A stretch of DNA of 64,000 bases. Origin: Pohlia nutans. Taxonomy: Eukaryota > Streptophyta > Bryopsida > Bryales > Mniaceae. The stretch is from assembly GCA_022496805.1 (NCBI GenBank), contig CM040103.1:2064001-2128000 (forward strand), written 5' to 3'. The notes beneath the pieces are model-generated. The model had not been told where the DNA came from, ran no database searches, and worked only from the letters and a program-made list of their open reading frames with translations. The position numbers were made by a program, and so were the translations under genes. Below, piece after piece: positions 1 through 64,000 of the stretch (its first letter is position 1; every line of letters begins with the position of its first letter).

Positions 1-3000
1 AATAGGCGCAGAGCTTAGTTTTTGTCGTACGTAGCTAGGGACAAGATCAAGAGTGCCGAATCTCGGAATGGAGCAGAGCTTGCTCAAGAATATGCTCAAG
101 TATGTTGCTGCCTTAGTTTGGAATCAGCCAACAAGTCGATCACTGCACTGGAGGTCTTCAGCAGATATTAGCTCGAATGCTAGACTCCGACTGAGATGGT
201 ATGAGGAGAGCTGGAAGTTGAGAATGAATGAGGAATGGAGGCCAGTCCGACTGCGTGGTCAAGCCGTGATTGCAGACAGGCCTGGCTAGCCCGGCCAAGC
301 CTTTGACTGACCCACGTCGGTATGTATTCATGACCAGATTATTTGCTGAAGCGCGTCGGCTGTTCCTAAACTTTGAGCAGCGTTTCCGTTATGACACGCC
401 CCAGAGTGATGACATGTCCCACCTTGGATGAGAAAAGGTCCAAGTTACGAATGAGTTCCACTCATGTCAACTCAACTCCACGGGCACTCATGGATGTTTC
501 TGTCCGCTTTCATCCATCCATTTTCAGTTGCTGCAACTGTGGACCCGGGAGCCACGTTCCAGGCCACCCCAGCCAATGGACCTTACACAACACAATATTG
601 TTGACCAGGTCGTCCCTTAGGCAGCCTTGGAAGTTGGAACTGGTCATCAACTGAACAGTCTAGATTCTTTTCCAACACATTCTTGTGCTCTATGAATTCA
701 TATTAAAATTTGAATGTTTTCACCAGTTGCCAAAAACGAACGGAAACAATAGCTAAAGAATGTTGTGAACCAATCATGAGCAGTTAGTGGAGACCACTCT
801 TTTCAAGAGTAGCACTCTGACTACAAGTTTTAGCATTAAATACAATGTCTCACCACACAATCTATAGTTAAAGATAATGTTGACTTGCCCTTGATTCTAA
901 ATCTGTTATAATGATTTGGGAACAGTGGTCAAGATTTTGAGGTGAACAATAGAGAGACTAAAGAATCTTATGGTTCGAAGTTTGATTTGGTTAAATGTTT
1001 GAATCAGGCCAATAACAATGGTTTCCCACTCACCAAACCTATTTGTGAATGATAAAGTACCTCAGTCTCATGGTGTGGAGTTTGATATTTGCACACCAAA
1101 TATTGTCAATATAGCCAAGGGTGGTTCTCACATCAAGCATTTTGTCCTATTCTCTGACAAGACTATGTCACCATGCTCACACTTTATGAAGTTAAGTTTA
1201 ATAAATTTATTCTTCACCATTTATGATTGTCCCATGTAGTGACAAAAGTAATACTATGTGATTGATTGATGCACTCTATTCCAAGCATGCTTGGTGGTTG
1301 TTGTTGGGGAAATTTTCATTTCTCACATACCATCATGTATCATGTACGTGAACTTAGTGCACAATAAGCATTTGTTGGGCATCTTACAAATACAACACAA
1401 TCATGTACTATATGGTATTTATTGTGTATGGAATTATTTCTAAATTCATTGTGTAAAGATCTAAATGGTTATTTTCGGAAAATTAATTTTACGGATAATT
1501 TTAACATCATGTTTTTTCATTTTCTCTATTGTACCAAACTTCATTAAAAATAAAAGAAATCACATATTATAACACATCCACACTTTGTTCAATATCCCTC
1601 TATCATTTAGGGGTTAACATATAAATTTTTGTCCTAAACCATATATGGATAAGTCGCTCTCACTTATAAAATTCACAATAATTACACTCTTGATATAAAA
1701 GATTACAACAAAGAGGTGTTGGCATAGGTCATTGCTGAACCCGAAGATCACTTTTATTTTTGAAAATTTAATCCAAATTCTATTCAACTTTGAAATCACA
1801 CACCCTCCAAAATCCCACTTTTGAATGTCCATTATATAGATCTAACACATACTATAATTTTTCAATTCCACCAATGGATGATTCTCTAATTTTGACAAAA
1901 TGTCTTCACTCTTCCTGGAAATACAATTGTACGGTTTCTTTCTAATTTAATTCATTCTATTTCTTATAATATTAATCATAGTGGGAAAATCCACTAAAAT
2001 CTAGTGCACCCAGTTACAAGGCACTAAAGAATTAACCGCTAAAATCCATTGCACTAAAAAGTTAACCACTAAAGTCCATTGCACTAAAGGATTAACCACT
2101 AATAAAAATCCATTGCACCTAGTTTCAAGGCACTAAAGGGTTTACCCTTAAAATGAATAATTAGAAACTCGAATAGATTTATGTGCAAGTCAACTTTTTT
2201 TGGATGTTTGTGAAATTTTTATTAGGAGTGTACAAACTTATGTGGGATTTTCTGTGGGATCATTGTATTCTTGATCATTCAATTATGATTTTGTTGGAAG
2301 TAACCGGTCAAGAGCCAACAAGTCCAAAATAATTCTAGAACATAATCCCCTTTTTTTTTAATAAATCAAGACCATCATATTTTAGAAATCTTTGGTTCTC
2401 TCAAAGTAAAGAAAAGACATACCGTAGTTTAATAGCAGGTTGGGCACAAAATAATTCTAAAAATAAATGCCTAAAATTTTGGAATATTATTGGCATTTTT
2501 TGCCGAATATAATATTAATTATTTTTCAAAATTGCCGAAAAGTAAGAAGTTTTTACTTCTCACTAGAATTTTACTTACAGCGGAAGCATGTGTGAATTTT
2601 AGGGGAGAGAAGGTGCTCCTTTTGTAATCAAGCTCACTTCATTAATCCACAAAGAATATGGGTTAAGAACTAGCAAGCCTCTAGGTGAGGCTTTTTAAAT
2701 GTGTTGTACACAGATTTTTGGAGTCCAATTGAGCATAGAAGATGAAGTTTTATAGAATTTTATCCAACTAACAATAGTTGAGAAATCAATTCTTCTTCCA
2801 CCTCCAACAGGTTTTGTGTCAAAATAAGTCTTTATGCAAAAGGTATGGACAAAACATTGCAGCTGTGTAAAGATCAAAAAATTAAACTACGTTCACAATA
2901 GTTTTTCGGAGCTCATTTGTGCATAGAAGATCAACTTTTTTGGAATTTTGTTGGTTTAAAAAAAGTTTAGAAATCAAGTAATTTTTCACCTCCAATAAAT

Positions 3001-3080
3001 TTTATGTCATTTGAAGACTCTATGCAAAAGTTATGCGTGTTCTAAAAATGAAGACTAACTAGGTGCTTCACCTCAAAGTT
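1..3080. other. AT-rich stretch with no recognised gene
   Basis: No open frame here has recognisable protein similarity, codon-like composition or convincing paired splice sites. The open frames are all under 100 codons and look like chance. A degenerate minisatellite near 2.0-2.15 kb is listed separately. A sequence reading TTAACCCCTAAATG on the minus strand near 1605-1618 resembles the ends of the TTAA-flanked elements at 6.6 and 36.8 kb, but I found no partner end. Confidence 0.5.
1990..2155. repeat. Degenerate minisatellite, unit about 30 bp
   Basis: The words GCACTAAA, TTAACCACTAA and ATCCATTGCAC recur in the same order about five times with small length changes, giving a diverged tandem repeat in non-coding DNA. 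Confidence 0.6.
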
Positions 3081-3088
3081 TACATATC

Positions 3089-3359
3089 CTCGGGGGGTGC
3101 ACTCTACAGTATGTTTGAGAATCACGTGCGTTCATGATCCCTATTAAAAACCCCCTGTATACGAGAGGCTATATGTCTAAATACCTTTTGTATACAGATG
3201 TATTCTGTTTTAAATATATGTTTAGTGTAAGTATACGTGAATATTTTCAGTTCTAAATGTGTTTATTGTATGTATACGTAATACGGCTGTGTTCAAATTA
3301 ATACCCCTGTTGTGCACTCACGTATATTCGTACATGTTCAGTACAGTGCACCCCCCGAG
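3089..3359 (+). mobile_element. 271-bp MITE with 8-bp target duplication, copy 1
   Basis: The ends are inverted repeats beginning CTCGGGGGGTGCACT. The element is flanked on both sides by the identical 8-mer TACATATC (3081-3088 and 3360-3367). A second copy of exactly the same length lies inverted at 9722-9992. An 8-bp duplication is usual for hAT-superfamily elements in plants, although the terminal sequence is not a textbook hAT end. It has no coding capacity and so is non-autonomous. Confidence 0.88.
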
Positions 3360-3367
3360 TACATATC

Positions 3368-6272
3368 CCATATGCATTGTGACACAACTCCACTCCACTT
3401 GCATAAAGCACAGAGCATTCTCACCTCTTCATCCACAATTTACTTGTCATCCAATGCAAGAGAGCTGTACATGATAAAAACTTAAATAGAAAAATTAGAG
3501 AAGCATTTATAAGCCAAATTTTTAAAAATTAAATGAGAAAATTGTCGAAAATATGAATATACTATTTTTAGGTACCGAACTTACTTTTTGAACTTTAATT
3601 AAATATTAGGCAGCACGTTGCCAAACCTGCTAGCAAACTACAATATTGTGACTAAGGTTGGCTATCCTAAAACCACCAGCTTAAGAAATATGGCCTCATT
3701 TTAATAAGGTTATTTATGAAAAATATTGTTTAATCATTTGGAAGTAGGTTTCTCACGAAAATGCACAAATTTTTGCATTTTTATTCTCAATATTCAAATT
3801 GATTCAAATTTTAAAAGAGGAAAGAACACCAACACTCAAAACCAACATATAGATTCTCCCATGATCACACCATGTGGTACTAATTTTCAATCATAATGAT
3901 ACCCAAAGCCACCAACTACTTCGCAACGCTTGGCATACCATTGATTTACTTGAATAGTGAAATTGGTGGTTTTGAGTCTCAACTGTGGTAGCCCCAAGAA
4001 AACTCTCACAACATTCAATAGCCTTCCAGGAAGTTGCTTAAAAATTTCATCCATCTTTATATATAGATTTCAGATGACTATCTCCAACTGCTCCAGTTCC
4101 AGACAAACATCTCAAACCGCTCTGAGAACCTGTTTCTGATACCTCATGGCTCCTAGATTCTACGAATTATGTCATAGAGCTGAGATTTCAAATGAGTCTA
4201 AACCGCTACAGTTCGGGAGTTTTAAACTACGTACTCCTGGCGAGAACTTTTCCAAATGTTGCGAAATTGTGTCAATGTAACGACTATGACCATATACTCC
4301 GTATGCACAATTTATGGACAAGGTGCCAATTGAACAAAGCTTTGTCTCGGTTCATTTCATTCATAGATCAGTTCTGAAAATCTAGACCACATGAGTGTCA
4401 CTTTTGGCTTTAAATTAAACAGGAAATAGAATGACGAGAATGAGTGTAGGGCATGGAGGCATTCAATGCCAGCTTTACTTGCCATGAAAATTGACATATG
4501 ATAAAATTGATCTCTTCCTGATGGTCCAGCTCTAGGATCAATACTCTACGAAATGGAGACTTAATGTAATTACAGCCCTGATAATAGAAGTAATCTAAGT
4601 GTTGAGAGCAGCTCAACGTTGCAATGAGATTTGGAGGTGACTGAATACCGGCAAGCTAAGCCTCTTGGTGTTCAGAAAGAAATTGAGAAAATTCTCAACT
4701 GAGCTTGCTTCTGTTGGGTCACTGAATGGCCTGCTGCAGCTCGGCATCACCTGATGCGCGGTGGGTTCCACTTCGAGTTGCCTCCATCTCCTTCAGAATT
4801 CATTCTGCTCGCACTGCAACCTAATTCTAATCCTATTGAAATTAGGTCGCTGGGAAAACTGAAAAGTCTAAACTATCAACCTCTTGAACGAGTGAGTCTG
4901 AATTCTATTCCGAAACCAGCAGTGAGTCTGTTTGGAGCGAAGGAGCTCTGGAGACTGTTGGCAAAGTCTGTTTGAACACTCTGAGTAAGTCTTACTAGTC
5001 CCAAGTGAGATTGAACAATCAACTCCACGAGTTAAGAGAACCAGGAATGATGGGCTATGGAACACGCTGGTTCCTATTTTTACCCATCTCGTTCAGTTAT
5101 CTTGACTGGCAAGCCTCCCTGGCGGTATATAGTCGGCACCCCCTGCCTGGTCTCCTTCCTCAGTTGACTGCGAATGAATTTCTTCATTCTTGCGCCACAA
5201 TTCATCAACTCCTTCCAAAGAAAAATAAAATAAAGTGCCGACATTCTTGTTGAGCAAGAAACTAAGTTGAGACGATGTTGTGCTTGCCCTGGCTGGAGCC
5301 AAGTGTTATATTACATTACTTGCAAGGAAGATTCATGAAAAGGTGTCGACCGGGGTGACTAAATTGGCAGTGAGTGTACTGTTATGGCAGTTGAATGTGC
5401 CGTTCACGTATTGCCGAGTCTCATCGACCTGCCAAGTTGACAACCAAAAGCTTGTTGGTGACGGACCCCACAGACGAGGTAGTTTCTTGGCCCTCACAGG
5501 AATTTTGACTGACAATAATTTCAAAAACACATGCCCTAGTATCACAAAACTTCTCACTGAAAAAACAGCGTAAGTTACTCTAGCTTGAGCTCTTGCGTGC
5601 CTCTAGTAACTAAAGGCGGACTTCTATGTGCTGACAAGATAGGCAAAGCCACAAAATCAATTTTGGGGCTGGAAAAGTATCCTTTTATATTTGAGTATTC
5701 CATAAATGTGTGCAAAAGGGGTTGTGTGAACGTAAGAAGGGGTGGTATGGTCAAATTTTACTGTAAAAGTGGAGTTGGATGACCATATGCCATTGAATTT
5801 TAAAATAACTTTAGACTAGTCATTATCAATCACTTTCATATAAGTAGGAAAAATTAAATGGAGGAGTACTTAGGATTGTGAAATCATGCTAATATCCAAA
5901 ATGTGTTGTCATTTTTCCATTAACAAAATCATACAAGTAGAATTTTTGTTTAAACAAAATGTGTAATAGAGTTAATATCCATTAAGTTTAATAGAACTTT
6001 ACTAGAAGGGGAAAGACATGGTAAATATAGTTTTTTTAGATTCAAAGGTAGCAAAAATGATTTTTTCCTTTCTTTTTTTGACCAATGATGTTGCATTGCG
6101 TTGTTAGGAAGATTTGATCCTACTAGCTCTCCAATGCAAAAGAAGCTCTTCCAAACCTTGCTTCCATTCCTATGAAAGAATCTCACCGTCCCCTCAAGCC
6201 GGCCTTAAGCTCGACTTGTGTTAGGAGTTGTCAACAATTTTCTACTTGTACACTGTGAAAGAAATGGGCCGG
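3368..6272. other. No recognised gene
   Basis: This non-coding stretch holds only short unrelated open frames. Around 4.6-5.6 kb the composition is richer in G and C and there is a TATATAG box near 5127, so a promoter or old exon is possible. I recognise no product, and no exon chain joins in phase. Confidence 0.4.
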
Positions 6273-6500
6273 CTATTGCGTGGTGTGCGATTGGGATGCG
6301 GAGTCTGTGCAGGGAGTGTGGGTTGTGGGGGTGCGGCCCGTGTAGAATATTCTTTAAATATTCCATCTTGTCAATAGTGCCACGTGGTAGTTTAGGGTTT
6401 TAAGATTTAGGATGTAAAATTTGAAGTTTAAAAAATATTTTTGTTAATGTTAAAAAATATTCACAGAATATACTACACTGCACCCCGTACCACGCAATAG
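6273..6500. mobile_element. Probable MITE with CTATTGCGTGGT inverted ends
   Basis: The left end reads CTATTGCGTGGT and the right end is its reverse complement (CCACGCAATAG, preceded by CGTAC). A second matching stretch lies further in (GTGTAGAATATTC on the left against GAATATACTACAC on the right). No convincing target duplication was found, so the exact borders and superfamily are uncertain. Confidence 0.5.
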
Positions 6501-6606
6501 TCGATGTTTCACTGCATGTTCACTTTATGGATTACCCACATATATTCTTGAAAAGCTCTAAACAAGATCTTTCCATCAATATATTAATGAAATGAATTGG
6601 AGTTAA

Positions 6607-7173
6607 CCCCTAAAGGACCGGGGGGATTTTTAGCTTAGCTCTTGTTTTCTTGACTAGCTCTTAGAACAAGCTCAATTCCTCGTCGGTGTGGAATAATTTT
6701 GATGATCGGCACCGTTGAAATCAAAGAAGACTTACATAGCTTTTGTATGAAAAAAGATCAACAAAATCGCACAACTTTTGAGAAAATGCCACACGATTGA
6801 TGGAACTTATTTAGGGTATTTTGTACACATGCTAAAATCGTATTGATCAAAAGTGCTCCAAAAAATCTGAAATTTTTACTGTGAATAGAAATCATCATTT
6901 TAGAAATGTGGGAAAAATTTCAAGTGATTTGGAGATGCAAGGAAGAAGATAAGAGGGTCTGAAGTAATGCCAAAATACCCACCGTGCAACTCAAAAAATT
7001 CATCAAAAATTGCACACTTCATGAAATTTCGATCAAGAAGTACTCACGGATTCAGCTCTCGAAAAGAATTAGGGTCTCTTTGTTGCTCACATTACAATTC
7101 ACGGTCCAACAACTCAAAATTCCTTACTTTCTAGTTCCGGAAGCCACGTGGTGGCCTCGTGGTCCTTTGGGGG
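6607..7173. mobile_element. TTAA-flanked inverted-terminal-repeat element (piggyBac-like target)
   Basis: The terminal inverted repeats are CCCCTAAAGGACC on the left and GGTCCTTTGGGGG on the right. Each end is flanked by TTAA (6603-6606 and 7174-7177). TTAA is the target duplication of piggyBac and Kolobok elements. No transposase reading frame is present in the 567 bp, so this would be a non-autonomous derivative. A similarly bounded element lies at 36755-37334. Confidence 0.65.
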
Positions 7174-7870
7174 TTAAGGTGCAGTTTTGATTACTGAATA
7201 TAACAATATAATAGCAACTTTCAAATATCACTCTTGAAAGGATTAATGTACTCCCTTTGCAACTTTACCATTTTTTAGAATTTAAATAAATTTTTCTGAA
7301 AGATTTAAAAAAATACTTAAGCACTTAATTTTTTTAAATAACTAAATATTCAACAATACTTGTCCAAAAGTTAACATAATTCTATAAAAGATTGATAAAC
7401 TTCCAAAATATGAGGCCACAAAATTTTCAGACCATTTTCTTTTTTGGAACCAACGAAACTTCAAAGCTTCATTGCAAAGAGAGAACAAACACCAAGCCAG
7501 ACTAAGATAGAGCCCAAAAACTCTGGCCCAACTGAGACTCGACAAACAACATCAAATTCTTTAGCCTTTACCAGGTTCATCCTTTTGCTCTCACTGCATG
7601 AAAGATAAAAAACTCAAAACATGTGATTCTTGAGGCGGGGCTATTGTGGACTTTCAACCCTCCATCATCATTTATTAGGCAAAAAATGACGTGACATGTT
7701 CAGTATTCTAGAATCTGCTACAGCCATTGATTTCTTGTGCAACAATTCTTATTCCAGGGTATAGCTCACAAGTGCTAAAGAACCTTATGAACACAATGAA
7801 CCGTAACAAAACGCAAAGTAGAAAGTAGTGAACAGTGCAATGAGAGCATTTAATATCAATAATCAGAACA

Positions 7871-7941
7871 GGTCCCGGCGAGATTAGAACTCGCGTTACT
7901 GGGTTCAGAGTCCAATGTCCTGACCGCTAGACTACGGGACC
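7871..7941 (-). tRNA. tRNA-Gln (anticodon CTG)
   Basis: Read on the minus strand, the 71-nt sequence folds as a cloverleaf. The acceptor arm GGTCCCG/CGGGACC is perfect, the D stem is GTCT/GGAC, and the T arm GCGAG/CTCGC encloses TTCTAAT. The anticodon loop CTCTGAA gives CTG, so the tRNA reads the Gln codon CAG. The internal A and B box regions are intact, and no CCA is encoded, as expected in a eukaryote. The base pair closing the anticodon loop (31-39) is an A-C mismatch where the usual gene has A-T, so it may be a young or decaying copy. Confidence 0.85.
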
Positions 7942-8336
7942 TCACGAAATGAAGCCGGGAGCTGAGAGAGGCCTTTCGCAGTAGTGCCAACTCTCCTTCC
8001 GCAGTTGTTTGATCTTTCATCTGAAGAGTCTGTGTTGCCTTCACAAACTGGGTCACAAACGGAGAAGCCAAATGGTATTGAATTTAAAAGTAAAGTCAGG
8101 GTTTTATGAAATGAAGCTTCCAAGTCATGCACAAGTCATGCACAAGTCATGCACTACAGGGAGGGGGTGTTGTTTCTCATTCGGGTTTGTTTTTTAGTGA
8201 AATTGCGCCACTTCTCACTATGTCAGAGGTGACTGCGGAATACCACATAGGATAAGCGTCTATAGTTCACAGTTCACACTTTTCCGGATTCTTGGGAATG
8301 AGAAATGATGGGTTAGCTTGTAGTGATGGGATGACT

Positions 8337-8510
8337 CACTACTAGAAAAGGCGTCGTTTCTCACTCAAAACAATGTCAAAGTTCACCGTACACTTGTCCT
8401 AGTACGTGACGAATCGCACTCATCAAGTCTTGAACGCGTGGACAGTAAGTGCGAAGTAGCGCCGTTTGACTCACCTACCGAGTGAAAAGTGACGCCTTCT
8501 CCTTGTAGTG
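8337..8510 (+). mobile_element. CACTA-type MITE, copy 1 (174 bp)
   Basis: It starts CACTACTAGAAAAGGCGTC and ends GACGCCTTCTCCTTGTAGTG. The consensus end CACTACAAG is the hallmark of the plant CACTA (En/Spm) superfamily. It is flanked by the 3-bp duplication ACT (8334-8336 and 8511-8513), the size CACTA transposases make. It has no coding capacity. Confidence 0.88.
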
Positions 8511-8564
8511 ACTTGACTGTGTTGAAGCATGTGATACGGCGGGGAGCTTCCGGCTGTAGACTCA

Positions 8565-8580
8565 GGGCCGCTTCACACTA
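8565..8580. repeat. Solo terminal repeat of the 11.5-kb MITE family
   Basis: GGGCCGCTTCACACTA is identical to the terminal repeat of the Harbinger-like MITE at 11505-11849, but I see no matching opposite end nearby. It is probably the remnant of a deleted copy. Confidence 0.5.
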
Positions 8581-8811
8581 GCAAGCTGGCAGGAAGAACA
8601 AGAGGAAGTGTTGTTTCCACTTCTCAACCATGGTCACACAGAATTTCACATCGTGATGCTTGGAAAAGCGTGTGAAAAGTATAATTAGGAAAAAAAAAAA
8701 CCCAGCATATTGTCTTCATGTTGAATTCACGACCAATCTTCGTAATTTAAGACGAGCAATTTTCAGAGGATCCCTTTCAGTGACAGTGACAACAAGGACA
8801 TATTGAGGTGT

Positions 8812-8990
8812 CACTACAAGTAGAGGTATCGTTTCTTACTCAAGAGAATCCTGTTTATTGTCGCTTCTCAGTGTACACGCTTGTCCTACTTGATGAATAG
8901 CACTCACCAAGTCCAACCAAAAATTTGGTGAGTGCGAAGTGACGCCGTTTGACTTACAGGAGTGAAAAGTGACGCTTTCTCCTTGTAGTG
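8812..8990 (+). mobile_element. CACTA-type MITE, copy 2 (179 bp)
   Basis: It starts CACTACAAG and ends CTTGTAGTG, and its inner sequence is homologous to copy 1 at 8337. It is flanked by the 3-bp duplication TGT (8809-8811 and 8991-8993). Both copies share the near-terminal words CGTTTCT and GAGTGAAAAGTGACGC. Confidence 0.88.
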
Positions 8991-9439
8991 TGTCAATATA
9001 TGAGGCAGCCGTTTGCCGTGTGAATGAGCACACGAATTGAGGTGCGACCACTACAGCAACGAAGAGTGCCTGCAACTCTCTCACGTGAAGTCGTCCTCAG
9101 ACTTTTCACAGCCTCAATTTAATAAGCAAGTTCGTTCTGACGGCAGATGGACTTTCAATTGTCAGTGTCTGTGACCAAATTTTATGTTTGGAATCTCACT
9201 AAGGGCGGACTTCCATGTGGGGATCGGTTGGGTGGAAGGCACTAGAAGACAAGAATTGAGGTCTCAAGAACCACCCATGCTCCACCCATTTTGGTACAAA
9301 TGAAATTTATACTCTTGAATCCTCCTGTTTCCACCCATTTCGGTGGAGCTTCCTCCTTTCAAGGACCAGCCACCCACTGCCCCCTGTACATGGAAGGAGG
9401 CCCTAATTTCCTCCTTTTCCTCCATGTTGAACTACTACA

Positions 9440-9496
9440 CTGTACAGTGAACTTTGACATTGTTTTGAGTGAGAAGCAATGCCTTTAATAGTAGTG
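9440..9496 (-). mobile_element. Truncated CACTA-type MITE, copy 3
   Basis: On the minus strand the sequence starts CACTACTATTAAAGGC and continues TTCTCACTCAAAACAATG, matching the first 60 or so bases of copy 1. The other end is missing, so this is a 5'-end relic. Confidence 0.7.
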
Positions 9497-9721
9497 GGAA
9501 TGAAAGGCCAAGGCCATAGCCATGGATTTATTTATTGGACAGATATGGCGATGGCCATGGTTTTTAGAAAAAACTAAAAATAAACAAAAAATAAAAAAAT
9601 AAAACTTATTTTTACATACTTGAGCATGGTCATGTCCCCATTACATCCTCCAACATCCTATACGATTTGATGCTACAAAGAGTTCCACAATGAAATTAGA
9701 CTCCCAAACTTGATTGAAGAC

Positions 9722-9992
9722 CTCGGGAGGTGCACTGTACTAAACATGTACGAGTATACGTGAGTGCACAGAAGGGGTATTAATTTGAACACTACCGTAT
9801 TACGTATACATACAATAAACACATTTAGAATTGAAAATATTCACATATACTTACACTAAACATATATTTAAAACGGAATACATCTGTATACAAAGGTATT
9901 TTAGACATATAGCCTCTCGTATATAGAGGTTTTTTAGAAGGGGTCATGAACGCACGTGATTCTCAAACATAATGTAGAGTGCACCCCCTGAG
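9722..9992 (-). mobile_element. 271-bp MITE with 8-bp target duplication, copy 2
   Basis: This is an inverted copy of the element at 3089-3359 with the same length. It is flanked by the perfect 8-bp duplication TTGAAGAC (9714-9721 and 9993-10000). Two independent insertions with different exact duplications establish the element's borders. Confidence 0.88.
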
Positions 9993-10009
9993 TTGAAGAC
10001 CCTCGAAAT

Positions 10010-11300
10010 GATCTTTAGATGCTTACAACCCTCTCCAAATTGGGCAGTTTTACAAAAATGCATTATAAAATGCAACTGAAAGAATTATTTGAACTTGATA
10101 TATGAATAAAAGTTTTACATGATCATGATTGAATTTTAGATTCTATCCATACAATTTATTCTATGATAGTTATCACCAATATCTTTGTATATAATTTGAA
10201 ACTTAAAATTCAAAATTCTTTTGTAATTCCGTCGACTAGGAACTCGGAGAGGGTCTTACCCCAGAAAAATATGAAGGAAAATCGTCAGCGTCGTCGTCGT
10301 CGTCGTGACCATCGTCGTCATGTCCTTTGGTATTATTAGTCCTATATGGTCGTGAAAAGAAAGAAGAGATTGAAGTTGGAGTTGGAAACTTGAAAGGTTG
10401 TTTGAAAGGTTATATAGATTATATATATGGCTATTCAAAAGGTTATTGCAAAAGTTATTTCAAACAATATTTAAAAATCAATTGACATATTTTAAAAACA
10501 AAAGCAAAGCTCGACTTCATTCATTTTTTGTGTAAATTTTATTTTATTTCATTTTTATACGAACACCTTTCATTTTTTACTTGTTAGTTTTGATTTTTTT
10601 GGAATTTTTTTCACAAAGTGGTCTTCAAGCAATTTTCAAATTTACACACTGCAAACCATCATTCAAAAAACAAGTAACTTTGTTTTTAACTTTACTTTAA
10701 TTTCGTCGACGAGGTACTCGGAGAGGGTTTTTACCCAAGAAAATTACAAAGGGAACTGGAAGGCGTAGGCGTAGGCGTGGTCGTGATCGTCGTCAACCTA
10801 GCCTCGCTTGCAACTTCCTAAATATACATCTAAATATACATTTATTTATTTACTTCCTAAATGTGAGACTTCACACTTCTCTGGCGAGTGCCGCAATAGA
10901 CACTTCATTGTGAAATATTTTAATTTATATTCAAATTAAAAAATATGGAGTTTGTACCAAAGGACATGATAGATTATGATTTTCGTCGATGGTTGTGCGT
11001 AGCATTGCGTAGCCCTAGTTCAATTACAAATAAGATATTGACAACCTATAGATGAAATTTGATGTGATGGGTTGAAATGTAATACTTTAAGTGTAGTGAT
11101 TTTTGAAGATTTTTTGGTTCTCTTTTTTGGGATTTTTTGGTTTGATTTTTTACTAAATGGTTCTCACATATATGAAGCTAACTTCTTATAAAATCTAGAG
11201 TAAAAAATTCACACTGCAAAAAGTGCATAACGGATGAGAAAATGCGAATGAAATTTGCATATTGTTTAAAAAGTGGACGCTCAAGAAAAAAATTTATTAA
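10010..11300. repeat. Diverged relative of the 36.8-kb element, split by an insertion
   Basis: Segments 10010-10235 and about 11025-11290 align in order with 36775-36960 and 36965-37320. Shared words include GGGCAGTTT, ATGAATAAAAGTT, AAGATATTGACAA, GTGTAGTGATTTTT and AAAAAGTGCAT. The middle of the left copy (10240-11020) is an unrelated insertion that holds two related pieces (starting near 10230 and 10700), each with CTCGGAGAGGGT and CGTCGTC runs. Confidence 0.5.
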
Positions 11301-11504
11301 GTTGAAAAGAATTGCAATGCAAGTCATTATTTTGGTCTTTTTTGTCACTCCAACAATTGACATTCGATGATTTCTCAAAGTTGAACTCATGAGGAATCTA
11401 AAGCTCACACTAAACTATTCCTTGATGCTGAAACTCCCATTGAAACTTTCAATAATTGCTTCAAAGGACCCTTAAAACTTCTATTGGTTACTTTGGAGAA
11501 CTTA

Positions 11505-11849
11505 GGGCCGCTTCACACTATGGCCAAAGGTCGAGAGGCCGTCGATTTCCACCAATCAAATTGCAAGAAACCATGATTTCAGCCTCTCGACCCTTCACAC
11601 TAGAGGCCAAAGTCCAAAGGCCGTGGACCTTCAAAATGCTTACATGGCAACACTTTTTGACTAAGGTGACGGCCTCTCGAGAGGAAGTTTGGGTCCTACA
11701 TTTTGCAAGACCCGTCACCATGGTCGAGAGGCCGTCGATTTCTTTTCATAAAAAATGAAAACTATATTTTATGCCTATTTTCAGTAGATTTCTTTGGACT
11801 CTCAATCCCACGGCTTCTCGACTTGGACGGCCATAGTGTGAAGCGGCCC
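11505..11849. mobile_element. Harbinger/Tourist-like MITE (345 bp)
   Basis: The ends are inverted repeats GGGCCGCTTCACACTATGGCC and GGCCATAGTGTGAAGCGGCCC. The element is flanked by the 3-bp duplication TTA (11502-11504 and 11850-11852), the target of PIF/Harbinger transposases. Inside, GGTCGAGAGGCCGTCGATTTC appears twice, so it contains an internal duplication. It has no coding capacity. Confidence 0.85.
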
Positions 11850-12129
11850 TTAATTATGAATTAGATTAGCTTAGAGACTTCTAAAATAATGAAAAAAGAA
11901 AATGATGTCAACTGACATTGTTGGAGATCTAATTTTCCTAGTAGTGCTAATTGATTCTTAGGAGTCCTTATTAGGAATTATAGAAAACCCTTCTTGCAAT
12001 GAATCATTAATTCCTTTTTCAAAAGTGTCATTCAAGCATTAGTAGAAATCTTGTTCAATGTGACATATATATCTACAAATATGACTAAATGTGTGTTACA
12101 ATCAATGTACGTACAGTCAAGATTGATGA

Positions 12130-13430
12130 CTGATCGCAGTTACATTCAGCTCAGAAAAGAGCTGCAGCAACAATATCGACAGACAAAAACCAATCCGGGG
12201 AACCGAATGCACAAATAATTCAATCAACTGAATTATTTCATATACATAATTATAGAGTCGTATAATGTGTTAACAAACGGTCAGCTTCGATCAAAGCTGC
12301 ACATGGTATAATTTCAAATCATTGTCATTACATCCTGTGATCGATGTGTGAAGTCAATAAAGACTCAGGAATTACTCTAATCAAGTAACCAACTATTGCT
12401 ATCAAATGAATCTGTACAAAAGAATGGTGAGTTCAGAGCTCACGATTAAAAAGAATGGCAACTGTCTGATGGAATGAAGCTAGAGATCGACGAACAGCTC
12501 ATTCGATCCATATTCTGTCGGCCAGCGGAAGAGCTAGCTCGGACATTCAATGGCATTCAATTGGCTCCAGGGCTTCTTCGAATTCTGGCTTTCGTTGCAC
12601 GATCTTGATTAGTTGTCTTCCGATCAGTTGACCCGTTTCATTGACGCTTTGAAGGAGGTCGCCACTTGGAGGAGCCCATGGGAGCCTTGGATGGAGGCCT
12701 CCACTTGGAAGAGCCGCCATCGCCCTCGGGACCCGACTGCTGCGGAGGTCTCCACTTCGATGATCCCCCATCGCCCATCACTGCCATTGCAAATCTCTAG
12801 AACTCGAAAAGTTCGACTTTTGAAGCTCACTCAGTCTCGGGACACGGGAAGTGCAGCTTGGATCAGTGGGAGCAATTCTCCGAGAGAGTCGGAGGCTTCT
12901 CAGATCTGCCTTAGTGTGTCAATATGGAGCGCCGGGAGTTAGTTCGAAAATGTTACAGTATCACTTGTTGCAGCGCCTACGATCAATTTGTGTTGATCGA
13001 TCACTGAGCTGAGTGAGATTGTTGCGGAAGATGGAATGTTTAGTTCCTTCGCAGTGGTGCTGTTTTGTACGTTTTACTTCAGACAAGTCGCAAATCGCAA
13101 CAAGCCAAGTTGTTCAAATGACGCGGACGTACTTGATTTGTCAATGCGCAGACGCCGGCCCCGACAGACCAAAGTTGATCAAAAGGCAGCAGCCTGAGAC
13201 TGAACTCATTCGCGATGGGAAGTGGGTACTCTGACTTGAATTGGTGGATTCGTATGAGTTCGTGTTGAACGGCGCCGGCGAGCCAAGGACAACACGATCT
13301 ATACAGTGTGGTTCAATGAAGACCCAAATTGCACGGCCATCTTGTTGACAGACTAGTGAGCTAATAACAACCAACGAAGACCCAAATTGCACGCCCTTCT
13401 GTTGACAGACTAGTGAGTTACTAAGTTCTT
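12130..13430. repeat. Diverged direct duplication, copy A
   Basis: This aligns in order with 15300-16760. Shared words include TGATCGCAG, ATTTCATATA, GATCGATGTGTG, CGCTTTGAAGGAGGTCGCCACTT and GAACGGCGCCGGCGAGC. Within this copy a unit reading ACCCAAATTGCACGGCC...TTGACAGACTAGTGAG is repeated in tandem near 13320-13420. A third, shorter relic lies at about 15055-15170. Confidence 0.65.
12638..12787 (-). CDS. Small ORF with GDGGSSKWRPP repeats, copy A (49 aa)
   Basis: A minus-strand frame starts with ATG at 12787 and ends with TGA at 12638. It encodes 49 residues containing three copies of SSKWRPP, two of them preceded by GDGG. The paralogous locus at 15959-16117 keeps the same start (MAVMGDGG), the same repeat register and the same end (SKRQ then stop). 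Here the third repeat has lost a few residues in frame. Keeping the frame after such divergence suggests coding function or a recent coding past. The product is basic and proline-containing, has no signal peptide that I can see, and matches no family I recognise. It could be one exon of a larger gene. Confidence 0.45.
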   Translation of the reverse strand: MAVMGDGGSSKWRPPQQSGPEGDGGSSKWRPPSKAPMGSSKWRPPSKRQ

Positions 13431-13522
13431 GGAACTGGGAGCAAGTCAGAGCTACTAGACTGTAGCTGAGGGGGATTCCGTGATAGTGTGATGGAAATTC
13501 AACAGTTATTAAACTTTGGACA

Positions 13523-13669
13523 ATTGTACACCCGGGGTGCTCAGGCTATCATATTGGTTAGTTTCGCCAATCCCTGTTATTTTCTAGTGTAACTTATAAC
13601 TTACCTGTTACACTTGAAAATAACAGGGATTTTCCAATTTTACCAATATGGCATTTATGGTGTTGTACA
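13523..13669. mobile_element. Foldback element with long inverted repeats
   Basis: The core stem pairs 13572-13593 with 13607-13628 (22 bp, one mismatch) around a 13-nt loop. Weaker pairing continues outward (ATATTGGT against ACCAATAT). The structure is typical of a small foldback MITE. I could not establish a target duplication. Confidence 0.55.
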
Positions 13670-13670
13670 C

Positions 13671-15050
13671 ATATATTTTAAACAATGGGTAGAGGGCGTG
13701 CACATTGATGTTATTTTAATAATTTTTGGTAGTGCAAGTTGCAATCTTGAGTGAAATGATGAAACTAAATGCAGCCCCATATTCATTAAATTGGCCAATC
13801 TTATTTATAATGGCCGCCATACTTTTCAAATAAAGAGAGTAAATGAACTAAAATCACGATGAACTATGATTTATTCATCCAACAAAATGTACATTCATCC
13901 AAAATGAAGCGATATTATCCTTGTAGTACACCCCTTTTCTACAATTTCAGCATCATTTGTATGGGTTCATTTCAATAGTCTATTTTTGGACGATATTCTT
14001 TGAATGGCAATCTAGTAATTAATAAATCGCTCCAAAAACCAGTGGACTGGCTACGTTTGTTTCAAGACAAAATTAAGGACATTGTTAAACTTGGGGGAGC
14101 CCATTTTGACATCATTTTGGTGTATATCTTTTGAGGATCATTCTATTGACAATCCTCATAGTATTCTCGGTTCATGTTGGATTAACTTGCATTGAATCAA
14201 CATCAAATTATCATTGTTGAAACAACAAGACACCAATATCATCTTACTAGGACCAATCATGATATCTTACTGATTAATACGGTATTAAACATTTTGACAC
14301 CAAATTAATATTAAATCAATATATATTATTCCAATTATTATTAAATCAACAAGTACATGTTATTCTAGTACGGAGTATTAAAATGATAATGCATCATTTT
14401 TACATTGATCCAATGTGTATCTTATCAACATCATTCTAACATCATTCAATATTGGAGGAGGTCGGAAAGATTTTAACTGGTGGCAACGTATTCAAAAACA
14501 GTTACTCAGACAAAGTGACTAAGGACACAGTACACAGGCTCTTGGCAAAAAGTCTCGTACAATCGGATTAAAATGTCAGGAATCCTGAAACGACGCAGGG
14601 CATCCGTGCTAAGCAACTCCCACTGACACAAGCTATGCATACTGGAATCTTGGAGCACACTCGCTTGCAAGAGACACACACTAGCGCAAGAGAGCTACTC
14701 TACTCACTGATCCGGGTACAAGTCCTAGCTGGTGGTGGCTAGTTTTGGAGGGAAGAATCGTCATGATGACTGATTGCCAGATTCAAACGCACAGGAAAGA
14801 AGTGTACTAGTTACAGCTGTAGTCGTGTCCAGCTGTGCTTGTAGTTAGTCTCTTGTGTATACATGCTGAGGTGGAGCTGCTGAGGTGGAACAAATCAACA
14901 TTCAATGAAAAAATTTAGTCAACCAGTCAGAAGAGCTTTGCTAGGCAGCCTAGGCTCTCTGGAATATAATCAATTGCAATTAATTCTTGGATTATTTTGA
15001 TGAATTTGACTTTACCGCAATAAGAGAAAGAACAGGTCAGTTTGATCAAA
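13671..15050. other. No recognised gene
   Basis: This is AT-rich sequence with no long open frame or recognisable motif. The 14.46-14.95 kb part is less AT-rich and may be an old repeat, but I could not assign it. Confidence 0.4.
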
Positions 15051-15523
15051 TCGATGCTTGCGTTGCATGTATCGAGAGTCAGGCATGATGTCGATCAGTT
15101 GTCTTCCCAATCAACCCGTTTCATTTACGCTTTGAGACCGCCACTTGATTCCCGCTTTGAGAATCGACAGTTTCTAAATTTGGTCAATTAGGTCGCATAG
15201 ACACATAGTGGATGCCGTGATGATGATCAGAATTACTCGTTGACTGGTTCCTCAATTGAAAGTTCAACTACTGAAAATGATCAAAGAGCTTAAAGCGAGC
15301 AAAACTAGCTGATCGCAGATTAAATCAACTCTGAATTGAGCTGCATCATTCACTTGACAGACAAGGAACAAAGTGAAGGCACAAATATTTCAATCAACTG
15401 AATCGATCTTTTCATATAATACAGAGCCTGCGTAATTGTGTATAATGTGTTTACATTTGAGTGTTTGACAACCTTCAAAGCTGTTAGTAGTACTAAAATT
15501 GTCAAAGCTATGCGACAGCATAC

Positions 15524-15587
15524 TATCGGGAACCTCACCTCGGCAAATGTAGCCGCTGACTACATTCTACACGAGAGGTTCCCGATA
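15524..15587. repeat. Short insertion with 13-bp inverted arms
   Basis: TATCGGGAACCTC at 15524-15536 is the reverse complement of 15575-15587, with 38 bases between. The sequence is absent from duplication copy A, so it is a later insertion or a regulatory hairpin. Confidence 0.5.
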
Positions 15588-15958
15588 CTACATTCTAGCC
15601 CTATGGATCGATGTGTAGAAATAAAGAATCAGGATCTACTATAAATTTTCTATTACTGTTGACCAAATGAAATGAATCTGTACAAAAGAATTAATTGTGA
15701 GAGCTCTTAGAGCTCATGATCTTTAAGTAATAAACTGATCTGACACTTTGATGAGACTAGCGAACAGCTCATTCAATCCGTACATGTTCTGCCGGCCGGA
15801 AGATCGAGCTTGCCAGCTCTGGCATTCAATTTGCAATAAATTCTTCGATCGCAATGAAGGATTCGAACAGTTGGCCGGATTGTTCCTATTGATTCTTTCG
15901 TTGCATGTGTCGACAGTAGAGCATGAACTTGGTCAGTCGTCCTTCCAATTAACCCGTC

Positions 15959-16117
15959 TCATTGACGCTTCGAAGGAGGTCGCCACTTGGAGGAGCCACC
16001 ATCGCCCATGGGAGACTTGGATGGAGGCCTCCACTTGGAAGAGCCACCATCGCCCATGGGAGCCGACTGCTTCGGTGGTCTCCACTTCGATGATCCCCCG
16101 TCGCCCATCACTGCCAT
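15959..16117 (-). CDS. Small ORF with GDGGSSKWRPP repeats, copy B (52 aa)
   Basis: A minus-strand frame starts with ATG at 16117 and ends with TGA at 15959. It encodes 52 residues made almost entirely of three full copies of MGDGGSSKWRPP separated by short linkers. It is the paralog of the ORF at 12638-12787, with the same first eight residues and the same last four. The DNA repeat unit (about 42 bp) is a multiple of three and substitutions keep the frame open. I do not recognise a family. It may be a short peptide gene or the last exon of a longer one. Confidence 0.45.
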   Translation of the reverse strand: MAVMGDGGSSKWRPPKQSAPMGDGGSSKWRPPSKSPMGDGGSSKWRPPSKRQ

Positions 16118-17108
16118 TTTATTGCGAACTGAGATCGATAGACTTGTAAAGCACTGGACTCTTGGAGCTAGACTTGTAAACCTCTTAAGATATATATGGG
16201 AAGTGGTGGCCGGTCTGTATGAAGCGTGGATCAGTTACAACAGTTGTCAGTCTTGAAGAATGCCTTCGCGATCAAACAGCAGAAGCTTGCTACGGTTGTC
16301 AAATTGGAGCACCGGGTGTATCACTTGTTGTGCAGCAGCTCGTCTTCAGTTTGTGTTGACGAGTGAGCTGAGAAGGAATGCTTGAACATGAGGAAGAATG
16401 AATGTCTGGTGCTAATTTGTACGTTCTGATTCACGTCGCAACGAGCTCGGTTCAAACGACGCGGAAATTATTTTTTTGGCGGACGCCTCGACAGACCAGA
16501 CTCGTAAGTTGTTCAAACGAAGCTTGAGAGTGGTAATTATCTGAGTGACAGTCTGCGGTAGAATATTCGTATTGAACGGCGCTGGCGAGCGGAGGACAAC
16601 ACGATATATGCCAGTGCCGTCGTCCACTGTGGACCCAAAATGAAAGCCGTACAAGTTGACACCGGTCCAAGTTACTGTACATTCAGTACGAGTAGTAGGT
16701 TCTTCCTCCCAGATTGGACTGAAAATGGAAGCCGTATCAGTTGACACTGGTCCAAGTTACTGTGCAGAACATCATATTCATTAAAATGAGAGTATACTCT
16801 GAAAATGAGAGTTTAGATATGTCACAATATCCATGAATTTGATTTGAATATGCAACACAAATGGAGTGAAAACGGTACTTTGCAAGAGAATTGAGACACT
16901 GGCCATTGAAATGTAACGTAATATATGTTTATTTCTAGAAATTGCATTGAGCAATAGACAATTGGTGAGGAATTGTTGCATATCATTACCACAAGGAACT
17001 ACACTCTAATAGCATTTAGGTACAAGATACACATCTAAACTACGGTTCTGTACATCACTAAAGTATACTACTTCTGTATAGTAATCGCAAATACCATGCC
17101 AAATGTTA

Positions 17109-17555
17109 TCATGAATACAATCGCGTCTTAAGTTCAGCTTCCTCCTTCAACTTCAGTTCAGCTGCTGCCTTCAACATCTGAGGACCACGAGTATAGCCAG
17201 CATATATCGAACATTGTTGTATTGAGATCTCTCGCCTTTGTTGCGCCAACATCCGTTCCTCCCACGCATCTCGAACAGGAGGGGATCTCCTTCTGAAAAA
17301 TTCGTCGTGCGACTGAGTCTGTCGAAGCCCCTCGTTCAATGAAGGGTGTCGAGTACGCAACAGAGCACGAAGAGGCACATCAACACGGGGTAGGGTAGGT
17401 GGAGGCGCGACAGTTGATTGCCCGATAGGTTTCGTAGATTGCCGGTTCGGTTTCGAAGAAGCCCGAGGGCGTGGCAACGGCAGAACTTTCAAAGGGGAAG
17501 ATGCGGAACATGGTGTAGGATTCACAGCCCGAGAGTCAGAACCATTCGTTTTCAA
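17109..17555 (-). CDS. Locus A terminal exon, basic proline-rich tail
   Basis: The open frame ends at a stop at 17109-17111. It begins SP/PR-rich (SASSPLKVLPLPRPRAS, similar in style to the previous exon) and ends in a charged helical stretch (LKAAAELKLKEEAELKTRL). The strongest acceptor (CTGCAG, exon starting 17569) would cause an immediate stop in phase 0. A weaker AAG acceptor gives a start at 17555 that keeps the frame. The 5' border is therefore uncertain. Confidence 0.45.
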   Translation of the reverse strand: MKTNGSDSRAVNPTPCSASSPLKVLPLPRPRASSKPNRQSTKPIGQSTVAPPPTLPRVDVPLRALLRTRHPSLNEGLRQTQSHDEFFRRRSPPVRDAWEERMLAQQRREISIQQCSIYAGYTRGPQMLKAAAELKLKEEAELKTRLYS

Positions 17556-17674
17556 CTTGATTTCTCCACCTGCAGACTACATCCAAGTAACAGACGTATG
17601 AGTATATGAGAATGTCTCATGACAATAAAAGCATGAGATGCAAGAAATAAATGAATATTTAACTTCACGCGCAC

Positions 17675-18028
17675 CTCTACCATAATGAGATCCTCCTTCA
17701 TCTCAGAATCATCGTAAAGCTTCCTCAGAGGCGGTCCAACAGCACTTGATCGGTTATTCGGGGAAGGAGGCATTGCTCGTGCTTTCAAAGGCGAAGGTGA
17801 ACTCACAGGTCGTGGTCTTTTACCACCGCTGGGTGGGCTATCTACAACACCATGATTGATTGGCTTGACAGAAAAGTCCATTGTCGATTGCGCAGTAGCT
17901 GCCGAGTACATGATATGCCCCAGCTCACTCTGCAAAATTGCGTATTGTCCGTAGTCCAAAATCGAATCAGCAGAAGCAGCGCAACGGTAATCAAAATCAT
18001 TGTCCATATCCGAGAAACAACGCAACAC
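17675..18028 (-). CDS. Locus A exon, 118 codons, unknown function
   Basis: The acceptor CGTATTCAG|GTG and donor GAG|GTGCGC enclose 354 nt starting and ending in phase 0. The N-terminal half (DMDNDFDYRC, SILDYGQYAILQSELGHIM) looks globular. The C-terminal half is proline-rich with repeated SP motifs (GGKRPRPVSSPSPLKARAMPPSP), resembling phosphorylation-prone linkers. I recognise no family. Confidence 0.5.
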
Positions 18029-18245
18029 CTGAATACGAAAAGATTTCAAAGGAGACTTCAACAAGAACAGAGTCACTGTGCTACTGTCGATTCAACACGA
18101 CTCGAGTTAAATGCAGCCAGCTATGACTTGGCAACAAGGATTACGAACAAAGTCAAATCAACTCGACTCGAGTTGAATGAAGGCAACAAGGAACATGAAT
18201 CATACAGATCTAAACCATGAAAGTGATAAATGAAAGAATACTCAC

Positions 18246-19113
18246 GTGTGATTCTATGACTAACACTGCGATGCAAGCATCCACAATAGAACTACTAAAT
18301 CCATCATCGACGAATTGACTGATCCGACATTAGAGTCTTGGAGTTCTCTATGGCGGTCATGAGTTCATCATATTCTTGCGTATCGGGCTCCTCAATGAGC
18401 ATCCGACGCCCAATGTTATCTTCCCGGCGGAAAGACAGCAAGCCCTGACCTCGGCACTGATGCAGCCGTTGGATCCAAGGGAGGAGCTCGTCAACCAAGA
18501 ATCTATCAGCAGCATGATGTTGCGACCACGACATGGGCAGAACAACATTCTCTGGTTCATTAAGGACGTGCTTCTCACGGCTATCGTCTACGATGATGGT
18601 GTTTGAAGAGCTAAACTTGGAATTCTGGGGTGCAAACAGTTTGTCCAAGGGCTTGAGGAATAAGTCCTTGTTGGTCCCCTTGACTTTCAGAATGGACAAC
18701 TTATTCCGCACTCCACGATACTTGATAACATCGCAGGAATCCTGCCCCATTATATGCAACGGGGGCTGTAGACCCCTAAATAAGTATTCGCAAATCAATT
18801 TAGTAGTGGTAGTCGCCATGGAACTCCATACGGAGACATATGCGACAAGCGATAACTCACGAAGGAAATCAAAGCAGTGCGGACGAACGTAGACGGCCTT
18901 GGGACCAACCACCGCCGGTAGAACAGAAGAATGGGCATGCGAGATGTCATTATACACTTGGTCCTTGGCCATGTGTCTCCGATCCAGACAGACACAGAGA
19001 ATACCATTGAGATCGAGAATGACATTGAGCCATCTCCCTACCGCACTGGATACAAACGCATGATCGACAGGCTCCACTGCGGCACCTACCCCACTGTGCG
19101 ATAGACTGGTCCC
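18246..19113 (-). CDS. Locus A exon: FCP1/SCP-like HAD phosphatase domain
   Basis: The acceptor is CTGAACAG|GGG and the donor CAC|GTGAGT. The residues carry the FCP1-homology signature: VILDLNGILC (motif I, normally hydrophobic-DxDx-T/V), YVRPHCFDFLREL, VSVWSSM (motif II) and TIIVDDSREKH (motif IV). The second aspartate of DxD is asparagine, a change seen in many plant SCP-like homologs that is expected to weaken or abolish phosphatase activity. The domain would act on phosphoproteins or as a binding module. Near 18325 the frame shifts by one base: the upstream frame ends at TGA 18304-18306, while the downstream frame (QFVDDGFSSSIVDACIA) continues to the donor. Confidence 0.7.
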
Positions 19114-19283
19114 CTGTTCAGAAGGGGGAGAGACAAATGTGCAAACAGTTAAGGACTGCACTGACACATTTTTGACTGACCCAAGTCATTGCAAAACGAA
19201 TACGAAATCCCAACGAAGATAAAAAATCAAACGCAGAATCGCCGAATGAAACAGAACAGTTTGCCTTGAACATGATGACTTAC

Positions 19284-19576
19284 AGGATTGTCTGATGAAT
19301 TGGTCATCGGTGCAGGATCGGGGACGACGACGGAGGATGGAAGCGGAATGTGGACCTCGAGCAGAACAGCGTCAAGAATGTCGGAGTCACTCTTGTTGTC
19401 CACACGCATGGCTTCAGAATCAGAAGTTGATGCTAGGAGATTACGTTCTAGCGCGTCGAAGGACTCAGGTGCTGGGACTTGCTCGACAGTAAGCAGACGC
19501 TGAGGACTACTCAAATGCCTCGGGGACGCAGCAGTGGATGGATTTTCGCATGGTATACTCAGGACATTGGGAGAGC
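19284..19576 (-). CDS. Locus A exon: acidic linker
   Basis: It is bounded by CGCGCAG|GC (acceptor) and CCT|GTAAGT (a near-perfect donor). It starts in phase 1 and ends in phase 0, matching both neighbours. The 97 residues are serine-, proline- and aspartate-rich with no recognised domain and probably form a linker between the methyltransferase-like and HAD parts. Confidence 0.55.
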
Positions 19577-19837
19577 CTGCGCGATGCGAAAGTGCAATAG
19601 AATAATATGTAAGAAGCAGCATTATATTTCATTCTCGGTAAAAATGAGCAGCATTTACAAAATAGGAGTAGCATTTACAAAAATGTACAGAACAATTGTT
19701 TTAATAATTCTGCCATGTCCTACTTCAGATATTAACTAACAAAACTCCTATATCATGATGCTGGGGATCCCCGTGTAACTGGAAGTGAAATTCAACTCGA
19801 GTCGAGTTAAATAAAAAATAGGATCACGAAGATGAAC

Positions 19838-20732
19838 CTGGTGGCACATCTGACGCCTCGAGTTCCATCGCATCACAAGTAATGTCGACCTCGGGTTCCA
19901 GACCTGTATCTGGACAGGGGTCATTTTGAGATCGATCTTCCTCCTGATCCGTCTGCGCGGTATTAGATGCAGGTGCAGGTGACGCACTTGAAGTCTCGCG
20001 GGTAACGGGGGCAGAAGGAGACTGACGAGTGGCAGCTCCACTGTCGGAAGAGTTCGCCGGGCGATATGACAGTAGGAGCGGTCCGCCATGACCATGCGCT
20101 GGATCGACTATCATCATCGGCCTCGGTCCACATTCTGCAACCAACGTCTTTACCATGGAAGGGATCTTCTCCGTCATTAAGAAGGTCCACTTGTCCTCAT
20201 CGGCCTTTCGCTGTCGCTCTATCATATCAAACATGAGCTGGTTTGTACGCTCCTCCATCTTCATCATCTTGTCGGAAAGGCGGTCGAATAGTGCCTCAGC
20301 TAGATCAACACCTCCTTCTTCCTTTCGTTTCTTCTTTCCTGGCTTGGAAACGGGAGGAGGATCTGGCATCGACGAATCAGATGAGTGAGTTTTGCCATCT
20401 TCATTTGGCTGCGAACATGATCCGAGACCGGTATGGGGCGTCACAGGAACCTGCGATCCTGGCAGTCCGATGTCTTCATCCTCACTTGATGAATGTAGAA
20501 TGAATGGTTTGGTGATGTCCTCGCCACGGTTGGCTTGGCTAGACTCTCGTGGCCTCTTGCCCCTACCGGATGAGGAGGCTTCTTTGTCGCCTCTCTTAGG
20601 ATGTTTGGACTCATCAACGTTGTATCCGAGCTCAAAATCCCTCCTGTCTAAGTTCAGGACCTTCTCAGACAGGTCAAGAAATGCAGCGGTCTTGCTGCTT
20701 GGCCCGATGATGTAATTCTCCAACGAATTCAT
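19838..20732 (-). CDS. Locus A exon: end of methyltransferase-like domain, linker and coiled coil
   Basis: The acceptor CTCCAG precedes ATGAATTC at 20732. The first 30 residues (YIIGPSSKTAAFLDLSEKVL) fit the terminal strand of beta-class methyltransferases, where a conserved IG-E lies after motif I. The rest is acidic and serine/proline-rich with KKKRK-type basic clusters. A likely coiled coil (ALFDRLSDKMMKMEERTNQL and following) spans about 50 residues. A phase-1 donor at 19837 (CCAG|GTTCAT) joins in frame with the exon at 19576. If it is not used, translation stops at TGA 19824-19826. Confidence 0.6.
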
Positions 20733-21028
20733 CTGGAGTATGAAACAAAATAGCATTAGAGGTTGGTAATTGAAAGAGACTTGTCATTAAAGTCAATACC
20801 TGGACAGTTCAACTCGATTCGAGTTGAAAGTTCAACTCTACACTATTGAAGACACGGTAAGCAGATCCTAAGACAGAATTGATTTAACTCGACTCGAGTT
20901 GAATCTCTCCAACAGTCAAATGTTGATCAGACAGTGTTTAACTCGACTCGAGTTGAATCCAACATAGAGATAATTATAGAAGGACTATTCAACTCGACTC
21001 GAGTTGAATGAGTTGGTTTGGTGAGTAC

Positions 21029-22400
21029 CCAAGCAGCACACGACAGTTTCCCACCACCAAACACGGTCAGCACTGCGTCCCCTTCCTTGCAAAAAAGGTC
21101 TAATAGCTTCAAGTAGAATTCCATTCGCAGCTCCGTGTTGTAAATCCGGTACTCCAATTCGTTGTAACCACCTGGAGTGGTAAATACCGTCGTTAATGGA
21201 GCCTCAAACAAATTGGGGAGGTTCTTGCGCCTAATCCTCAGTCCCTTCTTGAACATGTAGATAATCTGCACATTAGTGTGTGCACGCTTGCTGGTCGCGG
21301 GATGATCCTCTAACCGCTCATATTTTTCCGGAACATAATCAGCAAACTCGAGAGTGTAGTTATCTCCATATTCGGAAGCGTGAAGGTGAGGCAAAATTTT
21401 TGCCTGTGCCACTTTGTCACTTCAGATCCATACCCATACGGGGAGTTTAAAAACGTCGGAATCGTCGATCCCTGAGAGCACGGAGAGCACGGAGAGCACG
21501 TTGTAAAAGTACGGTGAGTCATTTGAAGACCCTGCTTGTTCAAGCGCACCAGGGAGATTTCTGAAGTCCATAATGGCCACCTTAATCCTCTTGGCGGTCG
21601 TCTCATCCGATGCGTCTGTGGTCCATTCTCCCAGGAACATCCTCATCCAAATTATAGGGCCTGTAGTATGCATTGCCCTTGGGAATCTGAAACTTTCCCT
21701 TGTTGACGAGGAACACCTTGAAGAATTCATTAGCATAGGGAGACATATCCTCAATGCTCTTGTTCTTATTGTGCGGAAGTTTGGCGGCTGTGAAGTAGTC
21801 CTCTCCAAGAGCAGATAGCAGGACATTGAGAGCAGCTTTTGTGATTCGGAACTCCGCCTTAAAACGCTTCCAGCTGTCCTTCTTGAATTCGCCGCTGGAG
21901 CTGTAAAGGGCGAACTCTGGCCGCATGCTGTGAATCTGCCTCTTCACAATGGTCTTCCTCTTGCATCTCTCCAGCCAATCCTTGTAGCTGTAGCAGTTAG
22001 GATGCACACCCTTGATCTGTTTCATCGTGACTTTGGGGTAGTACTCCTTCCTTTTGGGGTCTGGCCTATTGAGCAGGTACTCGGCAAACCTCTTTAGTTG
22101 TGCTTCGTTCAAGTTCCCCAACCACTTGAAGAACTCTCGGGTCATGACTCCATCCTTCTCCGGATTCCAACTGTTGAGTTCCTTAAACTTCTTCCCCGTA
22201 TCAGGATCCATGAGTTCCCCCTGAGAGCATGCGGAAATAAGCTCGCTCCACAGGCTGTACACCTCCTCGGACGCGGTGATGATCTTCAGCTCGTTGTGAA
22301 GAGCCAGCTCCTGCTCTCTTGGCTTCTTCCCGCTCAATGCTTTCTGGGTCTTCTTTACGTCTATCAGTGCAAAGCGAAGTTTCACCGCGTCCTGGAATTC
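21029..22400 (-). CDS. Locus A exon: family core and N-terminal methyltransferase-like half
   Basis: The acceptor CACAG|GAATTC and donor TGG|GTACTC define the exon. The first part (EFQDAVKLRF onward) aligns with the short second exon of locus D (AFTDAVVQRF). The middle is lysine-rich. The last part carries VAIMDFRNLP in the place of the catalytic DPPY-type motif IV, and later DAVLTVFGGGKLSC in the place of the FxGxG cofactor motif I. Motif IV before motif I is the beta-class order (as in CcrM-type enzymes). Neither motif is canonical, so activity is doubtful. Reading the whole exon needs one base skipped near 21630 and passage over TGA at 21422-21424. Confidence 0.6.
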
Positions 22401-22555
22401 CTGTGGCATTCAATACACGAGTACGCGGATCAGTAAAACAACTCAAATCGAGTTAAACAGTTTTGTCTGTCTATCCCGGGCTTAACATTAATTGAGCGTA
22501 TGACCAACTCAAACTGAACACATTCAACTCGATTCGAGTTGAACTTTATGATTAC

Positions 22556-23991
22556 TTTGTATTTCTCTGCATCTTCCAGTTGCTTCTTTGTTCTCTTAGC
22601 GGGTAAGGCCCTGCCAACTTCTGTAGCCGCCTTCAAAGGTGTTGGACATTTGAGGCTTTTCCACACTGCACGAGCGCCTATGATGTTCGTGGCCCACGTC
22701 GGATTGAAGTTTTGAAAATGGTTCACCCGGTTGTAGTATGCAGAAATTTTTCTTAGGATGGACTTGTCGTCATTCCACACGATGAAGCACTCCCACTTCT
22801 CGAACTTGTCTTTGATCTTCTGACTGATCTCAGGCCTTGTTCTCATATGCTTTGAAGCTTCCACGCTGTGCTGGCCGTTGATCATATAGAATTGTCCATC
22901 CTTGATCTCCTCCCAGCTGCGCGGTTTAACCTTAAAATCCTTGGGGATTGCGCACAGTGTGAGTTTTTTATCCTTGTCCGGCATCTCGACAAGAAAATAC
23001 ATTACTTGCTCCACCTTTCTCTGCTCCAGGCTACAAACATTGAGCTCTGCAAGGGGAGTCAGCAGCTGATCGATGGAAATCTCAAACGACTTTTCGATCC
23101 CCCAGATGTACGAGTCGGTGCATTGCGACCAGTAGTTCTCGTACACCTCCATGGAGGTCTTGTAGTCAGTTTTTTTCTTGTCGTAATCTGTTGGAATGTC
23201 TGTCAGTGTTGATTCCATGCTTAATTCTCCTTGGTGAGATGGCTGACCTTCATCTGCTAAAAGGGACTTCCGCGTTTGGATCGCCCTCAAGTTTCTAGGG
23301 GTCGCCAGTGTCATGGGGGTCTGCGATGCGGAAGGTTTTTGTTTCTTGTTCCCACTCGTCCTAGTGTTAGGGGTTTCAAACAGCAAGGATTCCTGGCTTC
23401 CACCCTGGCTACTAAGTTCCCTGCTCAAATGTAATGGCTTCATCTGCTTCCTGGTGACGTCGAGCTTCATCTTGTACATCTCAAGAGCTGTCAGCAGACT
23501 CCTCAAACGCGGTGCAAGGATATGCGCAGGGTGCTGGTCCCCGATTGCAGTCTTATACCGATAAGTATCAGCGTGAGCCTCCACATCCTTTGCGAGGCTC
23601 TCAAAATCTGTGTCCTTAAGGCTGGCAATGTGTGGAGTTATGTTGAAGGGAGTCTTCTCCGGCTCCATCATGTACGTGAAGCGGTAGTCGTGGTCAGTCC
23701 CTTCATCACGGACCACGCTCGTGACGCAGACGTAGCCTTTCGGACCAGGGGCTACATCCACGACCTCCTCGTATAGGGATACTAGTAGAGTGGGATCGCA
23801 GTTCTTGTATTTTTTTATTAGTGCCAGCTTCTCAGCGTTGGGAACTAGAGTTAGGCTCCACCACTCGACGTTCTCCGGGTCCTGAAACTCCCAACACTCG
23901 CCATGGGTAACCTCGTCGCCAAATGGTACTCCATCATCGCCGGTTTGTTCGAACCGCTTGAAGAAGGCTGCAAGCCGAGCTTGTTGGTTCT
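22556..23991 (-). CDS. Locus A exon with ParB-like domain
   Basis: The exon begins after an AG acceptor at 23992-23993 and ends at AAA|GTAATC (donor at 22555). It encodes about 478 residues. Its C-terminal half has the ParB/sulfiredoxin-fold signature: W-E-E-I, then INGQHSVEAS, where bacterial ParB has a GEHR-A-type motif. Between the N-terminal part (CWEFQDPENVEWW) and this domain is a low-complexity serine- and lysine-rich linker. It is clearly homologous to the ParB-like exon at 40845-42272, which shares WEEI, INGQHS and the same 3' splice phase. No ATG in this exon is an obvious start, so it is probably not the first exon. Confidence 0.7.
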
Positions 23992-25240
23992 CTGCGTTTG
24001 AACCAAATAATACTATGAATTAGTTGTTTTTTCTACAAAATTTCATTATTGATTCCTGGATTTCAACTCGAATCGAGTTGAATATGCTTGCAACATTGTT
24101 TCATTCTGGGCTATTTACTGATATTTAACTCGACTCGAGTTGAATGTAAGTAATTGATTCCTTATAGAAGTTTGTAATTAAACATTCAATACAGGAATAC
24201 CTAACGAGTTTATATTGTTTCATTAAATTAAAACCTTTAACTCGAATCGAGTTAAATATTTTTATCAAGTTGTTAACTGCGGAAATGACATTCGTGTGTC
24301 TCCAGATCATTCATTTGTGTATTAGGAAATTCAACTCGATTCGAGTTGAATTACCTGATATGGAATTCGTTTATTTTTTACTGGATTTTCTTTTAGCTCT
24401 GTCTGTTTGTATCTTGATATTCAGATTTTTTCAATTTTTTACGTATAGAGTTTGATCTATTTAGTCCATTTAACTCGATTCGAGTTGAATTATATGGATC
24501 CTTTTGATGTTTGCGAACGATTCAACTCGAATCGAGTTGAATATTATGAATGGAATGCAACTCGATTTGAGTTTACTTGATCTATCTACATCTGGATCCG
24601 TTTTTGGATCTACTTAGTGCTTGAATTTCTGCATTTTAAGTATATTGTTTTATCGAAGATGTACATTTAACTCGATTCGAGTTAAATTGTGTGGTGTATG
24701 CTCGAGCAATTCAACTCGAATCGAGTTGATTATTGGTAATAAGTCTTAGTTTTAGGTGCAAATGATTATTTAGAGCAGGAAATTCAACTCGAATCGAGTT
24801 GAATTGATCTATTTACCTCTTGTTCCTATCGTAAACGTCTATATACTTAGCTCCGTATTTAGGTCAAGTCGAGTTAAAATTACGACGTTGAGATATATTT
24901 TTGGGTGCATGTCGAGTTGAATTGATATCGAGTTGAATGTTTCTCGAGTTAAATTCATATAATTCTTTCAGAATACGTATTTCTATTAGTTCAGATTTCC
25001 TAGTTTTAATTTATGAGTGCAGAAAATCAACAATAACACTGATTTCCATATTAGGCAATGCTGCAACTTCAGATTTCACATGCACAGTGCATTTGTTCAA
25101 ATGGTGTGTAATCTTACTGCTACAATGAAAAAAAACACGCCATACGTTTCACAGTACAAACATGCAGCAAACGAGAAAACCATAAGTGATCTAACAAGCG
25201 CAAATAATCATACACCCTATCTACAAAGTACTAATAATAC
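23992..25240. other. Non-coding stretch dense in palindrome family 1
   Basis: This AT-rich sequence upstream of the ParB-like exon has at least ten family-1 palindromes in its first 0.8 kb, and isolated half-sites (TCGAGTTGAA) near 24.9 kb. It is probably a long intron or the 5' flank of locus A. I find no coding exon in it. Confidence 0.5.
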
Positions 25241-25244
25241 TCAC

Positions 25245-25516
25245 CCATAATAAGCTTGCAAGTTCTTGGTGCAGCTACTAGATGAATGCCACTCCCCGTG
25301 CACGGTGACAGATAGAGTGAGCACCTGTGCAATGCGGAAATTAATTTTCCTATCAGATTTAGACTGATCGCAAAGATAATCTAGACAGTACAAATTCCTC
25401 TTGAATTGACCATATCTATAAGCACCATGCAAGTGAAACTGAAATCTCACCTGAACACAAGCACTGTACAGTGAATGCCACACAGCCTCGATTTGTCCGT
25501 CCTCCACAATGGCAGC
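25245..25516 (-). other. Exon-like segments upstream of locus A, product unknown
   Basis: Two minus-strand segments have good splice borders and join in frame: 25516-25451 (acceptor TTTCGCAG, donor CAG|GTGAGA; residues AAIVEDGQIEAVWHSLYSACVQ split across the border) and 25324-25245 (acceptor TTGCACAG, donor GG|GTGAGT; ending SCTKNLQAYYG). The end phase does not match the ParB-like exon downstream, so they may belong to another or a captured transcript. Confidence 0.3.
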
Positions 25517-26006
25517 TGCGAAAATTGATTTGCAAATGCCGGTCCTTGTTCTCAACTGCCACAAAGAACAACAGCTTCACATTGACACGTGCATCCATCA
25601 CAAGCTGCCTATATTCATTTACCTTAAATTGCACAATGACTGAAACCCAAAGCAATCACTGAAACCCTAAGCAATCACTGAATTCAAGCAAACAGCCCAG
25701 CAGCATACGTTGGGCATCATAAGTTAGACATCATAAGTCGGACAGCAGTGAACCACTGGTCCCTAAGACGGACAATCGCGCTTAATGAAAACTAAAAACC
25801 GCGACGACTTCACCTTCTCCACAAGTGAACCCTTGCAATCTACTAGAGAAGACAATTGAGACCCCAGTTTTTGCTCATGTTCGCCACTCCAACTTTAAAC
25901 TTCCTAGCTAAGCCTACACATTTCTAACATCTTGGACTCCATTGTCTCATTGCAGACTGAAAAAATCCCAGACGCAAGTGCTCCCGAGACCCAAAGAAGA
26001 ACTCAC

Positions 26007-26151
26007 CTTGGTCGGTCACCTTCTGTGAACCTCAGATGGACTGAATTACAGTATTCAGGGCCTTGGCGCTCAACTGGAAGTCCTTGAATAGTTGCTGCCC
26101 GAAACGCTTGTCTTGCGCATACGCCAAAACCAAATGCTCCACAGAAACGAA
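26007..26151 (-). pseudogene. CLPB: ClpB/HSP101 N-domain exon fragment
   Basis: On the minus strand, residues SVEHLVLAYAQDKRFGQQLF, then KDFQLSAKALNTVIQSI, an in-frame TGA (26032-26034), and GSQKVTDQ match the N-terminal domain of the ClpB/HSP101 disaggregase. The exon ends at CAAG|GTGAGT, a perfect donor, at the point where the ClpB domain continues DPEGKYEAL, and no such sequence follows. It is therefore a genomic (not processed) fragment with a nonsense codon. It lies downstream of leader-like DNA with AAACCCTAA boxes and upstream of locus A, so it may be a captured ClpB 5' end. Confidence 0.75.
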
Positions 26152-26159
26152 CGAATCAC

Positions 26160-26480
26160 CGTAAACCCTAGGCAATCACCGAAACCCTAAGCAAGCGAAG
26201 GAGAGAGCAGTAAGCGGTGTGAGAGAGAGCGACAACGATGTGCAACAACACAGCGGCGGGAGGGAAGAGTTCGAGCGCCGCAGAAAAACGATGAAACCCG
26301 GCACAGAAGAGGGCGGCAGCAGCGTCCGAATAAGGAGCGGGCGGCAGCAGGGGCGCGGAGAAGGAGAGGGCGGTGTGAGAGCAGCGACGGTGAGACGAGG
26401 AAAACGAGCGCCTCAGAAAACAAATGGAAACCCTAACTCTGGGGTCGGGGGAGACAACCTCGAGTTCAAGCTGCCCAGGG
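26160..26480 (-). promoter_or_regulatory. GC-rich leader/promoter-like region
   Basis: The segment is strikingly GC-rich against an AT-rich background. On the minus strand it is pyrimidine-rich with repeated TTAGGGTTT (AAACCCTAA) boxes near 26164, 26182 and 26430, typical of plant 5' leaders of translation or housekeeping genes. It directly precedes the ClpB-like fragment. Assignment as promoter is inference. Confidence 0.35.
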
Positions 26481-26511
26481 CAGACGGGCTACCTGATCTG
26501 CCCGTGTACAC

Positions 26512-26642
26512 ATGCATGTGTGTACACATACACGTGTATATACGTATGTACATACAAGTGTATATACACGTGTACATACATGTGTACATATATGTATATA
26601 CATGTGTATATACATGTGTATATACATGTGTATATACATGTA
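26512..26642. repeat. Microsatellite of TACATGTGTATA type
   Basis: Alternating purine-pyrimidine sequence with repeated ACATGTGTATAT and ACACGTGTATAT words. Many units are themselves palindromic, so it could extrude cruciform or Z-DNA. Confidence 0.8.
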
Positions 26643-26654
26643 AGGCCTTATTTG

Positions 26655-26686
26655 TTAAAATGAGACAAGTTGTAGTCTCATTTTAA
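26655..26686. repeat. 12-bp perfect inverted repeat
   Basis: TTAAAATGAGAC pairs perfectly with GTCTCATTTTAA across an 8-nt loop. It is adjacent to the microsatellite, and its role is unknown. Confidence 0.5.
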
Positions 26687-26711
26687 TCCTGTCTATATTT
26701 AGACGAGAGGA

Positions 26712-26880
26712 AGGGTTCATTAAATTGAGACATTTCAATAAATTGAGACTTTTAAATGCCAAAATACATTTGAAATTACTATTTTGCGACTTTAGATCAT
26801 AAAATGGGTTCATTAAATTTAGACATTTCAATAAATTGAGACTTTTAAATGCCAAAACACATTTGAAATTACTATTTTTA
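26712..26880. repeat. Tandem duplication of about 95 bp (two units)
   Basis: The word series GGTTCATTAAAT, AGACATTTCAATAAATTGAG and CATTTGAAATTACTATTTT occurs twice in the same order with few differences, at about 26715 and 26803. Confidence 0.75.
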
Positions 26881-27061
26881 GATTCATGGAGTAGGATGCC
26901 ACAACAATGAACCTTTGAAATATTCCATCTCATTCGAACCTCCATAAAACACAAATTCAAAGTAATTAATACCATTGCCATACAATAAGCCGGATCTATC
27001 CTTCTACATAAAAGAAGTATAGAAAATAATCAGACAATACCAACAGACGTAGTACATTAAA

Positions 27062-27285
27062 AGAGGGGGGGTAGTGGTGAAAACCACTGCTAGCCACTCT
27101 TTCAAATCACTAGCTTAGCTTGTCTCAGGGGATAGGTGGGGCCAGTTGGTTGGTACAACTTTCCTGCCATAATAACTCACTAGCAGCACCAAGCCATGTG
27201 TATCACGCCAATGCTCAAACGAGCCCAATAGGTTTCGAACCCGGACCACATAATTGTGATACAACGCTCTTCACCAACCAACCAA
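27062..27285 (-). mobile_element. tRNA-derived SINE
   Basis: On the minus strand an A-box-like sequence (TGGTTGGTGAAGAGCG, 27280-27265) is followed at tRNA spacing by a consensus B box (GGTTCGAAACC, 27241-27231), the internal promoter of RNA polymerase III. About 170 bases of unrelated body follow, ending in a pyrimidine-rich tail. The two boxes do not belong to a folding tRNA, which points to a SINE. The ends are approximate because no target duplication was found. Confidence 0.65.
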
Positions 27286-27733
27286 AGAACTCATGACTTG
27301 GCGATAAAAACGTTCACTAAACATACCTTTATACAAAAAAGAATACATCCATCATTACTTTGGTACTATTACTGTTACTTTGTTTTGGTTACTATAGTGT
27401 CCATCCTCGAAAGGGGAGAGTAGTATTGTTCCAATGTCCCTTTGAATGTCCGGTGGGCATCGGGTCATTGACATTATGAACGGACACTCTATTTGCACCG
27501 GCCCATTTTTTGGGTTGGTGTTTCTATCTAATCAACAATCGATACATTGCCAAACTGTTTCAATAAAATCGATAAAGTATATATATTTAAACACCTGAAA
27601 ATAAGTAAATGCGAAGTGTATTCATCGCCACACCGTACAAATAAGACATCTTACGTACGTATCAACCATTCATCCATCTCAAAAGTCTTGGCCACACCCT
27701 AGAACGAGGACAATTTCTATACCTATGACTTAC

Positions 27734-30317
27734 TCATCCCTCCGAAATAGATGTGTCATCCCCGGAGTCAACCATAAAAGCTTCCACAGATGCCTTGATG
27801 ATGTCAATTTGTGGCTTTGGAATTGCAACCCTCGGATCAGAAGTTCCTACTCGCATTCGTGGCTTCCAAGCAGTCATGATACAGTCCGTGCTAGACCACG
27901 TTGGGTTTAGGGCTCGATCTTCGCGCCACACATTGCCTTTTTTTGTGTCCCATCCATCATATGTTTCCATATTGATGTGTCGTTCTGAAGCAGACGTCCA
28001 ATATTGAATTTGGATCATATGCAAATGACCTGGATCCGGACTTGGGTTTGTTATTGCTCTAGCAAGCCAGAATGGCCTTGCGTCACTGTCAGCAGGACGG
28101 ACTGCAACAAAGTATCCTGCAAACGTATCGCGATTGACACGGAATGAAACGCGTGGACGATCACGTTTACGTCCAACAAATGGTGCATCCTCAACATCCT
28201 CTTCTTGCAATGTGCCGTCCCTCCGCATCCGATCAGACTCGTCATGAGTGATCCTTGAACCCGGCCAAAATCCTTGTTGTAATCTTTCACTGTCCGTACA
28301 CAAATTCTTGTACTCCATCAAAGGCCATCCACTAGAATCCATATAGAACTTGAATTGTTGGCATTTAGAATGACTCGATAAGAAGTCGCCGCCTGAGCCT
28401 AAATAACCATCAACGAAACTCTTGAAATCAGGAACCTCCTCAATAAAATGTGGAATCACAGGGTGTGCTTCACACTCTATGAAGGATTTCATGAGTCTTG
28501 GAACTGTCGGATAGTTATTAGTCTTCAACCTCTCACTCCATCGGCCGAACATGGCATCAATGTCTTCGTGCTTGTGTCCGACTATGAAGAAGTTGATGTA
28601 CACTTCGCGGAAAATGCCTTTGTATATCAGGAGTGAACAAAAAGCAAAGACTCATCTATTCTTATTGTCTCCTGAAGCATTATCCAACCGCAACACTAGT
28701 ACTAGGGGCAAAGATTGCGCCGGGACCAAAACCTCTGGTAGGGGAAGAAGGGAGTCCAAGCAAGACTCCGAACCCTGTAGAACCGCCTTGGTTAATGGTG
28801 ATTGCGTATCCTCCTCCAAGAACAGCTTACAGGAGGAATTCCTCGGTGGTTCTTCAAGATCACGCAAAAGCTTTGCAATTGACCCAATGGTGTGGTTGGA
28901 ATTTGTAGGAAAGATGTCAAGGCCATAGTGCGCATATCGAACATCTCCATGTCCGTGAGTGATCATTCCCGTAACAGCTACAGGCATCCTCATGAAAGAG
29001 TCAATAGCTTTGGTCTTGTGCGAAAAGTGTGGGGACGCCGTCTTGGAGTGATCCATTTTATCATGGATGATGGTTAGCATCCTATCAGGGTCATTTTCGG
29101 AAAGGGTACGATTGAAATAGTAAAGTTCCCTATGTGCCCTCTGGGCTCTGAGGTGGTTATCTAATGCCAGGTTCCACTTCTCTTGTGCATATGATAGCGG
29201 AGTGCACGTGCTCCGCAACTGCTTGTATTTATCACACAAACCACATCGAGAGAAACTATCTCCACGAGCCTTTGGAGCGTATTCTGGAAAAGAAGCACGC
29301 CGAATGTTGCTCAAGCAAGTTGAAGAAATTGGCTGCAAATCAAAAGCAACATTTGCCTCATTGATGTGTTTCAACTGGTCACTCCAACGAAAAGCAGATG
29401 GCAAAACCATTGCCGGGACCTTCTCGCCTGAGGGGAGCGTTCTGGATTTGTGAGGCATTTTGTCAGCGTCAGAGACTATTAGCGTTCGAAGTGTGGCAGT
29501 AGCTTGGACTATATGTAGCCGCGACTTCTTCAACCCCACATTCCCATGCACCTCAGCTTGTTTCCCGCATTTGGCCATATCTCTGTACCTATAAAAGGTA
29601 GCCTTTGAAATCCCGTGAATGGTCCACCAGGCCGTGGGACAAACTTCCCTACCTTTCAAGGTTATCCACTCCTTGCCAGCGACATCTTTGTGGATCTACC
29701 TATGCACCTCAAGAAGACACTTCTTCCGAGCATATACTCCATCGTTGACGTGTAGTTGAGTGCAAATGACTTGGATCTGCTCGCGCGGAAAGGGCTGCAA
29801 GCAATTTCTCTCGCAACATGTGAGGGTGGAGACTGCAGTGATTGCTTCGGGAGCTAAGAGAGCCTCTTTCTTAGGGGAGGCGGCAGTCTCCACTCTCTCA
29901 CGAAAGGTGTCATAGGAACGTACGGCTTTCCGACCTCTACGATCAAGAGCTTTCATGGCCACCCTATACTTATACGTCTGGTCATGGTCATAGAGATTAA
30001 CGCCATCTAGAATGACCTGTCTTATGTGCCAGGAGAGAATGGACCACATCCATCCGGACGGAACTTCATCCTCGCATAAAGACTCCGCAATTTGGACGGC
30101 AACTCGATCATCACCAAGAGGCTTGTCGTCGTTGTCGAGAACGACAGTCGGATCAATGTTCTGGCACAATGCTTTGGCGACGTCAAAACCTTCATTGTTG
30201 CGTAGAATGACTGCTTTAAAATACCATTTCGAACGAGGAATCCCGTCGCATACAACGACGTCCAAAGGTAATACAGGCACATGCTTAGCGAATTCAGTAG
30301 GTTCATGAGCATCAATT
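27734..30317 (-). pseudogene. DDE/RNase H-like transposase-like gene with C-terminal chromo/BAH-like part
   Basis: One minus-strand frame runs about 860 codons from an acceptor (TTTTTGCAG, exon start 30317) to a stop at 27734, interrupted only by TAG (29696-29698) and TGA (28652-28654). A CxxC pair (CGLCDKYKQL) lies before an acidic motif (IIHDKMDHSK). A second is RLDNASGDNKN and a third GHKHEDIDAMFGRW. This order is known from a widespread family of putative DDE-type proteins of the DUF7869 kind. The last 130 residues (FVAVRPAD, PFWLARAI, YDGWDTKKG, IMTAWKPR) look like a chromatin-reader fold. The two stops lie inside conserved sequence, so I call it a pseudogene. A first exon upstream and terminal repeats were not identified. 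Confidence 0.7.
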
Positions 30318-30447
30318 CTGCAAAAAGAAAACCTTTGTCAGTACAGGTGAGCAAGAACCAGTTGTGCGGAAATCTAACAACTATGTGTATCTTCAAATTC
30401 CGCCTGGCATGATAACCATATCTTCTGAGACACTGAAGCACATATCG

Positions 30448-31100
30448 TCACGTCGACGACACGAGATTACTCGCTATGGAATTTAAGTCTCGCCATGAGA
30501 TATGATCACCCAACAATAAAAACATGATCGTCATTAGGCCACACTCAGCATCAAAAGGAATCATCTACCCGACGATAAGTACGGGTGATACAGAAATTTA
30601 TTTTTTCTCAAATAATCACCGTCTGCGGAAAATAATATTCAGTATTTCGAATATAATTCTGACGCACTACGAGAGAATGTCGGGTCAATTAGTAGTTGGA
30701 ATATATCGTCGGACAGATAATATTTAGAAGGGAATCGTTGACCCGACGATATGTCTATACGGGTATTCATCGATTTCCGTGAATGCACTAGATTATGGCC
30801 AGAGGATATACCACTGATAGCGGATAATATTGTGATACTAATTAGGCTATCGTGGGGTCAACGATTACATTAATTGTTCAGCTATCACGCTTACTGGCAG
30901 GATTATCGTTGACTCGACGATAACACAGAAGAAGACGACAAGTTAATGGTAGTGGACATGTTATCGTGGGGTCGACGATAAATTGAATTATTTCTTATCA
31001 TGCTTACGAGCGTAGTAATCGTTAACCCGACGATAACATGTTGCACAGCTAGTTATGTATAAAATCTACGTTACAGTTGGACCGACGATAACAATGACAT
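30448..31100. repeat. Degenerate dispersed copies of palindrome family 2
   Basis: About eight diverged copies of TATCGTCG-N3-CGACGATA occur at irregular spacing (for example near 30735, 30849, 30902, 30960, 31018 and 31075), upstream of the transposase-like gene. They grade into the regular array that follows, suggesting the array grew from one of them. Confidence 0.7.
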
Positions 31101-31126
31101 TCCGATACAGTACAATTATTATATCA

Positions 31127-31735
31127 ATATTATCGTTGGGACAACGATATGCATGCCCTTATCGTCGGGTCGACGATATGCATGCCCTTATCGTCGTGTC
31201 GACGATATGCATCCCCTTATCGTCGGGTCGACGATATGCATCCTCTTATCGTCGTGTCGACGATATGCATCCCCTTATCGTCGGGTCGACGATATGCATC
31301 CCCTTATCGTCGTGTCGACGATATACATTTTCTTATCGTCGGGTCGACGATATGCATCCCCTGATCGTCGGGTCGACGATATGCATCCCCTTATCGTCGG
31401 GTCGACGATATGCAACCCCTTATCGTCGGGTCGACGATATGCATCTCCTTATCGTCGGGTCGACGATATGCATCCCCTTATCGTCGGGTCGATGATATGC
31501 ATCTCCTTATCGTCGGGTCGACGATATGCATCCCCTTATCGTCGGCCCGACGATATGCATCCCCTTATCGTCACTACCACGTTCAGTTGTCAGTTATCGT
31601 CGGGTCGATGATATGCATCTCCTTATCGTCGGGTCGACGATATGCATCCCCTTATCGTCGAGCCGACGATATGCATCCCCTTATCGTCACTACCACGTTC
31701 AGTTGTCAGTTATCGTCGGGTCGACGATATCCACG
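31127..31735. repeat. 29-bp tandem array of palindrome family 2
   Basis: About 19 full palindromes (8-bp arms TATCGTCG / CGACGATA with a variable 3-bp centre: GGT, TGT, GCC or AGC) alternate with the spacer TGCATCCCCT, giving a 29-bp unit. Two identical half-site interruptions (ATCGTCACTACCACGTTCAG, continuing TTGTCAG) near 31566 and 31682 show a later block duplication of about 116 bp. A lone copy with centre ACC follows near 31824. The unit is not a multiple of three, so the overlapping open frames here are artefacts. Confidence 0.92.
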
Positions 31736-31844
31736 AGGAAATTAGTTTAGACACTGTGGTCCACGCGAGATCATTTAACTGACGACAGCCTTAGTAAATA
31801 AGAGTTACAAATTGACCGAAGTGTTATCGTCGACCCGACGATTC

Positions 31845-34800
31845 CATCCCCTTCATATTTTGAAAGTGTTCCGGAATTTCCGGCATAAATATCAGAATCC
31901 GGATAGACACTGTAACGAAGTACAACAGCAACTGATCCCGATAGCTCAGTGAATTGTATCAGCAATCATGAACATCAAATGATGTGAATGTGATAACTGC
32001 AAGAAGGGCGCTAAAGACTACAAAGAGGGTACTCGAAGGATTGCATCCGATCCTTGCGAAGAAACCAGCGCTGTGTAGAAGTAGGACCAAAAACCTTGGC
32101 AAACAAAGAGCAAGCATACACCGTGCGGATCTGAGATGAGCAGTAGAGAGTCAAGAAGAACCTAGCAACACGAATGTGCAAAAAGAGGAGAATGTCGACG
32201 TCGAGACCAAACACATCTTTCAAGAACGTCTGGGCGGGAAATGAAATGGGGCGCGAATTCTGCATTTCAAATTCCTTGGAATCTTTGGCGCGAATGAACA
32301 TTGAATGCTGACATTCCCTGCCAGCGCCGGACTGCCGATTTCTATGTGTCTTTTGACAGATTCTTCACCAAAAGATGCGGGTGTAATAAAGCAGACCGAA
32401 AAGGTCTCGTCCGGATATAGTTTAATTCGATAACGGTGTTATTTTCTGCTTTTCGTCACGGGAATTATGCTTTTGGTTGACTTCTGCATGGGATTCCATA
32501 AATTATCTTCACTATTTAAAGCCTTAATTTCACAAATTCGTTGACCTTCTCCGCGTACATTCGTTAGAGTTAGGGCAGAGGGCATGAAGTTAGGTTTTAG
32601 GGGTCAGAATAGGCTTTAGCATGAAAACGGACATTACTATTCAGGAGATATGGTAGGAGTCAATTTTTGGATTTTACAGTTTAGATTCTTGACTTTAGGG
32701 TTTAGAGATTCTCATTGAACATATACATATATTATATTATATAACTCGAATATATGTATTAAAGTGATATATTGTCTTGGTATGCTACATAGGTAAATTA
32801 GTGTTAGATGCACTAATTTACACAAACATGTTTTAAGTGTTTACTGTTGACTAATTTTTTTACCCTTTATATTAGTGAAGATGATGATTCCAGGTGCAGA
32901 ATTTCATATGTCAAATGAAGTTTGATTTAATAAACAAAATGTAGTGAACAATTCTACATATTTTCGTTACATTGAAACTTTAAAATGTAACTTTAAGAAA
33001 ATCTATTAAAGTATTTTTTAGATTTAACCTTTGAAAATTTGTATAAATTATAATTTTCACTTTTAGTAATAATGATTAGTATTTAGTATGATTTAAATTT
33101 TTACTATGATTGATAACATTTGTTTTGTCCACTGTAAACTTGAAGAAGGCAAGTTGAATATTGAAAGGTAGATTAGTAGTTTCTCGAAAATAATTTCAAA
33201 GTCACTTAACTCTAAGACAATGTTAAATTAGTTTACCTTGGAACAATCTCCTGAGTTTAGGTGAACTCTTTATCATTGAGAGAATTGAAAGTGGTTTGAA
33301 AAATACATTCGATTTAATATTTTAAAATAATATCACTTACATTTATTTTTCTTTTTTTAAATCCAGACAATCTATTACATTTTGATAGCGACAATAACTG
33401 AGCGTTATGAGGTTTGTAGGTTTTGACAAGACGATAAGGGCCCTGTGTGAGGTGAATAACCTTCTAAATAAACGAACTTCTCAATGGCTTCATGACTTAG
33501 AGGAAATTTAGCCATTTTCATTACAAATGTGTTTAATCATGTCGATTCCTCCACAAGACCCAAGATTATAGGTCACAAGACCCGAGTGTAAAATTCACAC
33601 TGTAGCATATAAATAATGATGATTATAAGTGTTAAGAAATATTAATTATGGATTTTTGCTAATTGTAAAAGATTATGTTATTACGTAAAATATCAATAAA
33701 ATTTCTAATTACATCACAGGTATTAGGTAATTCATGTAGAAAGCTTTGATTATCACTTCATGTCAACATCAGGGCTCATAATTTTCATTGTCTCTCTATT
33801 TAATTTGGTTCATAATTTTTACACAATCTGATGCCCCTACTGTCATCTTCAGTCCAAGTCGCTGCAATAAAAGATTTTATGCTGGATATTAAACTATCAA
33901 CGTTACAAGTGACTCTTTTCAGGAGGCATATGCAGTGTGAGTCGCTCTTGAGGGTCTCATTGTAGGGATGGAGGATGTTGAACTTGGAGCCCTACATCTA
34001 AAATTCTTGGATCAAAAAGCTCTTACGTCGTTCGACAAAGACTCACCAAATATAAGAAACGAGTAGCTCACTGTGAACATGAATGTGCACATCACGCAGC
34101 ATTGATGAACCCCACAATATAGAGTGACACGCAAGAGGAGTTGCTGCAGCGTGTCTTTGCACGTGTTTAGTCGAACTGATCTTTGATGGGCTAGCTAACT
34201 TTTCAACAAAATTCGGAACAAGCAATGCGAGCTCTGCAAATCTGATTTTACTTAACGTATGCCTACTAGAATGAAATTGCAATTCTCCAGGCTCTTTTTT
34301 CAGGCTTTAAGAAACCTGGATTTCATTTAAAAAGCTCGGTGACTGGGCTATTCGAGTAGTTGAGGTACAAAATTAAGCAGTCATTTCAAACTAGTAAACT
34401 CAATGGTAAGTGAACTAAATAGTCATAACGATCAAGTGATCTCAACAGCTGTGATTGAACTCAGCACAGTCAGCAGTCATATCATGTATTAGCAGTTAGT
34501 ATTTCTATACTTATTAACATTATGTTGTAGTGCAGGACTTCACTAGGTTTGAATTTATTCTTCATGAATGGTGTATCTAGTTTCTTCCACTTTATAGTTG
34601 AAACGAAGTAAAGGCCACTTTTCAGTTTGTCAAATGTCAGTTAAAGAGATGATGACCTCATTATTTTATGTAATAGTGGACAACGAGAGGGTTGTAATCA
34701 AAATACCTTTGATGCTTCTCTACGTCGCTGGGCTTCTACATATCTTTACAACCATGGTGAGCGTACTTGCAGCTCACCGATAAGGATTTTATTAATGTAG

Positions 34801-35800
34801 TTGTTAAAGACCAATAAACGGTGATGTTTTAATTTTGCCCTAGCTTGCCAGAAACATTTATTGTATAACATATAACTGTATATTGAAAGCGAAACTTTAA
34901 ATGAGACATACATAACGTAAAAAATATTGATGATAATACAAAGGTTTAAAATTACTCAAGATTTGAGGCTCATAAAACTATATTTAATTTCCCTAAACTG
35001 TATTTAATAGTACTTCTATGTAATTAATTTAAATAATAACTATATTGAATTAATTGTAAGTATTCTCTATTACATATATTTTATTGACTATATAATATTA
35101 TGTATTTTATTGACTATACAATATTATATATTTTATCCATTTATAATTATAACAGCAACATTGTAATTCATTAATAATCACTAATGTCATTACAACATTA
35201 ATAATGGCAGTAATTACATTTCATTTGAATGTTATTTACAGGTTAAGAATATTACCTATAATTTATATTAATTTTTGCTTGACATCAATGTTCTCAAACA
35301 TTTCACTTATTTACACTACTTACACGAAGTAAGAAGTGAAATGGATGATTATGATAGTAAAGTCACGCAAAAATCGTTATGAAAGTCACTAGTTCACTTG
35401 GTAGAAAATACTAATTACTAGTAGCAGAAAGAGTGACTTGCCGGTTTGTGAGTACAGTACGTTGACTTAACTGCAACTTGATCGGAGCTCACTGGTCTGC
35501 GAAAGAGACTACAGTATGACGAAAGTCTGCCTCTCCAATGTAAGTTTGGGCTTCTTGATCTTTCTCTCTAGGTAGACGTCCTGGAGTCTGTAGCTAAGCT
35601 TCTAGTGATCATCAGAATTGGAACCTGATGTGTTTATTTTTAAGAAGTTGTGAGCAGGTTATATGCGGTCTTTTCACTTGTTTAATTTTCTTTCCGTTTT
35701 AGAGCCACACATGCAATGTTCTTCTAATGATGTACAGTACAGTTTTGAATTGTGTTTTCCATATTATGATCAATTGGACTGTGTCTTAGATTTTTTTTTG
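31845..35800. other. No recognised gene
   Basis: The DNA is very AT-rich from 32.6 kb on. A 96-codon minus-strand open frame at 32011-32301 lies upstream of the transposase-like gene and could be its leader or first exon, but no similarity supports it. A possible small plus-strand exon ends with a perfect donor (TCCAAT|GTAAGT) near 35540. Confidence 0.35.
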
Positions 35801-35816
35801 GATCCGCAAGACATAG

Positions 35817-36032
35817 GCGGAGATGGAGTCGTCTGAACAAATGGAAGATAGGCTTCAAATTACATCTGACAGAGTCTTCTAAGAGAAAGTATCAACTTCA
35901 CGTGAAAATCAGTGAAGAGCAGACATACTCCGTGAACTCTGTATCCACGTCTAGCATGCAACTAGGTGACCAACTCGTGATTCACAAACAGCGAGGTGAT
36001 GACACTGTAAAGCGTTGCAAAATTAACTTTGG
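35817..36032 (+). CDS. Orphan internal exon, product unknown
   Basis: A plus-strand frame of about 72 codons lies between a T-rich acceptor (ACATAG|G) and a strong donor (TTTGG|GTAAGA). Its residues have codon-like composition with alternating charge (KIGFKLHLTESSKRKYQLHV, then MQLGDQLVIHKQRGDD). It suggests a beta-rich domain, but I recognise no family and no clear partner exons. If the donor is not used, the frame ends at TAA 36034-36036. Confidence 0.35.
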
Positions 36033-36244
36033 GTAAGATTAGGGCTTCCAGCCTTTTGTTTTCTTGATGTCACTGTGAAAGTGTGAACCGGGATATGTTA
36101 TGTAAGTACGTAGAAGAACTCGTGCAATCAAACTTTTTTTTCTTTTTGATTAGACTTCGAATTTTTGAATTCCTATCGTGATTACCTTACATTCCATAGA
36201 CCTCATTCCTACATCATGTTTTGATTCTAATTGGACATTGATCA

Positions 36245-36500
36245 TATAGTGTCTCTAAATTTAATATCTATTTTAATAGATACTTAACTTTAGTATCTAT
36301 TTTAATATTTATTTAATGTAGTATCTATTTTAATATCTATGTTAATAGATATTTAAATGTAGTATCTATTTTAATATATATTTTAATATATAATTAAATT
36401 TAGAATCTATTTTGATAGATACTACAATTTAGTATCTATTTTAATAGAAAATTATGTGTAGTATCAATTTAAATAGATACTTAACTTTAATAGTCATGCC
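36245..36500. repeat. AT-rich tandem repeat, unit about 30-45 bp
   Basis: The words TAGTATCTATTTTAATA and AGATACTTAA recur at least seven times with small variations, forming a low-complexity minisatellite. Confidence 0.75.
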
Positions 36501-36754
36501 AATATATATTTAAATCTGGCATGATATAGTATTATGTTCATAGGATCAGTTACCTTGCTGATAAGCCGAGCGGAGAGCCGAAATGGGAAAGCAGGTTTCA
36601 GGTTTTAGATAGTTTAAGCTGCGATTTGGTATATCAAGTCCAAAATATTCTTCTACAAGTACTTTAGGATGATTTTTTGAGAATCGTTAATTTTCGTAAC
36701 ACTGAGAAACGTTTAGGAATGAGCTTGACATTCACATATTTTGTATTTTGTTAA

Positions 36755-37334
36755 CCCCTAAATATCCTCACCTTTGTCAAATTTGGGCAGTTTCGCAAAG
36801 ATGCATAATAAAATACAAGTAACATGAATATTTGAAACTTGATGCATGAATAAAAGTTATACATTTCAAAATTTAGATTCAATTTATACGGTAAGATCTA
36901 TGATTGCTATTACTAATATTTTTCTATAATTTTTGGAACATAAAATAAAAAAATTATTTTGTGATTAGATTGTGGATAAGATATTGACAATATGGGGATG
37001 AAATTTTTTGTAGTGGCTTATAATGTAGTACAGACTCTAGGTGTAGTGATTTTTTGAGATTTTTTGGATGCTTGATTTCAATCATGAGTTTCTTTTTTGA
37101 AAAACACTTTTATATACTAAAATCTTTAGAATTTTAGGTGAAACACTACTACACAAATGAGGCATAAATTTTTCAAGAATTGTTTCCCTCTACGATTGGA
37201 TCACACATACATGAAGCTACCTTCCCATTAAAAAATCAATAAAAACATCACTGTACAAAAAGTGCATGAAGAATAAGAAATTGCAGATGAAACTTTTACA
37301 TCATGCAAAACATGCATGGTTGGGCAGTTAGGGG
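36755..37334. mobile_element. TTAA-flanked element related to the 10-11.3 kb repeat
   Basis: TTAA at 36751-36754 and 37335-37338 flanks a 580-bp sequence whose ends begin CCCCTAA on both strands. The body aligns with the split copy at 10.0-11.3 kb. The inverted match at the ends is short (about 7 bp), so the boundary call rests mainly on TTAA plus CCCCTAA at both ends and on repetition in the window. Confidence 0.55.
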
Positions 37335-37339
37335 TTAAC

Positions 37340-38520
37340 TCCTAAACATCCCAGCGTCTAAAACCAAAATCATGAACAGATTTCAAGCCCTGAAATTGTC
37401 TCGTACAATCTAAAATCAGCATCATCCAAGTCACCTTTTCAAGCATATTAAATCTTCTACTAATTAGAGTAAATATATCGTTAAATATCTGCAGCTGTAC
37501 TTTTCTATATCAATTCTAAAATATTCGTCAAAATTATGAAGATAATATTTACAATCGTGATGATGATAATAACCTATATTACTTTATAATGATAATATTT
37601 AGAATCGTTAATTTTCGTAACACCCGTGAACTTATGTAACTGAACTTGACATGAATTAATTTTGTAGTTTCTTAACCTCTAAATGTCATAGCGTACAAAA
37701 ATGGATCACAAACACATTTCAATGTATATAATTGTCTTGTACAATCTAGGATGCCTTTTATCTAACTCATATTTGCAAATCTATTAACTTTTCTAGTACT
37801 AATTCCAATAACTCTTTTGTTACAAGGAAATGCAGATAATATTACTTAGGCTTTCCAATGCAACTGATCGAAAATTGCTAAGTAGGTTTCATTCTTGCAA
37901 AGGTCCTCTCCTCTATACCTCACGTACAACTCACTCATGCTAATATCTATTTGTGAGGCTAGAATCTAGTACTTCTGTTCAAAAGATCTGTATGATTAAC
38001 CTTTTGACGCGCCAACGTCCAGATTCTGGACGCAGGATGATTTCTAAAGCGTCTTTCATCATGTACGGTGATGTTTTTCATCCATTCAATTTTTTTTTAA
38101 TTCTTCTGCTACTTGACCACCATTTGTACGGTACGGATCTTCAAAATAAGATATTCAAAATTTTAAAAAAATAGCAAAAGTGGTTTTTGTCAAGTTTCAT
38201 TCTTAGTTCAAAAATTGAGGCCTTAAACATGATTTTCCATAATAAGTAGAATCACATAGTGAAAACCATATCATCTTGTAGTGTATGTTATTTCAATTTC
38301 ATTGCACTATTTTTAAATTTTTTAATGTTAATCTTGGATTTTTAATTGAATTTCAAGAGAAATCCTTGTAAAACGAATTAAAAAATATTAATAATAAATA
38401 TGATGAATCCAACCGTACAGATGATATCTTCACATTGGTATTTATAACTTTGCTTTGAACAACAACTTCATTTCAAGATTTTATCAAATACTTTATGACG
38501 AATTTTTGAAAACAATGTTC
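37340..38520. other. No recognised gene
   Basis: This AT-rich non-coding sequence holds further TTAACC-TCTAAAT words (about 37676) resembling ends of the neighbouring element family. No frame shows coding character. Confidence 0.4.
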
Positions 38521-38539
38521 AATCGGGACGTCAAAGGTT

Positions 38540-39760
38540 CACGGGTTTAGGGTTTCATTTTAGGCTCGGCCCACCCAAGCCTGGGAGCCGAGCTTTGGAG
38601 GCGTGCATCGGTGCCGAGCCTCCACCGATGCCGTGCTTCGGAGGCGTGCGTCGGTGCCGAGCCTGCTGCCGAGCTGTTCCGGAGCCGAGCCTCCAGGTTC
38701 GGCGTAGGTTCGGGAGGTCGTCTCCCTCGCCAATCCCCCGCAATTCCAGGGTTCTGTGCATTTCGCTTCATTTCTCCTCTCCTGCTACGCGCGTGGTCAC
38801 TGCGGCTGCTCCTCTCTAGTTTTTTCTAGCTCGCATCTCCTTGCTTGCTACTACTGCTGCTACTTGTTTGTTACTCTCCTACTCAATTCACGCGCCAGTA
38901 GTTTAGGTGCTATTGTATTCTCTGTTGCTGCAATAGGCCTCACGTTTGTTTATGAGCTCTTGCTGTAGTAGTTCATTGTTAGAATTAGGGTTCTCAGTAC
39001 AGAAGGGCGAGATTCTTGATACCTGGGTGTAGAGCTGAAGTTGAGGTGGAGCGCCTGCGGTTGAAGAATATCAAGCTGGAGCGCCTATGATTGAGATACT
39101 CCAACCTTCTTCTTTCTGTGCGTGTGCATTGCTAATATGTCCATGTTTCGTTGGATGTAGCGAGTCCTGGGAGGGTTTGTCTATTTTTGTAGGGTTTAGG
39201 GTATTAGAGTTAACAATTTGCTATTTAGATACAAAACTGAAGCCTGCCTTTAGGGGTTTAGTGTTTATAACTGAGCTCCAGGATGCTATTGTTCAGCTTC
39301 ACAATGAGTGCATGGGATTGTGCTTGTTGCCCTGTTGACAAGGCTGTGCACTCCCTGAGTGATTATCTTTCACAAACACTGACACGCTTCACTTTATTGG
39401 ATTATTTTAGTTTTACATTGCATGGCTAGGGTTGTGCAGCTTGCTTCATAGCTTTAGGGTCTTGTTTGCTAGTACTGGATGTTCTAGTATTTGCATTGGT
39501 GTACTTGTTTTGTCTATAATTTAGCTTGGTTAAGGTTTTGTATGCTGGAAAGGGTTCTCTAGGGTTTTGTCTGTTTATTGGAATTCTTTGTTCACGTACA
39601 AAGCCAAAGCCTGGTTTTAGGGTTTAAGAATTCAGCATATTCTTATGGGTCTTGTATTGAAGGTTGAGCCACGGGTTTCTTGTATTATTTCTTACTTGTA
39701 AAGCATTTAATCGAATTTAGTTCCTTGTACTTCTGGGTAAGTTGTAACCGTGCATTCTAC
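38540..39760 (+). promoter_or_regulatory. GC-rich promoter/leader-like region upstream of locus D
   Basis: An abrupt GC-rich block (38.54-38.80 kb) carries repeated GGTGCCGAGCCT words. It is followed by a T-rich leader with several AGGGTTT/TTTAGGG boxes up to the ATG at 39763. The short open frames here are low-complexity by-products. Assignment as the promoter and 5' leader of the ParB-like gene downstream is inference from position and composition. Confidence 0.3.
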
Positions 39761-39762
39761 CC

Positions 39763-39844
39763 ATGGCAGCTGAATATTGGACTCAATTCTTCTATTTCTA
39801 TCATCTTCAAGCGCAAGTACACCAAGCCCAGCTTCAAATACTAG
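39763..39844 (+). CDS. Possible first coding exon of locus D
   Basis: ATG at 39763 opens a glutamine-rich stretch (MAAEYWTQFF, then HLQAQVHQAQLQIL) that ends at CTAG|GTAACA in phase 1. An acceptor at GGCAG|AC (exon from 40852) would join it in frame to DEDTYDY of the main exon. The intron between would hold most of the family-2 palindromes of this locus. The main exon also has its own ATG at 40845, so this first exon is tentative. Confidence 0.3.
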
Positions 39845-39902
39845 GTAACAACGTAACTCCTTTTGGTTCATGAATTAGGGTTTTGTACATTCCAAGTTCC
39901 TG

Positions 39903-42314
39903 TATCGTCAACTCGACGATTCAAGTCCGTTCAAAACCAATACAGTACTAAAAAAATCACCTAGCACTGATATTAGTAACTCATATTGTCGGGTCGATGA
40001 TAAATGTGGTGCACTCTGCCATATCGTCGACCCGACCATACACACAAATACAAGATGGAGAACATAAACACTTCATAGAGCATCCAACATTTCAAATACG
40101 AGATTAATAACACCAAATTAGCAACGTGCAGGAAAACTGAACATAACAAATAGGCCCTGCATTTATAAAAAAGACAGTATCCTCGGGTCGACGATTAACC
40201 AAGAAATCTGCAAAATAAACGTCAAACCAACACAAAAAATTTCGAATACAATAAAACAAATATCAGAAAATACAGGTCCAGAATCATATCATGATGCTCA
40301 TTTCAAGCACCATAAATGAACACGCCAAGAAAGAATGATACATGGATAACTGAATCGTCGAGTCGACGATTCAGAAATCCCTACTCGAAAACACTCCGCG
40401 ATTCGTCGGGTCCACGACTAAATGTTCAAATATCCGGTGAAGGACTATCGCAACAAACGGATAGAATTAGAATAAAACCACTTATAAAATAAGAATTAGA
40501 ATAGAACCACGAAAAAATAAGCTGATTCATAAAACTGCGGTCATCCTAGGGTGTCCGATGACATCTCATGAATACTTGAAAAGACATAGATTGAGATAAT
40601 ATCCACTAAACAAAGAATAACAAAATAAATCTATAGGTGACCATTGATATATGTCATGTGACAAAGCCTCAAACAGCCACCTATATAACTCCAGACAAGG
40701 AATACGAGATTGGATTTGTAAAGCCAGTGCTTTACGCAAACGGTAGTGCTATCGTCGAGTCGACGATTACTAGGAAGTTTCAATATTGTTCTTAACAACT
40801 GACCTCTTACAATTGCTCCTGAACTGTGCCATAGATTGTATAGAATGGCAGACGAAGACACATACGACTACTCCGCCACCGCACCTCACCTTCAACCGTT
40901 CGTGTATCCCGTGACGGATGAGCCATTCATCCCCGAAATGCAAGAAAACTACGGGAAGCTCTGGGAGTTTCAAGAACACATCCACAGCTGGAGTTTTGGT
41001 GTCAACCGATTCAAGAATTACGTGTTCCTCCGCTACAAAGCTGAAGGAAATACGTTCTACCTGAATTGGAATGTGCAGGAGAAAGTCTCCATCATTGAGA
41101 GTCAGCGAGATGACTACGTCGTCATCGTGCTGCGCGCTGTCGATGACGACGAAAAAGTCTTGGACCACTGTCACTCAATCGTGATCGATGTCAACAAGAG
41201 CCACGGAAAATTCGATCTGGACAACCTCATCGCTTTCCTTGCGGGATCTGACATGTCGAGTCTCAACGAAGACTTTGCTAAACTTGGCTACGTTCCATGG
41301 GTAAATGGAACGGCAAAGTCTAACGCCGATCGACTCATGCGAATCTATCAGACACTCGATCACTACGCGATGGAGCACGAAGAGCGGAGACCAACCGTCG
41401 GGAGAGGCGCAAATCGATCCCAGAGAAATACCTCAACTCCGCGAGCTGAGAGAAAGAATACCGTAGGAGGACCGGGAGGCAGAAAGACCAAGCCAAGCCA
41501 GCGAAGAGCATCCAGCAAGAAAAGGGACGCCCCCGATACAGAGGCTGAAGGGTCCACCCGAAAGAGAAAGAGAAGCCTGACAAGTGCGTCTGGAGCTGCA
41601 GCGGCTGGTGGAAGTTCAGGTTCGGCACTGACTACAGTCTCAACCGATTCATACACTTTAGAGAAGATTCCAGATTGGGAGAAGATTGCACAGAATCAGA
41701 AGTTGTTCTGGAAAGAGCATGAAGAGCTATTTCTAGATGAAATGGCAGTAAGAACGGTCCATATCGATCAGTGCATTCTGGCGAACGACAAGTATGTCAT
41801 TCGAACTCTGCAGAGGGACATTCTTGATGACGTAAAGAAGGAGCTAGTTCTGATGATCGACGTAAAGCAGAGGCAAATCGTCTGCTTAACGCCGGTCGAC
41901 GACAATCATAAACTGCTGAAGAAGCGGCCTGGGACCTGGGAAGAGATCATGAAGGGAAAGTTCATGATCATCAACGGGCAGCATAGCATTTACGCATCGA
42001 GAGAGTTACAAAATGGAGGATGCGGTGAGAAACGTCGAGATGAACTCCGCACGTGGGACGCGTACATTGTGTACTCCCGGGATGCGAGTCAACTAAGGAA
42101 TATCTCGAAGTACTACAACTGCACAAACCATCTAGACCACGCCCAGCCCACTTGGGGTAACCAGATGATAAGTTGTAGAAACATCTGGACCACATACAGA
42201 CGTCCAACAAGCGACAAGGAGGAAGCCACAGCCAGAAAGAATAACGCCACCTACAACGTCATCCGCTACAAGGTATCCTCCTGTTCCCTCTCATTATCGT
42301 CGGGTCGACGATAC
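39903..42314. repeat. Dispersed palindrome family 2 around and within locus D
   Basis: Copies of TATCGTCG-N3-CGACGATA or near variants lie near 39903, 39987, 40020, 40180, 40353, 40400 and 40751, upstream of the main exon. One perfect copy (centre GGT, near 42296) lies inside the intron 42273-42378. None lies in the coding exons. Confidence 0.85.
40845..42272 (+). CDS. ParB-like domain gene, locus D, main exon
   Basis: ATG at 40845 opens 476 codons ending at TACAAG|GTATCC in phase 0. The N-terminal 170 residues are globular (FIPEMQENYGKLWEFQEHIH). A basic, serine-rich linker follows (KRDAPDTEAEGSTRKRKRS), probably with nuclear-localisation character. Next comes the ParB-like domain: RTVHIDQCIL, the W-E-E-I motif and INGQHSIYASRE, corresponding to INGQHSVEAS in locus A. 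The exon 3' end and its phase are the same as in locus A, so the two genes are paralogs. A nuclear, DNA-associated role is inference from the ParB relationship and the basic linker. Confidence 0.75.
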
Positions 42315-42378
42315 ATCGCGACAGCTACTGATACAACCGTTCACTTGAATTCTAATGTTTCATGTCTTTGTTGTGCAG

Positions 42379-42675
42379 GCCTTTACAGATGCTGTGGTAC
42401 AGAGATTTCAGAGTATAAATCCGGATAAGGACGGGGCCACGGTGAAGGGCGTGTCGGACCTCAAAAATGAAATCCAAATCATCACCCTTCCGGACCATCT
42501 GTGGGCGCATTGGCATAAATTCCTTATCATGCACGCCAACGGGGACTTGATAGATCCGGTAACGTTAGCGCCCTACAGGGATGCAAAGGACGGCAAGAAA
42601 TGGAAGCCGAAGTCATCCTCTCTGAAGAAGCAGTTCTTCAAATCCTTCGCGTGGTTCGGGAATGCTAGGATGTGA
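42379..42675 (+). CDS. Locus D second exon, ends prematurely
   Basis: The acceptor TTGTGCAG precedes GCC TTT ACA at 42379 in phase 0. The 98 residues (AFTDAVVQRF, then IITLPDHLWAHWHKFL, ending FFKSFAWFGNARM) align with the start of the locus A exon at 22400 (EFQDAVKLRF, ending REFFKWLGNLNEAQL). Locus D stops at TGA 42673-42675 exactly where the alignment would continue. The downstream methyltransferase-like part is absent from the next 600 bp, so the gene is 3'-truncated or has become a ParB-only protein of about 575 residues. Confidence 0.7.
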   Translation, partial: AFTDAVVQRFQSINPDKDGATVKGVSDLKNEIQIITLPDHLWAHWHKFLIMHANGDLIDPVTLAPYRDAKDGKKWKPKSSSLKKQFFKSFAWFGNARM

Positions 42676-42679
42676 GCCT

Positions 42680-43305
42680 AGAGAAGAGAGCCTGAGGGCC
42701 TGAGAGCCTGAGAGCCTAGAAAATTTTCAAAATTTTTCCGTTTTTTTCTGTAAGGGTCCTATAACCGTGGATTCAGTATGTATTGAATTTGGAGTATAAT
42801 TGATCTGGAAATTTTCCATTTACATACATGTATGCAAATAGTTTATGAAAAATTTAGAGTTTACGTATTAGGGTGTATCGTTTAGACGTTGAAAAATTAT
42901 ACATGAACAAGAGAGTATACAAATCAATGAGGTTGGATAGTAAAGTTTAGGATTTTAGCAAAGTGAAGTACAGTACGGATGGCATTTAATTGGAGTGGTT
43001 TAGAGCTTAAATGTGAAATCGGTGTAATTCACATACTACATCTATGCAAATTAAAAATGAAAATTTGAGGAATTAGGGTGTAGAGATTGGACATTCAAAA
43101 TGCAACATTACCCTTTGGCTTTGGAACGTGAATTCTGAAATGCAACATTACCAAAGGTTTGAACAAATCAATGAGGTAGGAGAATAGAATGGTTAGCAAT
43201 GTGGAGTACAACACAGATGTAAAAATCCAAAGTAGTGGCCCTTTTAGTCTCACTACAAATATAAAATAGAAAGTAGTACAAATATGTGGAGAGAACATCG
43301 AAGTT
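42680..43305. other. Intergenic region between convergent ParB-like genes
   Basis: This is AT-rich sequence with a short tandem repeat (GAGCCTGA) at 42.68-42.72 kb and a duplicated phrase (CAAAATGCAACATTACC / GAAATGCAACATTACC) near 43.1 kb. It separates the truncated plus-strand gene from the 3' end of the minus-strand gene. No coding signal is seen. Confidence 0.5.
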
Positions 43306-43309
43306 CCTC

Positions 43310-43607
43310 TCAATCATCACTAGAATTACCGCTAGCAGTAGACCCTGAGCAAGAGCTAGATGTAGAGCGGCTCGGTGAACTAATACCATTACAATCAGAC
43401 TCTTCAGCCTCAACATCAAAGTATACAAGTGCGTCAGAATTCAACACCTTTGGCTTTGGAATGTGATCCCTCATACCATGTCCTACAAGAGCCTGTGCAA
43501 CTGGCTCAATGTAGCATGGCAACTGAAAAGGTTTGGGTGGGCTCTCAAGAAACTTTGGCCGTGCAAAGAATGGCCTCTGCACGGTAGAATACGTGGTCTT
43601 CATTTTT
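43310..43607 (-). CDS. Locus C last exon, frame broken at an A run
   Basis: The acceptor TTTGTGCAG precedes AAAAATGAAG. A phase-1 join gives two lysines and a stop. With one more A in this run the join would enter a 98-codon frame that looks coding (PFFARPKFLESPPKPFQLPC, serine-rich end) and stops at 43310. This is a one-base homopolymer difference, either an assembly error or a real truncation. Confidence 0.45.
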
Positions 43608-46600
43608 CTGCACAAACAAAAATGAAAATGAGATCAAAGTGATCAAGAAATCATCAAACAAAACTGTATCAATTGGAATGATTGAATTCAAACTTACTGA
43701 ATCGAGATTTCTTCAACACTCGAACGACCGCTGATGGAACAGCGTCTGGATCCTCTGTTGCAGATGATGATGCAACGACTAGCGCGGGTTCGGGTTTAGG
43801 GACACGTCGTATAGACAACAGCAGTCCATCATATAGCTCTTGGTCGTCTTCCAGTGCCACAATGTGGCGTTGCACGCGGCGGCATGCCAACAACGACGCA
43901 CCTAAAACAAGGCATAGATCAAAAAAACATATAAAAATTAGCCCGAGTAAGTGAAAGAGAAATTGAAACAAATAGAAAGCAAAAACAAAAAATAGAAGAA
44001 ATAAAACCCAAGTAATACCGAGAAAGCATGTTAGAAATGTAAACCTGTTATAGCGGTGCAATCCAAGACAACATCGTTGGGGCGAGAAGAAGCCTCAATC
44101 AGCATCTGTATGAACTGGCTATCCTTCTCACGAGGACCTCGCCAAGGCTTGATTCCATTCATTTTTTGTGAACTCTTGGTGGTGAAATTCTGTAACATGT
44201 CATCACATTCCACATCTAATCCCATAGCCTCAAGCGCTGGAATAGATCGAAATGCAAACCGTGCAGGAGCACCCTCGGGCAATACACGAACCAAGAGGTA
44301 AATGCCAAAACGCTGAGTCTGCAACATATAGAACCAAAAGAGTTAGCTAATAGTAATAGCAAAATAATAATGAATTTTTAAATACTAGGTAGTGCACGAG
44401 AGTTTACCGTCTTCAGATGGTTGACTGGTGATGCCAAATGGAGTCGATTCATGCAAGTCCAATCCTTGTACAACGTAAAACCCGTTGCATTACCGTAACC
44501 AAGTATGTTAGCCTTGGTTGATTGCCTATGTGGATGCACAATGATGATAGCGCCATCATCAACTAAGTAATTGTCTGCAAAATCAAAAATGGGATCAAGC
44601 CAATCGTCCTCTGCTGCATTCCATGGTGGAATCTGTCCCGGCGGATCCGAGATGGTGGGAACAGGCAGGTTCTCGGGCATGTCCACAAGAATTAAATCTA
44701 CACATGGATCCTTGCACGAATGCCCTTTGAATACTCGTGGGCGGTCCGCTTTGTGCTACAAGAAACAAAACATACACATGTAAGTAAATTAAAACTGCCA
44801 GACAAGCTTCAACAAAATAAATTGAAGTATAAAGAGTCCAAGAAGTATGTCAAACCGCATACCTCATCCAAAAACCTCTGAATCTCTTCAAACATCTTTG
44901 GAACAGGGTCATCTTCATCCTGTGGAAGAGTAGCTGCAAGTGATGTGTTGAGTACCAACTCGTCGATGTCCTGGTCCTCTCCTAAGTCCACCACATCACG
45001 AATTTGGCCAGAAAAGGCCTTGTCTTGCGATAGCTCCAAGTACCCAGAATCCCTCTTGGTACCCCGCGGCTCTTGGCTCTGGTGCTGAGATTCTGCATCA
45101 ACAATACTAGAAGAAGAAGGCTTTGGGACTTCTTGTACCTTTGGATTCTTCTTTTTCTCTTCCTTCTTGGCTATCTTCTCTGCTTGTTTCTCAATCTTAG
45201 CTTGCTCCCGGGCGGCCACCTTCTCTTCATGTTGAGTAATCTTCAACGCCTTCTTCTTGTCTTCAGCCTCAACCTTAGCAATGAGTTTACGCCGCGCCTC
45301 CTCATCAAGCTTCTCCAATTCACCAACCAACAGGGCAGGTGTATCGGCAGTCTCGGCTAAGGATTTGAGATCCTTTTCCTCTGCATGTACATAACCCAAC
45401 CCACAGTCCAAATACCAGCCAACCCCCTTGAGATGTGTGCTGGTCCACGTCTTCAACTGTTGCGGTGAGAACATGCAATACTCAGAAGAAGGATCCATCC
45501 AACTCTCAAAGAACACAGGAAGATCTGTCTTGGCAATTGCCTTCTTCTCCAGTAACTCATGCTTGAAATACCTGTAGCCATACAATACTGAGCAATTAGT
45601 ATTATCATTTGATGCAATATTATGTGTAACTTTATAAAAGTAACGGTTTACCTTAAAACCAAGTTAGACAGAAAGCAAAAATACCTGTAGACTACACGTT
45701 TGACCATGAGATCAGAACCCTTGAAATCCTTGAAGGCAATTGATTTCTTGAAGGCTTCAGCCCCCTTGAAAACGTCAACAAATGCCTTCTCCCAAATCTT
45801 CACTTGCCAATACTCTATGAATTGGGAAAGTATACTGGGCTCTGCTGGGACATCCATGTTCAAAGGAACATTGTCTTTGTGGACAATAGTTTCAAACAAC
45901 TCCACGGCGCAGTCCTCAATCTACAGAAAATATAGTTATGAAATTAAAACAATAAAATTACAAAGTATGATAGTAGAGACAGAATGTAAACAAAGTAAAT
46001 CAATATTGATAGAGAAACTCACCCCTCCCCACCATGCGGCCTTCAGAATAAAGGAATTGAGGTCCAGAGCGTTAACTGGCCTCAAAGGAAAACGAACTGC
46101 CTCTCGTGTGTGCACAGAGGAGTTCCACCACTTCAGCCATCGGAGCTTGTGGTGAGGAGGACCAACTGTTGTAGCAATGATCTGAAGCTTGTCCAAAGTG
46201 AGCTCCAACTGCGAGGCATTCATAGTCCAATGCCTCTCAATCTGAAAGGAGTGAAAATCAAACCGTGAGCAACATAAATACAAGCAACTTTAAGTAAAAA
46301 TGAAAGAAATGAATTGATGTATACCTCTTGTAGAAACTCTGGACCGTGCGCTGGATTCGCCACAGCTGTCATCTTCCCTAACTTAACAATCAGTTTTGAA
46401 GTCCTTTCCTTGATGCCCATCTTCATAGCAGCCGCAATGCCTTCCCGAGTCACATCTTCTGGTTTGGTCTCCTCACGATAAACAAGCACAGCTAAGTCAC
46501 CAGCAGCAGCAATGTCTTGCTGAAACAAGGTCCCAAAGAAAAGGATATTAGAGGTACAAATTTTAATACTAAAATGCACACATTCACGAGAACAAAAAAT

Positions 46601-47566
46601 GCAGTAGAGGAGTGAAAGCAGAAATATTACCCTAAACATGAGAGAAGTAAAAACGTCCTGTTGTAAATTTGTCCATCCTCTCTTCACGGAATTACGACAT
46701 CTTTCCATTTCCTCGGGGCTCAGTAGCTCTGAGAAATAACTGAGCAGCATTGACCCAAACTTCCGAACCTGATAGAGCTGATGAACAAGATTTGTTTTGA
46801 CGTGGGAATACTCTGTTTGCCTAAAGGTCATGAACCACATCAATCATAATTAGAAGACGTATATAATCAAAATCTAGTAAACTTTGAAATTTGAAAGAAA
46901 GGATTATTGAAGGAAATCGTTTACTCACTTGTTTATGTCATTCATGACGGTCATGAGAACACCAAGTTGACCCTTGGTATCCAAGATGATTGTGTCCACG
47001 GAGTAATGCCAAGATGGAACGTCATTGTAGAGTCTAGTAATATGGTTCATCCAAGCTATACGACGGTGATTTCCATCGCATATGAAGAACATATTCCCTT
47101 TCAAGAAACGTAATGAATCCTGGGAATCAAGATACTGATCAAATTTCTCGCTCTCAGAGTGCCAAATTGGTCCCCAATCACTACGGTCTTTGGATGACAC
47201 GTGCTCCCCTTCACCTTGCTCGTTTGTTAGGGAGACATAAAAAACACAAGCACCTTCACGATAGCCATGGACGAATTCCTGCTCAAGCTTGACAAGATCA
47301 CTTTCCAGAGTGGGCCTTACCATCGGCATGACAACAAGCCTGCACAAAGGAATGTTGTGGCGAGAAATATTATGCGCTTGCAAACGTAGGGCTGCAAGTG
47401 CTGCAACGGTGTTGATCTTCTGTGATCGCCGAATGTCATCCTCATTCAAACCATCCACAGTGGCGATGATTGGAGATTCTTCCTCCTCATCATCATCCTC
47501 ATCTCCAATCGGGGGTTGAGGGGTCTCAACAATCTCGTTTGCAATATCATACTCCAGCTGAGGAAC
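43310..47566 (-). CDS. ParB-like / methyltransferase-like gene, locus C (about ten exons)
   Basis: Exons on the minus strand: 47566-46929, 46820-46631, 46519-46325, 46241-46023, 45920-45685, 45571-44863, 44755-44408, 44318-44045, 43901-43698 and a last one from 43607. All phases agree except the last, giving at least 1,004 residues. The first exon carries a ParB-like core (FICDGNHRRIAWMNHI, then SVDTIILDTKG). The sixth has a long lysine/glutamate coiled coil. The seventh to ninth form a beta-class methyltransferase-like domain: DLILVDMPENLP in place of DPPY, then DVVLDCTAITG, GASLLACRRVQRHIVALE. The order is that of ParB-methylase fusions common in phages and bacteria, so transfer is plausible. 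Both catalytic motifs are off consensus. Introns are short and lack the palindromes seen in the paralogs. No start codon exon was found; the 117-bp satellite begins about 280 bp upstream. Confidence 0.75.
43698..44318 (-). CDS. Locus C exons with cofactor-motif region (44318-44045 and 43901-43698)
   Basis: Two exons split the glycine loop: DVVLDCTAITG at the end of the first (donor ACAG|GTTTAC, phase 1) and GASLLACRRVQRHIVALEDD at the start of the second. This fits the D-P-F-x-G-x-G then LLAC-R-x-R-x-I-x-x-E pattern of N6/N4 methyltransferases, with PF replaced by CT. S-adenosylmethionine binding is possible but not assured. Confidence 0.65.
44408..44755 (-). CDS. Locus C exon with motif IV region of methyltransferase-like domain
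   Basis: It is bounded by TTCTTGTAG|CAC and ACG|GTAAAC, 116 codons. DPCVDLILVDMPENLP sits where beta-class methyltransferases have the catalytic DPPY/W; the residues here are D-M-P-E. Strand-like GAIIIVHPH follows, as expected for the next core strand. Confidence 0.65.
44863..45571 (-). CDS. Locus C exon with long charged coiled coil
   Basis: The acceptor GCTACAG|G and donor GATGAG|GTATGC define 709 nt. The first 90 residues look globular (FFESWMDPSSEYCMFSPQQL). They are followed by about 70 residues of K/E-rich helix (EKVAAREQAKIEKQAEKIAK), then an acidic tail (DLGEDQDIDELVL). Oligomerisation is the likely role. Confidence 0.65.
46929..47566 (-). CDS. Locus C exon with ParB-like core
   Basis: The acceptor CGTTTACAG|GTT and donor AACAA|GTGAGT define the exon. 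It is acidic at the start (DEDDDEEEESP). It then has RLVVMPMVRP, a predicted helix, and the ParB-like signature LKGNMFFICDGNHRRIAW. The neighbouring VPSWHYSVDTIILD fits the strand that follows the signature in ParB folds. Confidence 0.7.
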
Positions 47567-47569
47567 CTG

Positions 47570-47845
47570 TAAACGAGGAATTGAGAAGAACATGAATAAA
47601 GAGCCAAAAATCTAGATGGACGACTGAACCTGTGTCTTCCTTACAGAAGACACAAGATCCTTTTAACAAGGTGTGGGAAATTTACACTCCCCACAGGACT
47701 TAAACATGTGACGTGACGAGCCATCAGAGACCCTCGAGACAAGACATCGGCCCCATCGCAAAACCCTGGCCCCATAGATGTGGAGAATTTTGAGAATAGT
47801 TTTGTGAATAGTTCGAGAATTTAGCCCTCCCATCTCACAACCCAG
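47570..47845. other. 5' flank of locus C
   Basis: A short stretch runs between the first recognised exon of locus C and the first satellite monomer. A donor-like TCT|GTAAGG on the minus strand near 47645 could end a 5' non-coding exon. Nothing else is recognised. Confidence 0.35.
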
Positions 47846-49788
47846 TTCGTCACGTGACGAGTGCAAATTGTAAACCCTGGCCATGGGAGATAGACCTCGG
47901 CCAAGACGCCTCACCCACGCCCCAACAAGTTCGAGAACTCCCCCTCACCACTCACACCCCAGCTCGTACGTGACAAGTTCTCATTGTGATTCTTGGACCC
48001 TGGGATATAGGCCTCGGCCACGACGCCTATCCCACGCCCCAGCGAGTTCGAGGATTCTCCCCTCACCACTCACCCCAGCTCGTCACGTGACGAGTACTCA
48101 TTGTGAAACCTTGACCCTGGGATATAGGCCTCGGCCACGACGCCTCACCCATGCCCCAACAAGTTTGAGAATTCTCCCTCACCACTCACACCCCGGCTCG
48201 TACGTGACAAGTGCTCATTGTGATTCTTGGACCCTGGGATATAGGCCTCGGCCACGACGCCTATCCCACGCCCCAGCGAGTTGGAGAATTCTCCCCTCAC
48301 CACGCACCCGAACTCGTCACGTGACGAGTACTCATTGTGAAACCTTGACCCTGGGATATAGGCCTCGGCCACGACGCCTCACCCACGCCCCAGCAAGTTC
48401 GAGAATTCTCCTTCACCACTCACACCCCAGCTCGTACGTGACGAGTACTCATTGTGATTCTTGGACCCTAGGATATAGGCCTCGGCCACGACGCCTATCC
48501 CACGCCCCAGCGAGTTCGAGAATTCTCCCCTCACCACTCACCCCAGCTCGTCACGTGACGAGTACTCATTGTGAAACCTTGACCCTGGGATATAGGCCTC
48601 GGCCACGACGCCTCACCCATGCCCCAACAAGTTTGAGAATTCTCCCTCACCACTCACACCCCGGCTCGTACGTGACAAGTGCTCATTGTGATTCTTGGAC
48701 CCTGGGATATAGGCCTCGGCCACGACGCCTATCCCACGCCCCAGCGAGTTGGAGAATTCTCCCCTCACCACGCACCCGAACCCGTCACGTGACGAGTACT
48801 CATTGTGAAACCTTGACCCTGGGATATAGGCCTCGGCCACGACGCCTATCCCATGCCCCAGCAAGTTCGAGAATTCTCCCTCACCACTCACACCCCAGCT
48901 TGTACGTGACGAGTACTCATTGTGATTCTTGGACCCTGGGATATAGGCCTCGGCCAGGACGCCTATCCCACTCCCCAGCGAGTTCGAGAATTCTCCACTC
49001 ACCACTCACAGCCAAGCTCGTCACGTGACGAGTACTCATTGTGAAACCTTGACCCTGGGATATAGGCCTCGGCCACGACGCCTATCCCACGCCCTAGCGA
49101 GTTCGAGAATTCTCCTCTCACCACTCACCCCATCTCGTCACGTGACGAGTACTCATTGTGAAACCCTGATCCTAGGATAAAGGCCTCGGCCACGACGCCT
49201 ATCCCACGCCCCTGCGAGTTCGAGAATTCTCCCCTCACCACTCACACCCCAGCTCGTCACGTGACGAGTACTCATTGTGAAACCTTGACCCTGGGATATA
49301 GGCCTCGGCCACGACGCCTATCCCACGCCCCAGCGAGTTCGAGATATCTCCCCTCACCACGCACCCCAGCTCGTCACGTGACGAGTACTCATTGTGAAAC
49401 CGTGACCCTGGAATATAGGCCTCGGCCACGACGCCTCACCCATGCCCGAGCAAGTTCAAGAATTCTCCCCTCACCACTCACCCCAGCTCGTCACGTGAGA
49501 ACTACTCATTGTGAAACCTTGACCCTGGGATATAGGCCTCGGCCACGACGCTTATCCCACGCCCTAGCAAGTTCAAGAATTCTCCCTCACCAATCACACC
49601 CCAGCTCGTACGTGACGAGTACTCATTCTGATTCTTGGACCCTGGGATATAGGCCTCGGCCACGACGCCTATCCCACGCCCCAGCGAGTTCGAGAATTCT
49701 TCCCTCACCACTCACACGCTAGCTCGTCACGTGACGAGTACTCATTGTGATTCTTGGACCCTGGGATATAGGCCTCCGCCACGACGCC
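47846..49788 (+). repeat. 117-bp satellite array, left block (about 16 monomers)
   Basis: Each 117-bp monomer contains CCTGGGATATAGGCCTCGGCC, the palindrome GAGAATTCTC, the palindrome CTCGTCACGTGACGAG (or a form lacking one C, CTCGTACGTGACGAG) and the palindrome GAGTACTC. Two monomer types alternate (CCTATCCCACGCC with CTCGTCACGTG; CCTCACCCATGCC with CTCGTACGTG). The array runs in plus orientation up to the copia insertion. Because 117 is a multiple of three, long open frames run through it by chance. Confidence 0.95.
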
Positions 49789-49793
49789 TCACC

Positions 49794-50051
49794 TATTGAG
49801 GTAATTGATGCAACGTAGTATTGCTAGAAGCCAAAGACGATCGGGTGCTAAATAATGGTGTGTGGGAGGAGGGGTTAGGCATGGGCTGATCTCTAGAGTG
49901 TCCTTGTGATGAGTTATCCCATATGGTTTGTCCATGGTGACCTCCTAGTGTACACTACTTAAGGTGGAAGGCCTTTGAGTAAAGATCATCTCTTTCTACG
50001 CATTCCTTGTGTTTGTGTGTGTGCCTTGTGCAATCTTCTCTACCTTCAATA
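49794..50051 (+). repeat. 5' LTR of copia element 1
   Basis: 258 bp starting TATTGAGG and ending CCTTCAATA (short inverted ends TATTGA/TCAATA around the usual TG...CA). Flanked on the left by TCACC, a word present in the satellite monomer. Confidence 0.9.
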
Positions 50052-50065
50052 GGTTATGGGCCCAC
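50052..50065 (+). other. Primer-binding site complementary to the middle of initiator tRNA-Met
   Basis: GGTTATGGGCCCAC starts immediately after the LTR. Its complement GTGGGCCCATAACC is the anticodon stem-loop of plant initiator tRNA-Met (anticodon CAT), not the 3' end. This is the half-tRNA priming known for copia-group elements. Confidence 0.75.
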
Positions 50066-50876
50066 TCATGTGTGTTTCATGAGTATTAGATTGCATTTGT
50101 GCAAGTATTTTGAGGTCGGTGCGCAACGGGCGGTTTCGGAGCATTGTTGGAGGTTTTGGAGCTTGTTGAAGCGTTGGTGTTTCTTGGAGGTGTGCATGGG
50201 CTGAAGTTACATGTTGGAGCACTCTCTTTGGTCAATTTCTTCCCTTGATCTCCTTCTTTTCTTTCTTCTATCTCTTCGTTGCGAGTGGAACTTCGTTTGG
50301 TTCAATTGTGAGCATTTGAGTAAATGCAAGTGATTTGTGAGGTGTGAAGGCTCTCGTGGAGGGTCTACCATCTGATCCTAGTGATTAGGCACTTGCTTTG
50401 AGGTGTTGCATGTGTTTCATGCTCTTGGGGTGCTCAAATTTTCATTTGGAGCTAGTTTGTGCACAAAAGTGCGGTTTTGAGCAATTTCAATGCGATTGGG
50501 GTTTTGAGGGACTTGTGTGAGTTCATGTGCATTGAGTGAGTGCTCTTGAAGGACACAAAGGTGTCATTGACGTGCATTGAGTGTTTGGGGACACTAAGGC
50601 GTCGTATTGAAGCATTTGGAGTTGTTTTGAGCTCCATTGAGTGATTTGAGGGGTTTTGGTGAGCCTCTTTGCATTTTTGGGTGAGGGTTCTCACATTTGA
50701 GTGTTGGGAGGCGTGTGTGGAGCACAAAAGTGCTGATCTAGTGTTTGGGGTTGTTTTAAACCCATTGGGTGCACAAAGGTGCAATATCAAAGCAAAAAAA
50801 AAAAATCACAAAAACAAAGTTGTGTGTTTGAGTTTGAGGTTTCATTTGTGTGGGGAGGCATACGTAAGTGAGGATC
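50066..50876 (+). other. Untranslated leader of copia element 1
   Basis: About 0.8 kb between the primer-binding site and the gag-pol ATG, G/T-rich with repeated GAGTGATTTGAGG and CACAAAGGTG type words. It has no long open frame on the plus strand and ends in an A9-type run just before the coding region. Confidence 0.6.
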
Positions 50877-53800
50877 ATGGCATCTTTTGAGGGTGAGGGT
50901 CCCAAGGTCGTGGACAAGTTCGATGGGGTGAATTTCCACTTGTGGAAGTTCAAAATGGAGATGGTGATGGCCGAGAAGGAGTTGTGGGAGATTGTCGAGG
51001 GTAGTGAGGAACCTCCTTTCTCTTCTACGGATCCTAGGATCATGCAAGCGTACACGAGGAGGGAGAAGAAGGCATTTGCCATTTTGGCACTCAACCTCGC
51101 GGATTCGCAACTTGCGCACATTCGTTCGTGCAAGACACCCGCGGAAGCATGGTCCAAGCTTTGCAACATTCACGAAGCGAAAACATTGGCCAACATTTTG
51201 TTTTTGAGGCGCAAGTTCTTCACCATCAAGATGGGCGAAGAAGATGACATGTTGGCGCACATCAACAAGGTCAAAGCTCTCGCGGATCAACTCAACGGTT
51301 GCGACGTGTCGGTTACGGATGGTGACATCGTGATGACACTTTTGGAGAGCCTTCCATCATCATACGAGTACCTCATCGTGGCGATGGAGTCAAGACCCAT
51401 TACGGAGCTCACATTGGACTATGTGACCTCACGGTTGTTGCACGAGCTTTCGCGGCGAAAGGAGAACGAGTCTCGAGAAGATGGAGCGGCACTCGTGGCG
51501 AAGCAATCCAAGAATGGAGGCGGTGGGAGCTCAAGCAACAAGGTGTGCTTCTATTGTGGTAAGAAGGGCCACATTGCCAAATTTTGCTTCAAACGCAAGA
51601 GGGATGAGAAAGGGGAGAGTGCAAACAACACTAAAACTCGTGACGATGATGAGTACGCATTTACGGCTAGATATGAGGCAAGCATGAGCGATGGCATCGA
51701 GGGTGATGCAAGCATGAGTGATGGTATCGAGGGTGATGCAAGCATGAGTGATTGGATTGAGGTTGGTGATGAGTATGCAAACATGGCAAGCAATGTATCG
51801 TGCAATGGTAGTACGAGTGATTGGATTGTTGATTCGGGGGCTACAAGCCACATGTCACCACATAAAACTTGTTTTCATTCGTATGCTCTCATTAATCCAA
51901 GGAGAGTGATTTTGGGAGATGATACGGTGCTTGAGGCCGTTGGCAAGGGCCAAATTGTTGTAGACACCGAGGTGAGGGGTCGTGTGAAGACAATCACTAT
52001 CAAAGATATCCTCCACGTTCCCAAACTAACGGCAAATTTACTATCGGTGAGGCAACTAGTGGCAAAGCACTTGAGAGTAGAGTTTAGTGATAAGGGGTGT
52101 TATGTGTTGTCACCGAGTCGAGATGAGGTGGCCATCATTGAAGAACACGAGGGCTTGTACCACATCAAGTTCTCCAAGGTGCATTCGAAGGAATCGGCGG
52201 CGTTGGCGCATTCAAACTTGAAGGACGACAAGTTGGCGTTGTGGCATCGTCGACTTGGCCATTTGAACATCAAGAGTGTGAAGACACTACGCGGCATGGT
52301 AAGCGGTATGGATCTTCATCAATTGAAAGTGGATGCTTCTACATTCACGTGTGAAGGTTGCATTGAAGGCAAGCAACAACGGTTGCCATTTGCGGGTGAA
52401 GGGGCGACACGGGCCACAAAAGTTTTGGAGATCGTGCATTCGGATGTGTGTGGCCCCATGAAGACCACATCGATGGGAGGTTGCAAGTACTTTGTGACCT
52501 TCATCGATGATTTTTCAAGGAAGATATGGCTCTACCCTATCAAAGCCAAGAGTGAGTGCTTTGAGAAGTTCAAGGAGTTCAAGACATTGGTGGAGAACCA
52601 ATCCGAGTTGAAGATCAAGGTGTTTCGGTCGGACAATGGCGGCGAGTACATGTCCAAGAAATTTGACGAGCTTTTGAAGAATGAAGGCATTGCACGCCAA
52701 ACTTCGGCCCTGTACACGCCTCAACAAAATGGAGTTGCGGAGCGCGCAAATCGCACCATTGTAGAGATGGCGAGGAGCATGTTGCACGCTCAAAACTTGA
52801 AGTTGGACCTTTGGGCGGAAGCGGTGGTGAATGCGGTATACACACGCAATCGGTGTCCAACAAGCGCGGTTGAAGGCATGACGCCGGAGCAAGCGTGGAG
52901 TGGGAGGCAACCATGTGTTGCACACATGCGCATCTTCGGATGCATTGCATATGCGAAGGTTCCCGACGAACGGAGGACGAAACTCGAGGCTAAGGCCTTG
53001 AAATGTGTGTTTCTTGGGTATTGTGAAGGTACCAAGGCGTATAGACTCATGTCGGTGGACACGAGGAAGATCATTCGGTCACGTGATGTGACATTTTGTG
53101 AGGAGTCTACGATGGAGGCTCCTTTGGAGGTTGGTCCAAGTGGGAGTAGTGGAGACGTTTTGGTGGACACACCCTCCAAGTCTCCTAGTGTTGTTGATGT
53201 AGGTGATGATGACGGTGATGACGAAGATGGCGACACGGAGGTTGTTGAAGCGCCATCGAGCTCAAAGGCCAAGAATGGCGCAAAGGGCACGCAAGAGGAG
53301 CAAGTTTCTTCAAGCGAGCGGCGGTACCCCGAGAGATCGCGCAAGCCACCTGGAGAATGGTGGAAGAACCACATCTTCCCTCAAGTGGAGGACGAGCATG
53401 CGAATGTGGCATTATCGGATGGTCCATTGACCATTCGAGAAGCCATGCAAGGTGAGGATGCGGTCAAGTGGGAGCGCGCCATGCAAGAGGAGTACGACTC
53501 TCTAATTGCTAACGGTACGTGGCAATTAACTCCCATTCCAAAGGATCGCAACCCCATTGGTTGCATATGGGTGTTTCGGACAAAGAGGGATGTTTCGGGT
53601 ATTGTTGTGCGTCACAAGGCAAGATTAGTAGCCAAGGGGTTCGCGCAAGTGCATGGGGTGGACTTTCACGAGACATTTGCTCCCGTGGCCAAGTTCACCA
53701 CCATTCGATGCATTCTTGCCATTGGAGCGGCCTTGGACTTGGAGATGCATCAAATGGATGTGAAGACCGCATTTTTGAATGGCGATTTGGAGGAGGACAT

Positions 53801-55022
53801 CTACATGGTGCAACGTGAGGGGTTTGTGCAACAAGGTAAAGAGCACCTTGTTTGTAAGTTGCAAAAATCATTGTATGGGTTGAAACAATCTCCAAGAGCG
53901 TGGTACCAAAAGATTGACACGTTCTTGCTTGCACACGGGTTTACTAGGAGCATTGCGGATCATAGTCTCTACTTCATGCAAGAGGGGCAACATGTGGTGA
54001 TTGTGATCATATATGTTGATGATTTGATCATTCTTGCAAGCCTCATGAGTTTAATGAATGCATTAAAAGGCATGCTTGAGAGAGAGTACGAGATGAGTGA
54101 TCTTGGAGAATTGCACTTTTGTCTTGGTGTTGAGTTTGTGCGTGATAGGGCTACACGCACTATCACCATGAGTCAAGGCAAGTATGTGATGGACGTGCTC
54201 AAGAGATTCGGGATGGAGGATTGTAAGCCCGTGGCAACACCATTGGATGCAAACTCCAAGCTCGTCAAGCTTTCGGAGGAGGAGTATGCGATGGAGGCTA
54301 AATCGATGGGGGAGGTGCCATACAAGCAAGCGGTGGGGTCGTTGATGTATGCGATGATTGCGACACGGCCCGACCTTGCGTATCCAATTAGCGTGGTGAG
54401 TCAACACATGGCGAGACCGGGCTCGATGCATTGGATGACGGTCAAGAGGATCATGCGTTATTTGAAGGGCACAAGCGATGTGAAGTTGTGTCTTGGAGGC
54501 AAAGACATTGTGTTGAGCGGCTATTGTGACGCGGACTACGCGGGAGACACGAGCGATCGAAGATCGACAACGGGCTACATGTTCAAGGTCGGATCGGGAG
54601 CGGTGTCGTGGAATAGCAAGCGGCAACAAACGACGGCGACATCAACGGTGGAGGCCGAGTACATGGCTACGAGCCATGCCACGAAGGAGGCCATTTGGTT
54701 GAGGCAACTAATGGTGGATGTGGGTTGCACACAAGGTGAGGCTACAACGATTATGTGTGACAACCAAGGGTGCATTTCACTTGCAAAGAACCCTACACAT
54801 CATTCACGCACGAAGCACATTGATGTGCAATATCACTTCATTCGGGAGAAGTTGGAATTGGGAGTTATACATTTGGTGTATTGCCCAACGGAGCACATGG
54901 TGGCGGATGTGCTCACAAAGGGTCTTTGTAGAGACCGACACCAACGATTAGTAATAGCATTTGGACTTAGAGGTTTTGGCTCTACGCAAAGTGGGAGTAT
55001 TGAGGTAATTGATGCAACGTAG
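50877..55022 (+). CDS. Copia gag-pol polyprotein (1,381 aa), intact
   Basis: ATG at 50877 (context ATCATGGCATCT) opens a frame ending at TAG 55020-55022, just inside the 3' LTR. The domains in order are: gag with a UBN2-type core (about residues 1-200); CCHC zinc knuckle CFYCGKKGHIAKFC (about 223); aspartic protease WIVDSGATSHM (about 318); pre-integrase zinc finger LWHRRLGH...CEGC (about 453); integrase catalytic residues in HSDVCGP (about 521), RSDNGGEY (about 585) and QNGVAERANR (about 621); reverse transcriptase from WVFRTKRD to IIYVDDLIILA (about 1046); and RNase H GYCDADYAGD (about 1215) with VEAEYMA. All catalytic motifs are present, so it could be autonomous. The proteins act in cytoplasmic virus-like particles and, for integrase, in the nucleus. 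Confidence 0.95.
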   Translation: MASFEGEGPKVVDKFDGVNFHLWKFKMEMVMAEKELWEIVEGSEEPPFSSTDPRIMQAYTRREKKAFAILALNLADSQLAHIRSCKTPAEAWSKLCNIHEAKTLANILFLRRKFFTIKMGEEDDMLAHINKVKALADQLNGCDVSVTDGDIVMTLLESLPSSYEYLIVAMESRPITELTLDYVTSRLLHELSRRKENESREDGAALVAKQSKNGGGGSSSNKVCFYCGKKGHIAKFCFKRKRDEKGESANNTKTRDDDEYAFTARYEASMSDGIEGDASMSDGIEGDASMSDWIEVGDEYANMASNVSCNGSTSDWIVDSGATSHMSPHKTCFHSYALINPRRVILGDDTVLEAVGKGQIVVDTEVRGRVKTITIKDILHVPKLTANLLSVRQLVAKHLRVEFSDKGCYVLSPSRDEVAIIEEHEGLYHIKFSKVHSKESAALAHSNLKDDKLALWHRRLGHLNIKSVKTLRGMVSGMDLHQLKVDASTFTCEGCIEGKQQRLPFAGEGATRATKVLEIVHSDVCGPMKTTSMGGCKYFVTFIDDFSRKIWLYPIKAKSECFEKFKEFKTLVENQSELKIKVFRSDNGGEYMSKKFDELLKNEGIARQTSALYTPQQNGVAERANRTIVEMARSMLHAQNLKLDLWAEAVVNAVYTRNRCPTSAVEGMTPEQAWSGRQPCVAHMRIFGCIAYAKVPDERRTKLEAKALKCVFLGYCEGTKAYRLMSVDTRKIIRSRDVTFCEESTMEAPLEVGPSGSSGDVLVDTPSKSPSVVDVGDDDGDDEDGDTEVVEAPSSSKAKNGAKGTQEEQVSSSERRYPERSRKPPGEWWKNHIFPQVEDEHANVALSDGPLTIREAMQGEDAVKWERAMQEEYDSLIANGTWQLTPIPKDRNPIGCIWVFRTKRDVSGIVVRHKARLVAKGFAQVHGVDFHETFAPVAKFTTIRCILAIGAALDLEMHQMDVKTAFLNGDLEEDIYMVQREGFVQQGKEHLVCKLQKSLYGLKQSPRAWYQKIDTFLLAHGFTRSIADHSLYFMQEGQHVVIVIIYVDDLIILASLMSLMNALKGMLEREYEMSDLGELHFCLGVEFVRDRATRTITMSQGKYVMDVLKRFGMEDCKPVATPLDANSKLVKLSEEEYAMEAKSMGEVPYKQAVGSLMYAMIATRPDLAYPISVVSQHMARPGSMHWMTVKRIMRYLKGTSDVKLCLGGKDIVLSGYCDADYAGDTSDRRSTTGYMFKVGSGAVSWNSKRQQTTATSTVEAEYMATSHATKEAIWLRQLMVDVGCTQGEATTIMCDNQGCISLAKNPTHHSRTKHIDVQYHFIREKLELGVIHLVYCPTEHMVADVLTKGLCRDRHQRLVIAFGLRGFGSTQSGSIEVIDAT
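54988..54997 (+). other. Polypurine tract of copia element 1
   Basis: AAAGTGGGAG lies directly before the 3' LTR (TATTGAGG), the usual plus-strand primer of plant copia elements. It overlaps the end of the gag-pol frame. Confidence 0.8.
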
Positions 55023-55255
55023 TATTGCTAGAAGCCAAAGACGTACGGGTGCTAAATAATGGTGTGTGGGAGGAGGGGTTAGGCATGGGCTGATCTCTAG
55101 AGTGTCCTTGTGATGAGTTATCCCATATGGTTTGTCCATGGTGACCTCCTAGTGTACACTACTTAAGGTGGAAGGCCTTTGAGTAAAGATCATCTCTTTC
55201 TACGCATTCCTTGTGTTTGTGTGTGTGCCTTGTGCAATCTTCTCTACCTTCAATA
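54998..55255 (+). repeat. 3' LTR of copia element 1
   Basis: 258 bp, matching the 5' LTR of element 2 at the diagnostic GACGTACGG site rather than its own 5' LTR. It is followed by ATCCC and then satellite in minus orientation. Confidence 0.9.
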
Positions 55256-55680
55256 ATCCCAGGGTCAAGGTTTCACAATGAGTACTCGTCACGTACGAGC
55301 TGGGGTGTGAGTCGTGAGGGAGAATTCTCGAACTTGCTGGGGCGTGGGATAGGCGTCGTGGCCGAGGCCTATATCCCAGGATCAAGGTTTCACAATGAGT
55401 ACTCGTCACGTGACGAGCTCGAGTGCGTGGTGAGTGGAGAATTCTCGAACTCGCTAGGGCGTGGGATAGGCGTCGTGGCCGAGGCCTATATCCCAGGGTC
55501 AAGGTTTCACAATGAGTACTCGTCACGTGACGAGCTCGGGTGCGTGGTGAGTGGAGAATTCTCGAACTCGCAGGGGCGTGGGATAGGCGTCGTGGCCGAG
55601 GCCTATATCCCAGGGTCAAGGTTTCACAATGAGTACTCGTCACGTAACGAGTTCGGGTGCGTGGTGAGGGGAGAATTCTC
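55256..55680 (-). repeat. 117-bp satellite, inverted middle block (about 3.6 monomers)
   Basis: This is the same monomer as the flanking arrays but read on the minus strand, for example TCAAGGTTTCACAATGAG and CGTCACGTGACGAG with GAGAATTCTCGAAC. It is trapped between the two copia elements and is the only satellite in this orientation here. Confidence 0.93.
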
Positions 55681-55683
55681 CAA

Positions 55684-57541
55684 CTCCATTTTGTTGAGGC
55701 GTGTACAGGGCCGAAGTTTGGCGTGCAATGCCTTCATTCTTCAAAAGCTCGTCAAATTTCTTGGACATGTACTCGCCGCCATTGTCCGACCGAAACACCT
55801 TGATCTTCAACTCGGATTGGTTCTCCACCAATGTCTTGAACTCCTTGAACTTCTCAAAGCACTCACTCTTGGCTTTGATAGGGTAGAGCCATATCTTCCT
55901 TGAAAAATCATCGATGAAGGTCACAAAGTACTTGCAACCTCCCATCGATGTGGTCTTCATGGGGCCACACACATCCGAATGCACGATCTCCAAAACTTTT
56001 GTGGCCCGTGTCGCCCCTTCACCCGCAAATGGCAACCGTTGTTGCTTGCCTTCAATGCAACCTTCACACGTGAATGTAGAAGCATCCACTTTCAATTGAT
56101 GAAGATCCATACCGCTTACCATGCCGCGTAGTGTCTTCACACTCTTGATGTTCAAATGGCCAAGTCGACGATGCCACAACGCCAACTTGTCGTCCTTCAA
56201 GTTTGAATGCGCCAACGCCGCCGATTCCTTCGAATGCACCTTGGAGAACTTGATGTGGTACAAGCCCTCGTGTTCTTCAATGATGGCCACCTCATCTCGA
56301 CTCGGTGACAACACATAACACCCCTTATCACTAAACTCTACTCTCAAGTGCTTTGCCACTAGTTGCCTCACCGATAGTAAATTTGCCGTTAGTTTGGGAA
56401 CGTGGAGGATATCTTTGATAGTGATTGTCTTCACACGACCCCTCACCTCGGTGTCTACAACAATTTGGCCCTTGCCAACGGCCTCAAGCACCGTATCATC
56501 TCCCAAAATCACTCTCCTTGGATTAATGAGAGCATACGAATGAAAACAAGTTTTATGTGGTGACATGTGGCTTGTAGCCCCCGAATCAACAATCCAATCA
56601 CTCGTACTACCATTGCACGATACATTGCTTGCCATGTTTGCATACTCATCACCAACCTCAATCCAATCACTCATGCTTGCATCACCCTCGATACCATCAC
56701 TCATGCTTGCATCACCCTCGATGCCATCGCTCATGCTTGCCTCATATCTAGCCGTAAATGCGTACTCATCATCGTCACGAGTTTTAGTGTTGTTTGCACT
56801 CTCCCCTTTCTCATCCCTCTTGCGTTTGAAGCAAAATTTGGCAATGTGGCCCTTCTTACCACAATAGAAGCACACCTTGTTGCTTGAGCTCCCACCGCCT
56901 CCATTCTTGGATTGCTTCGCCACGAGTGCCGCTCCATCTTCTCGAGACTCGTTCTCCTTTCGCCGCGAAAGCTCGTGCAACAACCGTGAGGTCACATAGT
57001 CCAATGTGAGCTCCGTAATGGGTCTTGACTCCATCGCCACGATGAGGTACTCGTATGATGATGGAAGGCTCTCCAAAAGTGTCATCACGATGTCACCATC
57101 CGTAACCGACACGTCGCAACCGTTGAGTTGATCCGCGAGAGCTTTGACCTTGTTGATGTGCGCCAACATGTCATCTTCTTCGCCCATCTTGATGGTGAAG
57201 AACTTGCGCCTCAAAAACAAAATGTTGGCCAATGTTTTCGCTTCGTGAATGTTGCAAAGCTTGGACCATGCTTCCGCGGGTGTCTTGCACGAACGAATGT
57301 GCGCAAGTTGCGAATCCGCGAGGTTGAGTGCCAAAATGGCAAATGCCTTCTTCTCCCTCCTCGTGTACGCTTGCATGATCCTAGGATCCGTAGAAGAGAA
57401 AGGAGGTTCCTCACTACCCTCGACAATCTCCCACAACTCCTTCTCGGCCATCACCATCTCCATTTTGAACTTCCACAAGTGGAAATTCACCCCATCGAAC
57501 TTGTCCACGACCTTGGGACCCTCACCCTCAAAAGATGCCAT
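55684..57541 (-). pseudogene. Truncated copia gag-pol frame (element 2)
   Basis: ATG at 57541 opens the same protein as element 1 for about 619 residues: gag, zinc knuckle, protease, pre-integrase and integrase up to the region of the third catalytic residue (TPQQNGV). The frame then runs into satellite sequence and stops near 55640. Reverse transcriptase and RNase H are lost. Confidence 0.9.
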
Positions 57542-58366
57542 GATCCTCACTTACGTATGCCTCCCCACACAAATGAAACCTCAAACTCAAACACACAACT
57601 TTGTTTTTGTGATTTTTTTTTTTTGCTTTGATATTGCACCTTTGTGCACCCAATGGGTTTAAAACAACCCCAAACACTAGATCAGCACTTTTGTGCTCCA
57701 CACACGCCTCCCAACACTCAAATGTGAGAACCCTCACCCAAAAATGCAAAGAGGCTCACCAAAACCCCTCAAATCACTCAATGGAGCTCAAAACAACTCC
57801 AAATGCTTCAATACGACGCCTTAGTGTCCCCAAACACTCAATGCACGTCAATGACACCTTTGTGTCCTTCAAGAGCACTCACTCAATGCACATGAACTCA
57901 CACAAGTCCCTCAAAACCCCAATCGCATTGAAATTGCTCAAAACCGCACTTTTGTGCACAAACTAGCTCCAAATGAAAATTTGAGCACCCCAAGAGCATG
58001 AAACACATGCAACACCTCAAAGCAAGTGCCTAATCACTAGGATCAGATGGTAGACCCTCCACGAGAGCCTTCACACCTCACAAATCACTTGCATTTACTC
58101 AAATGCTCACAATTGAACCAAACGAAGTTCCACTCGCAACGAAGAGATAGAAGAAAGAAAAGAAGGAGATCAAGGGAAGAAATTGACCAAAGAGAGTGCT
58201 CCAACATGTAACTTCAGCCCATGCACACCTCCAAGAAACACCAACGCTTCAACAAGCTCCAAAACCTCCAACAATGCTCCGAAACCGCCCGTTGCGCACC
58301 GACCTCAAAATACTTGCACAAATGCAATCTAATACTCATGAAACACACATGAGTGGGCCCATAACC

Positions 58367-58624
58367 TATTGAAGGTAGAGAAGATTGCACAAGGCACACA
58401 CACAAACACAAGGAATGCGTAGAAAGAGATGATCTTTACTCAAAGGCCTTCCACCTTAAGTAGTGTACACTAGGAGGTCACCATGGACAAACCATATGGG
58501 ATAACTCATCACAAGGACACTCTAGAGATCAGCCCATGCCTAACCCCTCCTCCCACACACCATTATTTAGCACCCGTACGTCTTTGGCTTCTAGCAATAC
58601 TACGTTGCATCAATTACCTCAATA
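58367..58624 (-). repeat. 5' LTR of copia element 2
   Basis: 258 bp, identical in layout to the other LTRs. It carries the GACGTACGG variant shared with the 3' LTR of element 1, and is flanked on the outside by satellite in plus orientation (GGGATATAGGCC). Confidence 0.9.
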
Positions 58625-58629
58625 GGGAT

Positions 58630-61600
58630 ATAGGCCTCGGCCACGACGCCTATCCTGCGCCCCTGCGAGTTCAAGAATTCTCCCCTCACCACTCACCCCA
58701 GCTCGTACGTGACGAGTACTCATTGTGATTCTTAGCCCCTAGGATATAGGCCTCGGCCACGACGCCTATCCCACGCCCCAGCGAGTTCGAGAATTCTCCC
58801 CTCACCACTCACCCCAGCTCGTCACGTGACGAGTACTCATTGTGAGACCTTGACCCTGGGATATAGGCCTGGGCCACGACGCCTATCCCACGCCCTAGCG
58901 AGTTCGAGAATTCTCCCCTCGCCACTCACCCCAGCTCGTCACGTGAGAAGTACTCATTGTGAAACCCTGATCCTGGGATATAGGCCTCGGCCACGACGCC
59001 TATCCCACGCCCCACCAAGTTTGAGAATTCTCCCTCACTACTCACACCCCAGCTCGTACGTGACGAGTACTCATTGTGAAACCTTGACCCTGGGATATAG
59101 GCCTCGGCCTCGACGCCTATCCCACGCCCTAGCGAGTTCGAGAATTCTCCACTCACCACGCACCCGAGCTCGTCACGTGACGAGTACTCATTGTGATACC
59201 TTGACCCTGGAATATTGGCCTCGGCCACGACGCCTCACCCATGCCCCAGCAAGTTCGAGAATTCTCCCTCACCACTCACACCCCAGCTCGTACGTGACGA
59301 GTACTCATTGTGAAACCTTGACCCTGGGATATAGGCCTCGGCCACGACGCCTATCCCACGCCCCAGCGAGTTCGAGAATTCTCCCCTCACCACTCACCCC
59401 AGCTCGTCACGTGACGAGTACTCATTGTGAAACCTGGACCCTGGGATATAGGCCTGGACCACGACGCCTCACCCACGCCCCAGCAAGTTCGAGAATTCTC
59501 CCTCACCACTCACACCCCAGCTCGTACGTGACGAGTACTCATTGTGAAACCTTGACCCTGGGATATAGGCCTGGGCCACGACGCCTATCCCACGCCCTAG
59601 CGAGTTCGAGAATTCTCCACTCACCACTCACCCCCGCTCGTCACGTGAGAAGTACTCATTGTGAAACCCTAATCCTGGGATATAGGCCTCGGCCACGACG
59701 CCTATCCCACGCCCCACCAAGTTTGAGAATTCTCCCTCACTACTCACACCCCAGCTCGTACGTGACGAGTACTCATTGTGAAACCTTGACCCTGGGATAT
59801 AGGCCTGGGCCACGACGCCTATCCCACGCCCTAGCGAGTTCGAGAATTCTCCCCTCGCCACTCACCCCAGCTCGTCACGTGAGAAGTACTCATTGTGAAA
59901 CCCTGATCCTGGGATATAGGCCTCGGCCACGACGCCTATCCCACGCCCCACCAAGTTTGAGAATTCTCCCTCACTACTCACACCCCAGCTCGTACGTGAC
60001 GAGTACTCATTGTGAAACCTTGACCCTGGGATATAGGCCTCGGCCTCGACGCCTATCCCACGCCCTAGCGAGTTCGAGAATTCTCCACTCACCACTCACC
60101 CCAGCTCGTCACGTGACGAGTACTCATTGTGAAACCTTGACCCTGGGATATAGGCCTCGGCCACGACGCCTATCCCACGCCCCTGCGAGTTCGAGAATTC
60201 TCCACTCACCACGCACCCGAGCTCGTCACGTGACGAGTACTCATTGTGATACCTTGACCCTGGAATATTGGCCTCGGCCACGACGCCTCACCCATGCCCC
60301 AGCAAGTTCGAGAATTCTCCCTCACCACTCACACCCCAGCTCGTACGTGACGAGTACTCATTGTGAAACCTTGACCCTGGGATATAGGCCTCGGCCACGA
60401 CGCCTATCCCACGCCCCAGCGAGTTCGAGAATTCTCCCCTCACCACTCACCCCAGCTCGTCACGTGACGAGTACTCATTGTGAAACCTGGACCCTGGGAT
60501 ATAGGCCTGGACCACGACGCCTCACCCACGCCCCAGCAAGTTCGAGAATTCTCCCTCACCACTCACACCCCAGCTCGTACGTGACGAGTACTCATTGTGA
60601 AACCTTGACCCTGGGATATAGGCCTGGGCCACGACGCCTATCCCACGCCCTAGCGAGTTCGAGAATTCTCCACTCACCACTCACCCCCGCTCGTCACGTG
60701 AGAAGTACTCATTGTGAAACCCTAATCCTGGGATATAGGCCTCGGCCACGACGCCTATCCCACGCCCCACCAAGTTTGAGAATTCTCCCTCACTACTCAC
60801 ACCCCAGCTCGTACGTGACGAGTACTCATTGTGAAACCTTGACCCTGGGATATAGGCCTGGGCCACGACGCCTATCCCACGCCCTAGCGAGTTCGAGAAT
60901 TCTCCCCTCGCCACTCACCCCAGCTCGTCACGTGAGAAGTACTCATTGTGAAACCCTGATCCTGGGATATAGGCCTCGGCCACGACGCCTATCCCACGCC
61001 CCACCAAGTTTGAGAATTCTCCCTCACTACTCACACCCCAGCTCGTACGTGACGAGTACTCATTGTGAAACCTTGACCCTGGGATATAGGCCTCGGCCTC
61101 GACGCCTATCCCACGCCCTAGCGAGTTCGAGAATTCTCCACTCACCACTCACCCCAGCTCGTCACGTGACGAGTACTCATTGTGAAACCTTGACCCTGGG
61201 ATATAGGCCTCGGCCACGACGCCTATCCCACGCCCCTGCGAGTTCGAGAATTCTCCACTCACCACGCACCCGAGCTCGTCACGTGACGAGTACTCATTGT
61301 GATACCTTGACCCTGGAATATTGGCCTCGGCCACGACGCCTCACCCATGCCCCAGCAAGTTCGAGAATTCTCCCTCACCACTCACACCCCAGCTCGTACG
61401 TGACGAGTACTCATTGTGAAACCTTGACCCTGGGATATAGGCCTCGGCCACGACGCCTATCCCACGCCCCAGCGAGTTCGAGAATTCTCCCCTCACCACT
61501 CACCCCAGCTCGTCACGTGACGAGTACTCATTGTGAAACCTGGACCCTGGGATATAGGCCTGGACCACGACGCCTCACCCACGCCCCAGCAAGTTCGAGA

Positions 61601-63632
61601 ATTCTCCCTCACCACTCACACCCCAGCTCGTACGTGACGAGTACTCATTGTGAAACCTTGACCCTGGGATATAGGCCTGGGCCACGACGCCTATCCCACG
61701 CCCTAGCGAGTTCGAGAATTCTCCACTCACCACTCACCCCCGCTCGTCACGTGAGAAGTACTCATTGTGAAACCCTAATCCTGGGATATAGGCCTCGGCC
61801 ACGACGCCTATCCCACGCCCCACCAAGTTTGAGAATTCTCCCTCACTACTCACACCCCAGCTCGTACGTGACGAGTACTCATTGTGAAACCTTGACCCTG
61901 GGATATAGGCCTGGGCCACGACGCCTATCCCACGCCCTAGCGAGTTCGAGAATTCTCCCCTCGCCACTCACCCCAGCTCGTCACGTGAGAAGTACTCATT
62001 GTGAAACCCTGATCCTGGGATATAGGCCTCGGCCACGACGCCTATCCCACGCCCCACCAAGTTTGAGAATTCTCCCTCACTACTCACACCCCAGCTCGTA
62101 CGTGACGAGTACTCATTGTGAAACCTTGACCCTGGGATATAGGCCTCGGCCTCGACGCCTATCCCACGCCCTAGCGAGTTCGAGAATTCTCCACTCACCA
62201 CTCACCCCAGCTCGTCACGTGACGAGTACTCATTGTGAAACCTTGACCCTGGGATATAGGCCTCGGCCACGACGCCTATCCCACGCCCCTGCGAGTTCGA
62301 GAATTCTCCACTCACCACGCACCCGAGCTCGTCACGTGACGAGTACTCATTGTGATACCTTGACCCTGGAATATTGGCCTCGGCCACGACGCCTCACCCA
62401 TGCCCCAGCAAGTTCGAGAATTCTCCCTCACCACTCACACCCCAGCTCGTACGTGACGAGTACTCATTGTGAAACCTTGACCCTGGGATATAGGCCTGGG
62501 CCACGACGCCTATCCCACGCCCTAGCGAGTTCGAGAATTCTCCACTCACCACTCACCCCCGCTCGTCACGTGAGAAGTACTCATTGTGAAACCCTAATCC
62601 TGGGATATAGGCCTCGGCCACGACGCCTATCCCACGCCCCACCAAGTTTGAGAATTCTCCCTCACTACTCACACCCCAGCTCGTACGTGACGAGTACTCA
62701 TTGTGAAACCTTGACCCTGGGATAAAGGCCTCGGCCTCGCTTCCTATCCCACGCCCCAGCGAGTTCGAGAATTCTCCACTCACCACTCACCCCAGCTCGT
62801 CACGTGACGAGTACTTATTGTGAAACCTTGACCCTGGGATATAGGCCTCGGCCACGACGCCTATCCCACGCCCCTGCGAGTTCGAGAATTCTCCACTCAC
62901 CACGCACCCGAGCTCGTCACGTGACGAGTACTCATTGTGATACCTTGACCCTGGAATATTGGCCTCGGCCAGGACGCCTCACCCATGCCCCAGCAAGTTC
63001 GAGAATTCTCCCTCACCACTCACACCCCAGCTCGTACGTGACGAGTACTCATTGTGATTCTTGGACCCTGGGATATAGGCCTCGGCCACGACGCCTATCC
63101 CACGCCCCAGCGAGTTCGAGAATTCTCCCCTCACCACTCACCCCAGCTCGTCACGTGACGAGTACTCATTGTGAGACCTTGACCCTGGGATATAGGCCTC
63201 GGCCACGACGCCTTACCCACGCCCCAGCAAGTTTGAGAATTCTCCCTCACCACTCACACCCCAGCTCGTACGTGACGAGTACTCATTGTGATTCTTGGAC
63301 CCTGGGATATAGGCCTTGGCCAGGACGCCTATCGCGCGCCCCAGCCAGTTCAAGAATTCTCCCCTCACCACTCACCCCCGCTCGTCACGTGACGAGTACT
63401 CATTGTGAAACCTTGACCCTGGGATATAGGCCTCGGCCACGACGCCTTACCCATGCCCCAGCAAGTTTGAGAATTCTCCCTCACCACTCACACCCCAGCT
63501 CGTACGTGACGAGTACTCATTGTGATTCTTGGACCCTGGGATATAGCCCTTGGCCACGACGCCTATCCCGCGCCCCAGCGAGTTCAAAAATTCTCCCCTC
63601 ACCACTCACCCCCGCTCGTCACGTGACGAGTA
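58630..63632 (+). repeat. 117-bp satellite array, right block with 1053-bp higher-order repeat
   Basis: About 43 monomers of 117 bp. Identical sub-blocks recur at exact 1,053-bp offsets (9 monomers), for example 59862, 60915 and 61968, and 59628, 60681 and 61734. This shows a nine-monomer unit amplified about three times very recently. The outer monomers (58.6-59.2 and 62.5-63.6 kb) are more diverged. Each monomer carries the GAGAATTCTC, CTCGTCACGTGACGAG and GAGTACTC palindromes or the one-base-shorter variant of the second. Confidence 0.95.
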
Positions 63633-63716
63633 CTCATGACCATGACATGACCATGACTAAGAATACCGTCATGACCATGACTTAGACCATGACATAACAA
63701 AGGACCATGACTAAGA
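63633..63716. repeat. ATGACC simple repeat at the satellite edge
   Basis: The words CATGACCATGAC, TAAGA and CATGACTTAGACCATGACATAAC recur, a short degenerate hexanucleotide repeat where the satellite ends. Confidence 0.75.
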
Positions 63717-63725
63717 CGCTTTTAC

Positions 63726-64000
63726 TTAATTCTGAGGTTTTGGGCTACTGGAGGGTCTTACATTTTCTGGAGGCTGCGAATTTGGATCTTCACGTTGCGA
63801 TCTTGAGGTGGCTCCGCCATCTTGTGCTTCCATCTGTGATAGCTCCTGGATCCTCAAATTCGACCCCTGAACATTAAAAATATAGTTTGGTTTCACGATC
63901 GCCTTTAAACTACTAGAGCATTGTAAGCACTGATTTGTATCTTAGACCTAGGCACTCAAGTTACCTGGCGCATTCGATTGATGTCAGGCGGATCTGGACC
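63726..64000 (-). CDS. 3' end of a gene entering from the right edge (partial)
   Basis: Two minus-strand exons join in phase 0. 64000-63965 ends CGCCAG|GTAACT (residues GPDPPDINRMRQ), and 63866-63726 starts after AATGTTCAG (GSNLRIQELSQMEAQDGG) and stops at TAA 63726-63728 after 46 residues. The intron is about 98 bp. The tail is polar, glutamine- and serine-rich, perhaps the end of a coiled coil. The family cannot be judged from 58 residues. The 5' part lies outside the window. Confidence 0.5.

What the first reader, a model, noticed from the sequence alone, without database searches (positions are those of the whole stretch)
17109..63632. Three ParB-like loci, each associated with its own perfect palindrome family
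Seen: locus A (17-24 kb) has a 10-N-10 palindrome (arm TTYAACTCGA); locus D (40-42.7 kb) has an 8-N3-8 palindrome (TATCGTCG arm); locus C (43.3-47.6 kb) abuts a satellite with CTCGTCACGTGACGAG. In A and D the copies lie only in introns and flanks. Known: ParB proteins bind palindromic parS sites, and ParB-methylase fusions exist in phages and bacteria. Inference: each protein may recognise its own locus-specific palindrome, giving a self-marking selfish element or a chromatin-marking system. For locus C the link is adjacency only, because its introns lack the motif, so that leg is weaker.
Basis: partly seen in the sequence, partly recalled or inferred. Interest (0 to 1): 0.9.

Follow-up and report, generated by a model that had tools for sequence, protein, structure and literature searches.

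The report
Moss transposons bearing coded ParB-like palindromes
A large family of moss jumping genes carries a ParB-like protein together with many copies of a short mirror-symmetric DNA word, and branches of the family have their own versions of the word, which suggests that each element recognises and perhaps protects its own copies.

Summary
Loci A and D confirmed and extended; C not. The window lies in the moss Pohlia nutans. A and D encode homologous proteins (28% identical, same intron position) with a ParB fold and a degenerate adenine-methylase-like part. Word A occurs 19 and word D 36 times in the window (chance 0 and 0.13). All 31 ParB-like loci read (29 from this genome, 2 moss-like contigs) carry such palindromes; 423 of 427 sites score non-coding. 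The word changes with protein clade, with some mixing: TT-NNNN-TCGA-N-TCGA-NNNN-AA, NNNN being CAAC, CAGC, TAGG, ATCG or ATCC. The element's other half is a divergent DUF7869 (transposase-like) gene bearing the same word; window loci B and D are such a pair. Predicted partners were found except one ParB-like gene. Terminal inverted repeats indicate mobility. Best reading: an element-specific DNA-binding protein, most likely a VANC-like anti-silencing factor, less likely a transposition partner or autorepressor; binding is not shown. Self-methylation is disfavoured: the catalytic motif is lost in 16 of 16 copies checked. ParB-methylase transposon proteins are known in algae; I found no report of the clade-specific word code.

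The parts
16768..16792 (+). Terminal inverted repeat at the ParB-side end of element A (AACATCATATTCATTAAAATGAGAG)
   Evidence: First 17 bases exact, after four different outer flanks, in window, L047, L048, L044; same repeat at the DUF7869 end in L050, L054, L058, and facing it in L055
17109..18091 (-). Further open frames of element A downstream of the phosphatase-like gene, function unknown
   Evidence: Open frames; inside the stretch shared with other copies
18304..19185 (-). NLI-interacting-factor (CTD-phosphatase-like) gene of element A
   Evidence: Pfam PF03031 E 9.3e-14; same neighbour in L002 and L056 and read-through in P. patens P0005
19824..20732 (-). Last exon of gene A
   Evidence: tblastn to Ceratodon P0001 residues 877-1057 at 20732-20208
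21026..21640 (-). Methyltransferase-like part of gene A, broken by frameshifts
   Evidence: tblastn to P0001 residues 751-877 at 21409-21026, separate frames
21642..22400 (-). Exon 2 of gene A
   Evidence: 62% identical to P0001 residues 483-736
22401..22555 (-). Intron 1 of gene A with palindromes at 22437 and 22523
   Evidence: Splice reading
22556..24004 (-). Exon 1 of gene A: N-terminal domain and ParB-like domain (NGQH motif)
   Evidence: fold of the homologue P0001
18091..24878 (.). 19 palindromes of word A (TTYAACTCGA-N-TCGAGTTRAA)
27734..30337 (-). Locus B: DUF7869 transposase-like gene, one frame with two in-frame stops (broken copy)
   Evidence: Pfam PF25273 E 1.6e-24 and 3.9e-08; 118 matches genome-wide for its middle piece
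30443..31843 (.). 29 palindromes of word D, mostly a 29-bp tandem array, upstream of locus B
   Evidence: word D also upstream of 3 of 3 other B-type copies looked at (L059, L060, L061)
38075..38537 (+). Stretch shared with the upstream region of other ParB-like copies
   Evidence: blastn 77-81% to the C12, C9 and C23 copies, same orientation relative to the gene
39903..40768 (.). 6 palindromes of word D upstream of gene D
40845..42272 (+). Exon 1 of gene D: ParB-like, 28% identical to A
42273..42378 (+). Intron of gene D with one exact word D at 42295-42313
   Evidence: same position and phase as intron 1 of A; exact word also in this intron of L062
42379..42675 (+). Exon 2 of gene D, ending early at a stop; a copy 96% identical in exon 1 (L062) continues into the methyltransferase-like part
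43698..47566 (-). Locus C: 9-exon gene read by eye as ParB-like plus methyltransferase-like; not part of the finding
   Evidence: Splice model; none of the 7994 candidates scored was a homologue; no palindrome
47810..63637 (.). 117-bp satellite with CTCGTCACGTGACGAG, interrupted by a Copia-like element; unrelated to C as far as tested

Best explanation
These are large moss DNA transposons with terminal inverted repeats (17.7 kb between the repeats at one locus, more than 18 kb at another). One end carries a DUF7869 transposase-like gene, the other a divergently transcribed ParB-like gene, in some copies with a phosphatase-like gene behind it. The ParB-like protein most likely binds, as a symmetric dimer, its own family's palindrome, which is scattered in clusters over the element's promoters, introns and 3' flank, and by coating the element keeps host silencing off it, as VANC proteins do on VANDAL elements of Arabidopsis. 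Protein and word diverge together, so each family frees only its own copies. Shown: element structure, palindrome enrichment, non-coding placement, words that change by clade, ParB fold. Inferred: binding, coating and anti-silencing.
Against: No binding, methylation or expression data. The window copies are broken (frameshifts in A, two stops in B, early stop in D), and so is the ParB-like gene of L056. VANC is a different protein family and its motif is not palindromic. Words are mixed within some loci: L016 has 10 CAAC and 5 CAGC sites, the five typical CAGC loci of this genome also have 3-6 CAAC sites each, and all six TAGG loci have 1-8 CAGC-like sites. CAGC appears on two separate branches of the tree. 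Palindromes at both promoters fit autoregulation just as well.
Confidence: 0.45

Rival explanations
1. Transposition partner: the ParB-like protein binds the palindrome clusters to bring the two ends or two promoter regions together, or to load the DUF7869 protein, so the words are transposase-accessory sites.
For: The two genes lie together in most loci tested and share the word at both sides; ParB proteins bridge DNA (recalled).
Against: Words are not in the terminal repeats but kilobases inside, in introns and promoters; number and spacing vary widely.
Confidence: 0.25
2. Autoregulation: the protein is a repressor or activator of its own and the transposase promoter (copy-number control, as KorB or ParB on plasmids).
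For: Clusters directly upstream of both genes; KorB is among the closest folds.
Against: Also in introns and 3' flanks, many copies per element and tandem arrays; more than an operator needs.
Confidence: 0.18
3. Self-marking by DNA methylation: a ParB-methylase fusion that modifies its own element, as proposed for algal transposons.
For: The C-terminal part resembles N6-adenine methylases in fold (low-confidence model); the same idea is in print for Ectocarpus (PMC12477816, section 5 read).
Against: Motif IV reads DFRx or DAR instead of DPPY in 16 of 16 loci; the SAM-binding motif reads [VI]-[YF]-x-G-x-K in 7 of the 8 loci where it aligned: probably inactive, METTL14-like.
Confidence: 0.08
4. 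The palindromes are passengers, such as hairpin-forming repeats that spread within the element without a protein partner.
For: Some form tandem arrays.
Against: Different words in homologous introns, same architecture across clades, same word at two distant genes, near absence from coding sequence.
Confidence: 0.04

Closest known systems
VANDAL elements with VANC anti-silencing proteins (Arabidopsis, PMC5735166, parts 1-2 of 6 read)
   Same: Transposon-encoded protein; short motif clustered, partly tandem, in introns, upstream and flanking regions; protein and motif diverge together by family; transposase gene in the same element
   Different: Other transposase and a DUF1985 VANC protein rather than DUF7869 and ParB-like; VANC motif YAGTATTAY is not palindromic; anti-silencing shown there, not here
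Sola1-1_Ec32 of Ectocarpus and similar algal transposon ParB-methylase proteins (PMC12477816, section 5 read)
   Same: ParB-like plus methyltransferase-like protein on the strand opposite the transposase in a giant DNA transposon
   Different: Other transposon superfamily; moss catalytic motif degenerate; no element-specific palindrome mentioned in the section read
Bacterial ParB, Noc, KorB with palindromic parS, NBS or operator sites
   Same: Fold of the central domain; palindromic target bound by a dimer (recalled)
   Different: Phosphate-binding motifs replaced (NGQH for GERR, recalled); eukaryotic, intron-bearing, in a transposon
Fungal DNA transposons carrying TET/JBP genes (PMC12730594, passages seen)
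   Same: Transposons carrying an epigenetic accessory gene
   Different: Dioxygenase; no matching motif reported in the passages seen

Membership tests
ParB/Srx-like fold | ParB N-domain fold | tested here: met
ParB | CTP-binding motifs | tested here: inconclusive
   NGQH invariant in the 54-row alignment in place of the usual motif; binding not testable
ParB | Binding of own palindrome | not testable with these tools
   Co-variation only
N6-adenine methyltransferase (beta class) | Fold | tested here: inconclusive
   Foldseek best hits METTL14, M1.HpyAVI, CcrM, MTA1, best E 1.9e-4, but model mean pLDDT 49
N6-adenine methyltransferase (beta class) | DPPY/W catalytic motif | tested here: not met
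   DFRx or DAR in 16 of 16 loci given
[quoted passage not shown]
   Repeat at the ParB end (window, L044, L047, L048) and at the DUF7869 end (L050, L058); both orientations at L054/L055. Both ends of one ParB-bearing copy were not read, and none were found for word D elements
DNA transposon | Target-site duplication | tested here: inconclusive
   One candidate, TTTC, at L054/L055
DUF7869 as DDE transposase | Catalytic triad and activity | not tested
   Pfam match only; superfamily not assigned
VANC/VANDAL | Homology to VANC (DUF1985) and MULE transposase | tested here: not met
   Pfam scan of the A, D and B frames gives no such domain at E up to 1
VANC/VANDAL | Sequence-specific hypomethylation of own copies | not testable with these tools
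   Needs methylation data

The most novel reading that the evidence does not exclude
A four-base 'address' code for self-recognition by selfish DNA: ParB-like proteins with a constant framework (TT....TCGA-N-TCGA....AA) and changeable middle positions load at their own family's palindromes, spread along the element as ParB clamps do, and shield it from host silencing, so that families in one genome run in parallel without cross-talk.
Probability: 0.25. Interest if true: 0.93.

Novelty: new variant of a known kind. Interest (0 to 1): 0.82.

Why it matters
It gives a natural set of homologous proteins with matched, computable target words (five so far) in one moss genome. That makes the evolution of DNA recognition, and a possible second origin of sequence-specific anti-silencing by transposons, directly testable. 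It would also be a eukaryotic use of the ParB-parS principle.

Tried and rejected
Locus C as a third case: it has no palindrome of this kind and the neighbouring word is a satellite unit; its protein found no homologue among the 7994 candidates scored. Relatives in viral contigs: none confirmed. An apparent second terminus in L043/L045/L046 and a partial one in L051 were rejected, because conserved sequence continues beyond the first and the second is a 12-bp match. Terminal repeats of the word-D element were not found; an 11-bp chance-level inverted match at 27441/43089 was not pursued. Reading the C12 and C9 copies (L013, L015) as complete was dropped, as their shared stretch runs off the fetched DNA. 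Never answered: genome-wide counts of word D and of the terminal repeat, and the genome searches with PF02195 and PF25273. The first stretch fetched at 12.17 Mb (L052) was on the wrong side and showed no gene; the right side (L058) was fetched afterwards. At 26.53 Mb the right-hand stretch (L055) held no ParB-like match and the word spacing is mirrored. In the record of L001/L002 the pattern scan with 2 mismatches gave 17 sites, but the backwards control gave 9, so that scan alone is weak. Papers: no hit for DUF7869 nor for ParB with transposase, 6mA and alga; the moss, KDZ, palindrome and Lanisha searches I saw as listings, apart from passages of PMC9247546 and PMC12730594 and section 5 and passages of PMC12477816. 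The algal papers it cites were not held or not looked up.
Full report
WHERE. The window is G000:C19:2064001-2128000 of an assembly of 697,796,988 bases. Contigs C1 (52,153,166) and C17 (30,709,574) have exactly the maximum scaffold length and scaffold N50 given for the Antarctic moss Pohlia nutans (PMC9247546, passages seen), so I take it to be that species.

OBSERVATION. Word A has 19 and word D 36 matches within 3 mismatches, against 0.00 and 0.13 in shuffles. A and D encode homologous proteins (28% identity) with an intron at the same place and in the same phase; each intron holds its own locus's word.

INDEPENDENT LOCI. Two contigs in a cyanobacterial metagenome bin (L001, L002; presumably moss contamination) carry TTCAGCTCGANTCGAGCTGAA in introns and flanks. 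In that record the pattern with up to 2 mismatches has 17 sites, 16 of them on these two contigs and one on a third that I did not examine; the backwards control had 9 sites, whose places are not given. Gene-caller proteins that run into intron 1 show translated palindromes, for instance FNSIRVE or RFSSTRAD in P0003, P0006, P0007, P0025, P0029 (read by eye, not counted over all 53).

GENOME-WIDE. At least 43 loci for the ParB-like protein by my merging of 124 matches (43 of 1663 candidates scored); L053 and L056, found later, are not among them. There are 118 DUF7869 matches to the middle piece of B (117 of 2044 candidates scored). Word A has 1195 exact copies; the backwards control has 0. The 50 listed all lie in four loci on C1. 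All four encode DUF7869 (L049, L054, L057, L058) and three a ParB-like gene (L027, L053, L056, the last rearranged) in the stretches read. The other 1145 were not placed.

WORD AND CLADE. In 31 loci read (21 of clade 1, 6 of the 34%-identity clade, L001, L002, window A, window B+D) I counted 427 sites within 3 mismatches. On the protein tree CAGC words mark one clade in this genome (L018, L020, L021, L022, L028, each with 8-9 CAGC but also 3-6 CAAC sites; L024 has a single site, CAGC; L016 has 10 CAAC and 5 CAGC). CAAC marks the other 14 loci of clade 1 and window A, with no CAGC site save one in L019. TAGG marks the 34% clade (9-13 sites each, besides 1-8 CAGC-like). Word D has its own long branch. 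L001/L002 (CAGC) fall elsewhere on the tree, so CAGC is either old or arose twice. A motif-blind scan for 10-N-10 palindromes returned half-sites TTCAACTCGA, TTCAGCTCGA (this genome), TTCAGCTCGA (L001/L002), TTTAGGTCGA and TTATCCTCGA with 179, 50, 16, 26 and 20 palindromes against about 3.8, 1.3, 0.6, 1.1 and 0.3 expected; the word-D group, whose centre is three unpaired bases, gave 11 against 1.25 and a poorer consensus. The expectation is my simple base-composition estimate, and some loci in these groups are DUF7869 loci. The common frame is TT-NNNN-TCGA-N-TCGA-NNNN-AA, with word D deviating at the centre.

PREDICTIONS TESTED. (1) A second word-A cluster about 7 kb from L027 should front a divergent DUF7869 gene: found (L049, 35-57% identical to B by piece). 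(2) Other word-A cluster pairs on C1 should show the same: DUF7869 found at 3 of 3 (L054, L057, L058), a ParB-like gene at 2 of 3 (L053, L056; not at 26.53 Mb). (3) Other B-type copies should carry word D: 3 of 3 (L059-L061). (4) A ParB-like gene should lie about 10 kb upstream of one of them: found, 96% identical to D in exon 1 and continuing into the methylase-like part, with words in its first intron and further on (L062). (5) A 63%-identical DUF7869 family turned out to have a fifth word (L063, L064); a ParB-like partner should lie about 10-12 kb upstream: found, 45% identical to D over 136 residues, with 10 related words within 2 mismatches beside it (L065; only its start was fetched; several are ATCC/ATCT hybrids).

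MOBILITY. Four copies share a left end AACATCATATTCATTAA after four different flanks. The same repeat closes the DUF7869 side in L050 and L058 and both sides at L054/L055 (17.7 kb apart), where TTTC is a candidate target duplication. No ends were found for the word-D element.

HOW IT WORKS. The pattern is that of VANC/VANDAL (PMC5735166, parts 1-2 of 6 read): clustered words in introns, upstream and terminal regions, beside both genes, diverging with the protein. I therefore favour element-specific anti-silencing (0.45) over a transposition partner (0.25) and autoregulation (0.18). The algal proposal that such proteins modify their own transposon (PMC12477816, section 5 read) is weakened here by the lost motif. 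ParB-type spreading would explain how a few words cover a long element, but is inference.

LIMITS. No binding or methylation data. The window's three genes are broken copies. Counts are lower bounds. Clade and word are shared by descent, so word switches, about five, are the independent events, not the loci. That the code is unreported rests on the paper searches listed under Tried and rejected.

Noticed in passing
47810-63637: 117-bp satellite with 26 exact CTCGTCACGTGACGAG palindromes (core CACGTG), interrupted by a Copia-like element at 50868-55022 and an inverted partial copy at 55640-57550.
   Followed up: partly
43698-47566: Nine-exon gene with GNHR and methylase-like motifs (VDMPE, DCTAITG) read by eye; no homologue in the one protein search; may be a separate ParB-methylase-like gene.
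   Followed up: partly
L001, L002: Moss-like transposon contigs filed in a cyanobacterial bin (AVDCRST_MAG81); another homologue (P0029) is filed as uncultured Leptolyngbya: likely host contamination.
   Followed up: no
L054/L055 (C1:26526352-26544076): Word clusters mirror each other in spacing on both sides, with exact terminal repeats: an apparently inverted-duplicated derivative of the element.
   Followed up: no
18304-19185: CTD-phosphatase-like gene travelling with the ParB-like gene; role unknown.
   Followed up: partly
30443-31843: Word-D array is largely a 29-bp tandem repeat, so words multiply by tandem duplication, as described for VANC targets.
   Followed up: partly
7870-7941: One tRNA gene, minus strand (Rfam).
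   Followed up: no
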